Virus record (IMG/VR): IMGVR_UViG_3300036829_000047
Span: 1-34,227 of that record
DNA from: a virus
Reading direction: 5' to 3' (one strand)
DNA: 34,227 nucleotides
Positions 1-34,227 of the stretch are shown here, piece after piece (position 1 is the stretch's first letter; each line of letters begins with the position of its first letter). A model generated the notes under the pieces. It had not been told where the DNA came from. It did not search any database and saw nothing but the letters and a program-made list of their open reading frames with translations. The translations under genes and the position numbers were made by a program.

Positions 1-87
1 GGCACCAGCGGCCAGGGCCCGTCAGCCGAGAACGCCCCCCGGTACAAGCAGCTGCTGGACAAGCTCGCAAAGGCGGTCGGCCGATGA
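1..87 (+). CDS. C-terminal end of an unidentified protein (5'-truncated)
   Basis: The first reading frame is open from the window edge to a TGA at 85-87 and gives 28 residues ending in KLAKAVGR, a basic, probably helical tail. Its stop overlaps the ATG of the next gene at 84 (ATGA), the coupling style used through the rest of this operon, which supports it as real coding sequence. The start and function lie outside the window and cannot be judged. Confidence 0.6.
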   Translation, partial: GTSGQGPSAENAPRYKQLLDKLAKAVGR

Positions 88-281
88 CCGCCGTCTGCCA
101 CCTCACCAGCACCCAGCTCGCCGAGCGGCTCGGCGTCACGGAGCAAGCGCTCAAGGAATGGCGGCGCGACGGACGCGGCCCGAACTACATCCGGGACGGC
201 CGCAAGTTCATCCGCTACCCGCTCGCCGAGGTCGTGGCGTGGGAGAAGTCCCGCCTCGTCCGCACCAGCCAAGCCGCATGA
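84..281 (+). CDS. Excisionase-like helix-turn-helix DNA-binding protein
   Basis: A 65-residue protein that is almost entirely one MerR/Xis-type winged helix. TSTQLAERLGVTEQALKEW (about residues 9-27) is the helix-turn-helix, followed by the wing and an Arg-rich segment with GPNYIRDGRKFIRYPLAE, typical of HTH_17/AlpA-type excisionase proteins. Such proteins bind DNA as recombination directionality factors or small transcriptional regulators in phages and AICEs. It overlaps the upstream partial gene by ATGA. No integrase is visible in the window, so a role in excision is possible but unproven; a role in regulating the early operon is equally likely. Confidence 0.8.
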   Translation: MTAVCHLTSTQLAERLGVTEQALKEWRRDGRGPNYIRDGRKFIRYPLAEVVAWEKSRLVRTSQAA

Positions 282-284
282 AAA

Positions 285-313
285 GCGCCCCGCCGCTCAC
301 GACGGCGGGGCGC
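285..313 (+). terminator. Perfect 11-bp hairpin in the intergenic gap, possible terminator or attenuator
   Basis: GCGCCCCGCCG at 285-295 and CGGCGGGGCGC at 303-313 form a perfect inverted repeat with the loop CTCACGA. It begins four bases after the stop of the HTH gene and lies in an 80-base gap before the next start. No T-run follows, so it may be a weak terminator, an RNA-stabilising hairpin, or an attenuator between the HTH gene and the downstream operon. Confidence 0.45.
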
Positions 314-361
314 GCCCGGCAGGAGCAACGCCGGGACAACCCCCAACCTACAGGAGCACAG

Positions 362-655
362 ATGAGCAAGACCAAATCCGAACTGGAAGCCGAGAACGCA
401 CAACTGCGCGACCTCATCGCCGCCATTCATGAGGTCGCCGGAGCCGTGCCGCTGTCCGCCGTCGGCGGCGAGGACGCCGAGCTGCGGCGGGCGCGGGACA
501 TGCTGATCACCATCGGCGTCGAGACCGACCTGAGCCAGCTGAGCAGTGAATTCAGGCTCCCCGCCATGGCCAGCGTCGCCCGCAAGGCTGCCGCCCGTGC
601 CGTCCCCTACCAGACGTTCAGCCTGGGTGTCTTCGCAGACGGGAGCCGGGCATGA
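362..655 (+). CDS. Small hypothetical protein with N-terminal coiled coil
   Basis: Encodes 97 residues. The frame is open upstream, but the start at 362 is chosen because it has an AGGAG (about 352-356) at good spacing and because the preceding 80 bases carry the hairpin. SKTKSELEAENAQLRDLIA at the N-terminus is heptad-like and probably a short coiled coil. The rest has an Ala-rich helical composition with no motif I recognise. It is the first gene of a tightly overlapping operon and shares ATGA with the next gene. Function unknown. Confidence 0.6.
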   Translation: MSKTKSELEAENAQLRDLIAAIHEVAGAVPLSAVGGEDAELRRARDMLITIGVETDLSQLSSEFRLPAMASVARKAAARAVPYQTFSLGVFADGSRA

Positions 656-993
656 GCACCAACGAGAATCCCCTCACCCCCGAAGAGCGCGACCGGCTCG
701 CCGCCGGACAGGCCGCCTACGAGACGTTCCAGAAGGCGTTCCCGACCGAGGACTGGGGACGACCGTGGGACCTGCTCGACGACCTCGTTGACGACGCGCG
801 CCAAGGCTGGGCCGACATCGCCGAGGCCGCCTCCGACGAGATCTCCGCGCACGTCAACCTGGAACGCGACGCCAGGATCCAGCACCTCGAAGAGCTGCTT
901 ACCGAAATCCTCGGCACGCCCGAGGTGGCTATGTTCGCACCTCGCGTGACCTATGCCGAGTGGCGCGAGCGCGCCGGGATCGAGCAGGCATGA
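652..993 (+). CDS. Hypothetical acidic protein
   Basis: A 113-residue protein rich in Asp and Glu, predicted almost wholly helical, with no Cys, membrane segment or recognisable motif. Its start overlaps the previous stop (ATGA at 652) and its stop overlaps the next start (990), so it is translationally coupled on both sides. It sits among the small early genes upstream of the recombination cassette. No function can be assigned. Confidence 0.65.
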   Translation: MSTNENPLTPEERDRLAAGQAAYETFQKAFPTEDWGRPWDLLDDLVDDARQGWADIAEAASDEISAHVNLERDARIQHLEELLTEILGTPEVAMFAPRVTYAEWRERAGIEQA

Positions 994-1127
994 CCGCCGA
1001 GGAGCGTCTGGCTCTCATCGCGTCGCTGACCGACGACGAGCGGCGGAACCTGCTCGCCTACATCGCCGGGTACCGCGCGACGGCGTTCGACGCGGCCGTG
1101 AAGGCGTGGCAGGAGGACCGGAAGTGA
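990..1127 (+). CDS. Small hypothetical protein (45 aa)
   Basis: A short frame starting MTAEERLALIASLTDDER and ending QEDRK, with ATGA overlap at its start and a GTGA overlap with the next gene at its end. The N-terminal LTDDER-type pattern followed by an amphipathic helix is common in small phage proteins. Support comes from the unbroken chain of stop/start overlaps rather than from homology. Function unknown. Confidence 0.55.
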   Translation: MTAEERLALIASLTDDERRNLLAYIAGYRATAFDAAVKAWQEDRK

Positions 1128-1282
1128 TCCTCACGACCTCCTCCGGCGGCGGCGCCTGGATCGTCGGCGCCTACATCCTCGCCGTCTGGACCGTCGCCTC
1201 GGTCGCCACCGGCGTGTGGCAGCCCATCCCCGCCGCCGTCCGCATCATCCGCCGCATCTCCGGAACGGAGGTGACCCGGTGA
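1124..1282 (+). CDS. Small single-pass membrane protein (52 aa)
   Basis: GTG start overlapping the preceding TGA. The protein has one hydrophobic stretch (AWIVGAYILAVWTVASVATG, about residues 11-30) followed by a basic tail (RIIRRI), so it should insert in the membrane with its C-terminus inside by the positive-inside rule. The frame is open further upstream, but the upstream part is Arg-rich out-of-frame shadow of the neighbouring genes. A role such as superinfection exclusion is conceivable, but nothing in the sequence proves it. Confidence 0.55.
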   Translation: MILTTSSGGGAWIVGAYILAVWTVASVATGVWQPIPAAVRIIRRISGTEVTR

Positions 1283-1431
1283 GCCAGGTCCCCGACATGG
1301 TTGCGCCCCTTTGTGGCGACATCGACCCGGAGCACGTGGTCCCGGCCATCCGCACCGTCGCACTGCACGCCCGCGGCCACGTCGAATTCGAGGAGTTCAT
1401 CGACATGCTCGGCCTCGGGGAGGCGTGGTGA
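1279..1431 (+). CDS. Small hypothetical protein (50 aa)
   Basis: GTG start coupled to the previous stop (GTGA), giving a short acidic protein beginning MSQVPDMVAPLCGDIDPEHV and ending in GLGEAW. It overlaps the next gene by GTGA at 1428. No domain was recognised. It is retained because it fills the operon exactly between two overlap junctions. Confidence 0.5.
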   Translation: MSQVPDMVAPLCGDIDPEHVVPAIRTVALHARGHVEFEEFIDMLGLGEAW

Positions 1432-1757
1432 TCGCCGCCGACCTGGCCGAGGAAATCGAAGCCATGCTGTGGCGCGCAGGCGTCCAGTCCTCCGACATCA
1501 GCGACATCCTCGGCCTCACCCGCAAGTACGCCGACACCGTCACCGGGGAAGAACTCGACCGGCGCAGGCGCAGGCAGCTGCTCGCCGACATCGCCAACGG
1601 CGCCGTGCAGGGCAGGAACAGGCCCGCCAAGTGCGGCACCGAATCCGGCTACCGCAGGCACCGCAACGAGGGCACCGAGCCGTGCATCGAATGCCTTTCC
1701 GCCCGGTCTCTCGCCGCCCGCGCCCGCTACGCACGCAGGAAGGCGGCGACGACCTGA
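1428..1757 (+). CDS. Phage protein with a C-terminal Cys/His zinc-binding-type motif
   Basis: Encodes 109 residues from a GTG that overlaps the previous stop. The C-terminal third carries CGTESGYRRH followed by NEGTEPCIECLSA, a Cys-His-Cys-Cys arrangement in a basic context (RARYARRK). This CGTxSGYxRH...CxxC pattern recurs in small actinophage proteins and is probably a zinc-binding nucleic-acid module. The N-terminal half (DLAEEIEAMLWRAGV, then an SSDISDILGLTRK segment) resembles an HTH, so DNA binding is likely. The specific target is unknown. Confidence 0.65.
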   Translation: MIAADLAEEIEAMLWRAGVQSSDISDILGLTRKYADTVTGEELDRRRRRQLLADIANGAVQGRNRPAKCGTESGYRRHRNEGTEPCIECLSARSLAARARYARRKAATT

Positions 1758-1993
1758 TGTGGATCCTCTACATCGTCGCCGCCGTCCTCGTGGTCGGCGT
1801 CGTCGGCGCGGGCCTGTCCATGGCCCGCGAGATGCGGCACACCGACCTGGACGACGCTATCCGCCTCGGCGACTGCGGACGCCGCAGCTGCCAACGTGCC
1901 GCACTCGGCCGCGCGCTCGCCACCCTCCGCGACGACCACGCGTTCGACGCCGACCTCGAGCGGCTGCACGCCGAGATGAAAGGGCATCAGTGA
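1757..1993 (+). CDS. Small membrane-anchored protein (78 aa)
   Basis: The ATG at 1757 overlaps the previous TGA by one base. An N-terminal hydrophobic helix (WILYIVAAVLVVGVVGAGLS) is followed by a charged cytoplasmic domain with CGRRSCQRA and an acidic/basic helix (DADLERLHAEMKG). This is a type of small membrane protein common among actinophage early genes. No function is assigned. It overlaps the YqaJ exonuclease gene by GTGA. Confidence 0.6.
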   Translation: MWILYIVAAVLVVGVVGAGLSMAREMRHTDLDDAIRLGDCGRRSCQRAALGRALATLRDDHAFDADLERLHAEMKGHQ

Positions 1994-2952
1994 CCGCCGT
2001 ACTCATCCCGACCGCCAGCGAGGCCGAATGGCTCGAGGCGCGCCGCCGGGGCATCACGGCCAGCGAGATCGCGATCGTGATGGGCCTGTCGCCGTACGGC
2101 TCGCCCTACGCCCTCTATCACTCCAAGCTCGGCAACCTGCCCGACCCGGAAGATACGGGCGCCTTGGAACGCGGGCGCGTCCTCGAGCCGTACGTGGCCG
2201 GGAAGTTCGCTGCGGCGCACCCGGAGTTTGCGGTGATCGGCAACGGCCGCGAACTGTGGACGCACCACGTGCGTCCCTGGCAGATGGCGACGCCTGACCG
2301 CCTCCTGGCAGATGGCTGGCCCCCGGGCTTCGAGTACGGCGACGCCATCGAAGAGTTCACGCCCATCGCCGTGCTCGAGACGAAGACCGACGCGGGCAGC
2401 GACGAGTGGGGCGAGCCGGGTACCGACGAGATCCCCGTTCATTACCGCTGCCAGGTGCTGTGGCAGATGGACGTCATGGGCGTCGACGTCGCCTATGTCG
2501 CCTGCCTGCGGGTCCGTGACTGGAAGGTCCGCGAGTACATCGTGCAGCTCGACGACGACGCCCAGGCCGACCTGAATCTGATGCGCGCCGAGGCCCGCGA
2601 CTTCCTGGACCGGCTCGACCTCGGCGACGAACCGGACGTCGACTGGCGCCCGGCCACGCTGGACGCGCTGAAGGCCCTGCACCCGTCCGTCGAGGACACC
2701 ACTGCCGAGATCGGCCCGCAGCTCGCCGCCTGGTACGAGGCCGCCGTCCGCAACTCCAGGCACTGGGAGCGGCGCAAGAAGCTCTACGAGGCGCAGATGC
2801 GGAAAGCGGCCGGTTCCGCGCGGCGCATCGTCCGCAAGGGCCCCGGACAGGTCCCCGTCGCCCGCCGCGACGTCTATGACGTCCGCGAGTCCGTCCGCAA
2901 GCCCTACACCGTCGACAAGTTCGTCGCCACCCCGCCGAAGGAGAAGAAGTGA
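1990..2952 (+). CDS. YqaJ-family (lambda exonuclease-like) viral recombinase
   Basis: A 320-residue protein with the hallmarks of the YqaJ/lambda Exo nuclease fold: GITASEIAIVMGLSPYGSP near residues 18-36, ERGRVLEPYVAGKF with the first conserved Glu, an Asp in the LLADGWPP region, the catalytic LETKT (E-x-K) near residue 130, and the downstream PVHYRCQVLWQM helix with its conserved Gln. The family degrades one strand of duplex DNA 5' to 3', leaving 3' overhangs for an annealing protein. The gene is immediately followed, with a 4-base overlap, by recT, so the two form a Red-like pair. The GTG at 1990 is used because the longer upstream frame is Arg/Pro-rich shadow sequence. Confidence 0.93.
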   Translation: MTAVLIPTASEAEWLEARRRGITASEIAIVMGLSPYGSPYALYHSKLGNLPDPEDTGALERGRVLEPYVAGKFAAAHPEFAVIGNGRELWTHHVRPWQMATPDRLLADGWPPGFEYGDAIEEFTPIAVLETKTDAGSDEWGEPGTDEIPVHYRCQVLWQMDVMGVDVAYVACLRVRDWKVREYIVQLDDDAQADLNLMRAEARDFLDRLDLGDEPDVDWRPATLDALKALHPSVEDTTAEIGPQLAAWYEAAVRNSRHWERRKKLYEAQMRKAAGSARRIVRKGPGQVPVARRDVYDVRESVRKPYTVDKFVATPPKEKK

Positions 2953-4091
2953 CCACCGTTTCCCAGGCCGTCGCCAAGCGCGACGACGGGCCCATCAACA
3001 TCATGTGGGGCCGCAAGACGCATTTCGACGCCGTCCTTCCCACGCACGTCGACGTGACATCGTTCCTCGGGACGGCCGCGGGCGCGCTGTACGGCAACAA
3101 GGACCTGATGGACGCCGCTACCCGGTCGCCTGATTCCCTCATCGTCGCCCTGATGCGGTGCGCGGCGCTCGGCCACCAGCCCGGCACGGACGAGTTCTAC
3201 CTCACCCCCCGCAAGCGCAAGGGCGTTCCGGAGATCCTCGGCATCGAGGGCTACCGGGGGATCGTCGAGCGCATGTACCGGTCCGGTGCGGTCGCCTCCG
3301 TCGTCGTCCGCGAGGTGTGCGCCGGCGACTCGTTCCGGTACGTGGAGGGTGTCGACGACAAGCCGGTCCACTCCACCGGCGGCGAGGGCAGGACGGGCGC
3401 CGACTTCTTCGGGAAGAGCGGCAGCCGCAGCCGCGGCGAGATGGTCGGCGTCTACGCCTACGCCATCCTCACCACCGGCGCCGTGTCCCGCGTCGTCCTG
3501 CTGTCCCGTGACGACGTGCTCGCCGCGAGGGATGCGGGCGGCTACAGCGGGCCTGGCGACTCCTTCAGCCCGTGGAACCGGCTGGACGGCGGCAAGGACC
3601 ACCCCGAGTTCAAGGGCCGGTCGATGTGGTGGAAGACCGCCGCACGCCGCCTCGAGCCGTGGGTGCCCACCTCCGCCGAGTACCGCCGCGAGCAGCTGCG
3701 CGCCAGCGCCACCGCAACCAGCCTCACCGCGCCGCAGCCGCACCAGCCGGCCGCCCCCGTGCCGCCGGATGACGGCATCGTCGACGCCGAGATCGTCGAC
3801 GACACGAACGTCCCGCCCGCGGAAGCCTCCCCCCAGGCTGAACCCGCTGCCAAGCGCCAGCAGGCCGCGGGCGGGACCCGCAACGACGAGTACCCGCACT
3901 GGGCCGGTGCCGCCCACCGCAACCAGGCGAAGCGGCTGAAGCTGACCGGTGACGAGCTCGAACGCGCATCCATCCTCACCTCCGGCGACCTCGAGGCGCT
4001 GACCGGCGTCCTCGCCGGGTTCACCAGCCGCGGGGACCTGGTCGCCGCCCTTGCCGAAGCCACGCAGGGAGCGACCGATGGCGGACGATGA
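2949..4091 (+). CDS. recT: RecT-family single-strand annealing protein
   Basis: A 380-residue protein. Residues 60-300 match the RecT pattern: SPDSLIVALMRCAALGHQPG, then EFYLTPRKRKG and EILGIEGYRGIVERM, and the later SPWNRL...WWKTAARRL segment. RecT proteins anneal complementary single strands during recombination and replication. A Pro/Ala-rich linker (about 255-310) leads to a C-terminal helical module (HWAGAAHRNQAKRLKL...LTSGDLEALTGVL), likely a partner-binding tail. GTGA and ATGA overlaps join it to the YqaJ exonuclease and the VRR-NUC gene, so the three are probably made together for element recombination. Confidence 0.92.
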   Translation: MTTVSQAVAKRDDGPINIMWGRKTHFDAVLPTHVDVTSFLGTAAGALYGNKDLMDAATRSPDSLIVALMRCAALGHQPGTDEFYLTPRKRKGVPEILGIEGYRGIVERMYRSGAVASVVVREVCAGDSFRYVEGVDDKPVHSTGGEGRTGADFFGKSGSRSRGEMVGVYAYAILTTGAVSRVVLLSRDDVLAARDAGGYSGPGDSFSPWNRLDGGKDHPEFKGRSMWWKTAARRLEPWVPTSAEYRREQLRASATATSLTAPQPHQPAAPVPPDDGIVDAEIVDDTNVPPAEASPQAEPAAKRQQAAGGTRNDEYPHWAGAAHRNQAKRLKLTGDELERASILTSGDLEALTGVLAGFTSRGDLVAALAEATQGATDGGR

Positions 4092-4378
4092 GCGAGGCGC
4101 AGCTCCAGGCCGCCATATGCGACCTGGCGGCATGGCTGGGCATCTGGACGTACCACAACCCGGACTCGCGGAGATCAGCCGCCGGATGGCCCGACCTCGT
4201 GATGGTCGGCTCACGCGGGATGCTGCTGCGCGAGCTCAAGACGGCGACGGGAAGGCTCAGGCCGCAGCAGCAGGAGATAGGCCAGAGGCTGACCACGGCA
4301 GGCCAGGACTGGGCCGTGTGGCGGCCGGAAGACATGGCCAGCGGCCGGATACAGCGGGAGCTGAAGGCCATCCAGTGA
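4088..4378 (+). CDS. VRR-NUC domain nuclease (Holliday-junction-resolvase-like)
   Basis: A 96-residue single-domain protein with the PD-(D/E)xK pattern of the VRR-NUC family: an N-terminal helix with SEAQLQAAICDLAAWLG, GWPDLVMVG (catalytic Asp near residue 35), RELKTATG (E-x-K near residue 49) and RLRPQQQEIGQRL. Stand-alone phage VRR-NUC proteins are structure-specific endonucleases, and a role in resolving branched intermediates fits its place directly after the RecT gene. It overlaps recT by ATGA and the next gene by GTGA. Confidence 0.88.
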   Translation: MSEAQLQAAICDLAAWLGIWTYHNPDSRRSAAGWPDLVMVGSRGMLLRELKTATGRLRPQQQEIGQRLTTAGQDWAVWRPEDMASGRIQRELKAIQ

Positions 4379-4758
4379 CGTCCGGCGGACGGTTCCTCGC
4401 CCGCATACGCGTGCTCCGCGCCGAGGCGGCCAGACAGCAGGCGCAGCCGGTGCAGATCGTGACCCGAACCGCCTCGTACGCGCCGCAGACCAGCGCCACC
4501 AGGCCGCCGCAGCCGCCGCAGGCACCCGTCCACGGCTACAAGGCACTCACCGGCCATACACCCGACGCGAGGCCGTTCGATTACGGCCGCGACCCCGGCG
4601 ACGGGCACCGGTGCCACGTGCACGGCGTCGGCTGGGCCGGCGGCCCGGACTGCTGGGCGCAGGGCGCCAACGGTGTCACGTGCCGCCCGAAGGAGCCGCC
4701 GTCCCCGACGGGCGGCTACGACCCTGACGCGCCGTCGTTCGGCCTCAAGGCCGACTGA
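4375..4758 (+). CDS. Hypothetical protein with Pro/Gln-rich linker
   Basis: GTG start in a GTGA overlap gives 127 residues. A basic N-terminal helix (GRFLARIRVLRAEAARQQ) is followed by a Pro/Gln/Ala-rich stretch and a C-terminal part with scattered His and Cys (GHRCHVHGVGW...DCWAQGANGVTC). The Cys/His spacing could bind a metal, but no known finger is matched. It ends 32 bases before the replication initiator gene. Function unknown. Confidence 0.6.
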   Translation: MTSGGRFLARIRVLRAEAARQQAQPVQIVTRTASYAPQTSATRPPQPPQAPVHGYKALTGHTPDARPFDYGRDPGDGHRCHVHGVGWAGGPDCWAQGANGVTCRPKEPPSPTGGYDPDAPSFGLKAD

Positions 4759-4790
4759 CAGCTAACCGATCAGAGACAAGGACCACTCAA

Positions 4791-5609
4791 GTGCCCTGGT
4801 TTCGCATAGACGACGGCTTCCACAGCCACCCGAAGCGCCTGGCGGCATCGCTGGCAGCGGTGGGTCTGTGGACAGTAGCCGGCTCATGGTCGAGCGCCCA
4901 TCTCACCGATGGGGTCGTGCCAGACCGTGTGCTCCCGATGCTGTCCCCGGACGCGCCCGAGCTAGCGAAAGAGCTAGTCGAAGCAGGGCTCTGGAAGCGA
5001 CGGAAAGGCGGCTACCAGTTCCACGACTGGAGCGAGCGGAACCCGTCGAAAACCGCCGTAGAAGCCGAGCGGAAAAAGAACGCGGAACGACAGAGGAAGT
5101 GGAGGGAAAAACAGGAAGCCGCAGCTCAGGAGCAAGAACGTAACGCCGTTACTGACACTGCTACTAACGCCGCGACTAACGGTGTCAGTAACGGCGCCCC
5201 TACCCGACCCGACCCAAAAGATAAAGATAAAGAACAGACCCCCCCTCGCCCTTCGGGCTCGGTGCCCCCAAAGGGGGCAAAGCGAGCCACGCGGATCCCG
5301 GAGGACTTCACGGTCACTCTCGACATGATCGCGTGGGCACGGGATGAAGTCCCCGGTGTCGACGGCAAGCGCGAGACCGCCAAGTTCATCGACTACTGGA
5401 CCGCGGCATCCGGCGCCAACGCCCGCAAGCGTGACTGGAAAGCCGCCTGGCGCAACTGGATGCGCCAGGCCGACGAGCGCGGCGGCAGCCGCCCCAACGG
5501 CAGCCACCAGCCCGCCCGGCCGCAGAGACCAACCACCAACGACCGCGTCCAGCAGGCCATCGAAGCCGGGAAGCGCGTCGAAGCGATGCTGAACGGAGCA
5601 AGGCGATGA
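4791..5609 (+). CDS. Phage replication initiator-like protein
   Basis: A 272-residue protein from a GTG start. The N-terminal region (PWFRIDDGFHSHPKRLAA, then LWTVAGSWSSAHLTDGVVP) is the winged-helix-like front half seen in many actinophage replication proteins. A basic helix (AERQRKWREKQ, about 100-110), an Asn/Thr-rich linker and a C-terminal module ending FIDYWTAASGA, RKRDWKAAWRNWMRQ (about 198-226) follow. That last pattern is typical of phage DnaA/O-like or DnaD-like initiators. The linker DNA holds tandem 12-bp repeats and an AT-rich block (separate entry), as expected for an initiator whose gene contains its own origin. The next gene may be its helicase-loading partner. Confidence 0.72.
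   Translation: MPWFRIDDGFHSHPKRLAASLAAVGLWTVAGSWSSAHLTDGVVPDRVLPMLSPDAPELAKELVEAGLWKRRKGGYQFHDWSERNPSKTAVEAERKKNAERQRKWREKQEAAAQEQERNAVTDTATNAATNGVSNGAPTRPDPKDKDKEQTPPRPSGSVPPKGAKRATRIPEDFTVTLDMIAWARDEVPGVDGKRETAKFIDYWTAASGANARKRDWKAAWRNWMRQADERGGSRPNGSHQPARPQRPTTNDRVQQAIEAGKRVEAMLNGARR
5141..5237 (+). repeat. Iteron-like 12-bp tandem repeats plus AT-rich block, candidate replication origin
   Basis: Five contiguous 12-bp units begin at 5141, 5153, 5165, 5177 and 5189. Four start with TAACG (TAACGCCG, TAACGCCG, TAACGGTG, TAACGGCG); the second is degenerate (TGACACTG). The units encode tetrapeptides NAVT, DTAT, NAAT, NGVS and NGAP in the initiator linker. A 15-bp perfect inverted repeat (5144-5158 with 5182-5196) is embedded in the array. 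Immediately downstream, 5216-5237 is about three-quarters A/T in otherwise very GC-rich DNA. Iterons plus an AT-rich unwinding element inside the initiator gene is the lambda ori/O arrangement; its function here is inferred. Confidence 0.55.
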
Positions 5610-5959
5610 CAGGTGAGGAAGCCGGGAAGCTGCTCGGCATGTGCGCCTCCTACGACAACCGGATGACGGACGACGCCAGCACCTACGCCTGGTACCGGGC
5701 GCTCAGCGACCTGCCCTACGAAGCGTGCGAGAACGCCGTCGTCGCCCACTACAGCGAATCCCGCGACTGGATCATGCCGGCCGACGTCCGCACGCGGGTG
5801 CGGCGCGAGCTGAACCGGCAGACCGACCGCGAGCAGCTCCGGGAAATCCTCGACGTCGACGCCTACCGCAAGCGCATCGCCAGGACCGACGCCCAGCTGC
5901 TGCGCAAGATCCAGGAGCGCGCCGGACGCACGCTGCGGCTCAAGGGCATCGATGACTGA
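5606..5959 (+). CDS. Possible helicase-loader-type phage replication protein
   Basis: A 117-residue helical protein overlapping the initiator gene by ATGA. It opens MTGEEAGKLLGMCASYDNR and continues with AWYRALSDLPYEACENAVVAH, YSESRDWIMPADVR, a layout that recurs in phage proteins next to replication initiators. Some of these resemble the loader/inhibitor of the G40P helicase or the N-terminal part of DnaC-like proteins. There is no Walker motif, so it would be a non-ATPase loader or adaptor. The assignment rests on pattern and position. Confidence 0.55.
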   Translation: MTGEEAGKLLGMCASYDNRMTDDASTYAWYRALSDLPYEACENAVVAHYSESRDWIMPADVRTRVRRELNRQTDREQLREILDVDAYRKRIARTDAQLLRKIQERAGRTLRLKGIDD

Positions 5960-6107
5960 AGACCAGCAGCTCGCCGTCCAGGCGCGCGAATGCCCGCTCA
6001 TCAGCGCCGCGCTCGCCACGGGCGACGAAGCAGTCATCGGCCAGGCGATGAAGCTCCACCCGCCGTCCAAGTGCAGCCACGTGCTCAAGGCGAAGCCGGC
6101 GGCCTGA
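5952..6107 (+). CDS. Small hypothetical protein (51 aa)
   Basis: Short frame from the ATG at 5952, overlapping the end of the previous gene by eight bases and ending one base before the next ATG. It reads MTEDQQLAVQARECPLISAA at the start and ends with PPSKCSHVLKAKPAA. Two Cys and two His are present but too widely spaced to match a known finger. The tight packing supports it; function unknown. Confidence 0.5.
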   Translation: MTEDQQLAVQARECPLISAALATGDEAVIGQAMKLHPPSKCSHVLKAKPAA

Positions 6108-6108
6108 C

Positions 6109-6345
6109 ATGACCGCGGGCTGCTGCCGCCGCTGCGGCGATCCCGGCCACTGGGCCGACACCTGCCCGCACAGCCAGCGCGCCGCCAGCCAGCGCGGCCA
6201 CGAGGACCGCATCGCCGGCTACGTCGCCCGCTACCACGACGGCGACATCGACGCCCGCGAGAAACAGCACATGATCCAAGCCGAAAACCAGCAGTGGTAC
6301 GGGGACAAACTCCCGGCCGCACTCAAACCCAGGAGCAAAGCATGA
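6109..6345 (+). CDS. Small CCHC zinc-knuckle protein
   Basis: A 78-residue protein whose N-terminus contains Cys6-x2-Cys9-x4-His14-x4-Cys19 (CRRCGDPGHWADTC), exactly the retroviral-type CCHC zinc knuckle, including the Gly-His and the aromatic after His. Such knuckles bind single-stranded nucleic acid. The rest is a charged helical tail (DARAEKQ-like region ending KPRSKA) that could contact DNA or a partner. CCHC knuckles are rare in bacterial proteins and somewhat more frequent in phage accessory proteins. It sits just after the replication genes and overlaps the next gene by ATGA. Confidence 0.7.
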   Translation: MTAGCCRRCGDPGHWADTCPHSQRAASQRGHEDRIAGYVARYHDGDIDAREKQHMIQAENQQWYGDKLPAALKPRSKA

Positions 6346-6956
6346 ACGACGAGAAAACACCCGGCCGCGCCGCCTACGAGGCTATGAGCCAAGCAGCCGC
6401 CGACTTCGAGGACTGCACCGACCTCGACATCATGTCCGGCTGGGACGCGCTGTCCAGCGAGCACCAGGCGGCTATAGAAGCTGGGGCGCAGCGCGTGCTC
6501 AGCGGCGGCTACCCGCACGTGGCACAGCAGTTCGCCGACCGCGACCACCTCGAGCACGAGCTGGCCGCCGCCACCAGGCAGGCGCAGGACCTCAGCGCGC
6601 TTGTGGATGAGCTAGAAGCCAAGCTGGCCGTCGTCACGCGCGAGCGCAACGACGCCCTGCGAGCCCAGGTCAACGGCGTCTGCTGCGACCGCGGCGGGCG
6701 CATCCGCGAGCTGGAGACGAAGCTCGCCGACCTCGATCAGTCCGCCGAACTCGCGCGGCGGCTTGAGCGAGTCGCCGAGAGCCACGCCCGCGTCATGTAC
6801 GCCGCGTTTATCGATGTCCGTCACGGCGACCCGAACGACGTCGACGAGATGCTCGCCGAACAGCTCGACGGATTCGAGCCGGGCGACGACTGGAACGGCA
6901 CCGAGACCGGCATCCAGTGGCTGGAGCGGACACGCGCCGCACAGGAGCGCCAGTGA
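6342..6956 (+). CDS. Coiled-coil hypothetical protein
   Basis: A 204-residue protein; the ATG at 6342 is in a 4-base overlap with the zinc-knuckle gene and follows an AGGAG. Residues about 65-150 form long heptad-like helices (HLEHELAAATRQAQDLSALV, then LEAKLAVVTRERNDALRAQV and RIRELETKLADLDQ), so a dimeric coiled coil is likely. A VNGVCCDRGG break interrupts it. The C-terminus is acidic. No enzymatic motif is visible. Function unknown. Confidence 0.6.
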   Translation: MNDEKTPGRAAYEAMSQAAADFEDCTDLDIMSGWDALSSEHQAAIEAGAQRVLSGGYPHVAQQFADRDHLEHELAAATRQAQDLSALVDELEAKLAVVTRERNDALRAQVNGVCCDRGGRIRELETKLADLDQSAELARRLERVAESHARVMYAAFIDVRHGDPNDVDEMLAEQLDGFEPGDDWNGTETGIQWLERTRAAQERQ

Positions 6957-7060
6957 ACCGCGACACGTGCACCTGCGGCGCGTCCGGCGCCATCGACGGC
7001 CTGTGCGGCGACTGCGCCGGCAAGGCAATCCAGGACCTCGGCACAATCGGCAACCGGTAG
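6953..7060 (+). CDS. Tiny zinc-ribbon protein (35 aa)
   Basis: GTG start overlapping the previous TGA (GTGA). The whole protein is a four-Cys knuckle pair: C6-x-C8 (TCTCGASG) and C18-x2-C21 (LCGDCAG), a mini zinc ribbon, then a short helix ending GTIGNR. It is well below usual gene-caller length, but the overlap and the well-formed Cys pairs make it credible. It probably binds zinc and may be an adaptor for nucleic acid or protein. Confidence 0.55.
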   Translation: MNRDTCTCGASGAIDGLCGDCAGKAIQDLGTIGNR

Positions 7061-7067
7061 GGGAATC

Positions 7068-7577
7068 ATGAACATCTTCGACGAAGTCCGCGAGCACATG
7101 CCGTTTCACGAGCATGACCAGGCCGCGACCGGTGCGCCCGATCAGCCGGGCCACGTCGCCACGCTCGCCCAGGCCGTGCACCGCGACGTGACCATGATGG
7201 GCCGCGTCGTCGGGCACGCGCTGCCGCTGCTCGAGCGCATCGTCGCCAACCCGCAGCTGGACGAGTTCGTCGAGACGGCGCTCGCAGCGGACGGGATGGG
7301 CGTCTGCGCGGAAGCGTTCACGGCCGCCAGCGACGTGCTGCGCGCCGCCATGGCACGGACGGCGACCGGGCCGGCCGCGCCCGAGCCGCTGCCGCAGCGA
7401 GTGCCGGGCGCCACGATGCCGTCAGAATCGAGCGGAGAGGCACCGGTGGCGGGAGAAAACCATTCGGGTGTAACTCCGGATGTCCCCGCGCCTGCGAACG
7501 GCTCTCCGTCGCTCTCCGCGCCGCAGGCGCCCGCAGACGGTGCGACGGCTCAGGAGACGGGGGCCAGCAGCTCATGA
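7068..7577 (+). CDS. Hypothetical protein with disordered C-terminus
   Basis: A 169-residue protein with a RBS (GGGGAATC before the ATG). Residues 1-105 are helical with a His-containing N-terminus (MPFHEHDQAA) and LPLLERIVANPQLDEFVETAL. From about residue 105 it is a Pro/Ala/Ser/Glu-rich, low-complexity tail. It overlaps the FDXHR zinc-finger gene by ATGA. No family is recognised. Confidence 0.6.
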   Translation: MNIFDEVREHMPFHEHDQAATGAPDQPGHVATLAQAVHRDVTMMGRVVGHALPLLERIVANPQLDEFVETALAADGMGVCAEAFTAASDVLRAAMARTATGPAAPEPLPQRVPGATMPSESSGEAPVAGENHSGVTPDVPAPANGSPSLSAPQAPADGATAQETGASSS

Positions 7578-7894
7578 CAGAGACATCTCTCGCGGGAGAA
7601 AACGCCGCCTCGGTACTCCCGCCTACCCCCGACGGTGAAAACGCCTCTCAGGCCGCACTGTCGCGCGCGCCATCGAACCTGTGCGCCCAGTGCGGCGAAG
7701 ACTTCGGCTCACTCGGCGCCTTCGACAAGCACCAGGACGTCAGCTACAAGCGCGAACCGGTCATCATCTGCCGTGATCCCGAGTCGATCGGCATGCACCA
7801 GGACCGCCACGGCCGCTGGCGCCTGGACGGCGGCGGCTACTGGGGCGCCGCGTCGGCGGACGGGACCGGCGAGCAGACGCAGGTGACCACGTGA
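7574..7894 (+). CDS. FDXHR-type putative zinc-binding protein
   Basis: A 106-residue protein with Cys37-x2-Cys40, then GEDFGSLGAFDKHQ (the F-D-x-H core at 50-53) and Cys66 in ICRDPESIGM. This matches the FDXHR family of small putative zinc-binding proteins common in actinobacterial phages and elements, with Gln replacing the usual Arg. The N-terminal 35 residues are disordered and the C-terminus is Gly-rich with WRLDGGGYWG. The likely role is nucleic-acid binding; no experiment on the family is known to me. ATGA/GTGA overlaps tie it to both neighbours. Confidence 0.72.
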   Translation: MTETSLAGENAASVLPPTPDGENASQAALSRAPSNLCAQCGEDFGSLGAFDKHQDVSYKREPVIICRDPESIGMHQDRHGRWRLDGGGYWGAASADGTGEQTQVTT

Positions 7895-8262
7895 CCCGCG
7901 ACGCCGGCGACGAGCAGCTCGCCCGCCTGGTGCACGAGGTCAACCGGGCATGGCAGGGCGAGCATGGCGACGAGGCGCCCAGCGTCCCGTGGGACTGCGA
8001 AAGCGAGCACATCCGGCAGACGACCATCGCCGGAGTGCGCCGCGCCATCGCCGGCGTCACCCCGGAACAGCACCACGGCGCATGGTGCGAGGCCAAGCGC
8101 GCCGCCGGATGGGTGTACGGGCCAACCAAGGACCCGGTCGCGAAGACACACCCGTGCCTGCGGCCTTACGGCGAGCTGCCAGAGCACCAGCAGGCCAAGG
8201 ACCGCGTGTTCATTGCCATCGTCGCCGAGCTGACCACCCCTGCATTGGAGGATGCCGGGTGA
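7891..8262 (+). CDS. RyR-domain protein
   Basis: A 123-residue protein made of one RyR (ryanodine-receptor repeat-like) domain at about 48-115: AWCEAKRAAGWVYGPTKD, AKTHPCLRPYGELPEHQQAK, DRVFIAIV. This fold was first named from animal ryanodine receptors but occurs widely in bacterial and phage proteins, where a nucleotide-derivative-binding role in signalling or anti-phage conflict has been suggested. Here it is free-standing, with a short N-terminal extension (QLARLVHEVNRAWQGEHGD). It overlaps both neighbours by GTGA. Biochemical function unknown. Confidence 0.85.
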   Translation: MTRDAGDEQLARLVHEVNRAWQGEHGDEAPSVPWDCESEHIRQTTIAGVRRAIAGVTPEQHHGAWCEAKRAAGWVYGPTKDPVAKTHPCLRPYGELPEHQQAKDRVFIAIVAELTTPALEDAG

Positions 8263-9113
8263 CCAGCGCAGCCCCGCTGTGCGCGTGCGGCCAGCCATCG
8301 CCCTCGGCGGTGCTGTGCAACGCGTGCACGGCGCGCCTGTCCCGGCTGCTGGCCATGGCCGCGTCCATCGCCGGCGACCTGGACGACGCGGTAGCGCGGC
8401 TGCTGAAGCGCGGCAGCAGCGGCGGCAAGCGGACCGCTGACGAGCAGCCGCTGCCGTACGACGCCCGCGCGTCCGACGTCGCGCACGAGCTGCGGAACTG
8501 CCTGTCCGGGTGGGTGCGCGTCGTCCAGGTCGGCCCGGACCATCCGGACTACGGCAGCGACTGGCCGTGGAACACGACCGGCAGCATGGCGCGGTGGCTC
8601 GGCGCGCGGATGCCGCGGATCCGCCAGCACGAGGCCGCGGCCGACATGCTCGCCGACGTCGACGCGCACGTGACGGCAGCCGTGGCCGTCGTCGACCGGC
8701 GTCCCGGCCGACTGTATGGCGGTCCGTGCCCGTCGTGCGGAGAAGACCTGATCGGCCGCCCGGGCGCGTCGGCCATGAAATGCAGATGCGGGCAGTCCGT
8801 CGATGTAGGCGAGCGATGGGGCGCGATGCGGGAAGTCATGCGAGACATGCTCGGCTCAGCGCAATGGTGCGTCACTGCCTCGTCGGCCCTCGGCGCGAAG
8901 GTCACCGACAGCGCGGTCTACATGTGGGCTCAGCGCAAGCAGCTCATTCCTCACGGCGAGCGGCCGTCGCTGAAGGGCGGCAAGCCGGTTCCGCTGTACC
9001 GCCTCGGAGACGTCATGAAGCTCGCCGAGGAAGGTCCGCGCGCCGCTAGGATCGGGGTAGCAAAAGTCCCGGCGAGCGCTGGAACGCTCCCGGGACGCGG
9101 CCAGCCTGACTAG
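8259..9113 (+). CDS. Zinc-ribbon and helix-turn-helix DNA-binding-like protein
   Basis: A 284-residue protein from a GTG start. The N-terminus has Cys8-x-Cys10 and Cys20-x2-Cys23 (LCACGQPSPSAVLCNACT). A helical middle includes SGWVRVVQVGPDHPDYGSDW. A second zinc ribbon near 158-180 has PCPSCGEDL and MKCRCGQ. The C-terminal part (WCVTASSALGAKVTDSAVYM, then WAQRKQLIPHG) is a helix-turn-helix with a wing, like MerR-type modules. The layout recurs in actinophage early regions. It probably binds DNA, perhaps as a regulator of late genes, since it lies near the end of this operon. Confidence 0.68.
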   Translation: MTSAAPLCACGQPSPSAVLCNACTARLSRLLAMAASIAGDLDDAVARLLKRGSSGGKRTADEQPLPYDARASDVAHELRNCLSGWVRVVQVGPDHPDYGSDWPWNTTGSMARWLGARMPRIRQHEAAADMLADVDAHVTAAVAVVDRRPGRLYGGPCPSCGEDLIGRPGASAMKCRCGQSVDVGERWGAMREVMRDMLGSAQWCVTASSALGAKVTDSAVYMWAQRKQLIPHGERPSLKGGKPVPLYRLGDVMKLAEEGPRAARIGVAKVPASAGTLPGRGQPD

Positions 9114-9122
9114 GAGACTGAC

Positions 9123-9731
9123 ATGACCGACGATACCGCCATGCGCATGGACTACCGCAGCGATCCGTCCGGGTACGCCCGGTGCGCATGGCCCGGCTGC
9201 GACGCTGACGCTACCGAACGCTATCCCGTGCAGCTCTGCCAGCCTCACGTGCTGCATATCTGGTCGATGGTGGATGCAGATATTCGCGAGTCCGGCAAGA
9301 CACTGGATGACCTGAACCGCGAGGCAGCCGAGGAATGGTGGAAATCCGAGACGGTCAGAGAGCAGCACGCCCGCGCCAAGCGGCTCAGGGACAGCAAGAG
9401 CGGCTTCGTGTATTACCTCGAGGTCGGCGGCATGATCAAGATCGGGTTCACGGCGTCGCCCGGACAGCGCGGCGGCCAGTATCCGCCGTCAGCCGAGCTG
9501 CTGGCCGTCCATCCGGGGACGCTCGCCGACGAGCAGAAGGCGCACGCCCGGTTCGCTGCCTACCGGCAGGCTGGCCGTGAGTGGTACATGGACTGCCAGG
9601 AGATCCGGGACCACGTCGCGGAGATCAACGCGGCCGAGGGCAAGTGGCGGAGGTCGATGCGCCGGCGTCCTGCGCGCGGTACTCAGCCGGTGAAGTCCGC
9701 CACGCCCCGTGACGTGCGAATAGTCGGGTGA
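9123..9731 (+). CDS. GIY-YIG-superfamily (MUG113/T5orf172-like) nuclease
   Basis: A 202-residue protein with an AGGAGAC RBS. An N-terminal Cys/His cluster (ARCAWPGCDADATERYP, LCQPHV) is probably zinc-binding and is followed by a helix. Residues about 95-165 match the MUG113/T5orf172 branch of the GIY-YIG fold: GFVYYLEVGGMIKIGFTASP, then an Arg, an ADEQKAHARF helix and REWY. The catalytic Tyr/Arg/Glu set appears present. Such proteins cut or nick DNA; in phages they act as homing-type or DNA-degrading endonucleases. It lies just before the HNH gene and the packaging region. Confidence 0.8.
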   Translation: MTDDTAMRMDYRSDPSGYARCAWPGCDADATERYPVQLCQPHVLHIWSMVDADIRESGKTLDDLNREAAEEWWKSETVREQHARAKRLRDSKSGFVYYLEVGGMIKIGFTASPGQRGGQYPPSAELLAVHPGTLADEQKAHARFAAYRQAGREWYMDCQEIRDHVAEINAAEGKWRRSMRRRPARGTQPVKSATPRDVRIVG

Positions 9732-9827
9732 CTTGCGCACCGCGATCTTGTGGGGCAAGATTACGTCAAGCTAAGCGCAGTGCCCCTGAGAGATTCCTCG
9801 GGGGCATTCGCATGTCCGGAGCATTCC
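9732..9827 (+). promoter_or_regulatory. Structured intergenic spacer before the HNH gene
   Basis: Two inverted repeats lie here: ATCTTG (9745-9750) with CAAGAT (9756-9761), and TGCCCCTGAG (9781-9790) with CTCGGGGGCA (9797-9806), one G-T pair in ten, loop AGATTC. No T-run follows, so the second hairpin is only a moderate terminator candidate. A TTGCGC at 9733 could be a -35-like element, but no convincing -10 is present. This is the first substantial break in the operon since position 362, so an early/late transcription boundary here is plausible. Confidence 0.4.
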
Positions 9828-10157
9828 ATGCCGAACGGCCAATGGCGCGGCAGCACGAGACGCGACCGTCTCCCGGCCGACTGGCCGCAGCGATGCGCCG
9901 CCGTCCGCGAGCTCTACGGCACCGCGTGCTACATCTGCAGCCACGGCGGTGCCAGTGATACCGACCATGTCCAGCGCGGCGACGACCACCAGCTATCCAA
10001 CCTGCGGCCGGTCTGCGGCGCCCGCTGCCAGCTGTGCCGGGCCGAAGGCCGCACGCCATGCCACGTCGTCAAGTCGTCCCGTGAGGGCGGCATCGCCGCG
10101 CAGGCGGCCAAGCCAAAGCGCAGCCGTCCGGCTGAGCGCCATCCCGGAATGAGGTGA
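9828..10157 (+). CDS. HNH endonuclease, packaging-associated
   Basis: A 109-residue protein; the ATG at 9828 is chosen for its GGAG (9818-9821) and because MPNGQWRGSTRRDRLPADWP is the usual N-terminus of terminase-linked HNH proteins. The longer upstream frame would read through the hairpin. The core is CYICSHGGASDTDHV (Asp-His of the beta-beta-alpha metal motif), then LSNLRPVCG with the conserved Asn, and CHVVKSSREGG. HNH proteins beside terminase genes stimulate the maturation cut in cos phages such as HK97, which fits its place before terS. A stretch with an additional CQLC inserted before CHVVK is unusual. Confidence 0.85.
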   Translation: MPNGQWRGSTRRDRLPADWPQRCAAVRELYGTACYICSHGGASDTDHVQRGDDHQLSNLRPVCGARCQLCRAEGRTPCHVVKSSREGGIAAQAAKPKRSRPAERHPGMR

Positions 10158-10159
10158 CC

Positions 10160-10366
10160 ATGGTCAAGAAGAGTCCAGGCCCATTCCACTCGCGCAAGCA
10201 GCAGTCGTACGTCTACGGCGTGCTCGCCAAGCGCAACCCGAAGGTGAAGACGTGGGCCAAGCGGTGGGCCACGGCAGTCGGCGAGACAGGGCCGCACGGC
10301 AACAAGGCATCGTCCGCCGCGTGGCACGCACTGCCAGCGCGCAAGGGAATCAGGAAGCGAGCGTAA
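10160..10366 (+). CDS. Small basic protein (68 aa)
   Basis: The ATG at 10160 is preferred over a GTG at 10154 because GAGGTG sits just upstream. The protein is Lys/Arg-rich: SPGPFHSRKQQSYVYGVLAK, then KVKTWAKRWA and PARKGIRKRA. The composition suggests nucleic acid or ribosome contact, or a virion-associated basic peptide. It lies between the HNH gene and terS. No family was recognised. Confidence 0.55.
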   Translation: MVKKSPGPFHSRKQQSYVYGVLAKRNPKVKTWAKRWATAVGETGPHGNKASSAAWHALPARKGIRKRA

Positions 10367-10368
10367 CC

Positions 10369-10515
10369 ATGGCCGCGAAGAAGATGGGCAAGCCGATGGT
10401 CAAGGGTGCAGCCAAGGGTGCAGCCAGCCCCAAGTTCGGCAGCCCGGCATGGCAAGCCAAGTACGGCGTCAAGCGGTCGCCGAAGCTGGCCAAGGCCAAG
10501 CGCAAGAGCATGTGA
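10369..10515 (+). CDS. Small Lys-rich protein (48 aa)
   Basis: An ATG at 10369, two bases after the preceding stop, with AGGAAG upstream. The 48 residues contain about a quarter Lys/Arg, beginning MAAKKMGKPMVKGAAKGAAS and ending LAKAKRKSM. An 11-12-base direct repeat (AAGGGTGCAGCC twice, around 10401-10424) encodes the KGAAKGAA segment. Its chemistry and position match the preceding basic protein; the two could be a histone-like or head-associated pair. Function unknown. Confidence 0.5.
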   Translation: MAAKKMGKPMVKGAAKGAASPKFGSPAWQAKYGVKRSPKLAKAKRKSM

Positions 10516-10712
10516 CGGCAGCCTGCCGCACCTGATACAACCGTAGCCAGCCGCGAACGGGGGGTCGATACCCCTCCCCCCCGCCTTTGCCCCCATCCGG
10601 CCCGGTATAGCAAGCGCCGGTCGCTACGGGTTTTGAAGCCCACGAGTAATCAACGCTCACGCGGAGTAGCCGCACGGCCATTCCGCAGTTCCTGCACAGG
10701 ATGGAGCACGCA
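10516..10712 (+). other. Non-coding gap before terS, possible cos region
   Basis: About 197 bases without a gene. The most striking element is G-run/C-run DNA at 10559-10582: GGGGGG, then TCGATA, then CCCCTCCCCCC(C), with a GGGGT-CGAT-ACCCC palindrome at its core. In cos phages of actinobacteria the cohesive ends usually lie just upstream of the small terminase gene, often near an HNH gene and in GC-rich palindromic sequence. That is the basis for this suggestion; the exact nick positions cannot be read from sequence. Confidence 0.35.
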
Positions 10713-11147
10713 ATGGGAACCAGAGGTCCGGTCCCGAAGCGCTCGTCCGAGCGCCGGAGGGTCAACAAGCCGGAGACGCCGATCACCTCGGCTCCGTCGG
10801 CCGCGCGCTCGCAGCAGCGGCGGCCGTCGGCGGACCGCACGTGGCATCCGATCGCCCGCGGCATGTTCGACTCGCTCGCCAAGTCTGGCCAGGCCGCGTT
10901 CTTCGAGCCGTCAGACTGGCAGACGGCACGCCTGGCGGCCGAGGCCACGCACCGGCTGCTGACGGCGGAGAAGTTCAGCGCCATGCTGCTGTCCGCTGTC
11001 GATGCGATGTGGGCCCGGCTGCTGATGACGGAGGCTGACCGGCGGCGCCTGCGTATCGAGCTGGAGAAGCCGGACGACGGGTCTGAGCAGGCCGAGTATG
11101 ACGCGAAGGTGGCGCGGATGGCTGCCTATCGCAAGCCTCGTGCCTAG
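10713..11147 (+). CDS. terS: Phage terminase small subunit
   Basis: A 144-residue protein; the ATG at 10713 has GGAG at 10703-10706, better than the ATG at 10701. It opens MGTRGPVPKRSSERRRVNKP, the P27-type small terminase N-terminus (G-x-R-G-P-x-P-K-x-S), followed by helices and a conserved-looking SDWQTARLAAEATHRLL segment. Small terminases form rings that recognise packaging sites and load DNA to the large subunit. The large subunit gene follows, overlapping by a few bases. Confidence 0.85.
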   Translation: MGTRGPVPKRSSERRRVNKPETPITSAPSAARSQQRRPSADRTWHPIARGMFDSLAKSGQAAFFEPSDWQTARLAAEATHRLLTAEKFSAMLLSAVDAMWARLLMTEADRRRLRIELEKPDDGSEQAEYDAKVARMAAYRKPRA

Positions 11148-12783
11148 CACGCTGCCGGACTGGGACGACAGCAAGGGAAAGACGCTCGGCTGGCATATCA
11201 CGGAGTGGGCCGAGGAGTTCCTGATCCAGCCGGACGGCCCTAATGCGGGCGAGCCGTGGCGCTGGTCGGAGCCGCAGCTGAATTTCGTGCTGTGGTTCTA
11301 TGCGGTTGACGATGACCTGCGGCTGAAGTTCCGTCGTGCGGCCCAGCGGTGGTCGAAGGGCCGGGGCAAGTCTCCGGAGGCTGCGGCGCTGTCGCTGATC
11401 GAGCTGTGCGGCCCGGTGGTCCCGGATTACATCGGCGACTGCGGGCGGGACTGCGAGGTCCGGCACGGGTTCGCGCACGGCAGGCCGCACGCGATGCCGT
11501 GGGTGCAGATCGCGGCGACGGCCGAGGATCAGACGGTCAACACGATGGCCATGATCCTGGGGATGTGCGCTCCCGGCTCGAAGCTGGTCACGAAGTACGG
11601 CCTGGACGTCGGCAAGACGATCATTTACAGGCCCGGCGGCGGACGGCTGCACGTCATCACGTCGTCGGCGCGGGCAGCTGAGGGCGGCCGTCCGACGTTC
11701 GTGAACCTGGACGAGGTCCAGGAGTGGCAGCAGGCGAACGGCGGGCATGCCCTGGCGTATGCGATCCGCCGGAACCTGGCGAAGACGGGCGGCCGGTCAC
11801 TGGAGACGGGCAACGCGCACGAGCCGGGGCTTGACTCCGTCAGCGAGCGGACGCTTGAGGCGTGGCAGGCGCAGCAGGAAGGGCGTACCCGCGGCGACGG
11901 CATCCTGATGGACTGCACCGAGTCGCCCGCAGACACGGACATGGCCGACTACGACAGCCTCAAGGCCGGGCTGGCGGAAGCCTATAAGGGCGCCGACTGG
12001 ATTGACCTTGACCGGCTCATCGGCGAGATCTGGGATCCGGACACGCCGCCGGACGTGGCCCGCCGCTACTACCTGAATCAGGTGACGGCGTCGGACGACG
12101 CGTGGTGCGCCCCGCACGAGATCAAGGCACTGGCCGATCCGGAGCATGTGGTGCCGGACGGCGCGCCGATCGTGCTGTTCTTCGACGGCTCGAAGTCCGA
12201 TGACGCTACGGGCCTGGTCGGATGCGAGATGAAGACGGGCCACGTGTTCGTGCTCGGCGCGTGGGAGCCGCACGGCAGCGGCGGGGATGTGCCGGTCGCG
12301 GAAGTCGACCGCGCGGTCGACGCGGCCTTCGAGCGGTACGAGGTCATCGCGTTCTTCGCGGACGTCCGGGAGTGGGAGCAGTCGGTCAAGGTGGCGTGGC
12401 CGGAGCGGCATGGCGCCGGCCTGCTCGTGCACGCGGTGCCGGGCGGCAAGTCGCCGGAGCCGATCGCGTGGGACATGCGGACGAAGGTCTTCGACTTCAC
12501 CACGGCGTGTGAGCTGACGCTTGCGGAGATTCAGGAGCGGTCGTTCACGCATGACGGCGATTCGCGGCTCGTGCGGCATGTGGTCAACGCGCACCGGCGG
12601 CCGAACCGCTACGGCGTGTCGATCGGCAAGGAGTCGCGGATGTCGGCCCGGAAGATCGACCTCGCGGTGTGCATGATCGGGGCGCGGATGGTGCGCCGGA
12701 TCGCAATGAGCGACCAGAAGTGGCAGCGCCGCCTGCGGCGGCTGGCCAGAGCCGGAAAGGGAAGGGCGGTGGTGCTCTCGTGA
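11140..12783 (+). CDS. terL: Phage terminase large subunit
   Basis: An ATPase/nuclease that pumps DNA into the prohead. The Walker A variant WSKGRGKSPEAAALS lies near residue 70 (GRGKS in place of the longer loop), Walker B FVNLDEVQEW near 187-196, and the RNaseH-like nuclease starts near 345 with IVLFFDGSKSDDATGLV, then IAFFADVREWEQ, then an Asp near the C-terminus (KIDLAVCMIGA). The GTG at 11140 is chosen since the residues from an alternative ATG at 11098 are Arg/Trp-rich shadow of terS. This gives 547 residues, a typical length. It is GTGA-coupled to the portal gene. Confidence 0.9.
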   Translation: MPSTLPDWDDSKGKTLGWHITEWAEEFLIQPDGPNAGEPWRWSEPQLNFVLWFYAVDDDLRLKFRRAAQRWSKGRGKSPEAAALSLIELCGPVVPDYIGDCGRDCEVRHGFAHGRPHAMPWVQIAATAEDQTVNTMAMILGMCAPGSKLVTKYGLDVGKTIIYRPGGGRLHVITSSARAAEGGRPTFVNLDEVQEWQQANGGHALAYAIRRNLAKTGGRSLETGNAHEPGLDSVSERTLEAWQAQQEGRTRGDGILMDCTESPADTDMADYDSLKAGLAEAYKGADWIDLDRLIGEIWDPDTPPDVARRYYLNQVTASDDAWCAPHEIKALADPEHVVPDGAPIVLFFDGSKSDDATGLVGCEMKTGHVFVLGAWEPHGSGGDVPVAEVDRAVDAAFERYEVIAFFADVREWEQSVKVAWPERHGAGLLVHAVPGGKSPEPIAWDMRTKVFDFTTACELTLAEIQERSFTHDGDSRLVRHVVNAHRRPNRYGVSIGKESRMSARKIDLAVCMIGARMVRRIAMSDQKWQRRLRRLARAGKGRAVVLS

Positions 12784-14297
12784 TCATCCCGGAGATGCTC
12801 ATGCTGAGCGTCGTCTCTGCCGACCTGTCCGACGATGAGCAGGAGCTCGTCAACCATCTGCAGTGGCGGCTGAGCGAGTCGTGGCCGTTCCTCGGCAGGC
12901 TCGAGGAGTACTACGACGGCGAGCAGCGCATGCAGAACCTCGGCATCGCCGTGCCGCCGGAGCTGCACGCGCTGCGCACCGCGGCGGGCTGGCCGGGCGT
13001 CGTCGTCGACACGATCGACGAGCGTCTCGACGTGCAGGGGTTCCGGCTCGGCTCGTCGCCGGACGCTGACGACGACATGTGGAACATCTGGACGCATAAC
13101 CGGATGGACCACGACAGCGGCCTGGCGCACCTGGACGCGCTGATGTACGGCCGGTCGTTCGTCATGGCCGGAACGAGCGATGACAGCTCGGGGATGCCGC
13201 TCATCACGGTTGAATCACCGCTGAACATGGCGGCGATCTTCGATCCGGCGACGCACCGCGTCACGTCGGCGCTGCAGCTGTACCAGTTCTTCGGCGACGC
13301 CGCGGCGGCGCTGTACCTGCCTGATCAGACGGTGCACCTGGTCAACCCGGGCGGCAAGGGCTGGCAGGTCCGCGAGCGCGACGAGCACAATCTGGGCCGC
13401 TGCCCGGTGGTGATGCTGACGAACCGGAGCCGCGCGAACGACCGCTACGGCCGCAGCGAGATCACGCCGGAAGTCATGTCGTGGACGGATGCGGCGTGCC
13501 GGACGCTGCTGGGCATGGAGATTGCCCGCGAGTTCTTCGCCGCCCCGCAGCGGTACATCATCGGCGCGTCCGAGTCGGCGTTCATGGATGCCGACGGCAA
13601 CCCGAAGTCGGCGTGGGAAACCTACATCGGCCGCGTCCTGGCGCTCGAGGCCGACGAGGAAGGCAACCTTCCGCAAGTCGGCCAGTTCAGCATGGGCAGC
13701 CCGCAGGCGTTCACTGATCAGCTGAAGTCGCTATCTCAGCTCGTGTCGGCGCGCACGGGCGTCCCCCAGCACCTGCTGGGCTGGTCGACGGATAACCCGG
13801 CGTCGGCTGACGGCATCCTCGCCGCTGAAAGCGCGCTGAACCGGCGCGCCCGGCGCCGCCAGCGCAGTTTCGGGCCGCAGTGGTCCGAAGTGCAGCAGCT
13901 GGCGCTGACGATCGCGAACAACGGCCATCTGCCGCCGGACGCGCACCAGATCGAGGCCCTGTGGATGCCGCCGGAGACGCCGACGCCGACGGAAACGAGC
14001 GCGGCGATCCTGTCGCAGGTCCAGAGCGGCGCCGTGCCGCCGGTCAGCGACGTGATCTTGTCGAGGCTGGGCTACACGCCGATGGAAATCCAGCGCCTGG
14101 ACGCCGACCGGAAGCGCGCGGTGGCGAGCACGGACCTGGCGGCGGTCGCGTCGGCCCTGTCGGCGGCGGGGTTGCGCCAGCAACTCACGATGGACGCCAC
14201 CGAGGCGGAACATGGCGGCAGCGTCCCCGCTCCGCCGCCTCCGGCCCGCGCGCAGCCTGCCGTCCAGCCTGCGCAGCCCGCAAATGGCCGCGGCTGA
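12780..14297 (+). CDS. Portal protein, SPP1 gp6-like
   Basis: A 505-residue protein from a GTG that overlaps the terL stop. It forms the dodecameric ring at the capsid vertex through which DNA passes. The features of the SPP1 Gp6-like family are present: an N-terminal YYDGEQRMQNLGIAVPPEL segment, VVVDTIDERLDVQGF, a central NRSRANDRYGRSEI followed by a helix-rich MEIAREFFAAPQRY, and the stem/crown region GVPQHLLGWSTDNPASADGI. The C-terminal tail is Pro/Ala-rich. It lies between terL and the minor capsid gene, the standard order. Confidence 0.9.
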   Translation: MIIPEMLMLSVVSADLSDDEQELVNHLQWRLSESWPFLGRLEEYYDGEQRMQNLGIAVPPELHALRTAAGWPGVVVDTIDERLDVQGFRLGSSPDADDDMWNIWTHNRMDHDSGLAHLDALMYGRSFVMAGTSDDSSGMPLITVESPLNMAAIFDPATHRVTSALQLYQFFGDAAAALYLPDQTVHLVNPGGKGWQVRERDEHNLGRCPVVMLTNRSRANDRYGRSEITPEVMSWTDAACRTLLGMEIAREFFAAPQRYIIGASESAFMDADGNPKSAWETYIGRVLALEADEEGNLPQVGQFSMGSPQAFTDQLKSLSQLVSARTGVPQHLLGWSTDNPASADGILAAESALNRRARRRQRSFGPQWSEVQQLALTIANNGHLPPDAHQIEALWMPPETPTPTETSAAILSQVQSGAVPPVSDVILSRLGYTPMEIQRLDADRKRAVASTDLAAVASALSAAGLRQQLTMDATEAEHGGSVPAPPPPARAQPAVQPAQPANGRG

Positions 14298-14970
14298 CCA
14301 GCAGGCGGCGCAGGTCGCGGTCGCCGATCACCTGTCCGCGCAGGTTTCGGCCGCCTGGAGTGCCCTGCTGCACGTCGGCGCGCTGAAACTGACGCTCCCG
14401 CGGCTGTCGGTGGCGGTCGCGGCGCTCGTGCACCAGTATGGCCGCGCGTCGGCCGCGCTGGCGGTGCACTACTACGAGGAACGGCGCCTCGAGGCAGGAG
14501 TTACCGGCAAGTTCACGCCTGTCCCGGCAGATCCGGCGTCCGCTGACGCCGTCGATGAGGCTGTGAGGTGGGCTACGCGGGACCTGTGGTCGCGTCAGCC
14601 GGACGTGACGGCCGCCCGCAGGTCGGTGCAGGCGGTCTCGGAGAAGCTCGCGCTCGACACTGGCCGCGACACGGTCATCGGCGCCGTGCACGCCGACCGG
14701 AAGGCGCGCGGCTGGGCGCGGGTCACCGAGCCGGGAGCCTGCTACTTCTGCGCGATGCTCGCGACGCGCGGGATGGCCTACCGGTCGGAGAAGACAGCGG
14801 ATTTCCGGTCGCACGACCACTGCCGCTGCCACGCCGAACCGGTGTTCACGGCTTACGAGCCGTCAGCGCAGATCCGGGAATGGCAGGCGCTCTGGCACGG
14901 CAGCACGCGCGGCCACAGCGGCAAGGCCGCGATCAAGGCTTTCCGGCAGGAATACGAGGGCCGGAAGTAA
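14284..14970 (+). CDS. VG15/MuF-like minor capsid protein
   Basis: About 228 residues, or 252 if the upstream ATG at 14212 is used. That ATG has a GAGG, but its first 24 residues look like a shadow of the portal tail. The C-terminal half has GACYFCAMLATRGMAYRSE, then SHDHCRCHAEPVF, a Cys/His pattern of the VG15/MuF-like minor head proteins found after the portal in actinophages. Such proteins are thought to be injected or to sit at the portal vertex. No Ser or Asp protease motif is evident. The next gene is the scaffold. Confidence 0.75.
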   Translation: MAAADQQAAQVAVADHLSAQVSAAWSALLHVGALKLTLPRLSVAVAALVHQYGRASAALAVHYYEERRLEAGVTGKFTPVPADPASADAVDEAVRWATRDLWSRQPDVTAARRSVQAVSEKLALDTGRDTVIGAVHADRKARGWARVTEPGACYFCAMLATRGMAYRSEKTADFRSHDHCRCHAEPVFTAYEPSAQIREWQALWHGSTRGHSGKAAIKAFRQEYEGRK

Positions 14971-15012
14971 TGCCCCGCACGGGGCGACGAACCATCCGCA
15001 CGGAGGGTTGCA

Positions 15013-15636
15013 ATGCCGGATAACGGCGAAGGTCAGCAGGATCAGGGCCAGCAGCAGGACGGCCAGGAGCCGGAGGGCCAGCAGGACGGTGGCCAGCAGG
15101 GGGACGGCGGAAAGCCGGAGCCTAAGCAGGACGCGACCGATTGGAAGGCGGCTGCCCGCAAGTGGGAGACGCGCGCCAAGGAAAACGCAGCTGCGGCTAA
15201 GAAGCTGGCCGACATCGAGGCGGCCAACCAGACGGCGCAGGAACGCGCCGAGGCCGCAGCCAAGGTGGCTGAGGAGCGCGCCACGGCGGCGCTTCACAGG
15301 GCGGCGACGGCGGACCTCCGCGCGGCGCTGACCGGCATCGTGCCGGATCCGGCCGCGGTCGTCGATGACCTCAACATCAGCCGCTTTCTCGGCGCTGACG
15401 GCGAGGTTGACGCGGACAAGGTCGCGGCGCTCACGGCGAAGTACACGGCGCTCGCGCCGCCACCGGGCCCGCGCGCCCCGAATCCGAATCCCGGCCAGGG
15501 CAACGGCCGTCAGCCGCAGACGATCGCCGAGCAGCTGGCGGGGCTCGAGCTGAAGCCGGGCGACCGCGCGGCGACGAGACAGTCTCTCAATCTCAAGTCA
15601 AAGCAACTGGCGCAGCTGCGCCAGAACATGGGCTAG
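15013..15636 (+). CDS. Capsid scaffolding protein
   Basis: A 207-residue protein with an excellent RBS (GGAGGG about 6 bases before the ATG). The first 40 residues are Gln/Gly/Asp/Glu-rich and disordered. Residues 43-105 are a long Ala/Glu/Lys helix (KAAARKWETRAKENAAAAKK, then LADIEAANQTAQERAEAAAK) typical of phage scaffolds. The C-terminus is basic and ends KSKQLAQLRQNMG. Scaffolds direct prohead assembly and leave before maturation. It lies directly before the major capsid gene, the expected order. A small GCCCCG/CGGGGC hairpin at 14972-14985 lies in the upstream gap. Confidence 0.85.
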   Translation: MPDNGEGQQDQGQQQDGQEPEGQQDGGQQGDGGKPEPKQDATDWKAAARKWETRAKENAAAAKKLADIEAANQTAQERAEAAAKVAEERATAALHRAATADLRAALTGIVPDPAAVVDDLNISRFLGADGEVDADKVAALTAKYTALAPPPGPRAPNPNPGQGNGRQPQTIAEQLAGLELKPGDRAATRQSLNLKSKQLAQLRQNMG

Positions 15637-15670
15637 GCGAGTGCCGGCCCGGAACGAGAAAGGATAGGCG

Positions 15671-16630
15671 ATGGCCGCAGTTTCTGGCGTCGGCACCACC
15701 TACAACCTGCCGAACTACCACGGTGAGCTGTTCACCGTGAGCCCGGTCGATACTCCGTTCCTGTCCGCCATCGGCGGCATCAACGGCGCGAAGACCGTCC
15801 ACTCCAAGACGTGGGAGTGGCAGACGATCGACCGGCGCTCGAGCTCGGCGAACAACGCGGCACTGGAGGGCCAGGCGGCTCCGTCGGGCACCGCGCGGAG
15901 CCGGGCGAACGTCTCCAACATCACCGAGATTCACCACTCGGCGATCGAGGTGTCCTACTCCAAGCTGGCAGCTACCGGCCAGTACGCGGGCCAGAACGTG
16001 TCCGCGGAGTGGGATGACGCCGTCATCGACGAAATCCAGCTTCAGACTCAGGCTGAGCTGCAGTCGATGGGCGTCGACATCGAGCAGTCGTTCCTCAACG
16101 GCACGCTGCACGTACCGGCCGACAACACGACGGCGCGCGCTACGCAGGGCATCCTCGGCGCGATCGCCACGAGCGTGGTGGCGGCCGGGGGTGCGGTGAC
16201 AACGGCGATGGTGGACGCGCTGCTGCAGGACATGTACGGCGCGGGCGCGCCGCTCATGCAGGAGTCGACGGTGTTCCTCGGGAACGCGCAGACGGCTCAG
16301 GCGCTGAGCGACGTCTACGCGGCCAGTTCGCAGTTGTCCGCTCCTACGCGGGACCGCACCGTGGGCGGCATGGCCATCAAGACGATCACGACCTTGTACG
16401 GGGATTTCGGCGTCATGATGGACCGCCACATGCCCGCGGGCGTGCTGGCGCTCGTCGACCTCGCCGCGTGCTACCCGGTGTTCACCGAGATCCCGCAGAA
16501 GGGCGTGCTGTTCGTCGAGCCGCTCGCCAAGACCGGCGCGACGGAGAAGTACCAGCTGTACGGCGAGATCGGCCTCGAGTACGGCCCGGAGACCTACCAC
16601 GGCAAGATCACCGGGATCACGTTCTCCTGA
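15671..16630 (+). CDS. Major capsid protein, SU10-like family
   Basis: A 319-residue HK97-fold protein. The start MAAVSGVGTTYNLPNYHGEL followed by FTVSPVDTPFLSAIGG is the SU10/DUF5309-type N-terminus. The remainder shows KTWEWQTIDRRSSSANNAALEG, a long helix (EWDDAVIDEIQLQTQAELQS) that is the likely spine helix, and a C-terminal P-domain ending in the GEIGLEYGPETYHGKITGI segment. No long delta domain is evident, so scaffolding is supplied by the separate upstream protein. RBS is AAAGGA. Confidence 0.88.
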   Translation: MAAVSGVGTTYNLPNYHGELFTVSPVDTPFLSAIGGINGAKTVHSKTWEWQTIDRRSSSANNAALEGQAAPSGTARSRANVSNITEIHHSAIEVSYSKLAATGQYAGQNVSAEWDDAVIDEIQLQTQAELQSMGVDIEQSFLNGTLHVPADNTTARATQGILGAIATSVVAAGGAVTTAMVDALLQDMYGAGAPLMQESTVFLGNAQTAQALSDVYAASSQLSAPTRDRTVGGMAIKTITTLYGDFGVMMDRHMPAGVLALVDLAACYPVFTEIPQKGVLFVEPLAKTGATEKYQLYGEIGLEYGPETYHGKITGITFS

Positions 16631-16845
16631 TGGCTGAGTACGTCTTCACGGCCGCCGCGGGCGTCCGGTTCATGAGTGAGGGCATCGTCTTCGAGCGTGC
16701 CCCGGAACTGGATACCCCCGGCGGCCAGAAGCGCTACCGGTTCGCCACGTCCGACGCGAAGGTGGCTGCGCGCCTGCGCAAGCTGGACGATTTCGGCATT
16801 GCCGAGGTCAAGGAGGCCAAGAATGTCGGTGCTGGCGACTCCTGA
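16630..16845 (+). CDS. Small head protein (71 aa)
   Basis: The ATG overlaps the capsid TGA by one base (TGATG), giving strict coupling. The protein starts MAEYVFTAAAGVRFMSEGIV and ends KEAKNVGAGDS, with a basic central segment (RYRFATSDAKVAARLRKLDD). Small proteins of this kind after the capsid gene are often capsid decoration or head-assembly accessories. No firm match. Its end overlaps the next gene by 23 bases and carries that gene's AAGGAGG ribosome-binding site. Confidence 0.55.
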   Translation: MAEYVFTAAAGVRFMSEGIVFERAPELDTPGGQKRYRFATSDAKVAARLRKLDDFGIAEVKEAKNVGAGDS

Positions 16846-17248
16846 CGACCTGGCCACGTTCCTCGGCATCACCGGGAACATCGACACGGACCGGGCTCAG
16901 CTGCTGCTGGACCTGGCTGAGGGCGAGGCGTCGGCGATTGTGACGCCGCTGCCGATGAACGCCAAGTCGGTGGTCCTGACGGCTGCGGCACGTGCCTACG
17001 CCAACCCGGAAATGGTGAATTCGTCGTCTGTCGGGTCGGTGTCGGCCTCGTTCGGCAGCGGTGGCCTGTACCTGATGCGGAACGAGCGGCGCACGCTCGA
17101 GCGCATGGCCGGGATCGGCGCCGGCGCGTTCACGGTCAACCCGGCACCGAACGCCGGCGTGGACTACCGCGATCCGCTGCGCTCTCCGGCGCTCGAGGAC
17201 ATCGAGGAGTTCACTCTCGACTACCCCGACCTGATTGACGAGCCATGA
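16823..17248 (+). CDS. Head-tail connector (adaptor) protein
   Basis: A 141-residue protein whose ATG at 16823 follows AAGGAGG. It opens SVLATPDDLATFLGITGNID, then DRAQLLLDLAEGEASAIV, the helical start of Gp15/gp6-like adaptor proteins that bind the portal after packaging. The middle has the AAARAYANPEMVNSSSVGSV segment and a loop with FGSGGLYLMRNERRTL. The C-terminus is acidic. It lies first in the connector block, and ATGA joins it to the next gene. Confidence 0.78.
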   Translation: MSVLATPDDLATFLGITGNIDTDRAQLLLDLAEGEASAIVTPLPMNAKSVVLTAAARAYANPEMVNSSSVGSVSASFGSGGLYLMRNERRTLERMAGIGAGAFTVNPAPNAGVDYRDPLRSPALEDIEEFTLDYPDLIDEP

Positions 17249-17577
17249 TCACGGCTCTGGGGTCTGACACGGTGACGGTGCTCCGCGGGCGTACCCGGGA
17301 TAACTGGGGCAACCTGCAGGGCACCGACACCGAAACGCCGGTCAGCGGGTGCAGCGTGCAGCCGCTCGGCGGCGTCGAGCAGACCGACCGCGGCGAGCTC
17401 GTCGTCACGAACGTGACGCTGTTCGCCCCGGCCGGGGCGGACATCCGCGCAACCGACCGCGTCCGCTGGCTTGACGACGTGTACGCGGTCAACGGGCCGC
17501 CGGAGTCGTGGGGCGACCGGATTGGCCGGCCAAGCCACGTCCAGGTGCAGCTGAAGCTGACGGAGGGGAACGCGTGA
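17245..17577 (+). CDS. Head-tail stopper/connector protein
   Basis: A 110-residue, mostly beta protein. The pattern TVTVLRGRTRDNWGN, then CSVQPLGG, LVVTNVTLFAPAGADIRATD, RVRWLDDVYAVNGPPESWG matches the small beta-barrel stopper/head-closure proteins of siphophages (SPP1 gp16-like). It would close the connector to keep DNA inside the capsid. ATGA and GTGA overlaps tie it to the adaptor and the gp10-like neck protein. Confidence 0.78.
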   Translation: MITALGSDTVTVLRGRTRDNWGNLQGTDTETPVSGCSVQPLGGVEQTDRGELVVTNVTLFAPAGADIRATDRVRWLDDVYAVNGPPESWGDRIGRPSHVQVQLKLTEGNA

Positions 17578-17885
17578 CCGTCCGCTACAAGCCCGACATC
17601 GCCGACACCGGCCGGCTGATGAAGGGCCCGGAAATGCAGGCGCTCATGCGCGAGATTGCAGAGGAAGGCAAGGCGCTCGCCGAGTCGATCGCGCCCGTGG
17701 AAACCGGTGAGTACAAGTCATCGTTCCGCGTGGAGGTGACCGCGCACGGCGGCCTCGGCGTCGGCGGCGACCGCGCGCAGGCGAACCTGATCAACGACAG
17801 CCCGCACGCGGCCTACGTCGAATGGCAGGACAACAAGCACGTCCTGGCCAAGGCAGCGGACTACATGCAGAAGATCGTCGGCTGA
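17574..17885 (+). CDS. Neck protein, HK97 gp10-like
   Basis: A 103-residue protein from a GTG overlapping the stopper stop. Helix ALMREIAEEGKALAESIAPV precedes ETGEYKSSFRVEV and HAAYVEWQDNKHVLAKAADY, the arrangement of HK97-gp10-like tail-component/neck proteins (long helix, the P-x-x-T-G-x-Y/L-x-S-S/I motif, then a beta segment with A-x-Y-V-E). It sits between the stopper and the tail terminator as in most siphophages. It overlaps the next ATG by one base. Confidence 0.82.
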   Translation: MTVRYKPDIADTGRLMKGPEMQALMREIAEEGKALAESIAPVETGEYKSSFRVEVTAHGGLGVGGDRAQANLINDSPHAAYVEWQDNKHVLAKAADYMQKIVG

Positions 17886-18298
17886 TGCCGCGCCACAGCA
17901 TCAGCGACGTCTACCCGGACGCCGAGCGGGCGCTCGGCGACCTGCTGGCCGACCTCGGCACGACGGGCAGTGAGACGCCGTCGACGCTGCAGTCGGACCT
18001 GCCGTACATCCGGCTCACCCGCACCGGCGGCAGCGACGACCTCGTCACCGACACATCCACCGTCAGCGTCGACGTGTTCGCCGCCAGCGCCGATGACGCC
18101 AAGGCCACTGCGGAGCAGATCCGCCAGCGGCTCACCTGGGGCCCGTTCATCTCCGACGTCCCGTTCAACACCGCTCACGGCCTCATCGACCGTGCGCGCA
18201 CGAACGTCGGGCCGTTCATGCTGGCGCCCACTGACAGCGACAACCTGCGGCTCTGCGCCGCGTCCTACATCGTTTCCATGAGGAGGGCCAGTGCCTGA
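17885..18298 (+). CDS. Tail terminator protein
   Basis: A 137-residue protein (ATG at 17885, TGATG overlap). It has an N-terminal helix (YPDAERALGDLLADLG), then LPYIRLTRTGGSDDLVTDTS with TVSVDVFAASADDAKATAEQ, the alternating beta/alpha pattern of gpU/tail-completion-like proteins. These cap the tail tube and join it to the neck. It precedes the major tail protein gene, whose RBS lies inside its 3' end. Confidence 0.8.
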   Translation: MPRHSISDVYPDAERALGDLLADLGTTGSETPSTLQSDLPYIRLTRTGGSDDLVTDTSTVSVDVFAASADDAKATAEQIRQRLTWGPFISDVPFNTAHGLIDRARTNVGPFMLAPTDSDNLRLCAASYIVSMRRASA

Positions 18299-18968
18299 CA
18301 TCACGTTCGCCGACCTGGACAACAAGAAGGTTGATCTCATCCGCAAGGCGCTGCAGGGCGCCGTGCTGCTCGGGCAGCCGGGCACGGCGATGCCGTCCAG
18401 CCTGACCGTCGACAGCACGACGACCCCCGGCACGCCGGTGCTGAATTCGGTGATCCAGACGGACTTCAAGGACCTCGGCGAGATCTCGGACGCCGGCGCA
18501 GTGTTCAGCGACGCCGTGTCCACGAACGACATCACGTCGTGGGGGCGGCTCGAGCCATCGCGGCGCGACATCTCCAGCGACGTGACCACGCTGCACGTCG
18601 TGGCGCAGGAAACGAACCTGATGACGCTGACGTCGTACTACGGCCTCACCAGCGATGCCATCACCCCAAACGCCACCACGGGTGAAGTTGCGGTGCGCAA
18701 GCCGTCTACCGCGGCCGTCACCTACTACCCCATGATCGTCATCGGCGTCGACGGCAACGAGGACAACGAGATTTACTGTGCCGCTTTCCTCCCGCGTGTG
18801 GGCCTGTCCGACCGCGGTGACAAGACGCTGGCCAGCGGCGCCGACGGCATCTATCAAGACAGCACGTGGACGGCGTTTACCGACACGACCGCGGGCTACA
18901 GCCTCGAGTGGCACTACGGCGGCCCGGGCTGGAAGGCGCTGCTCACGGAGATGGGATTCGGCGCCTGA
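18291..18968 (+). CDS. Major tail tube protein
   Basis: A 225-residue protein from a GTG with a strong AGGAGGG just upstream, consistent with high expression. The sequence has helix LDNKKVDLIRKALQGAVLLG and then mostly beta structure (SWGRLEPSRRDI, TLHVVAQETNLMTL, TYYPMIVIGVDGNEDNEIYC, YSLEWHYGGPGWKALLTEMG), as in siphophage tail tube proteins. It occupies the conserved slot between the tail terminator and the chaperone genes. Confidence 0.82.
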   Translation: MPDITFADLDNKKVDLIRKALQGAVLLGQPGTAMPSSLTVDSTTTPGTPVLNSVIQTDFKDLGEISDAGAVFSDAVSTNDITSWGRLEPSRRDISSDVTTLHVVAQETNLMTLTSYYGLTSDAITPNATTGEVAVRKPSTAAVTYYPMIVIGVDGNEDNEIYCAAFLPRVGLSDRGDKTLASGADGIYQDSTWTAFTDTTAGYSLEWHYGGPGWKALLTEMGFGA

Positions 18969-19261
18969 TGAAGACTCTCGCACAGCTGAACGCCGAGGCC
19001 AAGCGCGACCCGTTCGTGCTTGGCCTCGGCGGCAGCGACGGCACGGTCACGTTCCCTCAGCCCACGTTCGGGCAGGCTGTCGACGCATCGCAGGAAGCGG
19101 CCGACGTGGTTAGCCTGCTGCGCGCCTACGCCCTCGAGGCGGACCGCGACAAGCTGGAGAAGGCGCTCCGGGCGTCGGCGGCGACGGTGCCTCAGCAGGT
19201 GCTCGACATGGTGCACGAGGCGTTCGGCATGGGAAATCCGGCAGCCTCGCCGTCCTCCTAG
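18968..19261 (+). CDS. Tail assembly chaperone, short form (G-like)
   Basis: A 97-residue protein whose ATG overlaps the tail-tube TGA. Helices such as FGQAVDASQEAADVVSLLRA and AATVPQQVLDMVHEAFGMGN fit the siphophage G-type chaperone, which wraps the tape measure during tail assembly. The frame ends in SPSS at 19261, after the slippery site. About 90 residues are shared with the frameshifted G-T form. Confidence 0.85.
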   Translation: MKTLAQLNAEAKRDPFVLGLGGSDGTVTFPQPTFGQAVDASQEAADVVSLLRAYALEADRDKLEKALRASAATVPQQVLDMVHEAFGMGNPAASPSS

Positions 19262-19665
19262 AGAGGTACAGCGGGGCTGCCCGCGCCGACCTGCGACGGT
19301 ATTACGGCGTCGACCTGCTCGGCGTATTCCGCGGCGAGATGACCGCCGATGCGTGCTGGGACCTGCTGATGCATCTCCCGCGCGATTCGGCGCTCATGGC
19401 GGCGCTCGCCGCCGATCCCGAGTTCGCCAGCGAGGCGACGCCGGGACCGCCGCCGTGGACGGAGTTCGGGCCCGAGGTCCAGGCGCTGGCCGAACTCAAC
19501 GACCGCGTCGGCGCGCTGGTGTCCCTTGTGGCCAGCATCGGCGGGACGAAGGTGAAGATCCCGCCGTACCCGCGCCCGACGGGCCCGCTCGAGCGCGTAC
19601 GCGCGGTGGAGAAGCGGCAGCGGCATAAGGCGCTACTGGCGCGCATCGGCATAGGGAGGGAGTGA
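18968..19665 (+). CDS. Tail assembly chaperone, -1 frameshift product (G-T fusion)
   Basis: About 232 residues, read to 19237 in the G frame and then in the -1 frame from 19237 to 19665. The -1 frame is open from the slip site to the TAG at the end with no start needed, and the added part reads SGSLAVLLERYSGAARADLR then YYGVDLLGVF and ends with a basic helix (VRAVEKRQRHKALLARIGI). A G-T fusion made by -1 frameshifting at this locus is conserved in lambda-like and many other siphophage tails. The next gene, as expected, is the tape measure. Confidence 0.85.
19231..19237 (+). promoter_or_regulatory. Programmed -1 ribosomal frameshift site G GGA AAT
   Basis: The heptamer G GGA AAT has the canonical X XXY YYZ form in the zero frame (codons atG GGA AAT). 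Slipping back one base re-pairs the tRNAs on GGG AAA. The zero frame ends 24 bases later, and the -1 frame runs open for over 400 bases, exactly the arrangement of lambda-type tail chaperone genes. The downstream 50 bases are GC-rich, but I did not define a stimulatory stem or pseudoknot. Confidence 0.88.
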
Positions 19666-19666
19666 C

Positions 19667-22315
19667 ATGACGTACGTTGCGGGCGCGGCAAGCGTCAGCA
19701 TTACCCCCGATTTCAGCAACTTCCATAAGAAGATCGGCGCTGATCTCGACAAGGAAGACGCGAGCTTCACCAAAGCGGGCGACCGCTGGGGGAAGCTGGC
19801 GGCAGACGGCTTCAAAGCGCGGTTCAAAGCCGCTGACATGCCGACGGCCAAGATCAAGGCCGATGCGGACACGGCCGAGGCAGACGCCAAACTCGACAAG
19901 GCGGCGCGCAACCGTACCGCGAAGATCAAGCTCGACGCGTCGTGGCTGACGTCGCCCGCCGCGCTGATCGGCGCCGGCGCGCTCACGCTCGGCCCGCAGG
20001 CGCTCGGCCTCGGCGCGGGTGCCGTCGGCGGCGGTGTCGCGCTCGGCGCCGCAGCCGCGGGCGTGGCCAGCTTCGCGGCCGTCGCGGTGCCGATGTTCAG
20101 CAAGATCACCAAAGCGCAGTCGGCGCTGACGACCGCTCAGCAGCAGTACGACAAGGCGACGACGGCGGCGGGCCGCGCATCGGCGCTCAAGGCCGAGGCT
20201 GCGGCAACGGCCGGGCTGACGTCGAGTGAGAAGTCCCTCGCTGTCCAGCTGACCGGCCTCACCGGCGCATGGCACAAGATGCAGGCGCAAGAGGAGCCGA
20301 TTGCCAGCGCCGCGCTGCTGGGATGGTTCCAGGCGGCGCGCACTGCGGTGGGCTACTTCCCGAAGGTCTTCGAGCCTGCCGCGTCGGCCATCGGCGACCT
20401 GGGCGACAAGGCGAAGTCCGCGCTGCAGGCGCCGTTCTGGGGCAAGTTCTTCACTACGCTCGGCAAGACGGGCAAGGGCGCCATTACCGGCTTCGGTGAT
20501 GCCCTGGGCCACGTCGGCGACGGGTTCGCGCACCTGTTCGTCACGTTCGCGCCCGACATCAACAAGCTGCCCGGCCTGATCGACAAGTGGGCCGCGTCAT
20601 TCGACAACTGGGCGACGCATTACAGCAGGTCCGGCTTCGACTCGTTCATGAAAAAGACGTTCAGCGCGGGCAACGTGGCCAGCCTCAAGGGCGATCTTCA
20701 GGCGCTCGGGACGACACTCGGCAACGTCGCCAAGGCAACGGCGAACCTGTCACCGGCCGCGTTCGGCGGCCTGAACAACCTGCTCACAGTCATGGCCAAG
20801 CTGTCGCCCGGCCAGATCGAGGCCATCGGCGTCCTGTTCGGTGTCGGGAAGACGGTCGGGGGAGCCGGTAACCTCGCGAAGCTGCTCAGCGGCCCAGGTT
20901 CCCTGGACACGGGCATTCTCGGCAGCATTCTCGGCGGCAAGGGCAAGGCCGGGAAAGCGGCTACTGCTGCCGGGGAAGCGGAAGGGGCCGCAGGCAAGTC
21001 GGGCCTGTCGAAGATCCTTGGCGGCGGCGCGGCAGACGGCATCGTGGGGCTGCTTCCGGCTGCTGCCACTGGCGGTCTGCTGTACGGGCTGAGCAAGATC
21101 AAGAACCCGGACAAGTCGTCGTGGCTGACGGAAGGCCCGGGCGGCAAGCAGGGCGGATGGAACAACTTCGGGCAGGCCGGCCGCAACATAGGCAACTGGA
21201 CCGCGGGTGCCCCGGCGAACTGGGCGACCACCGGGTTTTCCGGGGCATACACCCACTTCCAGCGCGATTTCGCCGGGAAGATCACGTCGTGGTTCACGCA
21301 GTCGCTGCCGCACGCGTTCAGCGCCGCGGGATCCTGGCTGACCGGCACCGGGAGCTCCATCGCCTCCGGCCTCGTCCGCGGGTGGAATGCCGCGTCCGGT
21401 GCCGTAACGAGCTCGTTCGGCTCGGTCCGCACGTGGGCGGGACGCGCCGTCTCCGGCTCCGTGAACTGGCTGCGCGGCGCCGGTAACGGCGTGGCGACCG
21501 GCCTGGTGCGCGGCTGGAATGGTGCGGGCCGCGCCGTCTCCGGCGCGTTCGGGCGCGCCAAGGGCTGGGCTGTCGGCGCGGTGTCGACGGCTGGCGGCTG
21601 GCTGCATTCCGCGGGAAACGCGGTCGGTACCGGCCTGGTGCGCGGCTGGAATGGTGCGGGCAACGCGACATCGGGCGCGTTCCGGCGCGCGCGGTCGTGG
21701 GCGACGTCGGCAGTGTCGACGGCTGGCGGCTGGCTGCGCCCGGCGGGCAACGTGGCGGCCTCCGGGCTCGTCCGCGGGTGGGGTGCGGCGTCCGGTGCCA
21801 TCTCCGGCGCGTTCGGCCGCGCGTCGTCGTGGGCCGCGGGCGCGTTCCGCGGCGCGGGCGGCTGGCTCGTCGGCGCGGGCGAGTCGATCATGAACGGCCT
21901 TGCCGCCGGGCTGAACTGGGGCATCGGCAAGGTACAGAGCATCCTCAACTGGGTTACCGCGCACATCCCGTCGTGGAAGGGCCCTCCGGCCTATGACGCC
22001 GTGATGCTGAAGCCGGCCGGTCAGCTCATCATGGGCGGCCTGCAGAACTCGCTGGCCGCAGGCATTCCCGGCGTCCGAGGGACGATGCAGGACGCGACCG
22101 CGGCTATCGCGGCCGGTCTGCGCGTGCCGGCGCTGTCCGGTTCGGCGCTGTCCGGTTCGGCACTGCGCGGCGGCGACGGCCTGGCGCTCGTCGTCAGTGC
22201 CGGAAGCAACGACGCGCTGCTGAAGGCGATCGTGACCAGTCTCCGCTACGACATCCAGGCAGGCAGCGGCGGCGACGTGCAGAAGCACCTCGGCCGCGGA
22301 AAGGCGCGCACATGA
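19667..22315 (+). CDS. Tape measure protein
   Basis: An 882-residue protein with a good RBS (AGGGAGGG). It determines tail length and is threaded in the tube. It has a charged N-terminal helical part with Lys/Asp repeats, a long hydrophobic Gly/Ala stretch (about residues 100-145), and several helical segments. A five-fold 44-residue repeat covers about residues 555-765. It ends in a conserved-looking MQDATAAIAAGL region. Using the usual 1.5 angstrom per residue rule, the tail would be about 130 nm. No lysozyme or peptidase motif was seen. Confidence 0.88.
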   Translation: MTYVAGAASVSITPDFSNFHKKIGADLDKEDASFTKAGDRWGKLAADGFKARFKAADMPTAKIKADADTAEADAKLDKAARNRTAKIKLDASWLTSPAALIGAGALTLGPQALGLGAGAVGGGVALGAAAAGVASFAAVAVPMFSKITKAQSALTTAQQQYDKATTAAGRASALKAEAAATAGLTSSEKSLAVQLTGLTGAWHKMQAQEEPIASAALLGWFQAARTAVGYFPKVFEPAASAIGDLGDKAKSALQAPFWGKFFTTLGKTGKGAITGFGDALGHVGDGFAHLFVTFAPDINKLPGLIDKWAASFDNWATHYSRSGFDSFMKKTFSAGNVASLKGDLQALGTTLGNVAKATANLSPAAFGGLNNLLTVMAKLSPGQIEAIGVLFGVGKTVGGAGNLAKLLSGPGSLDTGILGSILGGKGKAGKAATAAGEAEGAAGKSGLSKILGGGAADGIVGLLPAAATGGLLYGLSKIKNPDKSSWLTEGPGGKQGGWNNFGQAGRNIGNWTAGAPANWATTGFSGAYTHFQRDFAGKITSWFTQSLPHAFSAAGSWLTGTGSSIASGLVRGWNAASGAVTSSFGSVRTWAGRAVSGSVNWLRGAGNGVATGLVRGWNGAGRAVSGAFGRAKGWAVGAVSTAGGWLHSAGNAVGTGLVRGWNGAGNATSGAFRRARSWATSAVSTAGGWLRPAGNVAASGLVRGWGAASGAISGAFGRASSWAAGAFRGAGGWLVGAGESIMNGLAAGLNWGIGKVQSILNWVTAHIPSWKGPPAYDAVMLKPAGQLIMGGLQNSLAAGIPGVRGTMQDATAAIAAGLRVPALSGSALSGSALRGGDGLALVVSAGSNDALLKAIVTSLRYDIQAGSGGDVQKHLGRGKART
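21329..21988 (+). repeat. 132-bp tandem repeat within the tape measure gene
   Basis: An anchor motif recurs at 21368, 21500, 21632, 21764 and 21896, always exactly 132 bases apart, encoding 44-residue units. The first four read G-L-V-R-G-W(N/G); the fifth is degenerate (GLAAGLNWG). The units share the pattern G-x-W-L...A-G-N...SGAF-R-A-x-x-W-A. Units two and three are nearly identical in DNA, as in recent duplication. Spacing that keeps the frame means the repeat number could vary with the tail length. Confidence 0.85.
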
Positions 22316-22566
22316 CGTCTAACTACTGGGGCAGTACGTATTGGCCTATTGGCCTGATCGCCGCTTCGGTGGCGTTCCTGGTGCCGGAGCTGTATGCGCT
22401 GTTCACCGACGCGAACAACACGCTTTCGGATTACTGCTGGCGTGAGCTGCACGTCTCCCGCGCCTTCGAGCTGTCCGCGCACGGTGCGGCGTGGTGGCTG
22501 TCGCTGATCGCCTGGGGCGTGTTCGTAGTCGTGATCACGCTGCACATCTGGTACAGGGCCGGCTGA
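22312..22566 (+). CDS. Two-TM membrane protein between tape measure and tailspike
   Basis: An 84-residue protein overlapping the tape measure stop by ATGA. It has two hydrophobic helices: WPIGLIAASVAFLVPELYAL (about 11-30) and WWLSLIAWGVFVVVITLHIW (about 61-80), with a charged loop between. A small membrane protein at this place occurs in some actinophage genomes; a holin-like or injection-related role is possible but not shown. It is TGATG-coupled to the tailspike gene. Confidence 0.65.
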   Translation: MTSNYWGSTYWPIGLIAASVAFLVPELYALFTDANNTLSDYCWRELHVSRAFELSAHGAAWWLSLIAWGVFVVVITLHIWYRAG

Positions 22567-24122
22567 TGACCGCACCCGCTACCGCAACCGTTACGGGCAC
22601 TTTCCCGTCCGGCGTGTCGGCAAATCCGATGTTCATTCCTAACTGCCCGGTGTCGTTCGGCAGCGCGTCCGAACTGCTGCCGTCGTCGCCGATGACGGCG
22701 AAGGTGGCCGGCGGCACACTGACCGCGCTCGACGGTACGCCGCTCACGCTGCCGCTGACGTCGGCGGGGTCGCCTATCGGACCTACGGGGTTCTGGTATT
22801 GGACGGTTAAGGGGCTGCCCGGCGTCCCTGAATTCTCGTTCTTCCTCACCGCGGATGCCGACATTACGTCGCTGATTCAGTCTGGCCTGCCGTCTGGCAC
22901 CGGCTCGGGCGCGGTTGACAGCGTGAACGGCAAAACAGGTGTTGTAGTCCTGTCAGCATCCGACGTTGCGGCATTGTCGCTGCCATCCGGTACGGCGGCG
23001 GCAGGGGAAGTTCCGGTTGCGACGGGGAGCGGAAACCAGGCGCAGTGGGGGACCGCCAGTCTTATCGGCCTCGCGCCGTCCGGCGACACGACCGGCGCGA
23101 CAGACACGGCAAACATTCAGGGACTGCTGAATCTCGGCGCACTGGCGGTCCTCCAGCCCGGAACGTTCTACGTCCAGCCCGTCAATGCCGCCACAGGCAG
23201 CCGCCTCATAGGGAAAGGCTCCAGCACCATCCTGAAGTGGGCTTCAGGCGTGAACGACAACATGCTGAAATGCGAATCCGTGTCAGACGTTCACATTAGC
23301 GACCTTGTGCTCGACGGGAACAAGGCGAACCAAGCGAACGTCTCCTACGGCCTGTACTTCGGAACCTGCCAGGACTGCTCGGCTACCCGGGTCCGGGCGC
23401 AGAACTGGAATGGCGACGGCATCCAGATTTACGACTCCGACCGGGTGTCGCTGGAGTCATGCTGGTCAACCGGCAACAACTACCACGGGTTCGAGGTCGA
23501 GCAGTGCCGGGACTGCTCCGTCACGGACTGCTCCGGATACTCGAACACGCTGCACGGGCTACTCATCACGCCGGGCGAGGTTGGCGGCACGGGCTCGATC
23601 GGCAACCACATCACGGGCGGCGCGTTCAACTCCAACGGCAACTACGGGATTTGCGTCAACTCCGACAACGCCGGAGCGGGCTCGCAGCTGTCGGAGGGGA
23701 ACATCTTCACCGGGTGCTCGGTGCGGGCGAACGCCAACTACGGCGTCTGCTGCTACCAGCAGTCGAAAAACCAGTTCAATGGCCTGTTCATCCGCGACAA
23801 CGGGTTCCACGGCATCTACTGCTACGAGTCCGCTCACAACGTGTGGACGAACATCTACCTGCGAAACAACGGGACAGCGGCCAACGATGCCTACGACCAG
23901 ATCATGGTTGAGGGTGCGGCGTCCGGCTACGCCTCTGGCGGGAGCATTTTCACCGCGGTCAAGACGATCATTGACTCGTCACCGAACAAGGCAGCCAATC
24001 ACATCGTGGAAGGCGCGAGCGGAGACGCAAACATCTGGATAGGCGTGGACCGTGCAGGCACCTCCGGCGCTTCCGGCAACTATGTAATCCAGTCCGGATC
24101 CACTCAGGTAGCGGTCACATGA
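22566..24122 (+). CDS. Tailspike/receptor-binding protein with right-handed beta-helix
   Basis: A 518-residue protein. The N-terminal 190 residues contain a particle-binding part and the common fibre linker VDSVNGKTGVVVLSASDVAA. From about 190 a long series of short beta repeats follows, with phrases such as CESVSDVHISDLVLDGNKAN, SYGLYFGTCQDCSATRVRAQ, GIQIYDSDRVSLESCWSTGN, a right-handed beta-helix typical of tailspikes and polysaccharide depolymerases. Thirteen Cys are present, several in C-x-x-C pairs, which is unusual. It lies between the tape measure and the tail tip gene, earlier than usual. Substrate unknown. Confidence 0.72.
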   Translation: MTAPATATVTGTFPSGVSANPMFIPNCPVSFGSASELLPSSPMTAKVAGGTLTALDGTPLTLPLTSAGSPIGPTGFWYWTVKGLPGVPEFSFFLTADADITSLIQSGLPSGTGSGAVDSVNGKTGVVVLSASDVAALSLPSGTAAAGEVPVATGSGNQAQWGTASLIGLAPSGDTTGATDTANIQGLLNLGALAVLQPGTFYVQPVNAATGSRLIGKGSSTILKWASGVNDNMLKCESVSDVHISDLVLDGNKANQANVSYGLYFGTCQDCSATRVRAQNWNGDGIQIYDSDRVSLESCWSTGNNYHGFEVEQCRDCSVTDCSGYSNTLHGLLITPGEVGGTGSIGNHITGGAFNSNGNYGICVNSDNAGAGSQLSEGNIFTGCSVRANANYGVCCYQQSKNQFNGLFIRDNGFHGIYCYESAHNVWTNIYLRNNGTAANDAYDQIMVEGAASGYASGGSIFTAVKTIIDSSPNKAANHIVEGASGDANIWIGVDRAGTSGASGNYVIQSGSTQVAVT

Positions 24123-26842
24123 CCGGCTACCCGTCCGGCGACCTGGGCGCGAAGCTCGAGCTGCAGCTCGGCGGCGCGTGGACCGACATCACGGGCTACG
24201 CGCTGCCAGACGGCACGCAGGACGTCGCCATATCCGTTGCCAGCCAGGACGGCAGCCAGGGCGCGCAGTCGTCGACGACGGGGATGACATGGGACAACGG
24301 CGACGGCAGGTTCACCAGCGATAACCCGCTCTCTCCGTACTACGGGCAGTTGCAGCAGAACACGCCCGCGCGCATCAGCGTCGCCAGCCCGTACGGCTCG
24401 TATCTCCGGCTCGAGGCCGGTAACCAGGACCGCGCGTACGTCAACGAAAACTCCCGCCTCGATATCACCGGCAGTCTCGAGGCGCGCATACAGCTGCGTC
24501 TCACGGACTGGCGCCCGATGATCTTTGCCGCCAAATGGGACACCGGCGGCTGCTGGTGGTGGGGCATCGGCGATTCCGGCATGTTCTTCAGCTGGTGGGA
24601 TTCCGCCGGCGCTAACCACACCGTGTACGCGACCGCTAGTCTGCCCGCGACAACGGCGGCGACGGCGTATCGCGTCACCATGAATGCCGCGACGGGCGCG
24701 GTCACGTTCTACGCGGGCTCGTCGATCGACGGCACGTGGACACAGCTTGGCTCTGTCGTCTCCGCCACCGGGGCGACCAGCATAAAGGCCGCCGGTTCGC
24801 CGCTGGTCGTCGGATGGTCGGCCAACTTCACCGGCCAGATGTGCGGCGAGGTCGACGAGTTCCGGCTGTATAACGGCATCGGCGGCACGGTGGCGGCCGA
24901 CGCCAAGTTCAATGCGCTCGCGGCCGGGACCACGTCATGGACCGATGCGCAGGGCAACGCGTGGAGCCTGGCGGGCGGCGCGGAGATCAGCGACCGCGAT
25001 TACCGGCTGCACGGCGAGGTTTCGGCGCTCAACACGTCCAGCGACGTGTCCGGCGGCAACGCCCAGGCCGCGGTCACCGTCGCGGGCCCGCTGCGGCGGC
25101 TGCAGCAGGGCGACGCGCCGCCGCTCGACTCGGCGATGAAGCGCGCCATCCTGCGCCAGACGGGCACGCTGTACCCGGTTGCCTACTGGCCGATGGAGGA
25201 CATGGCCCAGGCCGTCAGCCTCGCGTCCGCGCTGGGCGGGCCGCCGCTGATGATCTCCGGCGCGGCCGAGCTCGCCTCCGATTCCTCGTTCCCGTGCTCC
25301 AGTCCGCTGCCGCAGACCAACGGCGCGCTGTTCCGCGGGCGCGTGGTGCCCTATGTCCCGACCGGGACTATCGTCTTCCGGTTCCTGATGAAGCTCGGCG
25401 ATACGCCGCCGACACAGTCCGGATGGCCGCTGGTGCGGCTCGTCACGAACGGCACGTGCCCGTACATCGACTTCAAAATCTATCCCGATTACACGATCGG
25501 CCTCAGCGGCAGCGGCGGCCCTACGGCAGTGTTCGACACCGGCAGCGTCCTCATCAACGGGCTGCCCGCCGGCACGATGAAGGATCAGCTGTGCTGGGCG
25601 TCGGTGGAACTGCGCCCGGCCGGCATGACGGGAACCATCAACTGGGCGTTCGTGCTGCTGTTCCCCGGCGCTACCGCCGCGCAGGATCTCAACGGCACCT
25701 TTCAGGGCACCGCAGGCCAGGTGACGCAAGTCGTCATCAACGGCGCTCAGCTCCCGGACACGGTCATCGGGCACGCGTCGCTGCAATCGGCCTGGACGTC
25801 CATGTTTGACCTGCAGGGCCCGCTCGAGGCGTGGCAGGGCGAGCTCGCCGGGCAGCGGTTCACGCGGCTGCTCACAGAAGAAGGCGTTCCGGCGCGCATC
25901 ATCGGCCCCCCGGCCGGAACGCTCGCGATGGGCCCGCAGCCCGTCGACACGCTGATGAACCTCCTGCAGTCCTGCGCGGACACCGAGCAGGGCTACATCT
26001 ACGAGCCGCCCGGCGCGCTCGCAATCGGGTTCAGGGCGTACAGCGGCCTCGTCAACCAGCAGCCCGCGGTTACGTTCACGCCAGTCCAGATGACTGCCGC
26101 GCCGCAGGCCAACGCCGACGATCAGCAGCTTGTCAACGACTGGACCGTCAGCAACGGCACGACCTCGGCGCGCGCCTCCCTCGAGACCGGCGGACAGAAC
26201 GCGGTCGACAAGGCCGGCCGTTACCAGGACAGCGCGCAGGCCAACCCGGCGACGCTCGAGGGCCTGGCCGACGTCGCCGGGTGGAAACTCAACGTGTCGA
26301 CGGCGGCCGGAGCACGCTACCCGCAGCTGGCCGCCGCCTACGGCAACCCGGACGTGACGGCCGCGCAGGTGTCGGCGATGGCGCGGATGCTGCCCGGCGA
26401 CCGCGTCCGGGTGACAGGCGTCCCGGCGCAGTCTGGGGCGCCGGAAATCTCGCAGCTGGCGCTCGGCTGGACAGAGACGCTCGGCCCGGGACGCGCGGTC
26501 ACGTGGAACTGCACGGCCGAGGAACCCTGGCGTACCGCCGTGCTCGGCGCGGAATCGGGACGCGCGGACACGGACGGCAGCACGCTCGCCGCCGCGGTGA
26601 CGGCAGCCGCCACCACGCTGTCCGTCGCCACTGTCAACGGCTTCCCGATCTGGACCACGGCGACGGCCGACTTTCCGCTCGATATCCGCGTCGGCGGCGA
26701 GCGGATGACGGTCACGAAAATCGCCGGCTCGAGCTCGCCGCAGACGTTCACCGTCATCCGCGCCGTCAACGGCATCAGCAAGGCGCAGGCCGCAGGCGCG
26801 GACGTGCGCCTGTGGGTGACCCCGCGGCTCGCACTGACTTAG
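24119..26842 (+). CDS. Large minor tail / tail-tip protein with LamG-like domains
   Basis: A 907-residue protein (ATGA overlap with the tailspike). The N-terminus (GAKLELQLGGAWTDITGYAL, MTWDNGDGRFTSDNPLSPYY) resembles the Dit/tail-tip start of actinophages. A LamG/concanavalin-like domain spans about 95-235 (LRLEAGNQDRAYVNENSRLD), a second is likely at 355-560 (PVAYWPMEDMAQAVS). The C-terminal third (LPGDRVRVTGVPAQSGAPE, LGWTETLGPGRAVTWNCTAE) recalls distal tail/Tal proteins. It is probably at the tail tip and may bind host wall sugars. Confidence 0.75.
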   Translation: MTGYPSGDLGAKLELQLGGAWTDITGYALPDGTQDVAISVASQDGSQGAQSSTTGMTWDNGDGRFTSDNPLSPYYGQLQQNTPARISVASPYGSYLRLEAGNQDRAYVNENSRLDITGSLEARIQLRLTDWRPMIFAAKWDTGGCWWWGIGDSGMFFSWWDSAGANHTVYATASLPATTAATAYRVTMNAATGAVTFYAGSSIDGTWTQLGSVVSATGATSIKAAGSPLVVGWSANFTGQMCGEVDEFRLYNGIGGTVAADAKFNALAAGTTSWTDAQGNAWSLAGGAEISDRDYRLHGEVSALNTSSDVSGGNAQAAVTVAGPLRRLQQGDAPPLDSAMKRAILRQTGTLYPVAYWPMEDMAQAVSLASALGGPPLMISGAAELASDSSFPCSSPLPQTNGALFRGRVVPYVPTGTIVFRFLMKLGDTPPTQSGWPLVRLVTNGTCPYIDFKIYPDYTIGLSGSGGPTAVFDTGSVLINGLPAGTMKDQLCWASVELRPAGMTGTINWAFVLLFPGATAAQDLNGTFQGTAGQVTQVVINGAQLPDTVIGHASLQSAWTSMFDLQGPLEAWQGELAGQRFTRLLTEEGVPARIIGPPAGTLAMGPQPVDTLMNLLQSCADTEQGYIYEPPGALAIGFRAYSGLVNQQPAVTFTPVQMTAAPQANADDQQLVNDWTVSNGTTSARASLETGGQNAVDKAGRYQDSAQANPATLEGLADVAGWKLNVSTAAGARYPQLAAAYGNPDVTAAQVSAMARMLPGDRVRVTGVPAQSGAPEISQLALGWTETLGPGRAVTWNCTAEEPWRTAVLGAESGRADTDGSTLAAAVTAAATTLSVATVNGFPIWTTATADFPLDIRVGGERMTVTKIAGSSSPQTFTVIRAVNGISKAQAAGADVRLWVTPRLALT

Positions 26843-26849
26843 GAGGACC

Positions 26850-27407
26850 ATGCCACTTCAGGCCGGGAGCCGCACTACCGCGAGTTTCCTCAACAGCTAC
26901 TACGGCCAGGCCGACGCCGTCCAGTCGGTCGTTACCGCGGCGGCGTTTACGAACCTGTCCAGCCTCTACACGATCCCTGCCGGGGAACCGCAGGCCGGGT
27001 CGGTGTACGAGCTGACGTGCGCGGGGTACGGCACGCAGGGCAGTACCCAGCAGCAGCTCTCTTTCCAGATGCTGCACGGCACGACTCTTGCGCAGACGGT
27101 CACGATCGGCACGGGAGTGTTCTCCGCCAGCCAGGCGTTCCAGTGGTCACTCACGTTCCGGATGGTGTGCGCAGACGGCGTGTCCGCCTGGTGGTGCAGC
27201 CTGGGGGGCTCCGTGGCGGAGAGCAGCGCCGCCCTGTCGACCGGCGCGAGCGGCCAGGAGTCCGTCGCCATCGCCGCGGTCAACACCAGCGTCCACGCCG
27301 CCGCCGTCTCCTCCGCGATCAGCGTCGCAGTGCAGGCCAAGTGGAACAGCACGACGGGCAGCCCGACGATCACAAACAACCTGACGACGTTCCGCAAGAT
27401 CGCGTGA
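26850..27407 (+). CDS. Minor tail protein
   Basis: A 185-residue protein with a strong RBS (AGGAGG). It is Ser/Thr/Ala/Gly-rich and mainly beta (VYELTCAGYGTQGSTQQQLS, QWSLTFRMVCADGVSAWWCS), with a C-terminal beta segment ending in a basic tail. Proteins of this make-up between the tail tip and lysis genes in actinophages are usually fibre or tail accessory proteins. It is mostly beta with TNF/jelly-roll-like composition. Function inferred from position. Confidence 0.65.
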   Translation: MPLQAGSRTTASFLNSYYGQADAVQSVVTAAAFTNLSSLYTIPAGEPQAGSVYELTCAGYGTQGSTQQQLSFQMLHGTTLAQTVTIGTGVFSASQAFQWSLTFRMVCADGVSAWWCSLGGSVAESSAALSTGASGQESVAIAAVNTSVHAAAVSSAISVAVQAKWNSTTGSPTITNNLTTFRKIA

Positions 27408-27430
27408 CCAAGTGAGAGACGGGGGCGAGC

Positions 27431-27757
27431 GTGGCCGATGAGCCGTCCAGCGCGGAGATGGACTGGCGGCTGCGTGAGGTGCAGCGGCTGCTGGGGGACC
27501 TGGTCAGCCGCGCCGAGTACGCCGCGCGCCTCGAGTCGGCAGACCACAGGTTCGCCGACCTCCGCGACGACTTCGGCCGCCTGGACCGCAAGCACGACGA
27601 GGATGTCAAGCGGCTGCACGAGCGGCTCGACGACCACAGCAAGTCGCATTCTGAAAGCGGCCTGTCGTGGCGGCAGATCCTGTGGCCGATGCTCGGGGCG
27701 GGCGTGGCAACGGCCGCGTCAATCGCGGTGCAGCTGGTCTCGAGCGGAGGGCACTGA
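27431..27757 (+). CDS. XhlA-like membrane protein (holin-associated)
   Basis: A 108-residue protein from a GTG. Residues 10-75 are a coiled coil (DWRLREVQRLLGDLVSRAEY, then RFADLRDDFGRLDRKHDEDV), followed by a single C-terminal hydrophobic helix (ILWPMLGAGVATAASIAVQL) ending SSGGH. This is the layout of the haemolysin XhlA/holin-associated family of phage lysis proteins. It lies just before the endolysin cluster, supporting a lysis role. The holin proper cannot be identified with certainty. Confidence 0.72.
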   Translation: MADEPSSAEMDWRLREVQRLLGDLVSRAEYAARLESADHRFADLRDDFGRLDRKHDEDVKRLHERLDDHSKSHSESGLSWRQILWPMLGAGVATAASIAVQLVSSGGH

Positions 27758-28219
27758 ATGAAACGGTGGGCACACAGGTCCGCCACGGCCGGCGCGGTGG
27801 CCGTCATCACGGGCGCGGGCATGGCCGCGACGGCGATCATCCAGCACAACACCGACCAGTCCGCCAGGCCGCCCGTTGCCGCGCCGGCGCGCCCGTCCGT
27901 CACGCCCCGCAGCACATCGCCGCCTGCCGCACCGCAGCCGTCCAGGACGCCCGCAGGACGCCGCTCCGCGCCGCCGTCCGGCACGACTCCCTCGAGCGCC
28001 CCGGCTGCGCCAGGCGTGCCCGTGCTGGCCGCCGGGCTCGGCACCGGGGCGGCCCGCGCCGCAGCCGCAGCCGCCACGACAGCGCCGCCTGCGCCATCGC
28101 CGCGGCCGACGTCGCCCCGGCCGTCATCACCCGCGCCGACGTCGCCGTCGTGCCTCGCCGGCGTGCGCGCACTCACCATCAGCGCATGCATCAGGATCGG
28201 AGAGACCACCAGCCCATGA
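27758..28219 (+). CDS. Pro/Ala-rich secreted or membrane-anchored protein of the lysis cassette
   Basis: A 153-residue protein with GGAGGG upstream and ATG next to the previous TGA. An N-terminal hydrophobic segment after KRWAHR (ATAGAVAVITGAGMAATAII) acts as a signal or anchor. The rest is almost pure Pro/Ala/Ser/Thr with a short Cys-containing C-terminus (SCLAGVRALTISACIRIGET). Such cell-wall-spanning linkers fit a lysis cassette (spanin-like or holin-partner). The overlap with the endolysin gene (ATGA) argues for co-translation. Function not proven. Confidence 0.6.
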   Translation: MKRWAHRSATAGAVAVITGAGMAATAIIQHNTDQSARPPVAAPARPSVTPRSTSPPAAPQPSRTPAGRRSAPPSGTTPSSAPAAPGVPVLAAGLGTGAARAAAAAATTAPPAPSPRPTSPRPSSPAPTSPSCLAGVRALTISACIRIGETTSP

Positions 28220-28962
28220 CCCGCCTCATGTACGACGGCGTCCGCTCGCTCGCCGCCGGCATTCACCATTCGTTCCCGAACGCCGCAATGGTCGCCGGGT
28301 ACGACAACGGCCTCTATGCCTGGACGACTGCGGAATGGAACCTGTTCCCGCACGCCGTCAAGGTCCACATCTCGATCACGGCGAGCGCCAACACCGGCGA
28401 CGTCCTGGACGTCGAGCAGGGCGACGCGACACCCGCGCAGGCTAAGGCGTGGATCGAGATGCGCAAGCGCGCCGGACTGTACCGGCCCACGATCTACTGT
28501 TCCCGCTCGGTGATCCCGGCCGTGCGGCAGGCCACCGGGAACCTGGTGCTCGGCCGGGATTATGACATCTGGGCCGCCGACTACACCGGCCAGCCGCACC
28601 AGGTTGTTGCGCCCGGGACGCCTTCCGCCCTGTGCGCGGCCACGCAGTACATCAACACCACCGGCTACGACGCGAGCGTCGTCTATGACGACGGCTGGCC
28701 GCACCGCAGCGCCCCGAAACCGCCAGCGCCGAAGCCGGACCCAGCGCCCGCGCCGGCATCGCAACCGAAGGAGACACCCGAAATGATCATCCTGCGCACG
28801 AAGGTCAACGGCGCGGTCGTGACCTTCCTCTACGGCGCCGGAGGCTGCCGGCACATCACCAACCCCGAGAATCAGGCCGCGCTTGCCAAGGTGCTGCCGG
28901 TCGTCGACGTGACGGAAGACCAGGTTGTCAAGTGCAACGGTGGCAGCCTGCCGCCGATGTAG
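28216..28962 (+). CDS. GH25-like endolysin
   Basis: A 248-residue protein. Residues 1-160 fit a glycoside-hydrolase TIM-barrel of the GH25/DUF1906-like group: MVAGYDNGLYAWTTAEWNLF, VLDVEQGDATPAQAKAWIEM (Asp-x-Glu pair as in GH25 active sites), RRPTIYCSRS-type strand (YRPTIYCSRSVIPAVRQATG), DYDIWAADYTGQP. A Pro/Ala/Lys linker (about 172-190) leads to a short C-terminal domain (MIILRTKVNGAVVTFLYGAG) that may bind the wall. It should cut peptidoglycan at lysis. There is no signal peptide, so it needs the holin-like partner. A strong terminator follows at 28980. Confidence 0.75.
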   Translation: MTRLMYDGVRSLAAGIHHSFPNAAMVAGYDNGLYAWTTAEWNLFPHAVKVHISITASANTGDVLDVEQGDATPAQAKAWIEMRKRAGLYRPTIYCSRSVIPAVRQATGNLVLGRDYDIWAADYTGQPHQVVAPGTPSALCAATQYINTTGYDASVVYDDGWPHRSAPKPPAPKPDPAPAPASQPKETPEMIILRTKVNGAVVTFLYGAGGCRHITNPENQAALAKVLPVVDVTEDQVVKCNGGSLPPM

Positions 28963-28979
28963 GCACTATCCAGATAGCC

Positions 28980-29016
28980 GAAAGCCCCCCGCGCCACATA
29001 AGCGCGGGGGGCTTTC
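28980..29016 (+). terminator. Strong bidirectional terminator between convergent operons
   Basis: A perfect 15-bp stem: GAAAGCCCCCCGCGC at 28980-28994 with GCGCGGGGGGCTTTC at 29002-29016, loop CACATAA. The CTTTC end gives a partial U-run on the plus strand and the mirror-image GAAAG gives it on the minus strand. It lies between the endolysin gene (plus) and the DUF2637-like gene (minus), so it would stop transcription from both the phage late operon and the conjugation operon. Confidence 0.88.
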
Positions 29017-29052
29017 GTCGTGCCCGCTACATGCCTATGATCTCGATGACGC

Positions 29053-29904
29053 TCATTCAGCCTCGGTGCCCTCGGACACGAGACCGGCGTACTCCTGCTT
29101 GCGGAGCTGCCCCCAGCGCTTGCTCATGCCGCATTCCTCGCCGAGGTCGGCACCGCTGATGTCGGGTCGCTCGTCGAGGATCTTCAGTGCCTCAGTCCGT
29201 GCGTCGACGTCGTTCGGTACCTTCCCGCCGGCGTTCTTGCGCCTCCCGGATGCGCCCTTCGTGCGCGCACCCTTCGCCCGCGCATGCGTCTCCAGTTTGC
29301 GCGCAAGATTCGCGGCGTTCGCTTCCGCGTCTGCGCGCACCCGTTCGGCTTCCGTGCGCGCATCGTTCGCCGCATCGAGTTCGGCGCGGAGGGCGCTCGC
29401 GCGGGCGTCGCGCGCCTGCTTCAGCGCCCCGATCTCGGACAGCAGCGACGCCTCCCGTCCGGCTCGCGCGGTCTCCTCGGCCGCGGCGTGACGGCTGACG
29501 TCGGCGGCGGTCGGGCCGTTGAGGATGAAGTGCACGGCGAGCAGCGCCGCGGCGTCCAGCAGCACGCCGAACAGCCATGCCATGTGCCCCGGCGTCGCGT
29601 GCAGCACCACGGCGCCGGTCGCCGCGGCCGACAGGTACATCGAGCCGCCCATGATCAGGTACGCGGCGGTGACGGCCCACCACCGGGCGCCCTCCCATTT
29701 GGAGACGAACTCCAGGATGCACATGGAGATCAGCAGCGGGACGACGCCCTCGAGGACCGCAAGCGGCACGGGCATCTGGCCGAAGCGGATGGAGTGGTAG
29801 ACCTGGAATGTCATCGTGGTCGCGGCCATGCTGATGGCGACGGTCCAGGCGCAGAACTTCGCGCGGGCGACCGCGCGGGCCTTCACGGCTTGATTCGCAT
29901 CCAT
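29053..29904 (-). CDS. DUF2637/Spd-like membrane protein of the conjugation module
   Basis: A 283-residue protein. The start at 29904 is chosen because an AGGAG lies about 10 bases upstream; ATGs at 29913 and 29955 are poorer. Four hydrophobic helices occupy residues 15-130 (CAWTVAISMAATTMTFQVYH, VPLAVLEGVVPLLISMCILE, WWAVTAAYLIMGGSMYLSAA, WLFGVLLDAAALLAVHFILN). A long Ala/Arg/Glu coiled coil (about 140-220) and a C-terminal domain follow. DUF2637-like proteins occur next to the transfer gene in AICEs and Streptomyces plasmids and are thought to aid intramycelial spread. Confidence 0.7.
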   Translation of the reverse strand: MDANQAVKARAVARAKFCAWTVAISMAATTMTFQVYHSIRFGQMPVPLAVLEGVVPLLISMCILEFVSKWEGARWWAVTAAYLIMGGSMYLSAAATGAVVLHATPGHMAWLFGVLLDAAALLAVHFILNGPTAADVSRHAAAEETARAGREASLLSEIGALKQARDARASALRAELDAANDARTEAERVRADAEANAANLARKLETHARAKGARTKGASGRRKNAGGKVPNDVDARTEALKILDERPDISGADLGEECGMSKRWGQLRKQEYAGLVSEGTEAE

Positions 29905-29981
29905 GGGTGTCATGCTCCTGTCCGGGCAGAGGTGCGGGGGGATTTTGTGACGCATGCCTGTTTTGTCCGAAGTGCGGCCGG

Positions 29982-30072
29982 GACTTGGCTCACTTGGCTT
30001 GGCTCACCTTCCCCGTTTTGCCTGCATAGCGCGGGCGAGCCAAGCTGGTGGGCCAAGCTGGTGAGCCAAGCT
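29982..30072 (-). repeat. 13-bp repeat cluster 3' of the translocase gene, candidate clt (TraB-recognition) locus
   Basis: Three contiguous 13-bp units fill 30034-30072, consensus GGYGRGCCAAGCT (30034-30046, 30047-30059, 30060-30072). Two further copies in the opposite orientation lie at 29982-29994 and 29996-30008 (CTTGGCTCAC core). Across the gap GCTTGGCTCACC and its complement give a perfect 12-bp inverted repeat. The array begins 12 bases from the stop of the TraB/FtsK-like gene, inside a 179-base gap in an otherwise closely packed operon. Streptomyces clt loci hold such 8-bp direct TRS repeats near traB; the sequence itself here is different. Confidence 0.55.
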
Positions 30073-30083
30073 CGCGGGCCGGG

Positions 30084-32216
30084 TCAGGCAGCATCGTCGG
30101 CGTCCTCGTCGAGAGTGTCGTCATCTGCCGCGAACTCGGCCAGGACGTAGCGGGCGGCGGTGGTGCTGCCGGTGACGGCGATGTGCTCCTGGTCCCGGAG
30201 GATGACGAGCCAGCGCTTGAGAGTGCTGCGCGGGATCTCGGTGTGCGCGATGAGATCGCTGAGCCGCGCCCCGTTCTCGCCGCGGCGCTGAAGGAGGCCC
30301 AGTATCGGCCCGGAGATGCGGGCGGGGACGGCAATGGCCCGGTTCGCGGCCGGGGAGTTGCCCTCAGCACCGTCGATCGCGTCGCGGGCGGCGATGAGGT
30401 CGGCGATCTGAACGGGCGGGTCGGTCGGCCCGGGCATGCCGGCGAGGCGCTCGGCGACGTCCTCGGCGAGTTCGGTGAGGCGGGCGATGGGCTCGCCCTG
30501 GCGCTGCACGGGCTGCACGGCCGCGGTCGCGCTGCCCGCTGCGGGGGCGTGTGTGTCATGGCGGCCCGCGTAGCCGGCCAGCGCTGCGGCGATAGCAGGC
30601 GGGATGGCCGCCGTGGGGCGGCCGCGCCGCTTGGCGAGGGCCATGACCTGATCGAAGTCGTGCAGGTCGCGGACCCGGCCGGCTTTCCAGGTGCCGTCCG
30701 GGCCGACGACGAGGGCGACGCCCTTCACGCCCTGCGCGTAGGTGGCCATGTCCGGCATGCCCAGCAGTTCCCAGTCGGATATGAGGTTGCCCAGCTCGTG
30801 GCCCTGGTTGAGGCGCAACGCGATCTTGTTCCCGGCGTTGGCGTGCAGGTCCTTGTTGCCGGTGTACTGCACCACGGCGCGCTGCCCGGCGTAGGCGAGG
30901 CCGACGCCAGCGGACCGGCCGCCCTTGAGAATGTCGCCGACGGGCTCCTTGGCCTTGTGCGCGATCGGGGAATTCGCGCCGAGCAGGGTGTCGCCCTCAT
31001 CCAGGATGATCAGGATGGCCGGGTCTTCGGGCGTGGGGACGTGGTTCCGCCCGCCGCTGCGGGCGGAACGCTGCCGGATGATCTCGGCGCCCCATTCCAC
31101 GATCTTCAGCGCCTTGTCGTATTCGGGGACGCCGTCGGGTGACAGGCCCGCGCGGGCGTCGAGGGCGTCGCCCCACAGGAACGGGATAGTGCCCTTGCGC
31201 AGGTCGATCGCCCAGACGAGGGTGTCCCTGCGGCCGGTGTAGTCCTCGATGATGTTGGAGTAGGTGGTGGTTTTCCCGCCGCCGGTCGCGGCGAGCATAC
31301 TGGTGTGCCAGGCGCCCTGGTCGTCGTAGACGTTCAGGGTAAGGTCCCCCCCGGTGTCAGGGTCGGCGCCGAGGACCAGGGGGCCGTCCATGATGGAGCG
31401 GCGCGCCGCCGCGTGCGCGGGGTTGAGCGCGGGGTGAGTGACGTCCCCGTCCCACGGATCGTTCATCTGCACGGTGATGATGACGTTCCCGGCGTGCCTC
31501 GTGTCGGTGACGACGCGGACGCGCTCGGCGGGCAGCGAGAGGACGGCGGCGATCTTCTCGTCCAGGTCGCCGTGCGCGAGTTTCGTCGCAGAGGAGCCGG
31601 TGCCGCGGATGTCGACGGTGAACTCCTGGCCGGTGCGGGTGTCCTTCTCGCGGACCAGGTGGCTGCCTTCCAGGCCCGCGGCGGCGGCGACGGTCTGCCA
31701 GCGGGCGCGCTTGGCTTTCAGGGCCCGGCGGTGCTTCATCACGTCTGACCAGGTGATGGCGGACCACCCCGCGGCTGCGGCGCCCGTGTAGCCGAGCAGT
31801 ACCGGAAGATCCGTGACCCCGGTCGCGGCGGCGGTGGCCAGCCACGCCGGCACCCCGGCCGCCAGTGAGGCGGCGGTCGCGGAGTACCAGCGGGAGCCGT
31901 GCGTCTTGTGCGTGCTGACCCATGCGGCTGCGGCAGCGGGCGGCCCGAACAAGCCGAGCATGAGCGGGTCCGCGTGGACGGCGTAGCCGATCGCCCCGGC
32001 CGGGTACAGCGCGGTCATAGCCGTGCCGAGGCCGCGTGTCTCCGGCTTCTCGGCGACCCAGCGGACGTAGCCGCCGACAGCGCGCCCTGCCGCGCGTGCC
32101 GCGCCGGAACTTCCCGTGCCCCCGGTGTCCCGGGCGTTCCGGGTGTTCCGGTCACGGGTGTACGGACCCCAGGCGACGGCCTGGGGGCCCTGCTCGCTGC
32201 GGCGGCCGAGGGTCAC
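30084..32216 (-). CDS. FtsK/SpoIIIE-type DNA translocase, TraB-like conjugation protein
   Basis: A 710-residue protein from a GTG with AGGAGG eight bases upstream. The N-terminus is basic, followed by hydrophobic helices at about 63-160 (TALYPAGAIGYAV, AATGVTDLPVLLGYTGAAAA). Walker A ATGGGKTTTYSNI is near 308-320, Walker B AILIILDEGDTLL near 398-410. The C-terminus (about 635-700: GPILGLLQRRGENGARLSDL, IPRSTLKRWLVILRDQEHI) is a winged helix, like the DNA-recognition gamma domain of FtsK and TraB. TraB-type proteins move double-stranded plasmid DNA between mycelial cells. AICE context and single-gene architecture favour transfer over chromosome segregation. The 13-bp repeats just downstream are a candidate target. 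Confidence 0.85.
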   Translation of the reverse strand: MTLGRRSEQGPQAVAWGPYTRDRNTRNARDTGGTGSSGAARAAGRAVGGYVRWVAEKPETRGLGTAMTALYPAGAIGYAVHADPLMLGLFGPPAAAAAWVSTHKTHGSRWYSATAASLAAGVPAWLATAAATGVTDLPVLLGYTGAAAAGWSAITWSDVMKHRRALKAKRARWQTVAAAAGLEGSHLVREKDTRTGQEFTVDIRGTGSSATKLAHGDLDEKIAAVLSLPAERVRVVTDTRHAGNVIITVQMNDPWDGDVTHPALNPAHAAARRSIMDGPLVLGADPDTGGDLTLNVYDDQGAWHTSMLAATGGGKTTTYSNIIEDYTGRRDTLVWAIDLRKGTIPFLWGDALDARAGLSPDGVPEYDKALKIVEWGAEIIRQRSARSGGRNHVPTPEDPAILIILDEGDTLLGANSPIAHKAKEPVGDILKGGRSAGVGLAYAGQRAVVQYTGNKDLHANAGNKIALRLNQGHELGNLISDWELLGMPDMATYAQGVKGVALVVGPDGTWKAGRVRDLHDFDQVMALAKRRGRPTAAIPPAIAAALAGYAGRHDTHAPAAGSATAAVQPVQRQGEPIARLTELAEDVAERLAGMPGPTDPPVQIADLIAARDAIDGAEGNSPAANRAIAVPARISGPILGLLQRRGENGARLSDLIAHTEIPRSTLKRWLVILRDQEHIAVTGSTTAARYVLAEFAADDDTLDEDADDAA

Positions 32217-32246
32217 GGTCAGTTCCTCCTAACGGTGATGCGGTGG

Positions 32247-32549
32247 TCAGGCCGCGTCCTGGCCGGTGAAGTGCATGCCGCGGGCGGCGACCTCACGGGC
32301 GTCCTCGAACTCGTCCTCGAACGCCTTCGCGGACTGCGAGGCGCCGGTAGCGGCCTCTTTGATTCCCTCGCTGACCTGCTGCAGCGGGTTCGTCACCGAC
32401 GACGGCAGCTTCCGGGCACCCAGGTCGGCGGCCCACTCGCCGAGCTGCTCGGCGAGCGACTTGAGCACGTCGGCGATCTGGGTGATGGTCTCCAGGAATT
32501 CGCCGTCCGTCGTCGGGGGCTCCAGGTTCAGGGTGTATCGCTGGGTCAT
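32247..32549 (-). CDS. Possible separate C-terminal product from an internal start
   Basis: Inside the 272-residue frame an ATG at 32549 (MTQRYTLNLEPPTTDGEFLE) is preceded by AGAGGAGA at good spacing, as strong as the RBS of the full-length gene. It would give a 100-residue, acidic helical protein corresponding to the C-terminal domain, separated from the membrane part by the Pro-rich linker. Either this is an in-frame second product, or the true organisation is two genes fused by readthrough. Sequence alone cannot decide. Confidence 0.4.
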   Translation of the reverse strand: MTQRYTLNLEPPTTDGEFLETITQIADVLKSLAEQLGEWAADLGARKLPSSVTNPLQQVSEGIKEAATGASQSAKAFEDEFEDAREVAARGMHFTGQDAA

Positions 32550-33065
32550 GTTGGTTCTCCTCTGCTGCGCCCCGGCCGGGGCGGTTACTTGCGGGTTCAC
32601 CGGCGCCGGGTCCGTCCCGGTACCGGAGTTATCGGGGCCGGGCACGGGTGCCAGGGGGCTGCCGGGAGCGCCTTGACGCGGTGTCCGGCGCCCGGGGTCT
32701 GTGACCTTCACCGGGGTTGCGTTGGCAGCCTGCGGGGCGCTGCCGCCGCTGCCGTTGTTCTCCGTGTCGCGCGGGTCACCGCGCCACATGAGCGGGATCA
32801 GGGGACGGCGGTTCTTGCCGAGGCGCCCTATGCCGGAGACAGCGCCGCGCCCGGCGAACTTGGCGGCCTTACCAGAACCCCGCGTGCCGGCGGCGATGCC
32901 GCGCCCGGTCAGGCCGCCGAGGCGCCCGGAGTGGTGCTGCGCGGCCTTGCGGGGGGTCCGCCAGCCGGTCGCCTGGTGTGCGGAGCGGATGAAGTTGCGG
33001 CCCGACTTGGTGAAGGCGGTCATGACGGCGACGATGAACAGGATCGCCAGCACTTCACCGCCCAT
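32247..33065 (-). CDS. Membrane-anchored Gly/Pro-rich protein of the transfer operon
   Basis: A 272-residue protein; GAGGAGG precedes its ATG at 33065. One N-terminal hydrophobic helix (GGEVLAILFIVAVMTAF) is followed by a basic Gly/Arg region (HHSGRLGGLTGRGIAAGTRG, GRGAVSGIGRLGKNRRP), a long Pro/Gly/Asn linker, and a helical C-terminal domain (LETITQIADVLKSLAEQLGE, FEDEFEDAREVAARGMHF). Proteins of this composition appear upstream of FtsK-like transfer genes in AICEs. It overlaps the upstream gene by eleven bases. Function not known; a role in the transfer complex is inferred from position. Confidence 0.65.
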   Translation of the reverse strand: MGGEVLAILFIVAVMTAFTKSGRNFIRSAHQATGWRTPRKAAQHHSGRLGGLTGRGIAAGTRGSGKAAKFAGRGAVSGIGRLGKNRRPLIPLMWRGDPRDTENNGSGGSAPQAANATPVKVTDPGRRTPRQGAPGSPLAPVPGPDNSGTGTDPAPVNPQVTAPAGAQQRRTNMTQRYTLNLEPPTTDGEFLETITQIADVLKSLAEQLGEWAADLGARKLPSSVTNPLQQVSEGIKEAATGASQSAKAFEDEFEDAREVAARGMHFTGQDAA

Positions 33066-33360
33066 CGCAGTCCTCCTCGCCGTCGGCGCCGGGCTCGCCG
33101 CGGCGCGGCAGGAAGCGGACCGCCATGTACTCCGCGGCAGCCGCGGCCACGGTGGTGGCCGGGATGGCGACGGCCATGGTCAGTGCGGTGGCGACCGGGG
33201 ACAGGTTCACGATGAACCGCAGCGCGACCGCGGACGCGAGGTACACCAGCCAGTTCAGGGCCCTGGGCGGCCAGTTGGAGCGCAGCACGGCAGCGAAGCC
33301 GGGGGGTGCCTCATCGGGGGCATCTTCCGCGCCGGGGACGGGCAGGTGATGCAGGGTCAT
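33055..33360 (-). CDS. Small two-TM membrane protein
   Basis: A 101-residue protein starting at an ATG (33360) with GGAG nine bases upstream. After a Pro-rich N-terminus it has hydrophobic helices WLVYLASAVALRFIVNL and ALTMAVAIPATTVAAAAAEY, then a charged tail (RRGEPGADGEEDCDGR). It lies in the transfer operon and is coupled to the downstream gene. Resembles Spd-type or transfer-complex membrane proteins in composition only. Confidence 0.6.
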   Translation of the reverse strand: MTLHHLPVPGAEDAPDEAPPGFAAVLRSNWPPRALNWLVYLASAVALRFIVNLSPVATALTMAVAIPATTVAAAAAEYMAVRFLPRRGEPGADGEEDCDGR

Positions 33361-33375
33361 GACAGGTGTCTCCGA

Positions 33376-33555
33376 TCAGAACAGGTGGGCAAGCGACGCC
33401 GACAGGGACGCCAGCCACATGGCCGGGATGTGCCCGATCGGGGTGTTGGCGGCCAGGAGTCCCCAGCTGGTCAGGATGACGAGTTCGGCCCAGCCGGTGA
33501 TGTGTTGCCAGATGAAGATGGCCACCACGCCGGTCAGGAGGACGAGGAGAATCAC
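33376..33555 (-). CDS. Small hydrophobic membrane protein (59 aa)
   Basis: GTG start at 33555 with AAAGGA seven bases upstream. The 59 residues are almost all hydrophobic (VILLVLLTGVVAIFIWQHIT, ELVILTSWGLLAANTP, AMWLASLSASLAHLF) and form two or three membrane segments. Too short for most gene callers, but it fills the gap between the WhiB and the next membrane gene with proper signals. Likely another Spd-like small membrane protein. Confidence 0.65.
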   Translation of the reverse strand: MILLVLLTGVVAIFIWQHITGWAELVILTSWGLLAANTPIGHIPAMWLASLSASLAHLF

Positions 33556-33571
33556 GGAAGGTTCCTTTCTG

Positions 33572-33892
33572 TTACGCGGCTTCTGCTAGCCGCTGCTTCT
33601 GCTTCTCGCGGTCGCGCAGGATCTTCCGGCGCTCCCGCTCGCTCTTTCCGCCCCAGATCCCGAAGCGGTCCGCGTTCTCCAGCGCGTATTCAAGGCACGG
33701 CTGCCGTACGGGGCAGCGCATGCAGATCCGCTTCGCCGGGCTCGAGTCGCCGCCCTTCGCCGGAAACCAAGCCTCTGGATCAGCGGTCGCGCACTGCGCG
33801 GCGTCCTGCCAGTCGGCCTCTGACCGCTCCTCAGCGGCGAGCAGCGAGCCGGACGCTCCGGGGCTGAACTCCAGGGTGCTCCGGGCCTTCAC
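33572..33892 (-). CDS. WhiB-family iron-sulfur transcriptional regulator
   Basis: A 106-residue protein with the four Fe-S cysteines at 34, 57, 60 and 66 (CxxC at ICMRCP, then CLEYAL), the invariant GIWGG turn at 78-82 and a basic C-terminal segment (KSERERRKILRDREKQKQRL) for DNA binding. WhiB-like proteins are found only in actinobacteria and their phages and work with the principal sigma factor to regulate promoters. Its place at the head of the transfer operon suggests control of transfer or of the element life cycle. It overlaps the upstream gene by GTGA. Confidence 0.93.
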   Translation of the reverse strand: MKARSTLEFSPGASGSLLAAEERSEADWQDAAQCATADPEAWFPAKGGDSSPAKRICMRCPVRQPCLEYALENADRFGIWGGKSERERRKILRDREKQKQRLAEAA

Positions 33893-34089
33893 GCCGTCGC
33901 CCCAGTTCCCGCGGTCGTGACGCTTGTCCCGGCCAGGAAGGGGCGGTCCGCCTCGTGCTCGACGATGATCATCGTGCCGCCCGGGCCGGCCTGAACGGAC
34001 CAGTTGATGCCAGGCGTGTCGGCGTGGGCGCGGGTCCAGCGGGACATGTCCTGCCTGGTGTTGATGTGCGTGACGAAGGTGGGGTTCAC
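33889..34089 (-). CDS. Small hypothetical protein (66 aa)
   Basis: GTG start overlapping the upstream stop (GTGA), ending in a GTGA overlap with the WhiB gene. It contains MSRWTRAHADTPGINWSVQA and IIVEHEADRPF, a small alpha/beta pattern without a recognisable motif. Retained on the overlaps at both ends and its place in a conserved-looking operon. Function unknown. Confidence 0.55.
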   Translation of the reverse strand: MNPTFVTHINTRQDMSRWTRAHADTPGINWSVQAGPGGTMIIVEHEADRPFLAGTSVTTAGTGATA

Positions 34090-34227
34090 GCCGGCACCTC
34101 GCTCAGTCCCCGCAGCTCGGACAGCAGCGCGCGGGCGTCAGACTCGCGATAGCGGCGATGGCCGCCCGCGGTGCGTACGGCGGCGATCTTCCCGGCGTCA
34201 GCCCAGTCCTTCAGGGTGCTCCGCGGC
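34086..34227 (-). CDS. BldC/MerR-like helix-turn-helix protein (N-terminus outside the window)
   Basis: Reading in from the window edge, the frame gives PRSTLKDWADAGKIAAVRTA, GGHRRYRESDARALL, then a short tail and TGA. This is the MerR/BldC-type winged helix: (S/T)TLKxWAxxGKI, RTxGGHRRY. Such proteins are small DNA-binding regulators or excisionases often found at the head of AICE and phage operons. The first ten or more residues are beyond the window. The last codons overlap the next gene by GTGA. Confidence 0.82.
   Translation of the reverse strand, partial: PRSTLKDWADAGKIAAVRTAGGHRRYRESDARALLSELRGLSEVPA

Follow-up and report, generated by a model that had tools for sequence, protein, structure and literature searches.

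Segment 5140-5279 of the window (by which we mean the whole 34,227-nucleotide stretch of viral DNA analysed here) is very probably the replication origin of this phage, an origin of the iteron type lying inside the initiator gene. A preliminary description had proposed an origin made of iterons and an A/T-rich element within this gene and selected at the DNA level, and this proposal is supported by synonymous null models, by relatives and by phages whose initiator consists of the N-terminal domain only. The same arrangement, its repeats varying between clades, recurs across a large family of phages that infect soil and dairy actinobacteria. The principle of an in-gene iteron origin is already known; in the open-access literature, we found no description of such arrays in the phrog_2447 initiator family.

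Table 1. Features of the initiator gene and its surroundings, in window coordinates
Feature	Position	Strand	Remarks
Initiator gene	4791..5609	+	272 aa, GTG start; phrog_2447 replication initiation protein, E 1.7e-52
N-terminal winged-helix domain, aa 1-83	4791..5039	+	AlphaFold2 pLDDT about 95-98; DSSP helices and two strands
Iteron array	5140..5200	+	GTAACG 5140, CGTTAC 5147 (inverted), CTAACG 5164, CTAACG 5176, GTAACG 5188
12-bp units	5141-5152, 5153-5164, 5165-5176, 5177-5188, 5189-5200		Read from sequence
Inverted repeat, left arm CGCCGTTACTGACAC	5144..5158	+	15-bp perfect
Inverted repeat, right arm GTGTCAGTAACGGCG	5182..5196	+	15-bp perfect
C-rich pentamer run CCCGACCCGACCC	5203..5215	+	Period-5 run of 9, p 0.025; overlooked in the preliminary description
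A/T-rich block AAAAGATAAAGATAAAGAACAG	5216..5237	+	5 G+C of 22; lowest-GC 22-mer of the whole window
Small hairpin GCCC-TTC-GGGC	5248..5258	+	Read from sequence; alternative pairing possible
Hairpin TGCCCCC-AAA-GGGGGCA	5263..5279	+	Stem 7, p 0.003 versus synonymous recoding
Downstream gene, possible helicase loader	5606..5959	+	Overlaps the initiator stop; phrog_2289 helicase loader, E 0.0015

The phrog_2447 profile covers residues 1-259 of the initiator, approximately the whole protein, and homologues are present in 514 phage records, the hosts being mainly Mycobacterium, Gordonia, Pseudomonas, Arthrobacter and Streptomyces. In an AlphaFold2 model built on a 37-row alignment, the winged-helix domain is followed by a long helix (residues 87-125, from DSSP), a linker of low pLDDT at about residues 121-160 that is predicted to be disordered, and a helical C-terminal domain. 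The winged-helix domain, which we presume to be the DNA-binding domain, is the sole clearly conserved portion of the initiator alignment. Searching the sequences of the PDB with a profile of the N-domain gave no match, and a Foldseek search of the N-domain against the PDB reached a best E of 0.17; the VIA list of fold neighbours is headed by assorted winged-helix proteins, and no lambda O structure occurs in the Foldseek or VIA lists. These matches are at a generic winged-helix level and we claim no relative of solved structure. The initiator is preceded by RecE-like and RecT-like genes. The product of the downstream gene matches phrog_2289 weakly, its stronger matches being to families of unknown function; its position is that of the annotated helicase loaders in Phonegingi and Eastland, and in Phonegingi, BrayBeast, Eastland and prophiGD53-3 the gene 3' of the initiator has a helicase-loader or lambda P-like annotation.

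The array coincides with the low-pLDDT linker and encodes the linker peptide NAVTDTATNAATNGVSNGA. Five 12-bp units with a TAACGSYG core had been described here: all five lie where they were placed, and the core is found in four, the second unit (TGACACTGCTAC) being without it. The first unit is a near-palindrome, GTAACGCCGTTAC (5140-5152), owing to an extra inverted half-site, CGTTA, at 5147-5151; a clear 13-bp dyad is formed by this first half-site pair only. The perfect inverted repeat of 15 bp reported earlier is present and may also be read as 20 nt at 90% identity. We compared these elements with a null in which the peptide is held fixed and codons are resampled from the phage's own usage. 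TAACG or CGTTA occurs five times in the array versus 1.1 expected under synonymous codons (p 5e-5; none of 20,000 shuffles reaches five), and these are 5 of the 13 such sites in the whole 34 kb. A 15-bp inverted repeat was reached in none of 2,000 synonymous shuffles (p 5e-4). Codon choice in the array is unusual too: T is the last base of 9 of its 20 codons, a share of only 7.9% in the rest of the phage's genes, and four are ACT, a codon that makes up 6% of threonine codons elsewhere in the phage. With the peptide fixed, the 12-bp periodicity is weak (p 0.11), so it is more apt to describe the array as half-sites of either orientation than to call it a perfect tandem repeat.

The 15 bases between the array and the A/T-rich block, a spacing that proved exact, consist of two bases followed by CCCGACCCGACCC. 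Runs of this type recur in relatives, where the coding strand is likewise the C-rich one. The A/T-rich block is the presumed unwinding element. Both hairpins proposed beyond it were found in place, and an outer stem (GGCTCG/CGAGCC) is able to enclose the larger one. DnaA boxes are not present beyond chance, and searches for a promoter, a terminator and an Rfam match gave none.

A DNA search of the phage collection with the window gene returned short pieces only, too little for base-by-base synonymous conservation, and we therefore relied on synonymous shuffles and divergent relatives. A scan of genome contigs gave six loci. Among 90 non-redundant relatives, 84 were testable for repeated 7-mers in the linker, direct or inverted, and 69 of these exceeded their synonymous shuffles (p<0.05); control segments in the same genes did so in 9/90, 12/90 and 7/73 cases. 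Overall, linkers contain 1655 pairs of repeated 7-mers versus 272 expected. When only inverted repeats 5' of the pentamers are considered, 336 are found versus 64 expected (117 genes). The motifs involved differ between clades and include GTNAC (the class of the window), CGAAC/GTTCG, GAAGC/GCTTC, CCGATCGG and GGGAC/GTCCC. A given motif is translated in all three reading frames: the counts by frame are 49/58/10 for GTNAC, 40/55/28 for CGAAC or GTTCG and 10/12/9 for the CGATCGG type, and, to give one example, the window reads GT AAC GCC GTT AC where relative L011 reads GTA ACG CCG TTA C. If the N-domain reads the motif, motif class would be predicted to track the N-domain tree; it does so with 27 changes, versus 41-54 when labels are shuffled.

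This classification of motifs is incomplete, since 26 of the 90 genes have none of the five tested motifs above the null, some of them having a V-T/S-N peptide that already forces GTNAC. Nor is the layout universal among members: phage VWB (L202, 1003-1959) has a homologous initiator whose linker contains no evident array, so that its origin may sit elsewhere, and no array is evident in the group formed by L003, L005 and L019. The preliminary description suggested that the repeats were selected at the DNA level, and relatives that lack the linker peptide indeed retain the DNA repeat; by inspection of relatives, without a systematic count, we saw none that kept the peptide repeat and had lost the DNA repeat. 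Sequence comparison shows that selection in the linker is on the DNA and not on the peptide.

The elements 3' of the array follow a family pattern as well. Period-5 runs are significant (p<0.05) in 52 of 77 genes, and in 58 of 62 runs the coding-strand pentamer unit is CCCNN, whereas no run has GGGNN. A hairpin shortly after the pentamers is significant in 24/52 genes. In the 30 bp past the pentamers, A/T content lies above synonymous shuffles in 94 of 101 genes. The order of iterons, C-rich pentamers and A/T-rich block, the latter often with an inverted repeat, is thus characteristic of the family; the window shows it in ordinary form, its pentamer run being short.

Fifteen non-redundant phages have an initiator that goes no further than the N-domain (107-129 aa), with the array directly 3' of it. 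These arrays contain 326 repeat pairs versus 31 expected, with p<0.05 in 14 of the 15 phages, and a control stretch 250 bp further on contains 49 pairs versus 35 expected; C-rich repeats lie 3' of the array in 13/15. In L074, L083, L087, L126, L176 and L179, the stop codon is a TAA within the first GTAAC iteron: as read from these sequences, it is apparently the origin itself that terminates the initiator gene. A long open frame overlaps the array in some of these phages. Because such overlaps are expected by chance in high-GC DNA, the array is firmly non-coding for L042 and L176 only; a non-coding array is further supported by short frames in L087, L133 and L197 and by annotation in Anatole, a cultured phage of the dairy species Propionibacterium freudenreichii. 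Gene 45 of Anatole is an initiator of this N-domain-only type, and the 189 bp that separate it from gene 46, annotated as intergenic, contain GGTAAGCAAAC-type repeats, C-rich hexamers (CCCGTA)n and then CTTACGTAAG. Just 3' of the pentamers, L042, L083, L087, L090 and L179 have in common a AAGTACTT(A) palindrome; L074 has AAGTACATA and the window has no such element.

We also searched in the reverse direction, matching two array patterns against 2.9 million viral contigs. Seventeen of the 19 matched stretches are located at a phrog_2447-type initiator. The class A pattern, of 22 bases, matched 12 stretches, nine of them just 3' of an initiator N-domain and one inside its coding sequence (L234); at the remaining 2/12, no initiator was detected. 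All seven stretches matched by the class B pattern are at an initiator. Most class A matches are independent of the derivation of the pattern, and 6 of the 7 class B matches are already known members. In L234 (2591-2911), the GTAACGGCGTTA array lies within the N-domain coding sequence, not after it. At L224:7979-8000, a strong CGTTACTAACG array lies near the end of the fetched stretch, where no phrog_2447-type initiator was detected; perhaps another initiator type is involved. A loose pattern taken from the window's own inverted repeat matched 15 viral contigs, none with an initiator of the phrog_2447 type, and was set aside as chance.

What the sequences show is that these elements are present, go beyond what synonymous codon choice would yield, and are kept as DNA in any frame and even outside coding sequence. 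As to how they may work, the winged-helix N-domain, probably in the form of dimers placed on dyads, would bind the half-sites of GTNAC/TAACG type (5140-5193), and the assembled initiator complex would open the adjoining A/T-rich block (5216-5237). The C-rich pentamers may impart strand polarity to this opening, and the C-terminal domain, together with the downstream helicase-loader-like protein, would recruit the replicative helicase. From what is established for iteron origins, we infer that the protein binds, that it does so as a dimer, and that unwinding and loading of the helicase follow; the roles given to the pentamers and the hairpin are likewise inferred, and that the strand polarity of the pentamers serves single-strand loading or directionality is speculation. 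GC skew, suggested earlier as a check, lends no support to an origin at 5.2 kb, the cumulative minimum lying near 8 kb.

Several other explanations may be considered. The array may be an operator, through which the initiator binds its own gene and limits its expression, with the origin elsewhere. All DNA-level results point to a cis-acting protein site, not to replication as such, and in this they suit an operator; however, a site far 3' of the start codon, or past the stop in genes encoding only the N-domain, would be unusual for a repressor, and the neighbouring A/T-rich block and pentamers are origin-like and needless for an operator, so that we hold this explanation to be unlikely. It is also conceivable, although distinctly improbable, that the true origin is another repeat cluster and that 5140-5279 is accessory. 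A candidate at 29990-30075, made of five GAGCCAAGC-type repeats of which three are direct and two inverted, lies between two minus-strand genes, one FtsK/SpoIIIE-like (30084-32216) and one at 29053-29955. Counted per 120 bp, repeated 8-mers are more numerous in this cluster than in the initiator linker, but no initiator adjoins it, its FtsK-like neighbour suggests a role in DNA transfer or partition, and the relatives, clade after clade, put the array at the initiator. The cluster may serve a plasmid-like prophage as a site of transfer or partition, or as a second site of replication.

Alternatively, the repeats may act as RNA, a 17-bp stem and the hairpins controlling translation or stability of the initiator mRNA. 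The + strand does fold better than shuffles (RNA z -3.7, DNA z -5.3). Yet neither an Rfam match nor a terminator accompanies it, most relatives have short dyads of mixed orientation rather than a single long stem, and genes encoding only the N-domain retain the repeats past their stop codon: we give regulation by RNA very little credence. Neutral slippage in an unconstrained linker, leaving DNA and peptide tandem repeats devoid of function, would fit a linker predicted to be disordered and pentamer runs that appear slippage-prone. It is already disfavoured, as slippage would not make the inverted-only repeats counted above at some five times their expectation (336 versus 64), and we regard it as extremely improbable; the sharing of a motif by divergent phages and its presence in more than one frame, the strand bias of the pentamers and the location of reverse-search matches at the initiator all stand against it as well. 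An in-gene replication origin is therefore the explanation we retain.

A broader proposal, which we put forward as possible though somewhat doubtful, is that of a widespread phage origin design in which the DNA-binding domain and its own sites form a travelling cassette. The N-domain would be accompanied by iterons specific to the clade, by a C-rich pentamer track with strand polarity and by a hairpin, translated or not; in several phages, the TAA of an iteron ends the gene and would leave the origin untranslated. The pentamers would form an element in their own right, for loading or unwinding, with a role like that of DnaA-trios. Pairs of binding domain and site matched across clades would let specificity be read and could be a basis for designing compatible plasmid vectors for actinobacteria, and a comparison of clades would allow the role of the C-rich pentamers to be asked.

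Two further features of the window lie apart from this region. A 16-bp perfect hairpin at 28979-29017 (CCGAAAGCCCCCCGCG / CGCGGGGGGCTTTCG), the longest perfect inverted repeat of the window, is located between convergent genes and looks like a bidirectional terminator. A tandem repeat at 21466-21834, with a unit of about 132 bp in about 2-2.6 copies, lies in a long ORF (19667-22315) that is probably the tape measure gene.

Among known systems, phage lambda offers an obvious comparison. Within gene O, iterons that are inverted repeats are bound by dimers of lambda O, which open the A+T region next to them (PMC5043065, PMC7466680), the order in the lambda origin being iterons, then A/T-rich region (PMC5043065). 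As in lambda, the iterons of the window lie in the middle of the initiator gene, an A/T-rich region adjoins them and a possible replication gene, the counterpart of P in lambda, is located downstream. The preliminary description considered the origin to be built as in lambda and its relatives: the order from iterons to A/T-rich block and a likeness at the level of function hold, whereas no homology to lambda O is detectable. No Pfam family matches the window initiator, whose sequence shows no detectable match to the lambda O family, and that family is absent from the Pfam matches of 37 relatives. The iterons of lambda are four in number and consist of imperfect inverted repeats of 19 bp, whereas the window has short GTNAC/TAACG half-sites at a spacing of roughly 12 bp, and its A/T-rich block is shorter than the 40-bp region of lambda. 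Unlike in lambda, C-rich pentamers separate iterons from A/T block in the window family, repeats vary by clade and some relatives have the array outside the gene.

The initiators named RepA-like in the extrachromosomal mycobacterial prophages Miko, Rachaly and Jeeves (PMC7157519) may be likened to the window family by an annotation name that several homologues share. The Miko repA gene with 171 bp of upstream sequence suffices for replication in M. smegmatis, and an origin within repA or immediately 5' of it was suspected in that study (PMC7157519). A likeness to replisome organisers and DnaD-DnaT primosomal proteins is suggested by matches to Phage_rep_org_N (1/37) and DnaT (2/37) among the relatives, and by a DnaD N-domain among the fold neighbours; however, these Pfam matches are all weak and the window protein has neither.

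The RepA_N initiators of Firmicutes plasmids provide the other close parallel. In pSK41 Rep, a winged-helix N-domain binds boxes in its own gene and the linker is dispensable (PMC5703833). The two systems have in common an N-domain of winged-helix type, predicted in the window initiator, boxes central in the initiator gene, a linker encoded by the origin and a separate C-terminal domain: the origin-like repeats of the window are encoded in the initiator linker as are the RepA_N boxes of pSK41, array and linker coinciding. RepA_N structures (4pql, 4pt7, 5kbj and 4pta) rank with the better neighbours of the N-domain by fold, with Z 6.5-6.9, and score no better than unrelated winged-helix proteins; for 4pt7, Z is 6.7 and rmsd 2.7 over 75 residues, values that unrelated winged helices equal. 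Unlike RepA_N, whose Pfam domain is absent from the window initiator and the 37 relatives, the window system belongs to a phage, not a plasmid, and contains pentamers and a hairpin. On the best reading of these sequences, it would be analogous to both lambda O and pSK41 RepA_N and a recognised member of neither.

What the first reader, a model, noticed from the sequence alone, without database searches (positions are those of the whole stretch)
9828..34227. Siphophage structural genome joined to an actinobacterial conjugation cassette
A full set of siphovirus packaging, capsid, tail and lysis genes converges, across one strong terminator, on an opposite-strand operon (HTH, WhiB, small membrane proteins, TraB/FtsK-like translocase, DUF2637-like protein) that has the composition of the AICE/Streptomyces plasmid transfer module. 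In AICEs the DUF2637 gene is usually followed by replication, excisionase and integrase genes; here it abuts the phage lysis genes. If both modules work, the element has two routes of spread: virions and double-stranded mycelial transfer. Streptomyces plasmid-phages with transfer genes are known in outline, but I cannot tell whether this combination has been described.
Basis: partly seen in the sequence, partly recalled or inferred. Interest (0 to 1): 0.82.

Follow-up and report, generated by a model that had tools for sequence, protein, structure and literature searches.

The report
Actinophage carrying a conjugation module
A virus of soil actinobacteria appears to carry, within its own genome, genes and a DNA address tag like those that conjugative elements use to pass double-stranded DNA between cells, so it may spread both as particles and by mating.

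Summary
The observation largely holds, with corrections. The window is a 34,227-base fragment of a temperate-type siphophage with an SU10-type capsid; phage genes start at its left end, not at 9828. A minus-strand operon converges on the late genes. Its 710-aa translocase has long homologues (33-52% identity) in four AICE-like elements (integrative conjugative elements of actinomycetes) among 394 genomes searched; in three of the four, WhiB, the 272-aa protein and the translocase keep the same order. New: a repeat array just 3' of the translocase gene (three direct copies 13 bases apart, then two inverted) is unique in layout within the window, and all four AICE homologues have arrays of like layout there, with other motifs. 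It looks like a clt, the site TraB grips. The neighbouring 300-aa membrane protein is not detectably DUF2637. The objection 'a separate AICE next door' is weakened by three related or similar elements that look complete (two contigs with overlapping ends, one circular 'plasmid'), where a translocase and DUF2637 operon converges on phage late genes. Phages that are also transmissible plasmids are known (pZL12); this form is a new variant. Transfer and binding are untested.

The parts
1759..2952 (+). YqaJ/RecE-type recombination exonuclease (phage early region)
   Evidence: phrog_434 1.1e-63; PF09588 5.5e-18
2949..4091 (+). RecT-type annealing protein
   Evidence: phrog_148 2e-42; PF03837 1.1e-21
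4791..5609 (+). phage replication initiator
   Evidence: phrog_2447 1.7e-52; no Pfam or NCBIfam match
10701..11147 (+). small terminase
   Evidence: PF25673 1.3e-41; PHROGs calls the same family a minor tail protein (phrog_226)
11098..12783 (+). large terminase
   Evidence: phrog_9 7.4e-65; no Pfam match
12669..14297 (+). portal, SPP1 type
   Evidence: phrog_104 1.8e-143; PF05133 1.6e-24
14212..15636 (+). head maturation protease (14212-14970) and scaffold (15013-15636)
   Evidence: phrog_193, phrog_4708
15671..16630 (+). major capsid protein, SU10 type
   Evidence: PF17236 1.6e-69; phrog_1328
16676..18968 (+). head-tail adaptor, head closure, neck, tail terminator, major tail protein
   Evidence: phrog_137, 501, 387, 123, 476
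19667..26842 (+). tape measure (19667-22315), beta-helix tail protein (22491-24122), conserved tail-region protein (24119-26842)
   Evidence: phrog_305 5.6e-37; PF13229 7.1e-18; phrog_5313 1.1e-165, function unknown
27667..28962 (+). ORF holding a probable GH25-type endolysin in its C-terminal half
   Evidence: PF01183 E 0.009, below cut-off
28979..29017 (.). hairpin between the convergent modules
   Evidence: fold of 28963-29052, -41.9 kcal/mol, z -4.9; coordinates counted from its dot-bracket
29053..29955 (-). 300-aa membrane protein: membrane helices, coiled coil, C-terminal HTH; Spd/DUF2637-like in architecture only
   Evidence: three hydrophobic stretches, model with four N-terminal helices, long coil and HTH; no PF10935
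29983..30080 (.). candidate clt: 3 copies of an AGCTTGGCTCACC-like unit 13 bp apart plus 2 inverted copies of CTTGGCTCAC
30084..32216 (-). TraB/FtsK-type DNA translocase, 710 aa: Walker A at residue 309, C-terminal winged-helix-like end
   Evidence: long AICE homologues 33-52%; FtsK/HerA by profile
32247..33065 (-). 272-aa protein, syntenic in three AICE-like elements
   Evidence: 36-37% identity
33055..33360 (-). 101-aa protein, one hydrophobic stretch
33376..33555 (-). 59-aa membrane protein
   Evidence: 53% counterpart beside the G209 translocase
33572..33892 (-). WhiB-like regulator
   Evidence: PF02467 7.5e-24
33889..34089 (-). 66-aa ORF, no assignment
   Evidence: nothing above a curated cut-off
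34086..34226 (-). MerR/BldC-type HTH, cut by the contig end
   Evidence: NF033787 7.2e-13, below cut-off; PF13411 over cut-off

Best explanation
The window is a fragment of a temperate-type actinophage (about 42-44 kb if like its relatives) whose genome includes an AICE-type transfer module for double-stranded DNA. Shown: the phage genes; homology of the translocase to AICE TraB-type proteins; shared gene order; a repeat array of like layout 3' of the translocase gene in the phage and in four AICE-like elements. Inferred from work on pSVH1 and pWTY27: the winged-helix end of the translocase recognises the array (clt), a hexamer assembles there at the membrane and pumps the circular phage genome as dsDNA into a neighbouring hypha, while the small membrane proteins and the 300-aa protein help it spread across septa. 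Most likely this serves the quiescent state (prophage or plasmid), since the operon is read against the late genes across a hairpin. The element would then have two routes of spread: virions and mating.
For: Translocase homologues with integrase (PF00589 in 4 of 4, two of them under the cut-off), GntR (4 of 4) and Prim-Pol (the 2 scanned) genes in their elements. Array: direct-then-inverted order in 0 of 2000 shuffles and only at this locus in the window; 0-1 of 2000 in each of 4 AICEs. pWTY27 clt = 3' end of traA plus 159 bp with direct and inverted repeats; pSVH1 TraB reads 8-bp repeats through its winged helix (PMC3583192, PMC4170104, passages). Related phages with translocases: G003, G023, G038, JH14, G058. 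Operon codon usage is closer to phage early genes (0.167) than early is to late (0.294).
Against: Fragment: integrase, att site and state unknown. PF01580 and curated TraB models do not accept the translocase (29 against 800 bits). Its membrane stretches are weak (none at the 1.6 threshold, three at 1.1) and its structure model is useless. The 300-aa protein has no convincing homologue (3 of 394 genomes with partial matches, best E 3.6e-4). By plain copy number the array is less special (0.5-1.9% of record windows do as well), and some other phage translocases lack a clear array.
Confidence: 0.68

Rival explanations
1. The translocase and its membrane proteins do not mediate mating but spread or partition the phage genome between compartments of one mycelium (or into spores), using the same clt-like site.
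For: Spd proteins of Streptomyces plasmids act in spread within the mycelium and interact with TraB (PMC4170104, passages); the operon has several small membrane proteins.
Against: The nearest translocases are in elements with an integrase and replication genes, the make-up of AICEs, whose Tra acts between mycelia (PMC3218068, passages). The two roles are not exclusive.
Confidence: 0.16
2. The operon belongs to a separate AICE or chromosomal region that merely adjoins a prophage, or the contig is a chimera.
For: The window's flanks are unseen; AICE relatives carry no phage structural genes that match the window.
Against: G003 (127-base end overlap), G058 (95-base end overlap) and circular pPaSha2 have a translocase plus DUF2637 operon convergent with phage late genes inside one element. 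The operon stops at the hairpin 91 bases from the late genes without the integrase and replication genes that follow the translocase in the AICEs.
Confidence: 0.08
3. The repeat array is a regulatory operator or replication iteron, and the module is decayed cargo or serves regulation.
For: Iterons also have direct and inverted repeats (pWTY27 has both kinds of site); HTH and WhiB regulators are in the operon.
Against: The array lies 3' of the translocase gene in the phage and in all 4 AICE-like elements; the motif differs where the translocase's recognition helix differs (n = 5, three of them close relatives). The operon ORFs are open with a coding-type GC pattern.
Confidence: 0.08

Closest known systems
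AICEs (actinomycete integrative and conjugative elements) with TraB-type translocases
   Same: Translocase homology (33-52%), WhiB / 272-aa / translocase order, clt-like array 3' of the translocase gene
   Different: The phage has capsid, tail and terminase genes and a phage replication initiator; no AICE replication gene was seen; the integrase is outside the fragment or absent
Streptomyces plasmid-phage pZL12 / phage ZL12 (NC_013420)
   Same: Phage and transmissible plasmid in one element; [quoted passage not shown] Its record also has an FtsK-like gene (gp71) with a membrane protein and a GntR gene nearby
   Different: 90.4 kb, with ParA/ParB; window proteins find only a weak WhiB-like match in it; gp71 is a weak match (E 8.7e-8 to the phage/plasmid profile, none to the window/AICE profile) and has no repeat array in the 175 bases 3' of it. 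The pZL12 paper itself was not read
pPaSha2 (CP052773.1, Pseudonocardia alni)
   Same: Circular 41.9-kb element with phage late genes convergent on an FtsK plus DUF2637 operon with an integrase
   Different: Capsid of the HK97-type Phage_capsid family (PF05065 1.7e-12), a different translocase branch, no clear 3' array
FtsK-like translocases of large Streptomyces phages (58 records, StarPlatinum and relatives)
   Same: FtsK-type motor, 23-28% identity over 32-49% of the protein in the 40 records listed
   Different: About 126-134-kb phages; in the one region read (MindFlayer) no DUF2637 protein is annotated beside it

Membership tests
AICE | FtsK/SpoIIIE-type Tra protein | tested here: met
   Long homologues in four AICE-like elements and FtsK/HerA by profile; but PF01580, the model used by Ghinet et al. 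(PMC3218068), does not match
AICE | Replication protein of RepSA, RepAM or Prim-Pol type | tested here: not met
   The proteins scanned with Pfam gave no Prim-Pol or DUF3631; RepSA has no Pfam model and was not tested; the initiator present is a phage family. The missing part of the genome is unseen
AICE | Integrase | tested here: inconclusive
   None among the window proteins scanned; fragment
AICE / Streptomyces conjugative plasmid | clt with repeated short motifs near tra | tested here: inconclusive
   Array of like layout present; binding not tested
DUF2637 (PF10935) | Match to the family model | tested here: not met
   No match at E 10 for 29053-29955; hhalign 1.8%
SU10-capsid siphophage | SU10-type capsid with terminase, portal and long-tail genes | tested here: met
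   PF17236 1.6e-69, tape measure, major tail protein
phage-plasmid | Stable extrachromosomal replication as a plasmid | not testable with these tools
   Fragment. G058 and pPaSha2 look circular in isolate assemblies
NCBIfam plasmid_TraB (NF041214) | Score over the curated cut-off | tested here: not met
   29.3 bits against 800; AICE homologue of G209 38.7 bits

The most novel reading that the evidence does not exclude
Actinophages of at least two capsid types (SU10 and the HK97-type Phage_capsid family) have repeatedly taken up TraB-type transfer modules, often into the slot between late and lysogeny genes, forming a class of elements of about 42-44 kb that spread both as virions and, through a phage-borne clt, as double-stranded DNA between mycelia; the clt motif changes with the translocase's recognition helix while the array layout stays fixed.
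Probability: 0.35. Interest if true: 0.8.

Novelty: new variant of a known kind. Interest (0 to 1): 0.62.

Why it matters
If it works, one element can lyse a host and leave as a virion, or stay quiescent and pass through the mycelium or to a neighbour by mating, and its translocase might also move host DNA. It makes directly testable whether phages use dsDNA conjugation, points to a named isolate with a related complete-looking element (Allonocardiopsis opalescens DSM 45601), and offers five translocase/array pairs for working out how TraB reads its DNA address.

Tried and rejected
Housekeeping FtsK: rejected, the four long homologues lie in AICE-like elements. DUF2637 membership of the 300-aa protein: not supported. 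Near DNA relatives of 10000-34227 among the phage and plasmid records: none. Translocase relatives by single-protein scans of viral and genome contigs: none confirmed; by a Walker A pattern: 0; by alignment: one weak partial match, L234; in 11 capsid relatives by BLAST: 0. Structure of the translocase: model useless (mean pLDDT 37), so no fold search was run. Rfam families and tRNAs: none. G043 and G047 have a DUF2637 gene downstream of the capsid gene, but no translocase was found in the regions fetched. The one paper on the pPaSha2 strain that I opened has no 'pPaSha' and no FtsK in its text (PMC8928166, term search and passages). Papers: ten searches; their listings showed no description of an SU10-capsid phage with TraB and clt. 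Most hits were seen as listings only, and subscription journals are mostly not held.
Full report
What the record is. The window is the whole of a 34,227-base virus record (G000) without end repeats, so probably a fragment. It has no tRNA and no Rfam match at gathering thresholds, and 10000-34227 has no near DNA match among 50,697 phage and 72,556 plasmid records. Phage genes run on + from the left: exonuclease, RecT and replication initiator, then small and large terminase, SPP1-type portal, protease, scaffold, SU10-type capsid (PF17236, 1.6e-69), connectors, tail terminator, major tail protein, a tail-assembly chaperone in two frames, tape measure and tail proteins. The endolysin is a weak GH25 match and no holin was identified. 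A hairpin (fold of 90 nt, -41.9 kcal/mol, z -4.9) separates this from a convergent minus-strand operon.

The minus-strand operon. In its own direction: MerR/BldC-type HTH (cut by the end), 66 aa, WhiB, 59- and 101-aa proteins, 272 aa, a 710-aa translocase, a 300-aa protein. The translocase matches phage FtsK/SpoIIIE-like families and plasmid TraB weakly and PF01580 not at all. In 394 genomes drawn evenly from one class (centre: Streptomyces sp. JH14), 15 had a match at E 1e-5; four long matches in three genomes stood out (52, 52, 48 and 33% identity). All four lie in AICE-like elements: a phage-integrase match is found in 4 of 4 (two of them under Pfam's cut-off), GntR in 4 of 4, and Prim-Pol in the two scanned for it (G427 contig 69, G365). 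In the 40-80 kb fetched around each, the window proteins that match at 1e-3 are the translocase, WhiB, the 272-aa and the 59-aa proteins, and no phage structural protein. Three of the four keep the order WhiB, 272-aa protein, translocase; the fourth (G209) keeps WhiB, a 59-aa counterpart, translocase. A profile of the five translocases finds FtsK and HerA among solved structures (E 5e-4 to 7e-3), and, more weakly, ABC transporters.

The candidate clt. Between the translocase stop and the next ORF (128 bases) stand three direct copies of an AGCTTGGCTCACC-like unit 13 bp apart and two inverted copies of CTTGGCTCAC (Tandem Repeats Finder: 3.2 copies of 13 bp). The middle direct copy has a mismatch; the tests below use exact words. 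With 8-mers the window has 2 direct and 2 inverted copies: as many copies in 2 of 2000 dinucleotide shuffles, the direct-then-inverted order in 0 of 2000. In the whole window, 36 of 13,622 overlapping 175-nt windows (both strands) have that order, all at this place. The four AICE homologues have arrays of like layout within about 110 bases of the translocase stop (AACTGTCC in three, AATGTCCC in one; order in 0-1 of 2000 shuffles). Offsets in bases after the stop codon: 13, 26 (mismatch), 39 | 78, 92 in the phage; 14, 27, 40 | 83, 98 in G365; 19, 32 | 76, 84 in G209. Results less favourable: by copy number alone the phage array is matched by 0.5% (8-mers) or 1.9% (7-mers) of windows in the record, and one AICE array by 11.6% of windows in its locus (7-mers); a self-complementary word at about 29251-29390 reaches the same count of four. 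Among other translocases, G038 has an ordered 7-mer array (0 of 2000), G003, G023, JH14 and the plasmid CP108827 have counts seen in 4-59 of 2000 shuffles without the order, G058 is not significant (124 of 2000), and pPaSha2 and CP109237 show none. Recognition-helix residues differ between the window, the three AACTGTCC elements (near alike) and G209, as their motifs do (n = 5, not independent). pWTY27's clt, mapped by deletion and footprint, is the 3' end of traA plus 159 bp with direct and inverted repeats, and pSVH1 TraB reads 8-bp repeats through its winged helix (PMC3583192 and PMC4170104, passages).

Is the operon part of the phage? Of 50 records searched for DUF2637 (50 of 55 intended), 21 matched; seven have it within 35 kb of the capsid gene on the same contig: G003, G015 (below cut-off), G038, G043, G046, G047, G058. 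Of 34 virus records searched with PF01580, six matched at 0.01 and four over the cut-off (G003, G023, G037, G038); the window is missed by this model, so the count is a lower bound. A profile of phage/plasmid translocases also found JH14 and G058 among 13 prophage-bearing genomes whose flanks I fetched. Profile-profile comparison links this branch to the window/AICE branch (97.8%, E 9e-13, 317 columns). G003, 43.8 kb with a 127-base end overlap, has the SU10-type capsid, late genes, then on - the translocase and a DUF2637 protein (PF10935 2e-11), with divergent regulator-like HTH genes (read by eye) and a serine integrase. G058 (Allonocardiopsis opalescens, NZ_PVZC01000016.1, 42,222 bases, 95-base end overlap) has an HTH-like gene, tyrosine integrase, 265 aa, DUF2637 (1e-9) and translocase in one direction, convergent with the lysis end. 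That such end overlaps mean circular contigs is recalled practice. In JH14 and G023 the translocase lies on the capsid strand instead, with a neighbouring membrane-type protein that matches no Pfam family. pPaSha2 (41.9 kb, circular, deposited as a plasmid) has a Phage_capsid-family capsid (PF05065) and a convergent FtsK plus DUF2637 operon with an integrase. The G003 translocase is 61% identical over 70% to that of a 13.5-kb Streptomyces plasmid with spdB, Prim-Pol, DUF3631, GntR and integrase genes, an AICE-like set.

Mechanism and limits. For Streptomyces plasmids and AICEs an FtsK-like Tra protein is reported to bind clt and move dsDNA, with Spd proteins aiding spread (passages). By homology and layout I infer the same here, acting in the quiescent state. 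Not shown: integrase, attachment site, prophage or plasmid state, binding, transfer, particles. Spread within one mycelium is a live alternative or addition. The 300-aa protein is assigned by architecture only (single-sequence model, mean pLDDT 69, pTM 0.29, HTH part 85-89; three hydrophobic stretches at the 1.6 threshold).

Comparison and novelty. A phage that is also a transmissible plasmid is known from Streptomyces: pZL12. I read its record's annotation and citing passages, not the paper. It too has an FtsK-like gene with a membrane-protein and a GntR gene nearby, so the broad idea is not new. It differs in size, in having ParA/ParB, in lacking sequence matches to the window beyond a weak WhiB hit, and in lacking an array 3' of its FtsK gene. 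I therefore call this a new variant of a known kind. On checking, the integrase and GntR statements were put on Pfam results and the pZL12 comparison was extended; the odds for the novel case are unchanged.

Noticed in passing
L235:1972-11180 (G013, IMGVR_UViG_3300044899_000013, capsid 60% identical to the window's): An opposite-strand operon on a related phage contig looks type-IV-secretion-like: an 834-aa ATPase (PF12846 2e-18; TcpF-like 3.3e-15, far below its cut-off) and an FtsK-like 527-aa protein (PF01580 below cut-off). Perhaps a second conjugation type on this phage group, or an adjoining ICE.
   Followed up: partly
L243 (CP052773.1, pPaSha2): A record deposited as a plasmid is a complete phage-like genome with an integrase, FtsK and DUF2637 operon.
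   Followed up: partly
window 18866-19665: The tail-assembly chaperone matches lie in two separate ORFs of the same family (phrog_2624, N- and C-terminal parts), as with a programmed frameshift.
   Followed up: no
window 21362-21834: The tape measure gene holds 132-base internal repeats (44 codons), at least four copies.
   Followed up: no
   Followed up: partly
G037 (IMGVR_UViG_3300037760_000114), 3961-4293: A 104-kb virus record with an SU10-type capsid also has a PF01580 match over the cut-off; region fetched but not examined.
   Followed up: no
L248:10658-19959 (phage ZL12, record 58658-67959): ZL12's gp71 is annotated as FtsK/SpoIIIE-like and lies in a block with a membrane-like protein (gp73) and a divergent GntR gene.
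   Followed up: partly
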